Assembly (NCBI GenBank): GCA_948144175.1 | Contig: CANXME010002547.1 | Span: 62,001 to 126,000 of the forward strand | Source of the DNA: Closterium sp. NIES-65 | Taxonomy: Eukaryota > Streptophyta > Zygnematophyceae > Desmidiales > Closteriaceae | Length of the DNA stretch: 64,000 nt | Direction of reading: 5' to 3' | Shown here: positions 1 to 64,000 of the stretch, piece by piece | How the letters are laid out: every line of letters begins with the position of its first letter | Position numbering within the stretch: the stretch's first letter is position 1 | The notes under the pieces: generated by a model | The model's database searches: none | What the model saw: only the letters and a program-made list of their open reading frames with translations | Told to the model about the DNA's origin: nothing | Program-made: the position numbers and the translations under genes

Positions 1-941
1 CACCCGAAGAGTGGTCATCTTTGGGGTGGGAGAGAAGGTCTGAAAGTACTCAACTCCCTGCCGCTGACTGAAGCCTCGAGCCACGTAACGCGCCTTGAAG
101 ACAGGCGGAGAACCCGGCGGCCGCTTCACCCTGAAAATCCACATGCCACTGACGATGCTCGCCCCAGGTGGGGGAACCTCGTCCACGTAGGTGCCTGTGG
201 ACTTCCAGGAAGCCATCTCTGCGTCCATGGCTGACTGCCACTGAGAGGAGTAGGGACTCTCTATCGCCTCTGCGTAAGAGCGCGGAGTCGGGATGTCTGG
301 TGCATCCGGGTCTCCCTCAGGGGCAATCAGCATGGACACGAGATGAGGCAAAGCAGCACGAAAACACAGGAACTCCTCCTGCGTGTCCACAAGGACGTCC
401 GTGCTAAGAGCACACTCACCCCCGACGGAAGGAGGACAGACAGACTCAGACTCAGCAAGAAGACTAGCGGCGTAGTCTAGACGACATCGAGCAGCGAAGT
501 CGACAAGCTCAACAACTAAGGCAGACGCAGCAGTGGACTCAAAGGAAGGGTCAGTGACAACAGTAGCCAGGAGACGCGTGACAGTAGGACTGGCAGCACG
601 AAGAGAGTCAGACTCCGGGTAAGCAAGACAGGAAGAGAGGACTCTGGAGGAGACGACAAAGGGACACGCAGTGGAGCAGTGGAAGGACGCAGTGCCATCT
701 GGTGCGTGCCCGGGACCGCAGGAGGACGCTGACGCGGAACACGACGACTAGTGCTAGCAGCACGAACAGGCGACGCAGGACGAGACGCAGGCTCACGATG
801 CTCCGTAAGACCTCCAGTAGGACCAGTGTAGGGAGAAGGAGCAGGTAGTGGGGAGGCGGGCTGTAACTGTGACTCGGACTGGACAGGCAGTGGACAATCT
901 AAGGGAGGAGCAGGACCAGTAGAGGGTGGAAGACGAAGAAC

Positions 942-1159
942 TGTTACAATAGTAGATTAAGCTAAGACTAGGGTTTTGGGTAGGAGGAGACTTAGTGAGA
1001 AACATGTCGAGAGAGTTTGCCAAAAGAGGGGTTTCATTATAGAATCAAAGGTACAAATAGGCAAGAAGCAAGACAAGAAGGTGCACCACCAAACAGGATG
1101 ATTAGGATAACTACACTACAGCTAGAACCACATGCAGTTATAACAATATAATTTTGACA
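942..1159 (-). repeat. 3' LTR of element T
   Basis: 218 bp, TG...CA ends, no difference seen by eye from the copy at 2126-2343. Confidence 0.92.
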
Positions 1160-2103
1160 TCCCCCCATAACTACATGGAGGAATAGCCAAGTGCAAGACA
1201 CAACCTGCAGGGGTACATCATAGACAGAGAAAACAGCAACAGCAAGCAAGAGCAGTTGCAACCAGTGCAGTGGTAGCAGATTCAGCTGCACCAACCCCTC
1301 AGCCAAGATAGAAACAGCGGAAGCAAGTGTAGGGGCGGCAGGTCGCCTAAGGAGCAGGCTCTGTGGCTGCAACGTGCAGCAGGACAGTAGCGGCTCGACG
1401 GCAGCACCTGCAGGCCCCAGCAGCAGGTAGCAAAAGACAGGGCAGGTGGCGACAGGGGCGACAGCTGGAGGTGCCACAGTAGCAGCTGGCGGCAGCAGAA
1501 GATGCCCGGCTGAATTTCGCCACTGTCTCACCCTCCCCCCCACGGCAGCACGTGCGGCAGTGAGAGAGAGAGGAGGAGGGGTGGCTGCTGGCTCGGCAGA
1601 ATCTCTCTCGTCACTCCCTCACACTCTCCCCCTTTTCCCTCAACCTCCCCCCGCAACCTGCCGCTGGCGCTGGCTTCTGCCATCCGCGCTGGCGCCTGGC
1701 ACCGGCGTCCGCTTCGAGCGTTGGCGTCCGCGCCGGCGTTAGCGCTGGCGCTGGGCGCTGGCGCCGGCGTTGGTGCCTGGCGCTGGCGTCGGCGCTTGCG
1801 TCTGGCGGTGGCGTCCGCGACGACGTCGGGAGCAGGCGTCCGCGTTGGAAGCGGGCGCCGAGGCGACGGGACGCGGGGCGCCGATGCGAGGCGCCGCGGC
1901 GACAGATCGTGGGTCGCCGCGGCGACGGGACGCGGAGCGCCGCGGCGACTGCAGCGGCAGGGCGACGGGGCGAGCGACGAGCGTAGGAGCTGCCATTCCG
2001 TGAGCTGGCAGAAACGAGCATGAAGCTTCTGCAGTATTTGCGCTTCTGCGCTAGCAGGGGCTTCATTGCTACGAAAGGGTGGGCCCATTTAGACGTAGGT
2101 CCA

Positions 2104-2125
2104 GGAGCTTACAGCTCTGATAGCA
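2104..2125 (-). other. Primer binding site of element T
   Basis: The minus strand reads TGCTATCAGAGC directly after the LTR, one base off the classical plant initiator-tRNA-Met site TGGTATCAGAGC. This fixes the element's orientation. Confidence 0.8.
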
Positions 2126-2343
2126 TGTTACAATAGTAGATTAAGCTAAGACTAGGGTTTTGGGTAGGAGGAGACTTAGTGAGAAACATGTCGAGAGAGT
2201 TTGCCAAAAGAGGGGTTTCATTATAGAATCAAAGGTACAAATAGGCAAGAAGCAAGACAAGAAGGTGCACCACCAAACAGGATGATTAGGATAACTACAC
2301 TACAGCTAGAACCACATGCAGTTATAACAATATAATTTTGACA
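2126..2343 (-). repeat. 5' LTR of element T
   Basis: 218 bp, TG...CA ends. Identity with its partner implies that few or no mutations have accumulated since insertion. Confidence 0.92.
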
Positions 2344-4399
2344 AGAACGTGCTCAAGGAGTGGAACGAAGTACGGCCGTGGCCGCGCAGCACCTCCACAA
2401 CCAGCAGGGACAGTACCAGCACCCCCAGGGTCGGCCCCGACTCCAGCAGCTCCACCAGCTCTAGGAGCCGCAACTCCAGCACCCATAGGAGCACTGGCAC
2501 CAACAGTAGCTCAAGCTCCAGCAGGACCACCGGAAGACTCAACAGCCCCAGCTCCAGCAGCTCCTACTTCAGCAGCACTGCCAGCTCTAGCACCGCCTGC
2601 AGCTCCAGCACCAGGAACACCCCCAGGCCGAGCAGCTCCAACACCCCTAGCAGTAGTAGAACCTCCAGCTCCGGCAGCACCTCCTGCTCCAGCAGCACGG
2701 CTCCAGCACCGAGCAAACCACTCGCGCAGCTCCTGTGGAGAGGGTAGCTACCGCCGGGACGAAGCACCCGAATGACCTCCAGACCCAGTACCGCTAGACT
2801 CCACACGAGCAGGCCTAGCACCCTCAGGCTCCGCACCCCCAGTCGTAGCAACCCCAGGCTCAGCACCCCTAGACTCAGCAACCCCACGCTCAGCACCCCC
2901 AGACTCAGCACCCCCAGGCTCAGCACCCCCAGACCCCGCACCTGCAGGCTCAGCACCCCTAGCAGCACCAGAGTAAACAGCTACCTCGACAGGCTCGAGT
3001 GCGTCTACCTGAGACACACCTGAGGGGGCAGGACCCTGAGGGGGAAGGGGGTCTACCGGGGGGGGACCTGGCGCGAGAAAGAGCGGCGGCGGGGGGAGAG
3101 ATGCAGTGCGGTAGGGGAAGAGACGGTAGTAAGGAACCGACTCGTCAAACGTGACGTCCTGGGAAGACATAACACGGCACAAGGTGGGGTGGTAAACCTG
3201 CCTACCAAGCGTGTCAAGGGGGAAGCCAAGGAAGACGCAGGGCACAGCACGGGGGGACAGCTTGTCCGCAGACAAGTCGTGGACAAAAGCTCGAGATCCC
3301 CAGACACAGAACGCAGACGCATCGCCAACTTTCCCCATCCACCGCAAGGCGGGGGAGGTCTCGCAGAAGGTCAGAGGAAAACTCTCCGCCTCTGTCGGAG
3401 TGCACACGCAGAACAGGAAAGTCTGAGCCGAAACTCTCTTTCCGCTCGAGACGAGCTGCGCGGATCCAGTCGATCAACACCTCAGTGACCTCACCCTTGC
3501 TGCGCAAGGGTAAGACTGGGGTGTAACGCGAGTAGTCGTCAACCACCAGCAGGAAGTAACGCTCGTGACCCTGTCCACGGACGCGGGCTGGGCCCCACAC
3601 GTCCAGGTGAAGCGTCTGCAGCGGAGCCTCTGTCGAAGGAAACTCGGAGGAGTGAGGAGCGGCGCACTGCCGCCCCTCGACGTAGGGAACGCAGGTAGGG
3701 GCACGGCCCCGGGGGTAGGGGAGGGAGGGACCGGGGGAGACCAGAGACAAGGACACGGGAGGCCATGCCTCGGAGACGCGGCAGGGAGGGGTGACCAAGG
3801 CGGTGGTGCTAGAGGAGAGTCTGGTGAGACAGGAGACGACACAAGCAGGGGGCCGACTCAGGACCAGACATGGACGCTGCAGCAAAAGCCTGACCCGACA
3901 CAGCTACCTGACCAGACGCAGCAACCGGAGGAGACTCAGTAGTCACTGTGTATAGGCTCGACCCCGGCTGACGGGTGAACGTGGCCAAGTTTTGGCCCAT
4001 CCGAGCACACGTACAGTGGGTCACTCGCTGACTTGCAGGAGTGAACTGGTCAACCCCCCTATCCTGTAGGTCAGCACCACTCACCAATTTCGTAGAGAAC
4101 GAGGGCAGGTAAAGACCTGACAGGGTGCCAGAAGGGGCCGCCGGACAAGTTAAGACAGTGGAGAAGTGGGCAAGGACAGGACCCCCAGAGGGATCCGCCA
4201 GGGAGACTGCAACCGGCCGACTAAGCGGCGTGAGTGTGGTGCGGTCTCGAAAGAAGGAGCGGGAAGCACCCGAGTCAAGGGTGAAGGTGTGCAAAACCTG
4301 AGCCGATGTGGTACCTCAGAGAGCAGACTCACGATCACCTGGGGCAGCAGACTCACCACCACCTGGAGCAGCAGACGCACTAGCACCAAGAGCAGCAGC

Positions 4400-4532
4400 T
4401 GTCAGAACATTATAGCTTATACATTTGTGTAGGCTGTAGTGGGGTAGCCCATATGGGGTACAACCCAATTAGGGTTAGTACTTGTACCCAACTGTTTCAT
4501 AGTTCATTCATTCTTTCGTTTCATTCTTCACA
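4400..4532 (+). repeat. 5' LTR of element C
   Basis: 133 bp beginning TGTCAG and ending TTCACA, followed at once by the primer-binding-like site. Its 3' end (from 4489) recurs at 10285-10328 as the other end of the element. Confidence 0.85.
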
Positions 4533-4610
4533 TGATATAGAGCTGGTTCCCTCGTGGGAACTGTTCCTAGGGCCCACCAACCTTTTTTTTTCCTGCTGGG
4601 AGCACGCTTG

Positions 4611-5460
4611 GCCCCGAGTCGTCCCCCCTCTAGCGGCCTCTAGCGGCCCCTTCTACGGCCTCCAACGGCCCCTCTTATGGCCCCTAACGGCCCCGTCGCG
4701 CCGCTCTTTCGGCCCCGTCGCGCCGCCCTTGAGCCCTCGTCACGCCGCCCTTGCGGCCCCGTCGCGTTGCCCCTTACGCGACCTCGTCGCCGCCCTTTCC
4801 TACGGCCCTGTCGCCGCCCTTTCAACGGCCCCGTCGCCGCCCTTTTAGCGGCCCCGTCGCCGCCCTTCCATGGCCCTATCGCCGCCATTTCACGGCCTCG
4901 CCACCCACCCTTACAGCGGCCCCGTCGCCTGCCCTTCCGTGGCCCCGACACCGCCCTAAAGCGGCCCCGTCGCTGCCCTCCAGCGGCCCCGTCGCTACCC
5001 TTTAGCGGCCCCGTCGCCCGCCCTTTCAGCGGCCCCACCGCCGCCCCTTCAGCGGCCCCGTCGCCGCCCGCCCTTTCAGCGGGCCCCGTCGCCGCCCTTT
5101 CAGCGGCCCGTTGCCGCCCTTCCCTCGGCCCGTCGCCGCCCTTTCAGCGGCCCGTCGCCGCCTTTTCAGCGGCCTGTCGCCGCCCTTTCAGCGGCCGTGT
5201 CGCCGCCCTTCCAAGGCCCCGTCGCCGCTCATGCGCCCAGCGCCCGAGCCGCCGAGCAGCTGAACCGCCGAGCAGCCTAGCCGCCCGACCGCCGAGCCGC
5301 CCAGCCGCCGAGCTGCCCAGCGCCGCCACCTAGCAGCCGAGCCGCCCAGCAGCCGAGCCGCCCGACCGCCGAGCCGCCCAGCCGCCCGACTGCCGAGCCG
5401 CCCAGCAGCCGAGCCGTCGAGCCGCCGAGCAGCCGCGCCGCACCGCAGCCGAGGCGCTAT
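4611..5460 (+). repeat. GC-rich leader repeats of element C
   Basis: Degenerate tandem repeats of a roughly 20-bp unit around GGCCCCGTCGCCGCCCTTT, giving way after about 5220 to GCCGCC(C/G)AGC repeats. It lies between primer site and gag, with no coding signal. Long open frames on either strand here come from composition. Confidence 0.7.
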
Positions 5461-8400
5461 CTTCTGTCGGCCTGCCCGGGACCCCCCCACTTGCCTGGTA
5501 AGAGCAGCGTCTCTGCCACTAAACTGCCCTGCCCAACTGTACTCACTGCCTGTCTACTGCTGTCATGGACTCCCTTAGTGTTCTCACCTTTGACTCTGAG
5601 GGTCGGGTAGTTGAGTTTGAGGTCTGGGTAGATGATCTGCAGCTTTTCCTATAGTGCGATAGGGCAGACGGTCTCTCCCTGTTTGACCTCAGTTCTGGTG
5701 CCTCTCCTGCCCCTGCTGCTGATGCTGACGCCACTGTTTGCTCACAGTGGGCCACGCGTGATGGTGCTGCTCGCCTTGCTGTGCGCCGCCACTTACCGAC
5801 CACTGAGCGTGCACACTTTAGTCAGTACAAGAGTGCTCAGACCCTGTACGACGCTGTAGTTGCACGCTACTCTTCCCCTGCCACTGCTGCACTGAAGCCG
5901 GCCTCATTCTACCGTACCTCTTCCCTGACCTTGCTGCCTTTCCCACAGTCGCTGACCTCATTCACGCACCTCTGCACTAGTGACACTCGCTACCGCGCTG
6001 CGCTTCCTGCTGAGTTCTGCGCCAAGAACCCCCCCCCCCCATGTACATCACCCTCTACTACATAGTCACCTGGCTCCTTAACTCTCTCCGCGTAGTCAGG
6101 GACCACTTCCTCTAAGTTTGCCCCACCACTCTCACCGTTGACCTCCTCGAGAAGGCCCTCCTAGCGGTAGAGAAGAGCATAGTCGGTGTAGGAGCCTCTC
6201 GTGGTGACCCTCGCACCCCCGTCTTTGAGGGGTGTTCTCCCTCCCCCCTCTTGCCCTCTGTTGCCTCTGTTGCAGCGGCCGACCTCGTTGGCTTCGAGTC
6301 GGTCGGCGCTGCGTCTGCCCCGAGTGGGAGACGCCGCACCGGCAAGGGCAAGGGGGGCAAGGGACGCTGGAGGGGCTGGAGGGGGCGGTGGAGGTGGTGG
6401 TGGAGGGAGTGGAGGGAGTGGGGGTGGTAGTGGGAGTGGTGCCAGGGGTGGCGGCGGCGGCGGCAGCAGTGGAGGCGGCGGAGGCGGTGGTGGTGGCGGA
6501 GGGAGCGGAGGCGGCGGAGGGACCAGAGGCGGCGAAGGTGGCGGAGGAGGCGGAGGTGGAGGAGGCGGCGGAGGCAGCGGTGGCGGCGGCGGTGGCGGAG
6601 CGGGTCGCGACTCTGCACAGAGGAGTGGCTCATGTGGTGGTCGGCGCCAGCAGCAGCGGAGCGGTGTGACCCTGTCCCCTCAGCAGCTTCGTGAGTGGTA
6701 CACTGCGCGTCAGCGCGATGGAGGTTTTGGTCCCTGCACTTACGTCCTCCGTACCGGCGACTGAGCTGGTGAATAGTGCAGAGGCCCGCACTCCACCCAG
6801 CGCTGCTTCGGTCGCCTGACGGACGCGTGGCGTCGCCAGTTCCCTGAGGCGACACAGATCCCTCGCTGGGGAGATCTGTCTAGGGCGGGAGTTGTCGTCT
6901 TTGATCTTAACTATGATGCTATTCTTGCTGCCATGTATGCTATTGATGATAGTGTTGTGGGTGACTGTTACCTGTGTGTACCGCCTAACCCAGGGCATTG
7001 AGGCTACTGCTCTAGGTGCTGGTGAGGCTGCTGCTCTAGGTGCTAGTGCGTCAGCTGCCCCAGGTGCTAGTGCGTCTGCTGCCCCAGGTGCTGGTGAGTC
7101 TGCGCTCTCAGGTACTACGTCGGCTCAGGCCTTACACACCTTCACCCTTGACTCGGGTGCACCCCGCTCTTTCTTTCGAGACCGCACCACTCTTACGCCG
7201 CTCAGTCGGCCGGTTGCAGTCTCCCTGGCAGACCCCTCTGGGGGTCCTGTCCTTGCTAGCTTCTCCACTGTCTTACCGTGCCCGGCAGCCCCCTTTGGCA
7301 CCCTGTCAGGTCTCTACCTCCCCTCGTTCTCTACAAACTTGGTGAGTGGAGCGGACCTACATGGATAGGGGGGTTGACCAGTTCACTCCTGCTAGTCAGC
7401 GAGTGACCCACTGCACGTGTGCTCGGACAGGCCGACACTTGGCCACGTTCACCCGTCGGCCAGGGTCGAGCCTGTACACCCTTACTACTGAGTCTCCTCC
7501 GGCTGCTGAGTCTGGCCAGGTAGCTGCGTCGAGTCAGGTGTTAGCTGCAGCGTCCAGGTCCGGTCCTGAGTCTGCTCCCTGCTCGTGTCGTCTGTTGTCC
7601 CACCAGACTCTCCTTTAGCACCACCGCCTTGGTCACCCCTCCCTACCTCGTCTCCGAGGCATGGCCTCCCGTGTCCTTGTCTCTGGTCCCCCTCGGTCTC
7701 TCCCTTCTCTACCTCCGGGGCCTGGCCCTACCTGCGTCCCCTACGTCGAGGGGCGACAGCGCGCCGCCCCTCACTCCTCCGAGTTTCCTCCTGACAGAGG
7801 CTCCGCTGCAGACTCTCCACATGGACGTGTGGGGCCCAGCCCGCGTTAGTGGGCAGGGGCGCGAGCGGTACTTCCTGCTGGTGGTTGACGACTACTCGCG
7901 TTACACCACAGTCTTCCCCTTGCGCAGCAAGGATGACATCACTGAGGTGTTGATCAACTAGATCCGCGCAGCTCGTCTCCAGCTCAGAGAGAGTTTCCGC
8001 TCGGACTTTCCTGTTCTGCGTCTGCACTCAGACAGAGGCGGAGAGTTTTCCTCTGCACGTCTGGGAGCCTTCTGTTGTGCACAGGGCATCCGCCAGACCT
8101 TCACGCTTCCGGACTCTCCATAGCAAAATGGGATTGCTGAGCGCCGCATTGGCATGGTCATGGACGTCGCTCGTACGTCCATGATGCATGCGCCTGCCCC
8201 CCATTTTCTGTGGCAGTTTGCGGTTCAGTACGCCGCGCATCAGCTCAACCTTCAGCCCCGGGTCTCCTTGCCAGACACCTCCCCTGCCTTGCGGTGGACC
8301 GGGAAGGTTGGCGATGCGTGTGCATTTCGGGTCTGGGGATCTCGGGCGTTTGTCCGCGACTTGTCTGCGGACAAGCTGTCCCCCCGTGCTGTTCCCTGCG

Positions 8401-10284
8401 ATTTCCTTGGCTTCCCCCCTGCCGCGCCTGGTTGGCAGTTTTACCACCCCACCTCGCGCCGTGTTCTGTCCTCCCAGGACGTCACCGTTGACGAGTCGGT
8501 ACCTTACTACCGTCTCTTCCCCTACCGCACTGCGCCTCTCCCCCCGCCGCCGCTCTTCCTTGCACCAGGTCCTCCCCCGGTAGAGCCCCTCCCCCCTCAG
8601 GGTCCTGCCCCGTCAGGTGTGTCCCAGATAGACGTAGTCGAGCCTGTCGAGGTAGTTGTTGACTCTGGTGCTGCTAGAGGTGCTGAGCCTGCGGGTGCCG
8701 GGTCTGGGGGTGCTGAGACTGGGGGTGCTGAGACTGGGGGTGCTGAGTCTGGGGGTGCTGAGACTGGGGGTGCGGAGCCTGGGGGTGTGGAGCCTGGAGG
8801 TGCGGAGCCTGGGGGTGCTGAGCCTGGGGGCGCTGCGTCTGCTCGTGTGGACGCCGGCGGTGCTTCGTCGAGGCGGGAGTCGCTCTCTCCACAGGAGCTG
8901 CGCGAGTGGTTTGCCCGTCGCTGGAGACGTGCTGCTGAGACTGGGGGTGCTGCTCGGGCTACTGGAGTTGGTCCTGCTGGAGCTGCTACCGGTACTGGTG
9001 CTACTGGAGCTGGAGCTGCTAGGGGTGTTGGCGCTGGTGTTTCTACTGGCGCTGGTGCGTCTGGGGGTGCTGCTGAGGCTGCTGGAGCTGCCGGTCCTAC
9101 TGGAGTTGGTGTTGCTGGAGCTGGAGCTGCTGGGGGTGTTGACGCTGGTGGTACTGCTGGCGCTGGTGCTTCTGAGGGTGCTGGAGTTGGCGCTGGTGGA
9201 GCTGGAGGTGCTGCTGGCGCTGGTGCTGCCGCTGGGAGTACTGGTGCCGTCCTTGCTGGTTCTGGAGGCGGTGCGCGGCCGAGGCCGTACTGGTGCCGTC
9301 CTTGCTGGAGCAGGTTCTTAATCTCCCGCCCTCTACTGGTCCTACTCCTCCCTTAGAGTGTCCACAGCCTGTCCAGTCGCAGTCACAGTTACAGCCCGCC
9401 TCCCCTCTTCCTGCTCCTTCTCCCTACACTGGTCCTACAGGAGGTCTTGCTAAGCGTCGTGAGCCTGCGTCTCGTCCTGCGTCGCCTGTTCGTGCTGCTC
9501 GCACTAGTGGTCGTACTGCGCGTCCGCGTCCTCCTGCGGTCCCCGGGTACACACCAGATGGCACTACGTCCTTCCACTGCTCCTCTGCGTGTCCCGTTTC
9601 CGTCTCCTCCAAAGTCCTCTCTTCCTTCTCTTGCTGACCCGGAGTCTGACTCCCTTCGTGCTGCTAGTCCTTCGGTCACGCGCCTTCTTGCTACTGTTGT
9701 CACTGACCCTTCCTTTGAGTCCACTGCTGCGTCTGCCCTAGTTGCTGAGCTTGCCGACTTCGCTGCTCGCTGTCGTCTAGACTACGCTGCTAGTCTCGTT
9801 GCTAAGTCTGAGTCTGTCTGTCCTCCGTCCGTTGAGGGTGAGTGTGCTCTTAGCATGGACGTCCTTGAGGACAGGCAGGAGGAGTTCCAGTGCTTTGCTG
9901 CTGCTTTGCCCCATCTTGTGTCCACGCTGATTGCCCCTGAGGGAGACCCGGATGCACTAGACATCCCGACTCCTCGATCGTACGCTGAGGCGATCGAGGG
10001 TCCCTACTCCTCTCAGTGGCAGTCGGCCATGGACGCATAGATGGCTTCCTGGAAGTCCACAGGCACCTACGTGGACGAGGTTCCCCCACCAGGGGCGAAC
10101 ATCGTCATTGGCATGTGGATTTTCAGGGTGAAGCGGCCGCCGGGTTCTCCTCCTGTCTTCAAGGCGCGTTACGTGGCTCGAGGCTTCAGTCAGCGGCAGG
10201 GAGTTGCCATCCCAAAGATGACCACTCTTCGGGTGCTGCTGCACATAGCCGCTTTGCGCGACTACGAGCTTCACTCTCTCCACT

Positions 10285-10328
10285 CAATTGTTTCTTAGTT
10301 CATTCATTCTCTCGTTCCATTCTTCACA
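10285..10328 (+). repeat. 3' LTR remnant of element C
   Basis: About 44 bp alignable to 4489-4532 with a few mismatches, ending in the same TTCACA. It marks the right border of element C against element A. Confidence 0.8.
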
Positions 10329-11769
10329 GGAGCCTCACCAGCACCTAGAGCAGCAGCCTCAATGCCCGGGTCAGGCGGAACACAGAGGTAACAGTCACCC
10401 TCATCACTAGTAGACACAACATACATTGCAGCAAGAATAGCATCATAATCAAGATCAAAGATAGCAACCCCCGACCTAAGCAGCTCGCCCCAGCGAGGGA
10501 TCTCAGTGGCGTCAGGGAACTGGAGATGCCAGGCGTCCGTCATGCGGCCAAAGCAGCGTTGGGTGGTGTGCGGGTCGCCGCACGGCTCACCAGTGCGGTC
10601 GCCGGTACGCAAGACGTAGGCATAGGGACCAGCACCCCCACCCCGCTGACGCGTAGCGTACCACTCACGAAGCTGCTGGGGGGGCGGGGTCTCACGAGTG
10701 TGCTGCTGCTGCTGGCGCTGACCACCACCGTAGCCACCCGGCTGCACAGAGCCACCTCGACCAGCTCCACCGCCGCTGCCGCCAGCGCCGCCACCGCCGC
10801 CTTCTCCGCTCCCACCGCCGCCACCGCCTCCGCCTCCACCGCTGCCACCGAAGCCCCCACCCCCGCCACCACTCCCACCGCCACCCCCACCCCCTCCGCC
10901 GCCTCCACCGCCACCACCACCGCACCCTCCAGCTCCTCCAGCGCCCTTGCCCCCTTTGCCCTTGCCGTTGCGGCGTCTCCCGCTAGGGGCAGACGCAGCA
11001 CCAACCGACTCGGTGCCAACGAGGTCGACAGCACCAGCAGAGGCAACAGAGGGCAATAGGGGGGAAGGGGAGCACCCCTCAAAGAAGGGGGCACGAGGGT
11101 CACCACGAGAGGCCCCTATAGCGACTATACCCTTCTCAGCTGCAAGGAGGCGCTCCTCGAGGACGTCAACGATGAGTGTGGTGGGGCAAACAGAGAGGAA
11201 GTGGTCCCTGACCGAGCGAAGGGAGTCAGGCAGCCGGCTGACTAGGTAGTAGAGGGTGATGTACATGGGGGGGGGTTCTTGGCGCAAAACTCAGCAGTAA
11301 GCGCAGCGCGGTAGCGGGTGTCACTAGTGCGGAGGTGCGTAATGAGGTCAGCGACTATGGGAAAGGCGGCGAGGTCACGGAACACGTACGGCAGCATGAG
11401 GCGGCTAAGGGCAGCGGTGGCAGGGGAAGAGTAGCGTGCAACTACAGCGTGGTACAAGGTCTTAGCACTCTTGTATTGACTAAAGTGCGCGCGCTCAGTG
11501 GACGGCAGGTGACTACGCACAACAAGACGGACAGCAGCATCGCGTGTGACCCACTATGAGTGAACAGTACTGTCAGCATCGGCAGTAGGGGCAGCAGAGG
11601 CGCCAGACGTGAGATCGAACAGTGAGAGACCGTCTTTTCTATCGCACTGCAGGAAAAGCTGCAGATCATCGACCAAGACCTCAAAGTCGACAGCCCGACT
11701 CTCAGCATCAAAGGTGAGCACATTGGGGGTAGGCATGACAGCAGCAGCAGCAAGCTAGCAGCAGCAGCA

Positions 11770-12420
11770 GCAGCAGAAGCAGGTTAGCAGTAGTAGCAAC
11801 AGAAGGCGCGTGGCTCGGCGGTGCGCTTACCAGGGGCGGGTGGGTAGAAGTCCGCAAGTGGTGGGGCAAGGCCGAGGTGCGCCGGCAGGAACAGGGCCGC
11901 GACAGGGCGGCATAGGAGGGCCGCGCCTCGGCTGCAGGGTAGGGCCGGGACGGCGGCGGCGGCTGTCACGGCAATGGCAGCGGCGATTGTCTCAGCAGCA
12001 GCGGCGGCGGCTGTCACGGCAGCAGCGGCGGTGGCGACCGGCCGTGGCGGAAGCAGCGGCAGCAGGTGCGACGACAGCTGCTGTTGGGGCGGCGACGACG
12101 GGGCGGCAAGGTTGTGAAGAGCCGCGGAGGGGCCGCGAAGGGGCCGCGAAGAGCCGCGAAGGGGCCGCGGAGGGGCTGTGAAGGGGCTGCGAAGGGCCGC
12201 GAACGGCCGCGAAGGGGCTACGAAGGGTCGTGAGGGGGGCCACGAAGGGCCGCGAAGGGCTGAAAGAGGGGTCGCGAAGGGCTGAGAAGGGGCCGCGAAG
12301 GGGCCTTAAGGGGCGCGACGAGCCGCTAAGGGCAGGGGACGCGACGGGAGGGCAGGCGCAGGGGGCGCGACTAGGGCAAGCGCGAAGCGCGCTCCGGGCA
12401 GGTAAGGAAAAAAAAAAAAA
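11770..12420 (-). repeat. GC-rich leader repeats of element A
   Basis: Between the primer site and the gag start (about 11736) lies a GC-rich stretch made of short degenerate repeats about the word GGGCCGCGAAGG, with CAG/CGG-rich runs. The other three copia elements have GC-rich leaders of similar size, but built from different units. Confidence 0.6.
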
Positions 12421-12458
12421 TCGTAATAGTGGTGGTCCCTAGAAAACGTTCCCAGTAG

Positions 12459-12476
12459 GGAACCTGCTCTATTCCA
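12459..12476 (-). other. Primer binding site of element A
   Basis: Minus-strand sequence TGGAATAGAGCAGGTTCC touches the inner LTR border. It resembles the plant initiator-Met type site TGGTATCAGAGC at the first bases and is alignable to the sites of elements B and C. Confidence 0.6.
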
Positions 12477-12602
12477 TGTGAGAATTACGAGGAATGAAAT
12501 GACTAGGCAAAATGTGGGTACAAGTAGGAAACCTAGAAATGTTGTACCCTATAGTGTCAACCCCACTATAGCCTAGATAGACCATACCATATAAGTTTGA
12601 CA
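12477..12602 (-). repeat. 5' LTR of element A
   Basis: A 126-bp segment with TG and CA ends. On the minus strand it is followed directly by a primer-binding-like sequence. Internal stretches about the GGGTACAAC and CTTGTACCC words are shared with the LTRs of elements B, C and D, so the four families are related. Confidence 0.8.
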
Positions 12603-12715
12603 ATGCGCGCATTCATGTGAAAGTAGAAATGTGAAATTAAACAAGTACAAGTACCAACCCTAATTGGGCATCACTACAGCCTACATATATGCATCAGCAA
12701 TGTAATCATCTGACA
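12603..12715 (-). repeat. 3' LTR of element B, altered copy
   Basis: Shorter than its partner and only partly alignable toward 12603, where it touches the 5' LTR of element A. It is preceded on the minus strand by the purine tract. The exact left border is uncertain (12603 or 12616). Confidence 0.65.
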
Positions 12716-15700
12716 CACCCCCATAGGCAAAGTGGGGGAGAGCAAGGGGTCACAAGACCAGTCAAGTAAAGCAAAGCAAAGCAAAGCAAGCTCAGGGTGG
12801 ATCTCAAGGATACCACACAAATTCCGAGCACAAGGTCAAGGCCACAAGGCCAGTTCACATGCAGCAGAACATATATATATAACAGTGCTAAACAAGCAAG
12901 AGCAAGGATATATATATGCAGCAGTACAAGCAAGGTCAAGAGGTAAGCAAGTGAGGCCCAGTGGGCACAAGGCCTAGCAGAGTGCAAAAGCGCTGATGGT
13001 CACCAGGCGGAAGTGCCTTGGTGAACACATCAGCAGTGTTGGCCTCAGTGGCCACGAAACGCAGGCGAAGCTGACCACGCTGCTGCAGCTCTCGAGCAAG
13101 GAAGTAGCGCAGAGCAATGTGCTTCGTCCTGTGCTCCAGTCTGTGCTCCTGACACAAGGCAATGGTTGCCTTGTTGTCGACGTACAGCACTGGAGGAGAA
13201 CGAGGCCGCTCTCCAAGGTCAGTCAGCAGGTAGGTAAGCCAGCGAAGCTCCTGGGCAGCCATGGCCGTGGCGTAGATCTCAGCCTCACAGCTGGAGCTGA
13301 GAACCAAAGAAGAGCGAGTAGAGCGCCAAGAGACAGAGCCAGAGCCAAGACTGAAGTTGTAACCCTGAGACGACCGCTGAGTAGCCTGGTCGTCAGCCCA
13401 AGAAGCGTCTGAGTGCCCAGTGAGCACAGGCCGCTCTCGCCCTCCAAGCACTAGCCCCATGCCCGACGTAATGCACAAGTAGCGCAACACCCTCTTAGCT
13501 GCATCCATGTGCTCCTTCCGGTGACGGCCGGGAGCAACATAGCGTGCTAAGATGCTGAGAGGGTATGCGAGGTCAGGTCGAGTGCAGGTCATCAGGTACA
13601 TGAGGCAGCCCACAAGCTCTGGATATGGACCACTCGACTCTACGGACTCATCCAAAGGCAGAGCTGAGAGCGAGTGTCCCGTAGGCAGAGGAGTGGACTG
13701 AGGCGAGGAGTACGTGAAGCCGAAGCGCTGAAGGACCTGCTGCACCATGTGTGACTGAGTCAGGGTAATGGTGCGGCGTGCTCTGTCCCGGGTGATCCGC
13801 AAGCCAAGATAGCTTGTCAGTTCACCTAAGTCTGTGCACGTGTGTCTCTTCTGCAGCTCGGACTTCACGTGGGCGAGTGCGGCAGTGTCCGCAGTGGCAA
13901 AGACCAAGTCGTCGACGTACACGAGGATGTAGAACGGCGGCAGCGAGGTGTCGGTGCGCAGAAACAGCGACGGGTCAGCAGTAGAAGGAGCAAACCCAAG
14001 AGCCGCAAGTGTAGTCCTCAGTGTGTCGTGCCACTCACGCGGCGCCTGGCGGAGACCGTAGACTGGCCGCAGGAGGCTCCACTGGGTACCAGGAGGGAAC
14101 GACCCAGTGAAGCCAGGAGGGCGGCGCAGCCAGATCTCCTCGTGCAGGCGGCCCTGCAGGAAAGCAGTGCAGAAGTCAAGAGAGTGTAGCTCGTAGTCAC
14201 GCTGAGCAGCGACGTGCAGTAGAACCCGAAGAGTGGTCATCTTCGGGGTCGGGGAGAAGGTCTGGAAGAAGTCAACTCCCTGTCGCTGACTGAAGCCACG
14301 AGCCACGTAGCGCGCCTTGAAGACAGGCGGAGAACCCGGCGGTCGCTTCACCCTGAAGATCCACATGCCACTGACAATGTTCGCCCCAGGAGGGGGAACA
14401 GCGTCAACGTAGGTGCCTGTGGACTTCCAGGAAGCCATCTCTGCGTCCATGGCTGACTGCCACTGAGAGGAGTAGGGACCGGCCATCGCCTCTGCGTAAG
14501 AGCGTGGGGTCGGGATGTCTAGAGCATCCGGGTCTCCCTCAGGGGCAACAAGCATGGACACGAGATGGGGCAAAGCGGCGGCAAAGCACTGAAACTCCTC
14601 CTGCCTGTCCTCAAGGACGTCCGTGCCAAGAGCACAGTCACCCCCGACGGACGGAGGACAGGCAGACGCAGACGCAGCAGACGCAGACTCAGCAGACTCA
14701 GCAGGCTCAACAACAAGACTGGCAGCGTAGTCTAGACGACACGCAGCAGCAAAGTCGACCAGCCCAGCAACTAGGGCAGACGCAGCAGCGGACTCAAAGG
14801 AAGGGTCAGTGACAAGAGTAGCAAGAAGACGCGTGACAGTAGGACTGGCAGCACGGCGAGAGTCCGACTCCGGGTCGGCAAGCGTAGGAAGAGAAGACTG
14901 AGGAGGAGAAGGCAAAGGGGCACGCAGAGGAGCAGTGGACGGACGCAGAGACATCCCGTGTGTGCCAGGGAGAGGAGGAGGACGCTGACGCGAACCGCGA
15001 CCACTAGGGCGAGCAGCTCGGACTGGCGACGCAGGGCGGGACGCAGGCTCACGACGCTCAGCAAGACCTCAAGTAGGACCAGTGTAGGGAGAAGGAGAAG
15101 GCAGGGGAGAGGCGGGCTGTAACTGTGACTGCAACGGGACAGGCTATGGGCACTCTACGGGAGGAGAAGGACCAGTGGAAGGTGGGAGACCAAGAACCTG
15201 CTGAAGGAGCGGAACGAAGTACGGCCGAGGCCGCGCAGCACCGCCAGAGACAGCAGGGACAGCACCAACACCTCCAGAGGCAGCACCAGCACCAGTAGCA
15301 GCTCCAACTCCAGCACCTCCAGCAGCACCAGAAGTACCCTCAGTAGGACCGACAGTCGTAGTCTCAGCGCCAGCACCCGCAGCAGCTCCAGCTCAAGAGG
15401 CACCCCCGGGCCCGGCAGCTCCAGTACTCTCAGTTGAGCACCTCCGCGACCCGTGGTACCAGCTCCCTCGGCAGCAACAGAACCTCCAGCACCCGCAGCA
15501 CCCCCAGCTCCAGCAGCTCGCCTCCAGCGCCGGGCAAACCACTCACGCAGCTCCAGAGGAGAGAGCGGCTCGCGGCGGGAAGAACGGTCCGGAGAACCAC
15601 CAGGAACAGAAGCAGCAGGCGCAGCACTCCCAGACGCAGTACCCCCAGGCTCAGCACCCCCAGGCCCAGCACCCCCAGGCTCAGCACCCCCAGGCTCAGC

Positions 15701-18700
15701 ACCCCCAGGCTCAGCACCCCCAGTCTCAGCACCCCCAGGCTTAGCACCCCAAGGCACAGCACCCCCAGGCTCAGCACCCCCAGACTCAGCACCCCCAGGC
15801 TCAGCACCCCCAGGCTCAGCACCCCCAGTCTCAGCACCCCGAGGCTCCGCACCCGCAGCAGCACCAGAGTCACCAGTGACCTCAACAGGCTCGACCGCGT
15901 CTACCTGAGACACACCTGAAGGGGCAGGACCCTGAGTGGGGAGGGGGTCTACCGGGGGGGGACCTGGGACCAGGAAGAGGGGCGGCGGGGGGAGGGACGG
16001 AGTGCGGTAGGGGAAGAGCCGGTAGAAGGGAACCGACTCGTCGAACGTGACGTCCTGGGAGGACAGAACACGACGAGAGGTGGGGTGGTAAAACTGCCAC
16101 CCAGGCGCGTCAGGGGGGAAACCCAGGAAGACGCAAGGAGCAGCACGAGGGGACAGCTTGTCCGCAGACAAGTCGCGGACAAACGCCCGAGATCCCCAGA
16201 CCCGGAACGCCGACGCATCGCCAACCTTCCCCGTCCACAGCAAAGCTGGGGAGGTCTCCGGTCTGGAGACCCTGGGCTGAAGGTTGATCTGATTCGCTGC
16301 GTACCGAACCACAAACGGCCACAGAAAATGGGGGGCAGCCGCATGGACCATGGACGTACGGGCGACGTCCATGACAATGCCGATGCGGCGCTCAGCAATC
16401 CCATTCTGCTGTGGAGAGTCCGGAAGCGTGAAGGTCTGGCGGATGCCTCGCGCCTGACAGTAGGTTCGCAGAAGGCCGGAGGAGAACTCTCCGCCTCTGT
16501 CCGAGTGCAGACGCAAAACAGGAAAGTCCGAGCCGAAGCTCCGCCTGAGCTGGAGACGAGCTGCGCGGATCCAGTCGATCAACACCTCAGTGACCTCACC
16601 CTTGCTGCGCAAGGGGAAGACTGTGGTGTAACGCGAGTAGTCGTCAACCACCAGCAGGAAGTAGCGCTCGTGACCCTGTCCACGGACGCGGGTTGGGCCC
16701 CACACGTCCATGTGAAGCGTCTGCATCGGGGCCTCCGTCGGAGGAAACTGGGAGGAGTGAGGGGTAGCCCGCAGGCGACCCTCGACAAAGGGGACACAGG
16801 GAGGGCCAGGCCCCGGAGGAAGGGGAGGGAGGGACCGGGGAAGACCAGAGACAAGAAGGCGAGAGGCCATGCCCCGGAGACGAGGCAGGGAGGGGTGACC
16901 CATGCGGTGGTGCCACAGGAGGGTCTCGTGGGACAGGAGGCGACACGAGCAGGGGGCAGACTCAGGACCAGACCTGGACGCTGCAGTAAACACCTGACCC
17001 AACGTAGCTACCTGACCAGACGCAGGAGGAGGAGACGGAACAGTGAGTGTGTACAGGCTCGACCCCAGCCCACGTGTGAACGTGGTCAAGTGTCGACCCG
17101 TGTCCGCGTCCGTGCAGTGGGTGTCCTGTCGGCGCGCAGGGGTGAACTGGTCAACCCCTGCATCCTGTAGGTCAGCACCCGCCACCAAGTTCGTAGAGAA
17201 CGAGGGGAGGTAGAGACCGGACAGAGAGCCAGACGGGACCGCAGGGCACGGAAGGACAGTGGAGTAGCGAGCCAGAACAGGACCCCCAGAGGGGTCCGCC
17301 AGGGAGACTGCCACTGGCCGACTAAGCGGCGTGAGTGTGGTGCGGTCTCGAAAGAAGGAGCGAGACGGTCCTGAGTCAAGAGTGAAGGTGAGAGAGGGCG
17401 GAGCCGACGCAGTACCTGAGAGAGCAGACTCACCAGCACCTGGGGACACAGACTCACTGGCACCTAGAGCAGCAGCCTCAACAGCACCTGGAGCAGCAGC
17501 CTCAACAGCACCTAGAGCCGCAGTACCAATGCCCGGGTCGGGCGGGAAACACCGGTAACAGTCACCCTCCTCACTAATAGTCACAGCATACATGGCACGA
17601 AGAATAGCATCAAAGTCAAGATCAAAGATAGCTACTCCTGCCTTAGACAGCTGGTCCCAGCGACGTATCTCAGAGGCGTCAGGAAACTGGCGGCGCCAAG
17701 CGTCAGTCAGGCGACCGAAGCAGCGCTGGGGGGAGTGTGGACCACCACACGGCTCAGCCGCACGGTCGCCAGTGCGCAGGACGTAGGTGCACGGACCAGT
17801 ACCCCCACCCCTCTGACGTGCAGCGTACCACTCACGGAGCTGCTGCGGGGAGAGGGTCTCCTGACCACGCTGCTGCTCCTGGCGCTGACCACCACCGGAA
17901 CCACTCCTCCGCGACGAGCCACGACCTCCGCCGCCGCCTCCTCCGCCGCCGCCGCCACCACCCCCGCTGCCACCGCCACTCCCACCGTCGCCGCCGCCAC
18001 CGCCGCCTCCGCCTCCACTCCCACCACCACCGCCGCTGCCGCCCCCGCCTCCACTGCCGCCGCTGACACCCCCACTCCCGCCACCACTCCCGCTCCCACC
18101 CTCACCTCCTCCGCTGCCCCCACCGCCGCCTCCACCGCCCCCGCCGCCTCCACCACCGCCCCTGCCCCCCTTGCCCTTGCCAGAGCGACGTCTCCCACCG
18201 GGGGCAGACGCCGCACCGACCGACTCAAAACCAACTAGGTCGGCCGTAGCAGCAGAGGCGACAGAGGGCAGGAGGGGGGAGGGGGAACACCCCTCAAAGA
18301 TGGGGGTGCGCGGGTCACCACGAGAGGCCCCTACAGCGAGAATGCTCTTCTCGGCTGCTAGGAGGGACTTCTCGAGGAGGTCAACAGTGAGAGTGGTGGG
18401 GCAGACTGAGAGTAAGTCGTCCCTGACTCCGCGAAGAGAGTCAGGGAGGCGGGTGACAATGTAGTAGAGAGTGAAGTACTGGGGGGGGGGGGGGTTCTTG
18501 GCGCAGAACTCAGCAGGAAGCGCAGCGCGGAAGCGAGCGTCACTAGTGCGCAGGTGGGTAATGAGGTCGGCGACTGTGGCAAAAGAAGCAAGGTCGGGAA
18601 AGAGGTACGGTAGCATGAGGCGGCTCAGTGCAGCAGTGGCAGGGGTGGAGTAGCGTGCAATAACTGCGTCGTACAAGGTCTGAGCACTCTTGTACGACCC

Positions 18701-18959
18701 AAAGTGTGCACGCTCAGAGGGAGGGAGGTGGCGACGCACAGCAAGACGTGCAGCAGCGTCGCGTGTGGCCCACTGTGAGCGAACAGTGGCATCCTCAGTA
18801 GCAGCAGGGGCGGGAGAGGCACCAGAGGTGAGATCAAAGAGAGAGAGGCCGTCAGCTCTGTCGCACTGTAGGAAAAGCAGCAGGTCGTCTACCTACACGT
18901 CAAAGTCGATGGCTCTGCCCTCAGCGTCAAAGGTGAGGACACTGGGGGTAGCCATGACA

Positions 18960-19880
18960 GCAGTAGGGTGAGGGCAGTGCGCAGAGTAAAACTCAGTGCT
19001 CACCAGACAGGGCAGTGCAGGCGGCTCGGGCGGCTCGGGTGGCTCGGGCGGCTCGGCGGCTCGGCTGCTGGGCGGCTCGGGCGGCTCGGGCGGCTCGGCT
19101 GCTGGGGCGGCTCGGCTGCTGGGGCGGCCCGGCTGCTGGGGCGGCTCGGCTGCTGGGGCGGCTCGGCTGCTGGGGCGGCGCAGATGCTGGGGCGGCGGGG
19201 CCGGGAGATGCAGTTGCGGGGCCGGGAGATGCAGTGGCGGGGCCGTCAGGGGTAGTGGCGGGGCCGGTAGGTGAAGCGGCGGGGCCGTCAGGTACAGCAG
19301 CGGGGCCGGCAGGTGAGACGGCGGGGCCTGCAGGTGCAGTAGCGGGGCCGTCAGGGGTAGCGGCGGGGCCGGTAGGTGCAGTGGCGGGGCCGTCAGGGGG
19401 GACGGCGGGGCCGTCAGGTGCAGTGGCGGGGCCGTCGGAGGGGACGGCGGGGCCGTCAGGTGCAGCGGCGGGGCCGTCTGAAGCAGCGGCGGGGCCGGCA
19501 GAGGGGACAGCGGGGCCGTCGGGTGCAGCGGCGGGGCCGGCAGAGGGGACGGCGGGGCCGTCAAGCGTAGCGGAGGGGCCGGTAGAGGGGACGGCGGGGC
19601 CGTCGCAGGCGATCGCGGGGCCGTCAGAGACGGCGCCGGCGTCGCGAGGGTCAGAGGGGGGGCGGCGCGCGACTGGAGAGCGGCACGCGCGACGCGGCGC
19701 GGCCTTCTAGGGGCGGCGCGACGAGGCCGCGTAGGTGGCGCGCCAAAAACTCGCGGGCGGCTCGACGCGATCGGGCCGCCAAAGGAAAAAAAAAAAGGGC
19801 CGAGCGCGACTCGGGCTAGGGCAGAGCGCGCTCCGGGCAGGACGGAATAGTAGATGGGCCCTAGGAACAGTTCCCACTAG
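18960..19880 (-). repeat. GC-rich leader repeats of element B
   Basis: Between primer site and gag. On the plus strand 19020-19200 repeats GGCTCGGCTGCTGGGGC-like units, and 19200-19620 repeats a roughly 21-bp unit around GCGGGGCCGTCAGG. The long open frame on the plus strand here is antisense and compositional. Confidence 0.65.
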
Positions 19881-19898
19881 GGAACCTGCTCGATACCA

Positions 19899-20032
19899 TG
19901 TTGAGATAGAGGCGAGGAATGGTGCACTATGAAATGAAACAAGTACAAGTACCAACCCTAATTGGGTTGTACCCCCTATGGGCTACCCCACTACAGCCTA
20001 CATATATGCATCAGCAATGTAATCATCTGACA
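19899..20032 (-). repeat. 5' LTR of element B
   Basis: 134 bp with TG...CA ends. The terminal about 45 bp (CACTACAGCC to CTGACA) are identical to the 3' LTR at 12671-12715. Confidence 0.85.
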
Positions 20033-22008
20033 TGTATCAAAACGGAAAAATATTAAAAATCGTCAGCCAGTAGGAGATCGTTTCCGCACACCAAAATGCT
20101 CTCTGATTGGTTCACAGTGTACGCTCATGTGCGGCGATTTTAATATGATCCGACGGCTGTGGTTCGAGTACGATAACTACCACACCAGCATGTTTGAGTT
20201 TCATCTATAGTACGCCACATGCCATGTGGCGTGTCGTGACACTTTCGTGTAGGTTGCTCACGAGTGACGTTTTCCACCCCCCTAGTTGCTTTACCGTATA
20301 TCTCACAATTGCATCAAAGTGTACAGTTTGTGTTGGGAATGTGACGGGAAAGTCACTTCGGAAGTTACTGACACTACCACAGTTTTCAACTAAGACTTTT
20401 TTCTTGCGCGGACAATGCAACTGGAAAGTTACGAAACAGAAACTTTTAGGTTTTTTTTTCGCACTTCCCTTTTCCGAGATGGTGGTTCTGCGAACCACAC
20501 TAACTATGGCAGGATAAAGCGGATCGACGGCGGTGGCGTGTTGAAAGCATCTAGTGAATGAGCAAGGAAGCTACGACGTTGCTTAAGAGTGTGGTTTACG
20601 GCAAGAGAAACAAAGGCGTTGTTCTGTAGGCGTTAAATTTTCCAAAAACTGGGTCTGCAGAATCTTCGTTGATAAGTGGTCTTCTGCCTATCAAGGTTTG
20701 ATGATAAGAAAGGTCCTGCCGAACTTGTTTGCGCCAAGTTTAACGCTTCAGCCTGCAGAACGCCACTTTTGGGGCGCACGAATTTTATGTCTGCAGGTTC
20801 GAAGTTGTTGCTTCGCCGGGCAAATGGTCGCACAACTAGTGCGGTGCTATTTCTACCTCGGGAGCTAGCATCAGCCTCCGCACATGTTATGCGAGGCAGC
20901 AACATCCATGCAACGCAACTAGCATGAATGCGCCTAGAAAATGCACGGAAGGCTACCGCGGTCAAATTGGTGCCGAACCCTAAACGTCTGCAGAACAACG
21001 CCAAGGAGAAAGGTATGGAAGGAGGGAGGAAGAAATCGACCAGGAAGAAGTGAGGGTATCGTTCTGTTGCCATATTCGAGATGCTTGACCCCCTGAGGAA
21101 TATTCTAGGAAGGCATGTGACTGAGCTTAAAGCCCATGTCGAGCCTCCCAACTCGTTATTGTGTACCAAACCTGGTAGCATTTCTTGTGCGCCCAAGGGT
21201 TCAAGAACGCATCACCGCTAGTGCTTTCAGACCTTACTAGGAAATTTCTGTTCCAGGCAAACTGGAGGCACCGCTCGTGCGAACCCTGTCCGCCCAACCT
21301 AGGTAGAATGAGGGGGCGCACAAGCAATAACGGGCAGATCTGAACGCCCGATTTTGGGAAACTTTGCGATGAAATCACTCACCAGAAAAACATACCAAAC
21401 AAGAGGCAAGGGTGAACCCAAAGGTTGAAGATTTGAGAGTGGTTGGGATGAAACACTTTGAGCATCCTGGGCAGACTGGGCATGGTGAACGGAAAAAACA
21501 TGGGCTGTTGGCAAAACCGTTTTGTCATTAGCAGCAGACTTCGCCGACCCCCGCGGAAGGGTTGACCCCTTCAAGGGAAACCCATCCCACAGTGCTTGTG
21601 CGGGAGGCCCGAACTGCTCATGCGAAAACAGAACGATACCGAGGAGAAAGTGTTTGACGTGGGTCAACTGTGGCGTGTTCAACAAGGAACCAAATGCGGA
21701 CTTCAGGCGCGTTCGACAAAGGTGGAGAAGGTTGCGTGTGCGACGCGGGGTGAAATGAGGCGTCACGTAACGTGTTGGACACGTTTGGTTACTTAGCTCA
21801 TTTGTGTACCTTGCTTGAACCTAAATATTTGTTGTACCAGGTTGTTTAAGTAACACTTTGAAAGAATCTCTCGCTTCAAACATTGTGGTCCTCTCTGATT
21901 GATTGAAATTTCTAGCACTTGGTTGAGATTCGCGTCTAACTTCAGTGAAGCCTCCAAATACACGATGGCATCTCATTTATCTCTCTTACAGGCTAAAAAC
22001 AGAAGTTT
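20033..22008. other. Two-kilobase stretch without a recognised gene
   Basis: Composition is near 45-50% GC, unlike the flanking retrotransposons. Open stretches exist on the minus strand at 20633-21196 (187 codons) and 21299-21766 (155 codons). I recognise no domain, and there are no repeats or terminal structures. It may be intergenic host DNA or the remains of an unknown gene or element. Confidence 0.5.
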
Positions 22009-22139
22009 TGTTAGATTTGAACAAGAGTGAATGCACTAGGAAAGTGTTGGGTACAAGTAGGAAACCCTAAATTTACTGCACCCCATAATAACTACCCCAC
22101 TACAGCCAAAACAAACTGTAGCAGATATAATATTTGACA
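22009..22139 (-). repeat. 3' LTR of element D
   Basis: 131 bp, TGTTAG start and TTGACA end, aligned without gaps to the 5' copy. Confidence 0.87.
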
Positions 22140-25100
22140 CACCCCCATAGGCAAAGTAAGGGAGAGCAAGGAGTCACAAGACCAGTCAGGAAAGGCAAAG
22201 CAAGCTCAGGGTGGATCACAACGTCACCACACACTCTGAGCACAAGCAAAGGGCCACAAGGCCAGTTCACATGCAGAGGCATGTATGCAACACAAACAGC
22301 ACAGTGATCTCTACCGAACAAGGCAAGCATGCAGGTATATATATAGATCACACTACAAGCAAAGCCTACAGCAAGTGAGGAAAAGTGGGCACAAGCTCTA
22401 GCATAGTGCAGAAACGCTGATGATCACCAGACTGAAGTGCCTTGGTGAATATATCAGCAGTGTTGGCCCAAGTGGCCACGTAACGCAGACGAAGCTGACC
22501 ACGCTGCTGCAACTCTCGAGCCAAGAAGTAACGCAGAGCGATGTGCTTTGTTCTGTGATCCAGACTGTGCTCCTCACACAAGGCAATGGTAGCCTTGTTG
22601 CGTAGATCTCAGCCTCACAACTGGAGCTGAGAACTGAAGACGAGCGTGTAGAACACCAAGAAACTGAACCAGAGCCAAGGGTGAAGGTGTAACCCTGTGA
22701 CGACCGCTGTGTAGCCTGGTCGTCAACCCAAGAAGCGTCTGAGAGCCCAGTGAGAACAACTGAGCTCCTCCCTCCAAGTACGAGCCCCATGCCTGATGTA
22801 CTGCACAAATAGCGCAGTAACCTCTTAGCAGCATCCCAGTGCACCTTTCGGTGCCGACCAGGAGCCACGTAGCAAGCCAGAAGGCCAAGAGGGTATGCGA
22901 GGTCAGGTTGAGTGCAAGTCATCAGGTACATGAGGCAGCCAACTAGCTCTGGGTACGGACCACTCGGCTCTACGAAATCGTCCGAAGGTGCAGCTAAGAG
23001 TGAGTGACCTGTAGCCAGAGGAGTGGCCTGTGCTGAGGACCAGGTGAAGCCGAAGCGCTGAAGGACCTGCTGCACCATGTGTGACTAAGTCAGTGTGATG
23101 GTGCGACGTGCTCTGTCCCGGGTGATCTGCAAGCCAAGGTAGCTACGCAGTTCACCCAGGTCAGTGCAGGTGTGTCTCTTCTGCAGCTCTGACTTCACCA
23201 GGGCGAGAGCCTCAGTGTCAGCAGTGGCAAAGACCAAGTTGTAGACGTACACGAGGATGTAGAACGGCGGCAGCGAAGTGTCGGTGCGCAGAAACAGCGA
23301 TGGGTCAGCAGTAGACGGCGCGAGGTGCAAGTGTAGTCCTCAGTGTGTCGTGCCACTTACGTGGCGCATGGCGAAGACCGTAGACCGGCCGCCGGAGGCT
23401 CCACTGGGTACCAAGAGGGAACGACCCAGTGAAGCCAGGAGGGCGGCGCAGCCAGATCTCCTAGTGCAGGCTGCCCTGCAAGAGAGCTGTGCTGAAGTCA
23501 AGAGAGTGAAGCTCATAGTCACGCTGAGCGGCAACGTGCACTAGCACCCAAAGAGTGGTCATCTTCGAGGTGGGGGAGAAGGTCTGGAAGAAGTCTACTC
23601 CCTCACGCTGACTGAAGCCTCGAGCAACGTAACGAGCCTTGAAGATAGGCGGAGAACCTGGCGGCCGCTTCACCCTGAAAATCCACATGCCACTGACAAT
23701 GTTCGCCCCAAGGGGGGGAACCTCGTCAACGTAAGTGCCAGTGGACTTCTAGGTTGCCATCTCTGCGTCCATGGCTGCCTGCCACTGAGAGGAGTGCTCA
23801 CCCGCGATCGCCTCAGCGTAAGAGCGCGGGGTCGGGATGTCTGGTGCATCCGGGTCTCCCTCAGGGGCAATCACCATGGACACGAGATGAGGTACAACGG
23901 CGGCAAAGCACTCAAACTCCTCCTGCCTATCCTCAAGGACGTCCGTGCCAAGAGCACACTCACCCCCGACGGACGGAGGACAGACAGACTCATACTCAGA
24001 CTCAATGACAAGACTCGCAGCGTAGTCTAGACGACAGTGAGCAGCAAAGTCGACAAGCTCAGCAACTAAGGCAGACGCAGCAGCTGACTCAAAGGAAGGG
24101 TCAGTGACAGCAGTTGCCAGGAGACACATGATAGTAGAACTAGCAGCACGAAGAGAGTCAGACTCCAGGTCAGCAAGGGCAGGAAGAGAGGACGCAGGAG
24201 GAGAAGGCAGAGGGACACGCTGTGAAGCAGTGGAAGGACGAAGTGTCATCTGGTGAGTGCCTGGGACAGAAGGAGGATGCTGACGCGGGACACGACGACC
24301 AGTGCGAGCAGCACGAACAGGTGACGCAGAACGAGACTCAGGCAACACAGGACGAGACGCAGGCTCACGAGGCTCCGTAAGACCTCCTGTCGGACCAGTG
24401 TAGGGAGAAGGACCAGGGAGTGGCGAGGCACGCTGTAACTATGACTGCGACTGGACAGGCGCAGGACAAGGAGGAGGCGGCTGACCAAGAACCTGCTGAA
24501 GGAGCGGAACGAAGTACGGCCGCGGCCGTGAAGCGCCCCTAGAACCAGCAGAGAGAGCACCAGAACTCCTAGCAGCAGCTCCAACCCCTGCAGCACCACC
24601 AGCAGCTCCAGTAGCGCCAACTCCAGGACCCCCAGTAGCACCAGCTCCAGCCGCACCGTCGGCTCCAATACCAGTAGCACCTCCAGCAGCTCCAGTAGTA
24701 CCCTCAATCCCAGCAGCTCCAGTACCACCAGTACGAGCACCTCCTGGACCAGTGGCTCTAGCACCTCCAGCGCCAACCCCAGGGTCAGCAGCTACACCAA
24801 CTCCAGTAGGCCCAGCGTCCTCAGCTCCAGCTCCAGTAGCACCTCCAGCGCCTACAGCACCACGGCGGTGGCGACAGTACCGAGAGTACCACTCACGCAG
24901 TTGCTGGGAAGAGAGAGCGCCCCCAGGCACAGCAACCCCAAGCTCAGGACCTCCAGGCTCAGCACCCCCAGGCATAGCACCCGCAGCCTCCGCACCCCCA
25001 GGCTCAGCACCCGCAGTCTCCGCACCCCCAGGCTCAGCACCTGCAGTCTCCACACCCCCAGGCTCAGCACCCCCAGTCTCCGCACTCCCAGGCCCAGCTC

Positions 25101-28100
25101 CCCCAGTCTCAGTACCCCCAGACCCAGGACCACCAAGCTCAGCACGCTTTGGCTCAGCACGCTTAGGACCTCGCACACGACCAGAGTCGACAGCTACCTC
25201 GACAGGCTCGACCGGGTCTACCTGGGAAACACCTAAGGGAGCAGGACCCTTGGGAGGCAGGGGGTCTACCGAAGCAGCACGTGGCGTGAGGAAGAGCGGC
25301 GGAGGGGGGAGCGGGGCAGTGCGGTAGGGGAAGAGACGGTAAAAGGGGACCGACTCGTCAAACGTGACGTCCTGAGAGGGGAAGACACGGCGCGAGGTGG
25401 GGTGATAAAACTGCCAGCCAGGCGCGTCAGGGACAATGCCCAGGAAGACACAAGGAACGGCGCGGGAGGAGAGCTTGTCCGCGGACGTTTCACGGACAAA
25501 GGCATGAGAACCCCAGATCCGGAACACGGACGCATCGCCAACCTCTCCCGTCCAACGCAGTGTCGGCGAGGTCTGCGGAATGGAGACACGGGGCCAGAGG
25601 TTGAGCTGATGCACGGCATATCGGACCGCAAACGGCCACAGAAAATGGGGGGCAGCCGCATGGATCAAGGAGGTATGAGCGACCTCCATGACCAAGCCAA
25701 TGCGGCGCTCAGCAACCCCATTCTGCTGCGGAGAGGCCGGAAGTGTGAACATCTGGCGAATGCCCTCCCCCTGACAGAAAGCCTCCAAGAGGCCGGGGAA
25801 AACTCACCACCTCTGTCAGAGTGCAGTCGCAGGACGGGAAGGTCCGTGCGAAAGCGCCTCTCCAGCTGGAGACGGGTAGTGCGGATCCAAGGGATCAAGA
25901 CAGCAGGGACCTCTCCCTTGGTGCGCAAAGGGAAGACCGTGGTGTAACGCGTGTAGTCGTCAACTACCACCAGGAAGTAGCGCTCTCCGCCCTGTCCACC
26001 GACGCGGGCTGGGCCCCACACATCCATGTGAAGGGTCTGCAGAGGTGCCTCCGTCAGGGGGAACTTAGAGGAGTGGGGGGTGGCACGCTGCCGCCCCTCA
26101 ACACAGGGAAGACAAAGAGGGGCAGGGGACGGTGGCAGGGGAGGCAGTGACCTGGGGAGACCAGAGACAAGGAAACGAGACTGCATGCCACAAAGGCGCT
26201 GCATCAAAGGGTGCCCAAGGCGGTGGTGCGAGAGGACCGTCCGGTGCGACAAGGCGCGACACGAGCAGGGGGCGGACAACTGACCTGACGCAGACGCAGA
26301 CGCAGCTACCTGAGGAGACTCAGTGGTCAGTGTATACAAGTCCGACCCCGGCTGCCGAGTGAAGGTAGCCAGGTGACGACCCGTCTGGGCACACGTGCAG
26401 TGTGTCACACGCTCATAGGCAGGGGTGAACTGGTGAACACCCGCGTCCTAGAGCGCAGAACGCGCCACCAAGTTCGTAGAGAACGAGGGGAGGTAAAGGC
26501 CCGACAGTGTGCCGGACGCGACAGCAGGACAAGGGAGGGCAGTGGTGGAGGTCGCAAGGACCGGACCCCCAGAGGGGTCAGCCAGGGAGACAGCAACCGG
26601 CCTAGGGAGCTGCTCGAGGGCAGTGCGGTCGCGAAAGAAACAGCAGGAAGCACCTGAGTCTAGTGTGAAGGTGTGCAGTGCCTTAGTAGACGTAGACTCA
26701 CAAGCACCTGAAGCAGCAGACACACCTGCATCTAGAGCGGCAGCCTCACCAGGACCTGGGGCAGCAGACGTACTAGCACCTAGAGCGGTAGCCTCACTGG
26801 TCGCAATGCCTGGGTCTGGTGGCACACACAAGTAACAGTCACCCTCAACACTAATAGTCAATGCATACATGGCTCCAAGGATAACATCAAAGTCAAGTGC
26901 AAAGACATCAATGTTCTTTTTAAACAGATCAGCCCAGCGGGGCAGCTCAGAGGCCTCAGGGAATTGTGCACGCCAGGCGTCGTCAAGACGGAAGAAGTAG
27001 CGCTGCGGCGTGTGGAACCTCCCACACGTCTGACCAGCGCAGTCACCTGTGCGGATGACATACGTGCAGGTACCTCCAACCCCAGACCCCCCATGCTGAG
27101 AGTACCACTCACGAAGCTGTTGGGGCATCGCGGTCTCTCCGAGACGCTGCTGCTGGCGCTGGACACCACTCGAACCTCCACGCTGCGCTGGTCCACCCCG
27201 ACCACCACCCGAGCCGCCGCCACCACGCCCACTGCCGCCACCACCACCACCTCCACCCCGGCCTCCTCCACCACCACTGCCGCCGCCACCCCCGCCGCTG
27301 CCACTGACCCCCCCAGCCCCGCCACCACCCCCACCACCGCCACCACCCCCACCGCCCTCACCGCCTCCACCTCCACCTCCACCTCCCCCGCTGGCACCGC
27401 CACCACCCTTGCCCCCTTTGCCCTTACCACTCTTGCGCCTCCAACTAGGAGCAGACGCAGCCCCGACTTCCTCAGCACCAAGGTAGTCGACAGCCGCAGC
27501 AGAGGCGACCGAGGGGAGAAGGGGGGGAGGGGAACACCCGTCAAAGAAGGGCGTGCGGGGGTCGCCACGAGAGGCACCTACAGCAACTATGCTAGACTCA
27601 GCTGCAAGCAGATGCTTCTCGAGGAGGTCAATGGTGAGCTCGGTGGGGCAGAGGGCGAGAAAGTGGTCCCTGACTGCGCGAAGAGAGTCAGGGAGACGGG
27701 TGACTAGGTGGTAGAGAACGAGGTACATCGGGGGAGGGTTCTTGGCGAGGAACTCAGCAGGAAGGGCGGCGCGGTAGCGAGTGTCACCAGTGCGGAGGTG
27801 TGTAATGAGGTCAGCGACTGTGGGAAAGGCGGCGAGATCGGGGAAGAGATAGGGCAGCGAGAGACCGCCTATCGTAGCAGAGGCAGGCGAGGAGTAGCGG
27901 GCGACTACCGCATCGTAGAGTGCCTTAGCAGTCTTGTGCTGGCCAAAGTGGGCGCGCTCATCTAGCGGCAGGTGACTGCGAATGGCTAGGCGAGCATGGG
28001 CGTCACGAGTCTGCCACTGGGAGCGAGCTGTACTGTCAGCAGTGTCAGGAGGTGCTGGAGCGGTTCCGGACTCGTGGTCATACAGCGAGACATCATCCTT

Positions 28101-28199
28101 AGCGGTGATCTGGAGGAACAGGTGCAGATCGTCGAGCCAAGCATCAAACTGGAGCGGACGGCCCTCAGCATCGAAAGAGAGAACTATGGGTGTAGCCAT

Positions 28200-28790
28200 A
28201 GTGGCAGCAGTAGCAGTAGGAACAGCAAGAACAGCAGTAGCAGTAGCAGTAGTAACAGCAAGAACAGCAATAACAGGAGGGCAGCGCGGCTAGGACAGGG
28301 CGGCGCGGCTCGGTTTGGGCAGGGCAGCGCAGCGCGGCTCGGACAGGGCGGCGCGGCGCGGCTCGGACTAGGCTACGCGGCGCGGCTCGGACGGGCGGGG
28401 CGGCGCGACGGCGGGCCTGCGTGTGGGTCGTGTCGCGTACAGGCCGCGACTGCGCGTGAGCTGCAGGCGTGGCGGCGGCCTACCAAGGCGGGCGGGGCTG
28501 CAGCGCGCTACGCAGCCAGCAGGGCCGGTCGACGGGCGGCTAACGAGGCTGCTCGTGGGCGGCGCTGGTCGCTCGAGCGGCTAACAGGAGTCGCGCGCTG
28601 GTTACTAGTGGGCTGCGCGCGCTAGAAAAAACGGGCCGCGCACGGGTGGCTAGGGGGTTGCGCACGGGCAGCGAGAGGAGGAGCGGCGCGTGAGGGCGCA
28701 CTGGCAGTGAGGCGCACGAGGGCGCTAAAGCGATAAGGCGCTCGAGAGCGCTAGCGGAAAGGCGGGCCCTTAGGACTAAGTGGTCCTAGG
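28200..28790 (-). repeat. GC-rich leader of element D
   Basis: Starts with AGCAGTAGCA-type trinucleotide runs, then degenerate GGGCGGCGCGGCTCGGAC units (28290-28410), then less ordered GC-rich sequence. No protein is supported. Confidence 0.6.
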
Positions 28791-28815
28791 TTCCTAACCT
28801 AGGCTCGTAATACCA

Positions 28816-28946
28816 TGTTGGAATTGAACAAGAATGAATGCACTAGGAAAGTGTTGGGTACAAGTAGGAAACCCTAAACTTACTGTACCCCATAGTAACT
28901 AACCCACTACAGCCTAAACAAGTTGTAACAAATATAACATTTAACA
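28816..28946 (-). repeat. 5' LTR of element D
   Basis: 131 bp, TGTTGG start and TTAACA end on the plus strand. The inner border on the minus strand is followed by TGGTATTACGAGCC. Confidence 0.87.
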
Positions 28947-29353
28947 GTTTTTACCTTCTATTCGACCCCCGGACCTTAATTGATTTTGTTTTGTTTTGCC
29001 CGTTAGTCATGCGACATTGATCAGCGCGGGGAACTGTGCGACGAGAAGTTGAAGCAAGCGCGGTCCGAGTCAACGTTAAAGTCAAAATAAAAAAACTAGT
29101 AGCAAACAAACCACTCTTCATGCAATTTTCCTGAACGGGACTATTAGTATCGCGTATTGCCCAGGGTTTGAAGGTTTTCGCACATAGTCCCCGCGCGGCG
29201 TTTCAGTCCGTCGGACTATAAACGAGAACATCTGTACACGGTAGGTAATATACAACTGTACAATTGGCAGCACATCATCTCCACAGCTACCGTAAGAATT
29301 GCATTTATACACGCAAGAGTATTAGAGGACCTTAACATTCATGGCCCAGAATT
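28947..29353. other. Spacer between element D and the histidine kinase gene
   Basis: Ordinary AT-richer sequence that should include the 3' untranslated region of the kinase gene. No ORF or repeat worth naming. No clear polyadenylation signal was identified. Confidence 0.5.
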
Positions 29354-32300
29354 TCATAAATAATCACCTTGCACGATTTCATTTCCCTTCAGCCCAGACA
29401 AGCATCGCCAGACAGCCTTGGAGAGGGAGGCGTCATCAAGGGGTTTGGAGAGGTAGTCATCCATGCCGACGGCAAAGCAGTGCTGGCGCGTGCCGGCAAT
29501 CACATCCGCTGTGAGCGCAATGATGGCCACATGCCCCCCGCCCTGAGCCCTCTCCCTCGCTCGGATCCTCCGGGTCGCCTCCAGCCCATCCATTTCCGGC
29601 ATCTGGGGGGTGTAGAGGAACGAGGGGTGGAAAAGGGGGAGTTCAACGCCAAATGGAGTGGCGGATGCTCCTACTCGCCTCCAGCCCGTCCATACCCGGC
29701 ATCTGCATGGGAAGGTGGGGAAAGGGAGGTTGAGAGATGAAGATGAAGCAATGATGATTGATTTGCTACCCTCCCATACATCTCCCACCCTCTCACACAT
29801 CTCCCACCCTCCCACCATCTGCTACTCTCCCACACATCTCCCACCCTCCCACCATCTGCTACCCTCCCAAACATCTCCCACCCTCCCACCATCTGCTACC
29901 CTCCCACACATCTCCCACCCTCCCACCATCTGCTACCCTCCCACACATCTCCCACCCTCCCACCATCTGCTACCCTCCCACACATCTCCCACCCTCCCAC
30001 CATCTGCTACCCTCCCACACATCTCTCCCTCGCCTCCTAGGCTCACCTGCAGGTCCATGAAGACAAGCTGATAGGGGTGGGGCGGAGCAAGGGCTTGAAG
30101 CGCCTTGGTGCCGCCATCCACGGCAGTGACTCGCGCGCCGTGCCTCTCCAGCAGCTTGCTGGCCACCTTGCGGTTGATGAGGTTGTCATCCACCACCATC
30201 ACCCGCCGACCCACCAGCACGCTCAGCCCCTCCGCCACCGTTGCCGGCTCCCGTGCCGCTGCTGCTGGGGCTGGTGCTTCTGCAGGGGCTGCTGCTGCTG
30301 GCACGGGCATTGCTGCTGTTGCTGCTGCTGCTGGCGCTGCTTCTGGAGCTGCTGCTGGTGTTGGAGGCGGTGGTGGTGCTGCTGCTGCCACAGCCACAGC
30401 AGTAGCACCACCTGCACGAGCAATTTGGGATGCAGAAGCAGCAGAAGAATCTGCAGCAGCAGCAGCAGCAGCAGCAGCTGGGGTAAACTGTGGTGATGCC
30501 GGAGTGATCTCAGTTGCCCTGCGTTTCCTCTTATCTTTCCTCGAATCACCTTCCTTTGAACTGTCTGTAGCAGCGTGACATGAAGACCTGTCAGGCTCGC
30601 ACGCAGCAATGTTTCCACGAAACTTTCGAGGAGACAGCAGCTTCCATAAACCCCTGTCCTTGCCAAACCTCCCACTGCTCCCTCCCTCTTTTCTCTCTCC
30701 CTCCTTTCTCTCATCCTCCCTGCTCCCACACTCATGGCAATCATTTTCAACAGAGTCACAAACTCCACAATCAACCTGCAAGCTACCCAGCTTCCCAGGC
30801 TCACTGGTGTAACCTGAGAGCATTTCAAGACCTCCTCTAGCCTGGTCAGCATCAGAATCACAGCGTCTCACCGGCTCGGTAGTATCTACGTGGCGGCTGC
30901 TCACATGAGGCGAGTGTGACAACGCAGACTTTTGGGATTGCGGTAAGAAGAGGGGCAGCAGGGCAGCGGCAAGCGTGTTCCTCCGAAGCGGCTTCCGAAC
31001 CACAGCATCGAACCCGAGAGAGAGGAGGTACGGCACGGTGGTAACCGGTGAGGCCGACGCTCCTGGAGTGGCAGGTGCACCGAATCTGGACACCACATGC
31101 GCCTCGCTGCTGCTGCTGGCGGTTCGGCTGCAAGCAGGGGTGCTGTGGTTGTGGTTGCTGTTCCTGTTATCGGAACCATTGATATTGGTGTTGTCGGCGG
31201 TGCTTCCAGGGTTGCCTTTTGTACTGGTTTCCGGAGCAACAGACGGTTGAACGAGGTCTGGAGCAAGGGACACCCACCCATGTAGCAGCACCAGTGCCGG
31301 ACGCTCACGATTCCTCCCCTGCCTCTGCCCTGTCTGCTGCTGCTGCTGCTCCTCCTCCTTCTTCTTGGCCTCCTCTTCCTCCTCTTCCTCCTGCACCATC
31401 TGCTGCTGCCGCTGCTGCTGCTCCAGGGGAGAGAGGTGGGGGGACACGAGGGCAAGCAGCTGGTCCACATGCAGGCGGCAGCGATTCATCATCTCCTCCT
31501 CCACCACCACCGCCACCACCCGACTCCTCGGCACCACACGCTGCGGCTGCTGCTCTTGCTGCTCGTGTTTCTGCTGTTGCTGCTGCTGCTCTTCTTGCTG
31601 CTGCTCCTGCTTTTGCTGCTCCGCCTGCATCCCCCGCTGCGGCTCCTCCTCCTCTTCCTCCTCCTCCCCTCTCTGCTGCTGCTGTTGTTGCTTCACCTGA
31701 GCCTCAGCCAAGCACTGCAGCAGCAGCGACGCTTTCGACTCGATCCTCGGCCCTTCCATGCTCACACTCACCACCTTGCCACTCGCGGTGCGCATCAAAC
31801 TCGACCGTGTTGACTGCCTTGACTGCATTGAAAGTATTGACCGCATCGACTGTGTTGACTGAGTTGACTGCCACCCCTCCACCACCACCCCATCCCTTGC
31901 CGCACATCCAAAGTTGCAGGCCCCATGCAGGCTGCATCCCATCCTGCCAGGGACACATTCACCAAGGGGTGAGAGGCGCGGTGGCCCCACCGCGCTAACT
32001 GACGATGCTCTCGCATGCTTCGAAGCCGCTGACCCCGGGCCAGTGGGGCTAGAAATGTGCGGGCTGGAAGCAGGAGTGAGGGAGACAGACGGGGCGTGGG
32101 TCGATGAGAGGGACGGGACCCTAGGAGGGTAGGACGGAAGGGACTGGGTGACCAGAGAAGGTTGTGGAAGTCGATCAAAGGTACAGATCAAAGGGCCAGA
32201 GGGGGGGTCGAGGGACAGTGCCTTTTGAGTCGACTCAAGAGGATCTAGGGAGAGAGAAGGGTTGAAGGGAGGGTCGAGGGAGAGGGTGGGGCTACACGCA

Positions 32301-32612
32301 CCCTCTGCATAGGCCCTCTCTGCTTGCTTCTGAAACGCCTTTCTGAGGCTTGGGAGGTCGTTGTGGGAGAGGGACGGGGTGCGGGACAAGGAGGGGGAAA
32401 AGGAGGTGGATGCGTGTAGACGCTCTTTCTTTGTTGAGAGTGAGGAGGTGCGTGCTAAGGAGGAGGAGGGTGGTAGATGCTTGGAACGGCGCGCGGGGTT
32501 GGAAGAAAGGTCGGGAGAGGAGGATGGCTGGAGAAGGGGGGGTGAGGGGTAGGAGGGGAGTAAAGATGGGTGGGGACAGTGTTGTTGTTGCTGTTGTTGA
32601 TGGTGGTGGGAC

Positions 32613-32644
<32 letters not shown>

Positions 32645-33714
32645 GTCTGCAAAGAATCGGCAGATGGGATTCCGAACAAGGCCAGCAGTAGGAGAGTCTT
32701 CCAAACCAGAGGCCCCTCGGAGCACAGCAGTCAGAGCAGCATCAGCAGCTGGGCCTACATCAGTCGAGGAGCAAGGAGAGGCTGAGAGAGAGCGAGGCAC
32801 GCATGCCTTTTTTGCGGGGGAGGCGCCCAAAGAGCTGCTTCCAGGGGCTGCGATTGATGGGCTCACACAGGCCCCGCTTGCACGCGCAGCAGCACGCAGG
32901 GCTGTGGTGGCAGCGCTGGGCGGTGCAGAGGCGGCAGAAGCAGAGATGGAGTGTGGGAGAGACGCCAGCCTGGGCGGCATGCTGCTGCTGCTGGCTGCAG
33001 TAGGTGAAGGGCCAGCAGCAGAAGGCATTGCAGCAGCAGAAGCAGTAGGGGCAGTAGGGGCAGGAGGGACAGAAGGAGAAGGGGCCAGAGCAGATGTGGC
33101 AGTGGGAGCAGGGGGTAGAGAGGAGGAAGCAGGAGGTTGGGCGGCTAAAAGAGAAGGAATCAGACTGGGAGGGTGAGTGGCTGTGCAGTGGTGAGCAGTT
33201 GGGGGGTCGAGAGCAGCGGTGGAGGAGCGATGGCGCCAGTGGTGCGGTGCAAAGCGGAGGAGAGGCTGACTCCTGGTCTTCTTGGAGTCAGGGAGGAGGG
33301 GGATGAGCGACTGACTCCTGGTCTTCTTTTGAGGCGCCTCAAGAGGCTGGCTCCTGGTCTTAGTGGACGTGGGGAGGAGGGGGATGAGAGAGATGGACAT
33401 AGAGTCTGCTGACGTCTCCGCCCTGGGGAGAGGCGGGACGAGAGAGAAAGATGGTGAGTCTCCCCTTCCTAAAGAAAACGTTTTCTTTCTCTTCGTTGCT
33501 CCTGCTGCTGTTACACTCGCTCCTCCTCCTCCTCCTCCTCCTCCTCCTCCTCCTCCTCCTCCTCCTCCTCCTCCTCCTCCTCCTCCTCCTCCTCCTCCTC
33601 CTCCTCCTCCTCCTCCTCCTCCTCCTCCTCCTCCTCCTCCTCCTCCTCCTCCTCCTCCTCCTCCTCCTCCTCCTCCTCCTCCTCCTCCTCCTCCTCCTCC
33701 TCCTCCTCCTCCTC

Positions 33715-33748
<34 letters not shown>

Positions 33749-36700
33749 GGCTGCTGCTGGTGCTCCTGTTGGTGCTGCAGTCAATGCCACATCAGATTCA
33801 GGTGCAGCTGCAGCAGCTGGTGGGAGGCCGTAGTGGTGTTGGGCGAGGAGGCGGGGGAGGAGGTGGAAGGAGGGGCAGGGGAGGGTGCAGATGCCAAGGC
33901 GGCGCAGCAGAGAGAGAGTGACGGCATGCCGCACCGCCCGGTCGTCCACACTCACCACAAGCACGCCTTCCCATCCCTCTGCTGCCCTCCAACCACCCCC
34001 ACCACTCACCACGCACACGCCCATCTCACTCCCAGCCACTGTTCCACCAGCACCACCAGCAGCAGCAGAGCAAGCAGCAGCAGCTGCACGTGGTGTGAAG
34101 GACGGCCCAGAAGCAGCAGGCGAGATGGTGCGAGGCAGCAGAGGCATAGAGGGCGCGAGAGGAGGAGGAGGAGGAAGAGGAGGGCAGGGCGCTGGGCAGG
34201 AATGGGCGGAGGAAGGAGGGAAAGGAGGAGGGCAGCAGGGCGGAGGGGTGGAGGGAGTGTCGGTAGGAGGGGTGTGGAGCGTGATATCAAAGTAGAATGT
34301 AGTGCCGACGCCTGGCTCGCTGGTGAAGGCGATGCTGCCTCCCATGAGCGACACGAGACGCTGCAGAACAGATGAGGCATGCCACACGGGAAGAGGAAGG
34401 GAAGCCCAGAGACATGAAGCAAGATAGGAGGTGCGAGAGTTGATGTACAAGGGGAAGGTGCTGCTGACGCCTGGCTCGCTGCTGAAGGCAATGCTGCCTC
34501 CCATGAGCAACACGAGACGCTGTAAGGGGGAGGGGAAAGAGGGAAGAACAGGGTCGGACAACACAGAGAGGTGGACATAAGCTCGTTCCTTCAGGGCTAG
34601 CGTAATGGGCGTAGCAGAGGGAGAGGGATGCGTGTTGGCCTGTGCAGGCGTTGCGTGCGGGATGCGATGGGAACAGCAGAGGGATGGCTGCCAGGGAACA
34701 GCAGAGGGATGGCTGCCAGGGAACAGCAGAGGGATGGCTGTCAGGGGATTGGGTAGAAGCGTGGGGGACTAGAGAAGAACATGTGAGTCTCAGGCAAATT
34801 TCAGGGTGCGACAGGCAAAATACAGGGCAACAGGGCAAATCTAGAGTCAAGGCCACCAGAAAATCTAGGAAGCGTGGTGCCACACGCACCTTACAGATGG
34901 AGAGGCCGATGCCCGTCCCCCCATGCAGGCGAGTGGTGCTGGCGTGCGCCTGGGAGTACGGGCGAAACATACGCCTCTGTGCCGCCATGGGGATGCCTTC
35001 TCCTGTACCTCATCCGTACCTCACCCATACCTCACTCGTACCTCACCCATACCTTATCCGTACCTCACCCATACCTCACCCGTACCTCACCCATACACAA
35101 CGGACCTTACAGATGGAGAGGCCGATGCCCGTCCCCCCATGCAGGCGGGTGGTGCTGGCGTGCGCCTGGGAGTACGGGCGAAACATGCCCCTCTGAGCCG
35201 CCATGGGGATGCCCTCTCCTGTATCCTCCACCGCCACCAGCAGCCGCACCGCCTGCCCTCCGCACGCTGGGTGCGCCTGAGAACTCTCTGCAACACCCTG
35301 CACCGCCTGCCCTGCACACGCTGGGTGTGTTTGAGCGTTGCTGGAGCAGGTGTGATTCGCCATGCCATGCTGCTGACAGCTGTGATTGGCCGTGCCGGTG
35401 CCGGTGCCGGTCCAGGTGCCAATGCTGGTGCTGATCGTGCCGGTGCCAACGGTGCTGAGGTCTACAGTGCCGCCCATAGCCTCCCATGAGCACCACGTTT
35501 GCACTGCCGGCCGCCCGCTCAGCGTCAGTGCTGCTGCTGCTGCTGCTGCTGGTGGTACTGCTTCTTCGGGTGCTCTTGGTGCTGCCTTTCCGCTTCTGCC
35601 TTCCTCTCTTGAAGCGTGCCGGCGATGGTGATGGGAGTGGTGGTGGTGGGAGTGGTGATGGAAGGACACAGACAGCTCTTCGAGCATGCTCCTCCAGTGG
35701 CGGTCGGGATCGCTGTTGCGGCGGCGATGGTAACCATGGTGCGAATGCGAGTGGTGGTGGTGCTGCTGGTGGTGCGAGTGGTGTTGGTGGTGGTGCTGCG
35801 AGTGGTGCTGGTGCTGGCGGTGATGGAGGGAGGAAGAGGCAGAGGAGGCGAGGGAGTGGACGGTATCGTCGGGCAGAGCGAGGCGGATGACGAGGAAGAT
35901 GTGCCCCGTGCTCGTGAACTTGAACGCGTTGCTGATGAGGTTCATGAGGATCTGTGGCCGGTGGGGAGGGTGGGAAGGGAGGGGACAGGTGAGGGGTATA
36001 GCCTCAACGCATTCATGAGGACTCATTAGGCTTTGTCGGGCAGAGCGAGGCGGAAGACGAGGAAGATGTGCCCCGTGCTCGTGAACTTGAGCGCGTTGCC
36101 TATCAGGTTCATCAGGATCTGTGGTCGATTAAAAGGGCCGAGGGGTCGTAGGGAGAAAAGAGGGAGATTGTTTGCTAATTTTTCGCTCACAAAAAATGGG
36201 TGGTGGGGAGCGCGGTGGGGCACGAGGGTCAATGGAAGAGGGGGGCGCCGGTGGGCAGTGTGGGCGGGGTACAGGGGCACTGGCGATATTTTTAGTTGAA
36301 CTTCAGGTTTTAAAGGTAGCAATGTTCTAATGGGTCTAGTGTAAAAGTGGGATGCATGGAAACAACGTGAGTTTAACGGCAATAAAGAAAATCTCCACCG
36401 GAAAAAAAACTAAAACAAATAAACAAACAATTGCTGAGTTTTATTTACTCACCTGCCGTATGCGCAGCGGATCCCCGACGAGAGTCTCCGGCACATCATC
36501 AGCCACGAAGGCTGCCAGCTCCACCGATCGCTTCTCCTCCGCGCTCTCCACAAACAGTGCAAGCACGTCGTCGAGCTCGGCTCTCAGATTCAAGGGGATG
36601 CGCTCGAGGCGGAGCTTCTCGGCCTCGATCTTGGAGAGGTCGAGAATGTCGTTGATCAGCGCACACAGCGCCCGCCCGCTGCTGCACGCCGTCTCCGCGT

Positions 36701-39700
36701 AGTCCTGCTGCGTGCCGTCCAGAGGGGTCTCCATCAGCAGGTTCAGCATGCCTGGTGGGGGGGATTGACAAAGGGGAGGGAGGGTTGGAAGGAGGAGTGT
36801 GTCCGACTCAAGAGGAGCAGGTGTGCCGCGACCAGAAGTGGAGCAGGTGGGCTGAAGGGGAGGGGAAGGTTGAGGTAGGGTGAAGGCGGCCGTGATGTGA
36901 GATGAAGGGCGCAAGCAGATTCAGCATGGCAAGGTTAACGTGTGCCGGCCGGGTGGGTGGTGGTGATGTGCAGTGCAGGCAGGAATGCAGGGTCCAAGCA
37001 AGCATGGTGGGGGCTGCTAGTATATGGTAACTGAAAGCGTACCTATCACGCCATTCATGGGAGTACGAATCTCATGGCTCATGGTGGTGAGGAAGTCGCT
37101 CTTAGCTCGACTCGCCGCCTCTGCCGCCACCTTGGCCGTCGCGAGCTGCGCTTGTGCTGATTCCACTCGCAGCGTGTCGGTTTCAAGCTTGGCCATGAGG
37201 TGCACGGACATCCAGAGCACGAGCACTGAGATCGCCAGGATGATGAATGAAACTACCATCCACACGAACGGCGGGCTCGGCTTCGCGTTGGCTTCCGGCC
37301 TGCGAGGGGGAAGGAAGGGGGTTTGTTGATATAAAGAGTCACTTACGATGCACTCAGGAGGCAAATTCGAGGCTATGAAGAGGTAGAATGAGAAGCACGC
37401 AAGGGGCGCTTCACGAGCACTTGAGAGACAGATTCTTAGGATTTCTAATAGCTGGACAACCAACCTGCAGACAGAACGAAACAAAAAAGACGGGCTCGAC
37501 AGAGCGAGACGGAGCGGATCAGACAAAGGCAAACAGACAGAAAGAAGCAACGCTGAGCCCCAGGCAGCCCACTCACTCGCAAACAAGCACAAAGTTCCGT
37601 GACGGGTCGCCGAACCACATGGGGTACTGAACGCGCCCTTGGTACTGCACCACTCGTCTCTTATGCGCCACCGCCGCCCACACTCCTGCCTGCTTCCCCG
37701 TCATCCCCTCCGTCCCTTCCGGCCCAAACAGCACAGCTGGGCTGCTCTCATTGGTCACGTCTATGAGGTATGTGCGAAGAGGGAGGGCTTTAAGCTGGTC
37801 GAAGTTGGGGGCGAGGCGGAGTGTGTGGAAGGAGTAAGCTGCGATGAAAAAGCCGTGCGGTTTGGTGAGTGCGTCGAGCGAGTCGGGCTCAAAGCTCTGC
37901 GGTGCAGATGGGTCGATTCCGGTGTGGGGGTGAGGGGGGGATCCAGTGGGTGCATGTGCGTCTGGGGAGTTGGTTGGGATGGAACCGCTGCTGCCATTGC
38001 TGGTGCTACCACTACCCTCCGTGCCACTGCCGCTGCTGCCATTGTTGCCGCTCCTGCCACCGCTCCTGCTGCTACCAGTGCTATTAGCATTGGTGGAGGC
38101 AGCACCAGGCACGTGAACGAACACGTGGCCGTGGTCATGAGTGTCGTACACGGGGAAGGCCTGCGCCACCATGTGGAAGGGCGATGCTGGGGATGCCATG
38201 GGGGCGGACATGGCGCCGCTGCGCCCCGTGTCTGCCGCCCGGATCATGGCTGCTAGCGTGGGGTCTGATGGAAGGGAAGGGTGGAATGGGGGAGGGGTGG
38301 GAAGTGAGTAGGAGTCATGGGATTGGGGAAGTGAGTAGGAGTCAGCGCCGCAAGCTAGGGCTCACCGGAGAGCAGGTCAGCGCCGGCAGCAGTGCGGTGT
38401 GGGGGGAGGTGGTTTTGAGAAGAGATCTTTTGAGTCGAATCGCAAGCTCAGGCTCACCGGAGAGCAGGTCAGCGCCGGCAGCAGTGCGGTTGCGGGGAAG
38501 GCGGCGCATGCTGCTCCCCTCGTTGCTGCTGGTGCCCAGCAGCAGCGGCACGTACAGCGGCAGGCCAGGCGGGCGGCAGGAGAACTCCGCGCTCACTGCG
38601 ATGAGGCAGCCCTGCAGTCGCTGCTCCACGTGGCTGCGCAGGGCTGAGCTGTTGACTCGGAGAGCATAACCCACAACTGGAGAGGGGGGGAAGGGGTGGG
38701 TGCGATGGGTGCGATGAGTGCAATGAGGCAGCCCTGCAGTTGCCGCTCCACGTGGCTGCGCAGGGCCGTGCTGTTCACTCGAAAGGACAGGGAGGGGGAG
38801 GGATGGGTGCAGTGAATGTGATGAGGCAGGCCGGGCGGGCGGCAGGAGAACTCCGCGTTCACTGCGATGAGGCAGCCCTGCAGGCGCTGCTCTTTGCTAC
38901 GTGATGGCGGAGAGCCGTGCTGTTGTGTTGACTCGAGGAGCATAGCCCACAACTGCAGGGGGGGTTGGGGAAGTTTGAAGGACAGGGGTTGACGGGGTAG
39001 GGAGGGGATGGAGAGGAAAGCGGAAGGAAGCAGAATGGGGAAGGAAGGGCAGGAGAGGAAATGAGGGAAGGCACGAGGCAGCAGTAGAAAGAGCGAGTGG
39101 TGGGAGGATGGGTGGTTGGGGTGGTTGGGGTGGGCGGATGAGCGGATGGGTGGATGAGTGAATGGGGGGACGAGGGAGGCAACTCACATGCTGCCACGGG
39201 GCGGGCGTGCAGTGCGGAGGAGCTGAACTTGAGGAACTTGGACGGGCGGAAGAAGCTCTCGCGCCTGATGGGGGGAAGGTGAGTGGGGGAGAGTGGGGGG
39301 GTGGATGCGGGGGGGGGGGGGGATATTGGGGGAGAGGGGGGGACAAGGGAGTGACAGGGAGATTGTGGGCGTATCTTCTGACATGGTAAACGTGCGACAC
39401 CTTATGACGTAGAGGGCATACCCACCCACTCGTATGGTAAACGTACCCGTCGATGTAGTAGGCGTGGACGAACTCGGCGAGCGCGCGCGTGTTGGCCTGC
39501 GTGGAGTTGAAGTGCGACTCGATGAACGCTGCCCACTCGCCGCACTGCCCCTCGCGCTCCGCCTGCTGCTCGCTCGACGCTTGCGTCCACACGATCGTGA
39601 AGATCATCGCCAGCAAGCCCACGCTCATCACCGCCCAGATCCAACACACGCGCTGGGATGGCGGCGGGGAGGGAGCGGGAACAGGGGGAGGGGGAAGAGG

Positions 39701-41167
39701 GACACTGAGTGTTTCTCTGCCACTGCGCGCGCCCGCACGCGCGCGAAGACGACTGCTAGCCCGTCGAGACTGATCACTGCCCAGATTCAACACATGCGCT
39801 GGGGGATGGGGAAGTGGAAGTGGCGGGGATGGGGTGGTAAGGGGGAAGAGAAGCGATGCGCGCATCAGCAAAAGTCGCCAGCAGCGGACCCGCGCTAGTC
39901 AGCGGCGAAATTCGACAGAAGCAAGGAGAGACGGAGGAGAGGAGATGAGACGCCGTGAAACACGCAGCACTCGTACCACAAAGATCATTCGTCGCGCGCG
40001 CGCATTCGTTGAATGCGTGCAATCGTCGCATGCGTGCATTCGTCGCATGCGTGCATTCGTTGCATGCGTGCATTCGTCGCATGCGTGCATTCGTCGCATG
40101 CGTGCATCCGTCGCATGCGTGCATTCGTCGCATGCGTGCATTCGTCGCATGCGTGCATCCGTCGCATGCGTGCATCCGTCGCATGCGTGCATCCGTCCCA
40201 TGCGTGCATTCGTCGCATGCGTGCATCCGTCGCATGCGTGCATTCGTCGAACGCGCGCGTCCGGCGCCCTGACGGCCAAGACCCAGCACACGCGGCGCTG
40301 TGAGACAGGAACAGCACCCAGTGCATGCGTGGTTAACGCCGCTGGCGCGACCAGGCGGAAAATAGTAATGAAAAGGCAAACAACAAACAAAACACACGCA
40401 TTTGAACGTACCAGACGCCATGCGTGCGTAAGAGCGCGCAGCGGCCAGGAGAGAAACGACTCGACGGCAGACACCCAGGACTCTCTCGTGCTCCCACTTA
40501 ACTCCTCCGCCCCCCCCTTGTCGTCCTCCTCTTCATCCTCCCATTCCTCGTCTCCTTCCCAGTGTCCATCACATTTCCGTAGCGCCGTTCTCTCGGTGTT
40601 CCTCATCCCCTGGTCGCCTTTGCGACAACTTAGTCCACCGATTTCCCATCCATCGTCGCTAGAGCTGGACCCATCGCTACTATCGCCATCACCTTCGTCG
40701 TAAGCATGCGACTCCTTCCCGCCGCGTCGCCTTGCCGTTTTCCGCCATAAACGCGAAATGCCTACCCAGCTTTTCTTCCTCTTACGACCAACTCCGTCAG
40801 AACCCACTAAATTGTCCACTTCGGAATCATCCCGGTCGTTTCTCTCTAAAAGCTTCCTGTCCAGCCACGAACTGGGAGGTTCATGGTTACTCTCGCCACC
40901 ATCTCGCCGCGCGGGGTCAGCAGCAGCGAAATCGTAACCGTCAGAAGCTCCCAGGCTTGCGACAGCCGCACAACTGCTGCTGCCCTCGCTGCTGCCGGCG
41001 AAACCCTTCCGGTCGTCAACATTACCGGCGGCAGCCGCAGCTTGCCTTCGCGTCATGTATTCCTGGGGACGCGTGGAGCGAACGGAGTTGCTTGCGCTGA
41101 GATGCTCGGACACGTCGGGCGAAGATTCCGCGGAAGGTGATGCGAACACACTCATTTCCGCCATCAT
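29354..41167 (-). CDS. AHK: CHASE-domain hybrid histidine kinase (cytokinin-receptor type)
   Basis: Membrane sensor kinase of the plant AHK/CRE1 family, predicted to bind cytokinin outside and start a His-Asp phosphorelay. Exons by eye: 40412-41167, 39447-39652, 39188-39264, 38458-38676, 37577-38264, 37043-37299, 36453-36751, 35106-35951, 30047-34360, 29354-29602; all introns GT-AG, total 7911 bp, 2636 residues. Residues 1-252 form a charged extension; TM1 is about 255-276, CHASE about 290-640, TM2 about 660-682. The H-box [10 protein letters not shown] has phospho-His at about 724. The N-box [10 protein letters not shown] is at about 838, DTGEGIP at about 1077 and GGTGIGLS at about 1106. A receiver-like domain begins [10 protein letters not shown] and ends [13 protein letters not shown]. 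The true receiver has VVDDN (2507-2508), acceptor Asp 2552 (FMDLQMPEMDG) and Lys 2607. The usual family length is 1000-1200; the excess lies in His-rich and low-complexity insertions. The start could also be Met2 or Met5. An unseen intron within the long exon 9 cannot be excluded. Confidence 0.88.
29662..29702 (-). repeat. Echo of kinase exon 10 start
   Basis: Copy of the acceptor and first about 40 bp of exon 10 (ATGCCGG.ATGGA.GGGCTGGAGG), lying about 100 bp upstream in the same intron. The frame carries on through the intron into exon 10, so use of this acceptor cannot be excluded, but the added peptide has no family counterpart. Confidence 0.75.
29764..30024. repeat. 37-bp minisatellite, kinase intron 9
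   Basis: About seven copies of a pyrimidine-rich unit (CTCCCACACATCTCCCACCC followed by TCCCACCATCTGCTACC) just downstream of exon 9. Near-identical copies suggest recent expansion. Confidence 0.85.
32222..32241. repeat. Short palindrome within kinase exon 9
   Basis: CTTTTGAGTCGACTCAAGAG. It lies in coding sequence and reads in frame as Leu-Glu-Ser-Thr-Gln-Lys. Confidence 0.75.
33326..33345. repeat. Short palindrome within kinase exon 9
   Basis: CTTTTGAGGCGCCTCAAGAG. It is in frame as Leu-Glu-Ala-Pro-Gln-Lys and lies between local repeats coding Lys-Thr-Arg-Ser-Gln. Confidence 0.75.
33519..33719 (-). repeat. GGA trinucleotide tract coding polyglycine in kinase exon 9
   Basis: About 67 uninterrupted CTC units on the plus strand. 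On the minus strand, in the kinase frame, they read as glycine, preceded by an alanine run from a CTG tract (33719-33748). It sits inside the receiver-like domain. Confidence 0.9.
34453..34519 (-). repeat. Echo of kinase exon 9 start
   Basis: Copy of the acceptor and first about 65 bp ([17 protein letters not shown]). The frame stays open into the real exon, 159 bp downstream, so this acceptor would add 53 residues and duplicate the start of the exon. This is a possible alternative isoform. Confidence 0.8.
34888..35006 (-). repeat. Echo of kinase exon 8 end
   Basis: A 119-bp near copy of 35104-35222 including [11 protein letters not shown] and the donor. No acceptor of its own is obvious, so it probably stays intronic. 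Confidence 0.8.
36029..36124 (-). repeat. Echo of kinase exon 8 start
   Basis: Copy of the acceptor and first about 90 bp of exon 8 ([19 protein letters not shown]), 170 bp upstream. It runs into a stop soon after the copied part and has no donor, so it looks non-functional. Confidence 0.8.
38352..38400 (-). repeat. Echo of kinase exon 4 end
   Basis: Repeats the last about 35 bp of exon 4 with its donor (GCCGGCGCTGACCTGCTCTC). A worn palindrome CTTTTGAGTCGAATCG (38427-38442) lies between parent and copy. Confidence 0.7.
38712..38952 (-). repeat. Two echoes of kinase exon 4 start
   Basis: 38827-38952 copies the acceptor and over 100 bp of exon 4 but does not stay open in the exon phase. 38712-38790 is a shorter copy. 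Only the third, proximal version (38458-38676) is open and fits both neighbouring exon phases. Confidence 0.8.
39768..39800 (-). repeat. Echo of kinase exon 2 start
   Basis: Acceptor plus about 30 bp matching the TM1-coding start of exon 2. A second echo lies at 40255-40300, beyond the intron minisatellite. Confidence 0.7.
40009..40255. repeat. 17-bp minisatellite, kinase intron 1
   Basis: About 14 copies of CATTCGTCGCATGCGTG with TTC/TCC variants. The 17-bp unit read in three frames makes an apparent 17-residue protein repeat, which is an artefact. Confidence 0.9.
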
Positions 41168-42902
41168 AGAAATCTGGAAATCATATCTAAAACTAGGATT
41201 TTCGACGCAAGCTTCAAGTGGATATAATTATGTATTTTACGCAAGTTCTATAACGACTTAACAGGGTTTTCGACGCGAGCTGTCAGTCTCACAGTTCGAA
41301 TGCGATAGCCGACAGCGGAATAAGCGGTCTGTCTATTAGCTTCAGCTATCTCGTTTCCATGCTGCAAATAAAATCGTAAATTAGGTGCGCAGAGATGATA
41401 CATGACCTAGCCGCCTACGACGGCTCCTCCTCGCACAACTACTCTTCAGACGACTGCGATGACGATGATAGACAACAAGCCGAAACGCATGACAAGTCTT
41501 GAAAAATGTGGGAGGATGGCGTAGGAGAGAAAGACGGGGGAAGTTGGATCATCTTGCAGGGATGCACTGTAGCGTGCTCGATGTTCCCGGGGAGGACACG
41601 GAATGATGGTCACAATAGGGACTGCGATGCGAAGCGAAGAATGACAATGAAGGGTGGTGCAGCAGTGTCGTGTTCTGTTTCAAAAATTAGGACCGAGATG
41701 CAACAGACAGACAGGGTTGGGGAGGAGGGGGAGGAAGCTGGGCAGCGGGCAAATCGGCTGCTCCTATCAAGCAAGCGAGGGGTGGAGGGGGTTGCCACGT
41801 GTACCTGATCGCACAAGCCGAGCGCCAGCGCACAAGTGGGCAACCCTAGATTCTGGGGCACACCCAAATTGACTGCTTGCGATCAGTTGCCGTGCATTGA
41901 TTGCTCAGCTTCCAGCGAAAACGTCCTTCCGTTATCCGGAAAGTCGACGGATGAACTCAAGGGTCGCTGTACAACTGTAGAACGGTCAATGCTGCAGTTG
42001 AGTCAGAGAGGGTGGCGCAACATTGATATTTCCGAATCAGCATGTTTCGTGACGTTTTTAAGTGTCACAACTTAGCAGCAGCATTGGAAATGGATGGAAA
42101 ACTCTTAGGCGAGGGAGCAACAGCAAACAGACACGAGATAATGATACAGCAGCACAATTGCAGTTCGGAAATCAAACTCGGCTTGAACCACATTGTGCCA
42201 ACGAAGAAGCGCTAAGTGACAGGAGAAGACTTCGGGTAGGGCAAACACGATTTATACCTCCCGTAATAGATCAATTTACAGTATCACGCCCTTCTCTCTT
42301 GCCACACCATTCCCCTGGCACCTAGGGTGCACCAGGAGGTACTGGTGCTCAACCAAATGTCACATGCTCGCAGAAAATGTGTTTTTTTTTTTTTTTGTTG
42401 GACGGCTCGTGCGCCAAGTCAGCACCTCAGGGTTGGGGGTCCGTTTGAAGAAATCATAAGTTGGTGCTTGTAAATATATTATCTTACACTCAATATTCCA
42501 TAAACTGCAATTGAGTATGAAACACTGGCACTGACCTAGATGCTATGAGCCTAAAGGTATCAGCCTAACGTGGAAACTTCAATCCTGGCTGTATAGCATG
42601 TTGTTTAGTACCATGGTCCATGTCTCATTGGGCCCGTATGCTCATACAAGCTACCTAGTCCAGCCCTTTTTGGAACACATTCACTCAAGAAGTGCATAAA
42701 TACAGCACCGTTGGGCAAGCATTGAGTGGAACTTAGAAGGAAGAAATTTGCCAGCAATGTTGCAGCCTTACACATCCCCACATACTGTATCCGACATCAC
42801 ATGGACTCAGTGTGGCCATATACCCGTTCCTAGCTGGATTGTGATGCGAATACACGACTATTGTTGAAAAACAAATGCTATAATGAAAAGAACTAATTGC
42901 AC
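41168..42902. other. Intergenic region, kinase 5' side and THO3 3' side
   Basis: It should carry the kinase promoter and the THO3 3' untranslated region. A T-run lies at 42382-42396. I see no gene, strong repeat or recognisable regulatory site. Confidence 0.5.
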
Positions 42903-45900
42903 TCAAGGCGAATCAAACCCAAAGACACGGAAGACACCTGCGACAAGGACACAAACAGGAAGTATGTACGGTACAGTATTATTGAAGATATAGGAGCCAC
43001 AATCCTTCCACTTCACACAGCGAATGCCACTACACACCGCACTCCACACTCTATGTCATGCCAGCACAGGCACTCCACTCCACATGAGTGCGAAGCAGAC
43101 TCAAAAAGAGAACAAATGCTGCTCGAAAAGCATATGTGAGCAACTGGCAATGCAGCCGCTCCCTACGGTTCCACCTCGAAATGTGTCACAGGGGGCGATC
43201 GATCATCCGAAGGGTCGTCTTTGTGGGGTTAGAAAAGGCTCTGAAAGCTGCGATTGCAATTAGCGTGATTACACTGCGGTGGCGGATCGATATTGGACGA
43301 TCAATCGCCCCCTGTGACGCGTCCTCAAGGCACCTCACCGAGAGGGGCAAATAAGCACTTTGCTTTTTCATGGCAACAGCCAATAAGCAGGCTCACTCGC
43401 CCCAGTAAGGGTGTTTGCCATCGTCGTCAGAGGCATACGCCATAGTCAGAGGCATACGCCATAGTCAGAGGCATACGCCATAGTCAGAGGCATACGCCAT
43501 AGTCAGAGGCATACGCCATAGTCAGAGGCATACGCCATAGTCAGAGGCATACGCCATAGTCAGAGGCATACGCCATAGTCAGAGGCATACGCAATAGTCA
43601 GAGGCATACGCCATAGTCAGAGGCATACGCCATAGTCAGAGGCATACGCCATAGTCAGAGGCATACGCCATAGTCAGAGGCATACGCCAAAGTCAGAGGC
43701 ATACGCCAGCTGCGGGTGCTTGGGGTTCCACTCGAGTCATTTCAGTCAGGGCCAGGCCCCCTAAGGCACAAAAAGGCAATGCTTTCATCGCAACCAGGTG
43801 ACTTTTGAGTCGACTCAAAGAGGTGACTTTTGAGTCGACTCAATAACAACCAAGAGGCTCACTCACCTGGGGATGAGTGCTTGCCATCGTCGTCACATGC
43901 ATATGCGAGGAGCAGGTGCTTGGGGTTCCACTCAGATCATTCCAGTCCAAGCAGCACCCCTGAGGCATAAAACAGAAGTGCTCTTGGGGCAACAAAGTAC
44001 TAGCAGCAGGCTCACTCACCCGGGGATGAGTGCTTGCCATCGTCGTCAGAGGCATATGCGAGGAGCAGGTGCTTGGGATTCCACTCCACACTGTTCATCG
44101 CCGCCCAGGATGGGATCTGATGCACCGACCGCCCCGTCTCCACCTCCGCCTGTTGTTGGAAGGGGATCCGGAGGAGAGGGTTGGGCGGCAGAGCATAGGA
44201 CGTGGGGAATGCGGGGGAAAGAGAGGGATGGAGGGGATGTGTGAGGTCTGGGGGCTTACATCGCTGAGATGAATCTTGTGCTGAGATCTGGGGTGGCTTG
44301 CATGAGATAGGGAAGAAGGATGGGGGAATTTTGCGCTGAGTTTAGAACAGTTTGGGAGGCGGGAGAGGGTGGTGAAGGAGGGAAGACAGGAGACAGGGAT
44401 GGAGGGAGGCAATGGCGTGGTAGCTGCATGCACGGTGTGTTCTATGCACGGTGTGTTCTATGCACGGTGTGTTCTATGCACGGTGTGTTCTATGCACGGT
44501 GTGTTCTATGCACGGTGTGTTCTATGCACGGTATTTTCTATGCACGGTGTGTTCTATGCACGGTGTGTTCTATGCACGGTGTGTTCTATGCACGGTGTGT
44601 TCTATGCACGGTGTGTTCTATGCACGGTGTGTTCTATGCACGGTGTGTTCTATGCACGGTGTGTTCTATGCATGGTGTGTTCTATGCATGGTGTGTTCTA
44701 TGCATGGTGTGTTCTATGCACGGTGTGTTCTATGCACGGTGTGTTCTATGCACGGTGTGTTCTATGCACGGTGTGTTCTATGCACGGTGTGTTCTATGCA
44801 CGGTGTGTTCTATGCACGGTGTTTTCTATGCACGGTGTGTTCTATGCATGGTGTGTTCTATGCATGGTGTGTTCTATGCATGGTGTGTTCTATGCATGGT
44901 GTGTTCTATGCATGGTGTGTTCTATGCATGGTGTGTTCTATGCATGGTGTGTTCTATGCACGGTGTGTTCTATGCACGGTGTGCATGCATGATACACAGG
45001 CACAATGAGTGAGCTCGCAAGATACAGCACTATACATGCATGCTGCACGGCCCACAGTGCTGCACGGCCCACAGTGCTGCACGGCCCACAGTGCTGCATG
45101 GCTCACAACACGGCACGCCTTACAATGTCAACAAAGAGGTCTTCACTAGCAGACGCGAGATACCGCCCATCGTGGCTGAAGCTGACAGTGCGTACGGGCC
45201 ATCTGAGGAAGAGTGGTTGAGAAGGGAAGGGAAGGGAAGGGAAGGGGAGGGAGATGCATTGACCGAAGGGGGAAATAAGGGGATTGGAGGTTGGATGGGA
45301 TGGGACGCATGAGCCACTCGAGTTGACAGCAAAGCCTCCAACTACGCCTTATAACAAAGCCTTATAACAAACTACGAGAATGGAGGGTAGGAAGGGACCA
45401 TTTTTGAGACGCCTTAAAAACGGAAAGGGGGAACGGACAAAGCTGACTTTTGAGTCGACTCAAAGGGATGAAGGAGGGACGACTTTTCAAAAAGGGACGA
45501 ATTAATGAGCCACTGGAGTTGACAACAAGGAGAGGCGGAGCGGCATTGGAGCATTGTGGGCACTAGCCAGCCATGGTAGGGGGCACAGGGGGCAGGCAGA
45601 TATGAACGAAGCATGCAGCCTGACAGGTGCTGCTCACTCAATGGTGTGAGGGTGCAGTGCAGAAACACAATGTGTGCTGTATGTTGCACACAACACAACA
45701 GGGCACTTGGTACGTACTCGTGCATGCACTTATCAACTCTCTCGAGGCGTGTGAAGGTGCGCTCACACAGCATGTGCTGCATGTCCCACAGGGCGAGACA
45801 CTTGATAGTCACTCGGGACATGCATACTCTTCAACTCACTCTAATCGTGTGAAGCTGCGCACACACAGCATGTGCTGCATGTCCCACAGGGCGAGACACT

Positions 45901-48900
45901 TGATAGTCACTCGGGACATGCATACTCTTCAACTCACTCTAATCGTGTGAAGCTGCGCACACACAGCATGTGCTGCATGTCCCACAGGGCGAGACACTTG
46001 ATAGTCACTCGGGACATGCATACTCTTCAACTCACTCTAATCGTGTGAAGCTGCGCACACACAGCATGTGCTGCATGTCCCACAGGGCGAGACACTTGAT
46101 AGTCACTCGGGACATGCATACTCTTCAACTCACTCTAATCGTGTGAAGCTGCGCACACACAGCATGTGCTGCATGTCCCACAGGCTCACCAGTGCGTCTG
46201 CACTGCCCGCTGCAAAGTACCTGTGGGTGATGGTGATGGTGGAGGGAGATGGCGTGGCGTGGAGAAGGAGACAGGGGAGGAGATATGAGGAGTTGTGGTG
46301 GTGCCGATGGTCCCATCGGATCGTCTCACCAGCAGTCTGCACTGCCTGCTGCAAAGTACCTGCAAGCTGATGGTGATGTGAAAGGAGAAAACGGGAAAGA
46401 AAGAGAACGGGAAAGAAAGAGAACGGGAAAGAAAGGAGACGGAGAAAATGAAGTGTGTGGGGAAGGGATGAGAAGAAGTGGAAGGGAATAAGGAAGAAGA
46501 AAAGAACTTCAATGGAGCAAGGGGAAAACATACCGAAAAGTATTTTTAGATAAGCACACGGAAAACTAAATCGCAGAAGAGAGGATAACATGTGCAATGC
46601 ACCTACATGCTTACATCCTCCTCACGCCCTCCCATACACACCCTCACTCTACCACTTCATTTTCTGATCGACTGACAAATCGCACTCCCACTCGCACTTC
46701 CACACACATTCCCCTCATCACACACTCCCTCCCACCGGCCACTCTACCACCTCCCTTATGCAATGCCTCAAACACACGCACCTGCCAAGGGGGTCAATGG
46801 CCAGCGAATACACCCCTGCTGTGTGTGCGTGCAGGGTGTCTAGTGTCTGCAGGGAGGGGTAACCCAAAACTTCCACTGCACCTGCAAATTGAGGTGTGGA
46901 GAGAATTTGAGGTGTGGTGGAAAATGGGGTGTGGTTGAGTTGAGGTGTGATGGGAAGTCGATGTGCAAAAGGAAGGTGAGTGAGTCAATGTTAGTTTTGA
47001 GGCGCCTCAAAACTGAAGGAAGGTGAGCGAGTCAACGCCAGGGGCCGGGTTGATGCCACCGAACGGACAGTTGCTCAGTCCCACGGCTCATCAGCGCACC
47101 ACAGCCACACCGTTTTGCACCGCACTCCACACCTGTGCACCGGAGCTCACCTGTGCCGGTTGTGACAAGGAAGATGGACCCTGTTCGGTCCCACGCGAAC
47201 TCGTTCAGCTGCCCAGGGTACAGGTGGGTGGGAGAGAGACAGTGAGAGGCAGGGAAACAGCATGCAGACAGGTGAGAAGCGAGGCTGAACTGGACGGTGG
47301 GCAGAAGCGGAGAGGTAAGAAGAGGATACAGGAGACAGGGGGAATAGACGGAGGTATTGGTGTGAATGTGAGAGCCGTAAAACGAACTCAGCTGCAATAA
47401 GTGGGGGCCAGGCAGAGATGCGGGTGAGGCAGAGAAGGGGCAATGGTTAAGAATGGCTGACCTCGTAGGTGAACTTGCGCTTGTGGATAGGCTTCAGCTT
47501 CCTCACATCCAGAATAGTCAACTCGTCCGCCTGCAGCATGCATGCAACCCCAGGCACCATGCATGCATGAATGCAACCCCAGGCACCATGCATGCATGCA
47601 TGCAACACCAGGCACCATGCATGCATGCATGAAACGAAGTAGGTGAGGTGAGCGGTCTATCCATGAAACGAAGTAGGTGAGGTGAGCGGTCTATCCATGA
47701 AACGAAGTAGGTGAGGTGAGCGGTCTATCCATGAAACGAAGTAGGTGAGGTGAGCGGTCTATCCATGAAACGAAGTAGGTGAGGTGAGCGGTTTATCCAT
47801 GAAACGAAGTAGGTGAGGTGAGCGGTCTATCCATGAAACGAAGTAGGTGAGGTGAGCGGTCTATCCATGAAACGAAGTAGGTGAGGTGAGCGGTCTATCC
47901 ATGAAACGAAGTAGGTGAGGTGAGCGGTCTATCCATGAAACGAAGTAGGTGAGGTGAGCGGTCTATCCATGAAACGAAGTAGGTGAGGTGAGCGGTCTAT
48001 CCATGAAACGAAGTAGGTGAGGTGAGCGGTCTATCCATGAAACGAAGTAGGTGAGGTGAGCGGTCTATCCATGAAACGAAGTAGGTGAGGTGAGCGGTCT
48101 ATCCATGAAACGAAGTAGGTGAGGTGAGCGGTCTATCCATGAAACGAAGTAGGTGAGGTGAGCGGTCTATCCATGAAACGTCAGGCTTTGACACGACCGA
48201 CTGACATCGAAGCAACTAGAATGTCAGTAGCTTGGCTGTAGTGTCAAGCCATTAGTGACCTAACTCATAGCGCAGCCCATTCACTCACATCACAAGACAG
48301 CTCACTAGCATAGTACGGAAGGTTGACGTTACAATACCACCCACAGCACAGCACGTTAGAACACACGTTACAGTACAGCACTTTCACGTTACAGTACAGC
48401 ACTTTCACGTTACAGTACAGCACTTTCACGTCACAGTACAGCACTTTCACGTTACAGTACAGCAATTTCACGTTACAGTACAGCAGACTCACGCTGTTGC
48501 CCACAGCGATGTGCGTGCCATCAGGCTTGTACGTGACGTTGATGTTCTCGCCCTTTAGAGTCACACTCTGCTGACACCTGGCCGCTGACATGGCAAGGAG
48601 AGGAACACACAACGGACAGAAGACAGCAGCACTTGTGCAAAATGAACAAATAAGAATACTCATGAAATGTTTGCGTGTGTGCATGTGTGCATTGCATGAA
48701 CGTGCACGTGCACGAATAAGGATAACCGAAGATCTGCACAACATCTTAAGATGTTTTGAAGATTTGCAAAACATCATCAGATTGCTGCGTGTAACCTTCA
48801 CTCCCATCTCGCGTGTCGCCAATGTGAACAAATTTGTCTTGAGACAGTCTGGACACGAGTAGGTCCAGATGGAGGGGACGTTTGAGAATTCTTAAAAGTG

Positions 48901-51061
48901 ATTTTCATATAACACGTCTGGACACAAGCAGGTCCAGATGGTCTTGAAGAACTTTTGAAGCGCCTCAAACTCCGCCCATACCATGCGCCCTTCACTCCCA
49001 TCACATCACACTGCACCCGCACGCATCCGAAAGCGTACCCCCTGCACTCACATCCCATCCCACACCCCCTGCACTCACATCCCATCCCACACCCCCTGCA
49101 CTCACATCGTGTGTCCCAGATGCGCACGGACTTGTCTTGAGGCGCGGACGCAAGGAGGTCCGTCCGGGTGGGTGGGGGAGGAGACTCTGAGGCGCCTCAA
49201 CATGCGTCCCATACCATGCACCCTGCACGCTTATCCCATCCCACACCCCCTGCACTCACATCGTGTGTCCCAGATGCGCACGGACTTGTCTTGAGGCGCG
49301 GACGCAAGGAGGTCCGTCCGGGTGGGTGGGGGAGGAGACTCTGAGGCGCCTCAACATGCGTCCCATACCATGCACCCTGCACGCTTATCCCATCCCACAC
49401 CCCCTGCACTCACATCGTGTGTCCCAGATGCGCACGGACTTGTCTTGAGAAGCAGACGCAAGGAGGTCAGGGTGGAGGGGGTCCCAGCACAGGTTGTCCA
49501 CACTCTCGCTGTGGCCCCTCAACTCCACCTCCCGATGCTTGCTCTGCACCATGGCACATAGTATGACATGACATTCCATGACATGTCATCACATGAATGA
49601 CATGACATGATATGTCAGAGTGGTGAAAGGGGCCTCTTTCCCAGCACAAGTTGTCACCACTCTCGCTGTGACCCCTCAACTCCACCTCCCGCTGCTTGCT
49701 CTGCAGCACCACGGGCAGCACGTGAACGGCATGACACGACAACGATGGGAGGAATGAGGCGGATGGAGGCTCAGAGTCGGTCGGATCGGAAACGTTACAC
49801 TGGGATGGGGTGCTGGACTGGGATGGGGTGTTGGACTGACTGGAATGAAACTTAACAAATGGAATGGGGCGTTGCCAGGCTGACTCACGGAGTTTGATTG
49901 GCCGCTCGGATCCACTTGCCACACGCGAATGGTTTGGTCCACCGAACCTGACCCGAGCTTCTCGCCGAGGCAGTTCCACACCACCGAATGCACCTGGGTC
50001 AGAGAAAGAGAAAAACGTCATAATGAAACACAGAAAATGATGCATTCAACGTTCTTTGGAACGGAATCCGTGTTACCTTGACCTAGCATCCTTTCCCTTC
50101 CCCTACCTTCAGTTCTGTATGACCTCATTCTGTATGACCTCATTCTGTATGACCTCATTCTGTATGACCTCATTCTGTATGACCTCATTCTGTATGACCT
50201 CATTCTGTATGACCTCATTCTGTATGACCTCATTCTGCATGACCTCATTCTGTATGACCTCATTCTGTATGACCTCATTCTGTATGACCTCATTCTGTAT
50301 GACCTCATTCTGTATGACCTCATTCTGTATGACCTCATTCTGTATGACCTCATTCTGTATGACCTCATTCTGTATGACCTCATTCTGTATGACCTCATTC
50401 TGTATGACCTCATTCTGTATGACCTCATTCTGTATGACCTCATTCTGTATGACCTCATTCTGTATGACCTCATTCTGTATGACCTCATTCTGTATGACCT
50501 CATTCTGTATGACCTCATTCTGTATGACCTCATTCTGTCTGTCAACTCCATACCTCCACAAGACCTCATGCCCCCAACACACTCCTACTCCCCCCCTCTC
50601 CCCCGTGCCTCCCACGCGCCTCCAACGCTCCCGCATGCCTCCCACCTGCTTTCTACTCCCTCATTGGTCCACGTGTCTCGTACCTTCTTCTTGTGCCCAA
50701 CAAACTCTCGGCTGTACAGGTTCCTAAAAGGGTCCTTTCCCGCTCTTAGTTGCGACGGCAGCGGCGCGGGTGCCGGCGGCTGCTGTGACTGCCCTTGCGC
50801 CTGGCCCTGCCCCTGCGCCTGTCCTTGCGACTGCTGTTGCTGCAGCTGCTGCTGTTGCTGTAGTTGCGCTTGCGCCTGCTGCTGTTGCGCCTGCTGCTGC
50901 GGGTGCGGAAGCGGAGGCTGCGCGGGGGGTCCGCCGGGGTATTGCGCGAATCCGGTTGCGCCGGGGTGCGGCGGAGTGGGGTAGCGGTGGGGGATGTGGC
51001 CGTGTGTGAAGGGTGAGGGGTGGTGCTGCTGGTAGTGCATCGGCCCTCCCATTCCGTACAT
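42903..51061 (-). CDS. THO3: THO complex subunit 3 (THO3/TEX1), WD40 protein
   Basis: WD40 subunit of the THO/TREX complex, which couples transcription to mRNA export in the nucleus. Exons by eye: 50684-51061, 49889-49993, 49414-49543, 48493-48584, 47462-47530, 47151-47208, 46782-46881, 46134-46220, 45124-45202, 44020-44149, 42903-42937; total 1263 bp, 420 residues. After a Gln/Pro-rich region (to about residue 105) come family signatures in order: SREFVGHKKK, SVDQTIRVW, LRGHSESVDNLCWDP, SASQDKSVRIWDTR, KGENINVTYKPDGTHIAVGN, FAAGSADALVSLWD, RTVSFSHDGRYLASASEDLF, VEWNPKHLLLAYASDDDGK and a C-terminal RVFGF. The last exon is 35 bp and was recognised by phase and the family's RVFG-like end. Family length is 315-350; the excess is the N-terminus. 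Five introns are packed with minisatellites or exon echoes. Confidence 0.9.
43412..43705. repeat. 19-bp minisatellite derived from THO3 exon 10
   Basis: About 15 copies of GTCAGAGGCATACGCCATA in intron 10. The unit is the exon-10 sequence for Tyr-Ala-Ser-Asp. The array is flanked by longer exon-10 echoes (43412-43440, 43705-43760, 43872-43945), so it probably grew from an echo. Confidence 0.85.
43802..43820. repeat. Palindrome, THO3 intron 10
   Basis: CTTTTGAGTCGACTCAAAG, first of two copies 25 bp apart just past the exon-10 echo. Confidence 0.8.
43827..43843. repeat. Palindrome, THO3 intron 10
   Basis: CTTTTGAGTCGACTCAA; shares the preceding GGTGA with its neighbour, so the pair may be a local duplication. 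Confidence 0.8.
43872..43945 (-). repeat. Echo of THO3 exon 10 end
   Basis: Repeats TGGAACCCCAAGCACCTGCT through the GATGGCAAGCACTCATCCCC donor region of exon 10. Confidence 0.8.
44428..44983. repeat. 16-bp minisatellite, THO3 intron 9
   Basis: About 35 copies of TGCACGGTGTGTTCTA. CACGG and CATGG variants occur in blocks rather than mixed, which indicates segmental expansion within the array. Confidence 0.92.
45447..45465. repeat. Palindrome, THO3 intron 8
   Basis: CTTTTGAGTCGACTCAAAG. A weaker relative, TTTTTGAGACGCCTTAAAAA, lies at 45401-45420. Confidence 0.75.
45741..46133 (-). repeat. 98-bp tandem echoes of THO3 exon 8 end with donor
   Basis: Downstream of the real donor at 46133, the last about 50 bp of exon 8 plus the donor and about 45 bp of intron recur with a 98-bp period. 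Donor copies fall at 46035, 45937 and 45839, with a diverged copy at 45741. Three of the four copies keep GTGAGT. Confidence 0.88.
46325..46360 (-). repeat. Echo of THO3 exon 8 start
   Basis: Acceptor-like CTTGCAG followed by GTACTTTGCAGCAGGCAGTG, 140 bp upstream of the real exon 8. Confidence 0.75.
46993..47014. repeat. Perfect 22-bp palindrome, THO3 intron 6
   Basis: Both arms read AGTTTTGAGGC outward from the centre. It is the most complete copy of the dispersed palindrome. Confidence 0.9.
47632..48179. repeat. 34-bp minisatellite, THO3 intron 4
   Basis: About 16 nearly identical copies of a unit starting GAAACGAAGTAGGTGAGGTG. Only one or two single-base variants were seen. Confidence 0.93.
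48343..48490. repeat. 21-bp minisatellite next to THO3 exon 4
   Basis: About six copies of CACGTTACAGTACAGCACTTT ending at the exon-4 donor. Confidence 0.85.
49185..49201. repeat. Palindrome between exon-3 echoes
   Basis: CTCTGAGGCGCCTCAAC; its sister in the other 154-bp unit lies at 49339-49355. Confidence 0.75.
49339..49355. repeat. Palindrome between exon-3 echoes
   Basis: Second copy within the tandem unit, same sequence as at 49185. Confidence 0.75.
49635..49706 (-). repeat. Echo of THO3 exon 3 start
   Basis: Acceptor plus about 60 bp (SKQREVELRGHSES), 160 bp upstream of the real exon 3; it diverges before the WD motif. Confidence 0.8.
50113..50537. repeat. 15-bp minisatellite, THO3 intron 1
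   Basis: About 28 copies of TCTGTATGACCTCAT, almost invariant. It stays open in several frames because 15 is a multiple of three; this is not a protein. Confidence 0.93.
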
Positions 51062-51527
51062 CGCGGCGCGCTGAGTAGTAACCGCGGAGCTCTCGAGGCG
51101 TCGAAAAAACAGCTGACTGACTAAGTAAAAGCGGACAATTACTACGATCGTCGCACGTACGGACGAATGAGCAGCAGCAGCAGCAGCTGCGGGAAGTTTG
51201 ATTAAGTCCGCGAGGCAGAACAGGGCGATTGCTGGATTTTGAAGCGAGTCGCGGTTATGCGATTGTCGGAAGAAACTGGACGCATCAAGCAGGAGAGACT
51301 AGTGTGCAGGAGCACAGCTACGGCGCCTTGATCGGAAACGTAATGGGGGCGTGACTTTTAGGGAATAAAATCCACGTTACGAGAAGCAAGAATATAGTGA
51401 CGAGACGACTCGTGGCACTGAAGAGCTACACTTCGTGAATGAATTACGTTCATGACCTTACATACAGCATTTCCTAGTTCCTCATCCAGAATAATGTTCG
51501 GATTACTCATTTAATTTCTACAACTGT
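51062..51527. other. Spacer between PTA stop and THO3 start
   Basis: 466 bp that must hold both the PTA 3' end and the THO3 promoter, since the two genes are in tandem on the minus strand. No motif recognised. Confidence 0.5.
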
Positions 51528-59953
<8,426 letters not shown>

Positions 59954-61136
59954 GGCTCCCGGGACTGCGATGTGTCTGTGTAACAGCCGAGTCTTTTGCG
60001 TTACAGTCTGCTAGCAATGCGTGGAAAGTTCGAAGGCCACGAGTTGACAATTGAGGGGAATTAAGACGATGCAGGCCAAGACGATGCTCGCCAAGGCTAT
60101 TTCGTGTCTCTGCCAGAGTCAGAGACCAGGACAGGGCAGCAAGAGCAACCCTTGGGAGTATCGACTCTTGAGATGATCAAACTTCGCTGAGTATCAATGG
60201 CAATGGGTCAATGGGGTCCAAGAGAACCGTCCCTAGTAGAGCGCTAGCTGGAAGTTCTCAAGGGCTTGCTCCCCCTATCTTGTCTTCCCTTGAGCTTGTC
60301 AGACGAGGTTTCAAGAAGACCTTGATCCGTTTCAAGCAGCTCGGGTATTCTTCTCCCAGAGAATAGAAAAATAGACTACATAATTTGAACATGGAGTACT
60401 TCAACGATTGGACAAATAAGCATTCAGGGATGCCCTTTGATTGGACAGTCGGGCTACTGGGCTGTGCTGCTTCGTTTTGCAAGATTCTTGGGGCTGACAC
60501 CGAGAATCAAGGCACACGTCCGCCACGGGTCCAGCAACATCGGAAAATCAACGCCACGTCATGCCAGAAGAAGCATCTCCGATTTCCTTCCTACCTACCA
60601 TCATGCATTTCCTCCTCCCTTCCCTGCTTGCCTGTGCTGGTTTGGTTCACCATCCCTGACTGAGGGCGTATCCCCGGGTGGTGGCAGGGCCACTGTAGAT
60701 GGCAGAGTTGGTGGCATGCGGGAAAACCGCATGCCACCAACATTTTTACCGAGGCGCGCGCGACTCGTATTTGGTGGCATTGAAGTGACATTTTTGGGGC
60801 ATTGCCCAATCACGCACCTGTATTCGCGCGCCAAATTTCCTGACACCAACCTGGCGTTTTATGTGTTCGTGGCAGGCTGCCATCTACAGTGGCCCTGCCA
60901 CCACCCAGGGATACGCCCTGAATCACACAACACTCACCGAACACATCATTCAGAAGATCTCACATCAGTTTCTGTTGTTCGAGTCAAATGTAGTCAGGCC
61001 AAGTCAGCCGCTGATCCCCAGAAATTGTTAAGAGTCCTCCGCTACCACCAATTCTTCCTAAATCTGCAGTCGCGTTTTTGTTTTAGCTCGCCAAGCGTCG
61101 TCAAATCATTCGCTTTCTCGTGAAGCCTGACTGAGC
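59954..61136. promoter_or_regulatory. Shared upstream region of PTA and ACK
   Basis: 1183 bp between two divergent start codons, so it must contain both promoters. No TATA box or other site could be assigned. It contains the foldback repeat at 60663-60919. Confidence 0.6.
60663..60919. repeat. 257-bp foldback (MITE-like) element
   Basis: Terminal inverted repeats of about 43 bp (60663-60705 and 60877-60919) begin AGGGCGTATCC and end GTAGATGGCAG, with one mismatch noticed. Inside the left end is a second hairpin (60707-60721 with 60727-60741, arms GTTGGTGGCATGCGG). No ORF and no clear target duplication were found. The family is unassigned. Confidence 0.85.
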
Positions 61137-64000
61137 ATGGCGAAGTCGAAGACGATCCTTGTGCTGAACGCAGGGAGCTCGTCTCTCAAGTATGTCTCCT
61201 GCCTTGGTCTAACATGCGTCCTGATCCCTGGAACCAAGCGCCGTTCGGGAAAATCCGTTTTCCCGCATTGCGATGATTGCTGGTGTATTATTCACCCTTT
61301 TCTTTGAGAGAGCATTGCAGCTGGTATGCACCTTCACGTTTGGTTTAAGACTTTTTAGCGGAAACGATTTTCTTCGTCCCTCCATCTGCGCATGACTGAA
61401 GGTACGCGCTGTACGAATTCGCGGATGCGCTGAAGGCGAAGCTGGCGGTGTCGGGTCTGGTGGAGCAGATCGGCACTCCCAAGGGCGTCATCACGCACAA
61501 GGCCCTCGCCACCAACCAGACCGTCCATGAGGTCAGCCGCCGTCACCTTCATCGCTTTCATTGCGAATTCGGGACCACCCTCAATCAAATCAAACCGCTC
61601 TGCCTCCCCTCTGCACTCTTCAACCACCTTCTTTCTCTTCAGCCACCTTTCTCGTTTATTCACTCATTCAGCTCACTCCGATAAAGTGCATCTCTGTGTT
61701 TGTTTACCGGCTCTGTGTTCTAACCTTTAACCATAAATACTCACTGTAACTCTCAATGCCTCACTGTAACCCTTCCTGTGTGACGTGCTTCAGAAAGCGG
61801 TGTTCAGCGACCACAAGGAGGCCATGTCGCACGCGCTGAAGCTGATGGGGATCAGCAAGGGCAGCAGCGCCGTGACGGCAGTGGGGCACAGAGCGGTGCA
61901 CGGCGGTGAGGAGATCAACAAGTCGTGCATCATCACGGAGCACGTGAAGGACGTGCTCAAGAAGTTCACGCCGCTCGCCCCTTTGCACAACCCTCCCAAC
62001 CTCCAGGTACGGCCTTGAACCGCACTACACCGCACAGACCCGCACAGAACTGAACCGAACCCTCAGAACCTCGTGCTAATGTGCTGGAATGGACATAGCG
62101 ATTGTGAAGTGCATGCAAGAATCAAATCACACACAGCCATGACCAGATATGATCAGTTGTGAAGGACAGGCAAAACACACTCAGACTCCTAGTCTCGCAA
62201 GCCACCCCAGCCCTTGCAAGCACACATACCCACAATGCAGGCACACACAACACATCCTATAGGACTGCGGGTTGGTCCTGGCGTGACCATGTCTCGCCCC
62301 CCAAGGTTCCGTTTCTGCCTTCTTAAATCCTTGACCACCATACAGGGCATGGCGTGAGCGCAGGATGACTGGATGGCTGGATGGCTGGATTTCTGGCTTC
62401 CCATGCTCTATCCCCACCTCCTCCTGAACGCTTACTCCGCTTATGAGATTGATGGAGCTGCTGCATTGTTCGCATTCTACCTGCTTCATTGTTGGGTCCA
62501 ACCACCATGCTCTGTACCTACTTAACCTGCCTGCAAATCTACCATCTCATCGCTCTTCCCCCCATTCCCCTTCCTATGTCATCTCCCCACCCCACTCCTC
62601 CCTCTTCCCCCGCGCTGGCATGGGCAGGGCATGGCGGTGGCGCAGGAGCTGCTGGACTGCCCGCATGTGGTCCCCACCCCACATTCCCCCCGACCTCATC
62701 TTACCACCCACCCCCTCCTCCTCTCTCCCTGACTGGCATCCCAAGGGCATGGCGGTGGCGCAGGAGCTGCTGGACTGTCCGCAGGTGGCCCCCGCCCCAC
62801 ACCCAACCCACCCCCTCTCCCTCTGACTGCCATGGGCAGGGCATGGCGGTGGCGCAGGAGCTGCTGGACTGTCCGCAGGTGGCGGTGTTTGACACGGCGT
62901 TCCACAGCACCATCCCGCCGCACGCCTACACGTACGCCCTGCCCTACCGCCTCTACAAGGAGCTGGGCGTGCGGCGCTACGGTTTTCATGGCACCAGCTA
63001 CATGTACCTGCTCAGGGAGACGGCGAGGCAGCTGGGGAAGAAGGAGAGCGAGATGAACATGATCACGCTGCACCTGGGCGCCGGTGCAAGTATGGCGTGC
63101 ATCAAGGAGGTGAGTGGGACAGCAGTGCTGGAAATGATGGGTTCAGTGTGCGACTGGCCTTTGGGTCAACTCTAACGAAGGAAAGAGAGGTGAACACGAT
63201 CACGCTTGGGAGTCGGTGCCAGCATGGAGAGCGAGTCCCATGCATGCATCAAAGATGCGTTCCTGCATGTTTTAAGTCCACTCTGAAGTTATCTCGAAGG
63301 AGAGCGAGATGAACACTATCACGCTGCACCAGGGGGTGGATGCCAGCATGGCGTGCATCAAAGAGGTGACTGGGTCAACAGAATCAATGGACTATGGTTT
63401 CTTCTGTGTGGCTTGGTTCGTTCCGTTCTTTGTTCTGTTCTTGTTCACCCCTTCTGGAATGAACCTCTTCTTAACCACTGTTATTTCTCCCTGGGTGATT
63501 GCAGGGCAAGTGCATCGACACAACCATGGGAGTAACCCCCCTGGAAGGCCTCGTGATGGCCACTCGGTGCGGTGACATCGACCCAGCCATCCCCAAGATC
63601 CTCTCAGACCTCCAAGGCCTCTCCCCTGCTCAAATCGACTCTCTCCTCAACAAGGAGTCCGGCCTGGTGGGCATCTGTGGAGACAAGGACATGAAAGCAG
63701 TCGTAGACCGCACCGAGGTTGCTGAAGCTGCATGCATACCTGCAGGGGATGACCTGGAAGGGGGCGGCCGGCACCGGCTTGCTCTGGAGGTGTTTGTTCA
63801 TCGCGTGAGGAAGTATCTGGGAGCGTATTTGGTCCAGCTGGGAGGGAAGGTGGACGCTATTGTGTTCAGTGCAGGGATTGGGGAGAGATCGGCGCCAGTG
63901 CGGGCGCGGGTGTGTGCGGGATTGGAGGCGTTTGGGATTGAGGTGGATAAGGCGCGGAATGAGGAGGGGAACAAGGGAGCACGAGAGATTTCTGTGGCAG
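61137..64000 (+). CDS. ACK: Acetate kinase, 3' end beyond window
   Basis: Transfers phosphate between acetyl phosphate and ADP, giving acetate and ATP. Exons by eye: 61137-61189, 61402-61531, 61794-62006, 62840-63109, 63505-64000 (open); 387 codons seen of an expected about 400-420. Motifs in order: [114 protein letters not shown] stop (TGA) sits just upstream of the ATG in frame, fixing the start. No presequence is visible, unlike PTA, so the kinase looks cytosolic unless targeted otherwise (inference). The partner gene PTA lies head to head upstream. Confidence 0.93.
62627..62800 (+). repeat. Two echoes of ACK exon 4 start
   Basis: 62627-62672 and 62746-62795 repeat an AG acceptor followed by GGCATGGCGGTGGCGCAGGA and about 30 bp more, ahead of the real exon at 62840. 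They diverge from the exon after GTCCGCAGGTGGC. Confidence 0.88.
63178..63375 (+). repeat. Two echoes of ACK exon 4 end
   Basis: 63296-63370 closely copies the last 60 bp of exon 4 (ATCACGCTGCACC..GGCGTGCATCAA) with its GTGA donor. 63178-63250 is a more worn copy. Both lie in intron 4. Confidence 0.85.

Follow-up and report, generated by a model that had tools for sequence, protein, structure and literature searches.

Partial copies of exon borders recur in the introns of Closterium genes at a preferred step of about 150 bp

In nine genes of Closterium NIES-65, we observe partial copies of exons, here called echoes, in the adjoining introns at 74 of 165 internal exon edges. They had been noticed in four neighboring genes of one 64,000-nucleotide stretch of DNA, hereafter the window; the observation is confirmed and extends beyond the window. 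We read the echoes as the outcome of recurrent tandem duplication of approximately nucleosome length within genes, possibly through out-of-register exchange between diverged homologues, and give this reading a probability of roughly 0.4. The duplication itself is well supported, and the route is one that we infer.

Gene models and echo inventory

The window comes from a pond-dwelling algal relative of land plants and contributes four of the nine genes counted; the other five are chaperonins elsewhere in the genome. Exon models are in-frame for all four window genes, and each modeled exon was compared with all introns of the gene to which it belongs. Pfam confirmation covers three of the four (THO3, PTA, and ACK). 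The window genes are the following.

29343..41167, minus strand: presumed hybrid histidine kinase gene (HK; family name assigned from motifs), 10 coding exons, internal junctions GT/AG, seven echoed edges
42906..51061, minus strand: THO complex subunit 3 gene (THO3), 10 modeled exons plus a short last exon, 42906-42938
51528..59953, minus strand: phosphate acetyltransferase gene (PTA), 15 exons, Pfam PTA_PTB 1.7e-115
61137..64000, plus strand: acetate kinase gene (ACK), exons 1-5, cut by the window edge, Pfam Acetate_kinase 1.2e-124

THO3 is recognized by Pfam Beta-prop_THOC3 (3.6e-114) and by a structure match to THO3 in PDB 7znk, while PTA matches Closterium NIES-65/NIES-54 proteins at 98-99%, covering 76-81% of the query. 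By match to protein P0003, the last coding exon of THO3 seems to lie at 42906-42938; the end of exon 10 is therefore also counted as internal, which gives a base of 73 window edges where 2(n-1) gives 72. The chaperonin models are protein-guided because a basic gene finder calls too many echoes as exons: L029 alone was built on an annotated NIES-65 protein, and for L032-L035 the proteins were assembled from gene-finder exons, with echo-like exons left out. The nine-gene counts leave out loci L030, L031, L036, and L037. Low-complexity self-pairs, self-pairs with over half of their length in short tandem arrays, a spurious 9-bp exon of L033, and, for the intron-pair count, pairs with offsets of <60 or >450 bp were removed before counting.

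Echoes are seen at 25 edges in the window, belonging to 18 of its 40 modeled exons, and every exon copy named in the original prediction is present: kinase exons 2, 4, 8 (both ends), 9, and 10; THO3 exons 3 (both ends), 8 (both ends), and 10; PTA exons 3, 4, 5, 6, 9, 11, 12, 13, and 15; and ACK exon 4 (both ends).

29662..29705, minus strand: HK exon 10 start echo, 84% to 29562-29605
34441..34522, minus strand: HK exon 9 start echo, 85% to 34282-34363
34884..35007, minus strand: HK exon 8 end echo, 118 exon and 6 intron nt, 95.2% to 35100-35223
36035..36127, minus strand: HK exon 8 start echo, 92.5% to 35868-35960
38349..38412, minus strand: HK exon 4 end echo, 89% over 64 bp, offset 92 (coordinates hand-derived)
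38711..38964, minus strand: HK exon 4 start, two echoes, 87% and 81%
39729..39850, minus strand: HK exon 2 start echo, 70% to 39583-39699
43386..43933, minus strand: THO3 exon 10, three echoes, 91% (43846-43933), others 79-85% to the exon
43426-43708: 19-bp minisatellite between the older THO3 exon 10 echoes
45704..46133, minus strand: THO3 exon 8 end echo array, 98-bp units
46325..46388, minus strand: THO3 exon 8 start echo, 83%
49053..49413, minus strand: THO3 exon 3 end echoes, 154-bp array units, 98% matches, 91% to the exon end
49623..49703 (ends approximate), minus strand: THO3 exon 3 start echo
51769..51860, minus strand: PTA exon 15 start echo, 87%
52532..52617, minus strand: PTA exon 13 start echo, 88%
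52697..52900 (ends approximate), minus strand: PTA exon 12 end, two echoes, 71-72%
53237..53313, minus strand: PTA exon 12 start echo, 82%
53597..53684, minus strand: PTA exon 11 end echo, 93%
54041..54109, minus strand: PTA exon 11 start echo, 86%
54730..54980, minus strand: PTA exon 9 end, two echoes, 132-bp units, 81-86%
56657..56740, minus strand: PTA exon 6 start echo, 82%
56906..57002, minus strand: PTA exon 5 interior piece in the downstream intron, 82% to 57313-57409; the window's exception to the edge rule
57649..57904, minus strand: PTA exon 5 start, two echoes, 85% and 90%
58286..58468, minus strand: PTA exon 4 start, two echoes, 85% and 82%
58618..58725, minus strand: PTA exon 3 end echoes, 57-bp units
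62585..62789, plus strand: ACK exon 4 start, two echoes, 75-83%
63177..63381, plus strand: ACK exon 4 end, two echoes, 75% and 85%; the twin copy differs here

Over the nine genes, 133 exon-to-intron matches lie on the same strand and 2 on the opposite strand. Start copies were expected upstream and end copies downstream of the parent, and this is what we find, with 63 of 63 in the intron immediately upstream and 53 of 53 in the one immediately downstream; the remaining matches (4 whole-exon, 13 interior) are likewise all in adjacent introns. A cDNA or retro origin was rejected, as no match was found in any non-adjacent intron of the nine genes. Echoes are thus adjacent, similarly oriented, and kept in order, as in tandem duplication. 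Single copies occur at 45 of the 74 echoed edges, two copies at 22, and more at 7. Divergence, about 70 to 100% identity overall, was said to rise with distance from the parent. Within multi-copy edges this holds, the nearer copy being the more similar one in 41 comparisons and the less similar one in 15, whereas no such trend is seen across edges (rho -0.08, p 0.38).

Restriction to exon edges and the 150-bp step

At 49 of the 74 echoed edges the nearest echo lies 120-180 bp away, against 9.5 under random placement and a maximum of 21 in 2,000 placements; the median nearest offset is 148.5 bp. Remainders of these offsets on division by 3 (28, 24, and 22) display no frame preference. This preference for a step of about 150 bp was not among the original observations.

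Of exon bases <60 bp from an edge, 44-50% are echoed, while none of the 6,137 bases at least 200 bp from an edge is, many of the latter belonging to HK exon 9, a low-complexity exon in which the search was filtered. HK exon 9 also contains a short internal repeat.

The tandem duplication bridging exon borders that was originally proposed thus stands as regards copies that are local, on the same strand, and on the right side. In its plainest form, duplication would occur in situ anywhere in genes, and the faster decay of introns would leave only exon parts visible, a matter of pure ascertainment; we consider this possible, if doubtful. It accounts for arrays with complete intron units (THO3 exons 3 and 8, PTA exon 9, and CCT5 exon 8), and for diverged homology between the intron flanks of echo and parent, which are related (z>3) in 57 of 115 echoes against 24 of 345 controls, arrays included (start echoes, 27/62 versus 16/186; end echoes, 30/53 versus 8/159). 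Judged from these flanks, about half of the echoes can be plain in-situ duplications. However, with simulated intron decay at 1.54, 2.5, and 3.5 times the exon rate, uniform duplication predicts 167, 144, and 95 intron-only pairs per 103 edge pairs, figures inflated by the use of present intron lengths, and we observe 13, itself an upper count given that the two from THO3 represent intron portions next to the exon 3 echoes. The predicted enrichment at exon borders against intron DNA is thereby borne out. Plain duplication also falls short as a full account in that young matches stop just inside the intron: in 10 of 10 non-abutting pairs of at least 92% identity (92-98%), the match ends 3-10 nt into the intron, although these pairs include the far copy of the two-copy CCT5 array and were picked by whole-match identity, which disfavors pairs extending into diverged intron. 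One young pair, PTA exon 11, displays more intron likeness beyond a small insertion (by eye; z 4.5).

Divergence between echoes and their parents

The second feature that plain duplication does not cover is an excess of differences at third codon positions. We observe a mismatch ratio of position 3 to positions 1-2 of 6.7 at 95-99.99% identity and 2.3 below 80%, based on 119 of the 133 matches, with identical array units excluded (113 in identity classes, 6 without mismatch). The ratios in young pairs, 6.7 and 4.2, exceed those expected of one neutral plus one coding lineage and look as if exon and echo derived from diverged homologues. Base composition alone was rejected as the cause, since position 3 stays 2.0-fold (non-CpG G/C), 2.8-fold (CpG), and 5.6-fold (A/T) higher within context classes, the A/T value being inflated by the classing of sites by exon base. 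Mismatch at positions 1 and 2 agrees at CpG (0.138/0.141) and G/C sites (0.059/0.066) and less so at A/T sites (0.067/0.042). The 2.0-fold excess at non-CpG G/C sites fits in-situ duplication, as a neutral echo and a coding parent suffice there and no homologue is required.

Decay after formation looks neutral, because gaps in echoes are mostly non-triplet (22, against 4 triplet). Stop codons number 5, against 26.8 under a uniform model, a shortfall that constraint on the echo would also explain.

Proposed mechanism

Under the reading that we prefer, short tandem duplications recur inside genes, each copying one nucleosome length of DNA (about 150 bp) across an exon border, and echoes are what remains visible of them. 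The original splice junction would stay functional, and the additional copy would be spliced out and decay in the intron. We infer that each unit joins halves contributed by diverged homologues of the gene, either alleles or hybrid-derived copies, with a shift in register of about one nucleosome. The introns of the two homologues would no longer align, leaving only the exon part and splice consensus recognizable; intron-only units would be invisible and exon-only units eliminated by selection. It is the unit length that suggests the link to nucleosomes. That echoes form a fossil record of diverged-homologue exchange in one-nucleosome steps, their synonymous differences preserving the sequence of the lost partner, is a tentative and rather unlikely idea.

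Hybrid ancestry and recombination between origins are described for the Closterium complex in the available account (PMC10407611). Among the best candidates of a genome-wide search with PTA exon 5, only PTA loci and a 73% paralogue appear; the exon's own echoes are 84-91% identical, and the other genomic copies are at 99-100% or 73%. As no copy of this exon other than its echoes has an intermediate identity, any diverged partner has to belong to the past or to another strain. The twin copies C2249/C315 differ by 0.27%, with 47 of 86 differences within two echo-bearing patches and up to 26 differences in 500 bp, compared with a largest value of 9 among 300 random sets. The THO3 exon 8 end array has three units fewer in C315, and for echoes outside arrays, the compared locus copies show neither gains nor losses. 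Use of different donors at PTA exon 11 in the window and its twin was considered and discarded, the two having merely a single-base difference.

Repair of staggered breaks, function, and assembly

An improbable alternative is repair of staggered breaks, in which fill-in of a 40-120-nt overhang at both sides and joining through filler leave a copy-filler-copy structure. Young pairs do resemble X-spacer-X with a non-homologous spacer, and a separate class of noncoding pairs has this form, with a palindromic insert (center, N4) in 15 of 38 pairs against 0.4 expected. An origin by palindrome insertion was retained for these noncoding pairs and rejected for exon-edge echoes, which have a palindrome in just 3 of 56 spacers (0.9 expected); moreover, five start-copy spacers resemble working pyrimidine tracts, not random filler, and both the anchoring of the break at splice sites and the synonymous-site bias would be left unexplained. 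Some palindrome-bearing noncoding pairs share one palindrome, and most intron-only pairs other than the two in THO3 carry a palindrome.

Selection for function, as alternative or decoy splice sites or as regulated unproductive exons, seems highly unlikely to have shaped the echoes. Junction splice sites that are retained match real ones in strength (median, 5.67 versus 5.60 for acceptors keeping AG and 6.65 versus 6.67 for donors keeping GT), each start echo inspected is preceded by its own pyrimidine tract, and the coding-like divergence with few stops would also fit. Yet AG is kept in 50 of 63 start echoes and GT in 42 of 53 end echoes, hence lost in 13 and 11, a retention that we estimate to be about that of neutral decay, and the frame-breaking gaps and the offsets without frame preference likewise speak against function. 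Inner echo ends score as donors in 3% (control, 10%) and as acceptors in 15% (control, 15%), and only 4 of 133 matches span a whole exon, so that cassette exons were rejected and translation of an echo as a cassette is precluded. In NIES-65, the annotated CCT5 protein has a clean 536 aa, free of echoes; P0080, P0081, and P0165, long versions of CCT5 from other strains, were tried as echo carriers, and their extra length is unrelated. That echoes could feed alternative splicing, as suggested from the sequence, is unproven.

Collapsed or chimeric haplotypes are scarcely credible as the source, for although the genome contains near-identical and error-rich copies of the window locus, the same echoes are shared with the twin contig C315 (31.9-64 kb compared) and with C2372 (56-64 kb compared), divergence is graded, the NIES-65 assembly is described as long-read (PMC10407611), and P0006, a protein annotated in a different strain, contains an in-frame echo.

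Spread and significance

That the habit reaches past the window, as predicted, is seen in the five modeled chaperonin genes and in L030, L031, and L036, which are duplicate-rich (no gene models). We count 151 pairs in the 59.5 kb of eight chaperonin loci, while 12 of 13 arbitrary 5-10-kb segments hold 0-2 pairs and the thirteenth, with 18, looks genic; echoes are thus shown to be strongly concentrated in genes.

If general, introns in a sister group of land plants would grow by accreting nucleosome-sized copies of exon borders. Echoes would be a built-in source of cryptic splice sites, and they mislead gene prediction, as in the PTA paralogues P0008 of NIES-65 and P0006 of strain Naga37s-1, two annotated Closterium proteins that contain echoes in-frame. 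They also offer many natural duplications of readable age and geometry for studying how the size and partner of unequal exchange are determined; given the 150-bp step and the synonymous-site signature, existing strains and crosses would suffice to test this. Were homologue exchange true, echoes would serve to date and trace past hybridizations in individual genes, and the spacing of nucleosomes would dictate the register in which unequal exchange occurs.

Comparison with known systems

Tandem exon duplication, including mutually exclusive exons, involves whole exons with two splice sites; it likewise places extra exon sequence in a neighboring intron, whereas echoes are partial and have one splice site. 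Minisatellites consist of at least three near-identical head-to-tail units, unlike the single-copy majority of echoed edges. For Okazaki fragments, a nucleosome-sized unit is expected. Okazaki-flap errors, or the small tandem duplications at breaks described for Pol alpha-primase (PMC8355091), could supply the duplication step; we would expect such copies, unlike echoes, to be identical at birth and free of exon-edge bias.

Introners, as outlined in PMC9860276, are alike in changing intron content genome-wide, but echoes have no shared dispersed sequence (nine genes; PTA exon 5 genome-wide, best candidates). Intron gain in Daphnia, where DNA is inserted at a staggered double-strand break and direct repeats flank the insert (PMC3443670), shares the copy-spacer-copy form with our palindrome class; unlike echoes, it has neither splice-site anchoring nor a fixed step of about 150 bp. 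Also related is intron gain by tandem genomic duplication, where, according to the same summary (PMC3443670), duplication of an AGGT-bearing exon segment creates a new intron; both are local duplications that contain exon and are hidden by splicing. Echoes do not abut the opposite exon as such gain entails, since most sit at a distance of about 150 bp and are followed by further intron sequence; in Closterium the intron pre-existed, and the echo brings its own acceptor with a pyrimidine tract, or its own donor.

Exon-edge echoes in the window and in nine genes

In a self-comparison of 29-64 kb, nearly every longer direct repeat other than minisatellites contains an exon edge. The original prediction had listed 18 exons with echoes, that is, partial copies that lie in the neighbouring intron and span one splice junction; all 18 were recovered, with 25 edges in the window. 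This right half holds four spliced genes, whose exons were modelled one at a time, with intact frames and GT/AG at the junctions. Pfam confirms THO complex subunit 3 (THO3), phosphate acetyltransferase (PTA) and acetate kinase (ACK), and the fourth, named from motifs, is presumably a hybrid histidine kinase (HK). PTA matches its three nearest Closterium proteins at 90-99%, and the public NIES-65 gene model P0003 joins it to the adjacent THO3, probably an annotation error. The left half contains open frames that we take to be nested copia-type retrotransposons, and base composition of the window is GC-rich and swings widely.

The genome searched is 874 Mb long and split into 2,400 contigs; the window corresponds to C2249:62001-126000. 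Via the chaperonin family, five further genes were added and modelled with a spliced aligner:

Elsewhere in the genome: CCT5, CCT2, HSP60, CCT1 and CCT7 (the last four subunit names as assigned by us)

The nine-gene sample amounts to 64,078 bp and 91 modelled exons; at 2(n-1) internal edges per gene this gives 164, or 165 once the end of THO3 exon 10 is included, beyond which a further exon was located but left out of the model. Exon-to-intron matches number 133 on the same strand and 2 on the opposite strand. As had been predicted, start-type matches lie in the intron directly upstream (63/63) and end-type matches in that directly downstream (53/53); the remaining same-strand matches are whole-exon (4) or interior (13), and none of the 133 falls in a non-adjacent intron. 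At least one echo occurs at 74 edges, in 53 of the 91 exons, with one copy at 45 edges, two at 22 and more at 7.

Enrichment at exon borders

The predicted enrichment at exon borders holds in the nine genes: self-pairs at offsets of 60-450 bp comprise 103 exon-edge, 25 echo-echo, 13 intron-only and 1 exon-exon pairs. Echoes cover 44% of exon bases at 0-29 bp from the edge, 50% at 30-59, 41% at 60-89, 27% at 90-119 and 14% at 120-199, and none of 6,137 at 200 bp or more, a bin to which low-complexity HK exon 9 contributes much. We simulated duplications of the observed sizes, placed uniformly, with introns decaying faster than the exon pair (500 placements each). Intron decay of 1.54, 2.5 or 3.5 times gave 167, 144 or 95 expected intron-only pairs per 103 edge pairs, an overestimate because present-day intron lengths were used. 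Among 13 arbitrary genome segments, 12 (five of them wholly satellite) contain 0-2 such pairs, and the thirteenth, gene-like in look and presumably RCC1-like, contains 18. Each of eight chaperonin loci holds between 9 and 31 pairs, for a total of 151 in 59.5 kb.

A step of about 150 bp

The offset from parent exon to nearest echo has a median of 148.5 bp (interquartile range, 130.5-169.75) and lies within 120-180 bp at 49 of 74 edges (start, 30/41; end, 19/33). Random placement in the same introns puts 9.5 edges there on average, with a maximum of 21 in 2,000 trials. Successive echoes of one edge, leaving out the 11-copy CCT5 array, are spaced at a median of 137.5 bp, 16 of 36 within 120-180 bp. 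Offsets show no frame preference. The nucleosome core measures about 147 bp, a match that is at most suggestive.

Splice sites and flanks

Ten non-abutting pairs at least 92% alike, including the more distant unit of a two-copy CCT5 array, match over 24-159 nt of exon but only 3-10 nt of intron, as far as the splice consensus reaches, under a choice by whole-match identity that disfavours pairs running into diverged intron. One of them, at PTA exon 11, shows by eye further intron likeness beyond a small insertion. AG is kept in 50 of 63 start echoes (median score, 5.67 versus 5.60 for real acceptors) and GT in 42 of 53 end echoes (6.65 versus 6.67 for real donors); all five start echoes inspected are preceded by their own pyrimidine tract, and inner echo ends, within exon sequence, are not splice sites. 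In a comparison of intron flanks between echo and parent over all echoes, arrays included, relatedness is detectable for 27/62 start and 30/53 end echoes (controls, 16/186 and 8/159). Thus some units appear to be full tandem duplications, and in others no remnant of a common intron half is visible.

Divergence between echo and exon

Across 133 echoes, mismatches at codon positions 1, 2 and 3 number 208, 169 and 574; synonymous changes number 466 versus 173 in uniform simulation, and stop codons 5 versus 26.8. The ratio of position-3 to position-1/2 mismatches is 6.7, 4.2, 3.6, 2.6 and 2.3 in the identity classes 95-99.99, 90-95, 85-90, 80-85 and under 80%, where a neutral echo beside a coding parent should give about 2 at most. 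Echo-echo pairs are likewise biased (98, 88 and 257, a count inflated by one array). Alignment gaps are non-triplet in 22 cases and triplet in 4. The simplest joint reading, though not the only one, is that an echo decays freely once formed, yet differed at synonymous sites from the present exon already at formation, so that exon and echo would descend from different, functional gene copies.

By base context, the third-position excess is 2.0-fold at non-CpG G/C, 2.8-fold at CpG and 5.6-fold at A/T, the last inflated because sites were classed on the exon base. The non-CpG G/C value is what a neutral echo and coding parent would give, and context removes part of the excess. For about half of the echo set, plain duplication in situ is a possible explanation.

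Other copies of the locus

Other contigs give direct hints that such gene copies exist. At this locus, twin contig C315 is 0.27% different. Of 86 differences, 47 fall in two patches, which coincide with echoes:

46,123-46,602: 17 differences, echoes of THO3 exon 8
62,666-63,499: 30 differences, echoes of ACK exon 4

The densest 500 bp holds 26 differences, against at most 9 among 300 random sets. Two third codon positions of ACK exon 4 are changed in the twin, and at each the base is the one found in the twin's farther echo. Window and twin differ in size by at least 8 bp at exon echoes only in array length (three 98-bp units fewer in the twin, THO3 exon 8); the minisatellite beside THO3 exon 10 shows one-unit changes. 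C2372, a third copy rich in indels, shares the echoes of the window at 56-64 kb. PTA exon 5, the sole exon searched against the genome, had no diverged partner among the best candidates, which were copies at 99-100% and 73% plus its own echoes. One study of this species complex reports extensive variation in copy number, hybrid strains, and recombination that joins sequences of differing origins (PMC10407611).

The twin also has a 2,852-bp insertion at window 42385, which the window copy lacks. A 67-copy trinucleotide run coding polyglycine inside HK exon 9 (33520-33719) is 84 bp longer in the twin.

Palindromes and arrays

Near-perfect palindromes of 14-46 bp (up to one mismatch) share the core TTGAG-NNNN-CTCAA, most often in the form TTTTGAG-NNNN-CTCAAAA, and outside it carry matching arms that vary:

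Window 43805, 45450, 46997, 52490, 53988, 57019, 57062 and others: palindromes
L032 2252, L034 2859 and L033 2295 (chaperonin loci): palindromes

Exact cores number 10 in the gene-bearing 34.7 kb of the window (two in HK exon 9), and none in its copia half or the 13 arbitrary segments. In 15 of 38 noncoding duplications the two direct repeats, 30-108 bp long, flank such a palindrome, in some cases one that several share; the palindromes resemble insertions accompanied by long duplications of the flanks. The PTA-ACK intergenic region holds a MITE-like 49-bp inverted repeat, 94% identical (60657-60705 and 60877-60925, 220 bp apart).

Upstream of CCT5 exon 8, 11 extra copies of its start in units of about 124 bp (L029, about 5110-6540) are an echo become satellite, and a 19-bp minisatellite at window 43386-43744 seems to have arisen from a THO3 exon 10 echo.

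Proposed origin and comparison with known processes

We tentatively propose, at a probability of about 0.4, duplication with a nucleosome step, most likely by exchange between diverged homologues. Tandem duplication would recur in steps close to nucleosome length, probably through out-of-register exchange between diverged homologues, and splicing and coding selection would then filter the products. The proposal accounts for direction, locality, edge restriction, short intron match and intact splice sites, as well as the synonymous bias of young echoes and their later neutral decay; it names no responsible enzyme or event.

Among the papers listed in our literature search, with most subscription journals outside it, none was seen to describe comparable copies of exon edges. 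Two known processes come near. Tandem-duplication intron gain, as presented in PMC3443670, has a defining feature that the Closterium echoes lack, and break-repair duplication leaves their edge restriction unexplained. As mutation, the echoes stand out as unusual in density, step and edge restriction.
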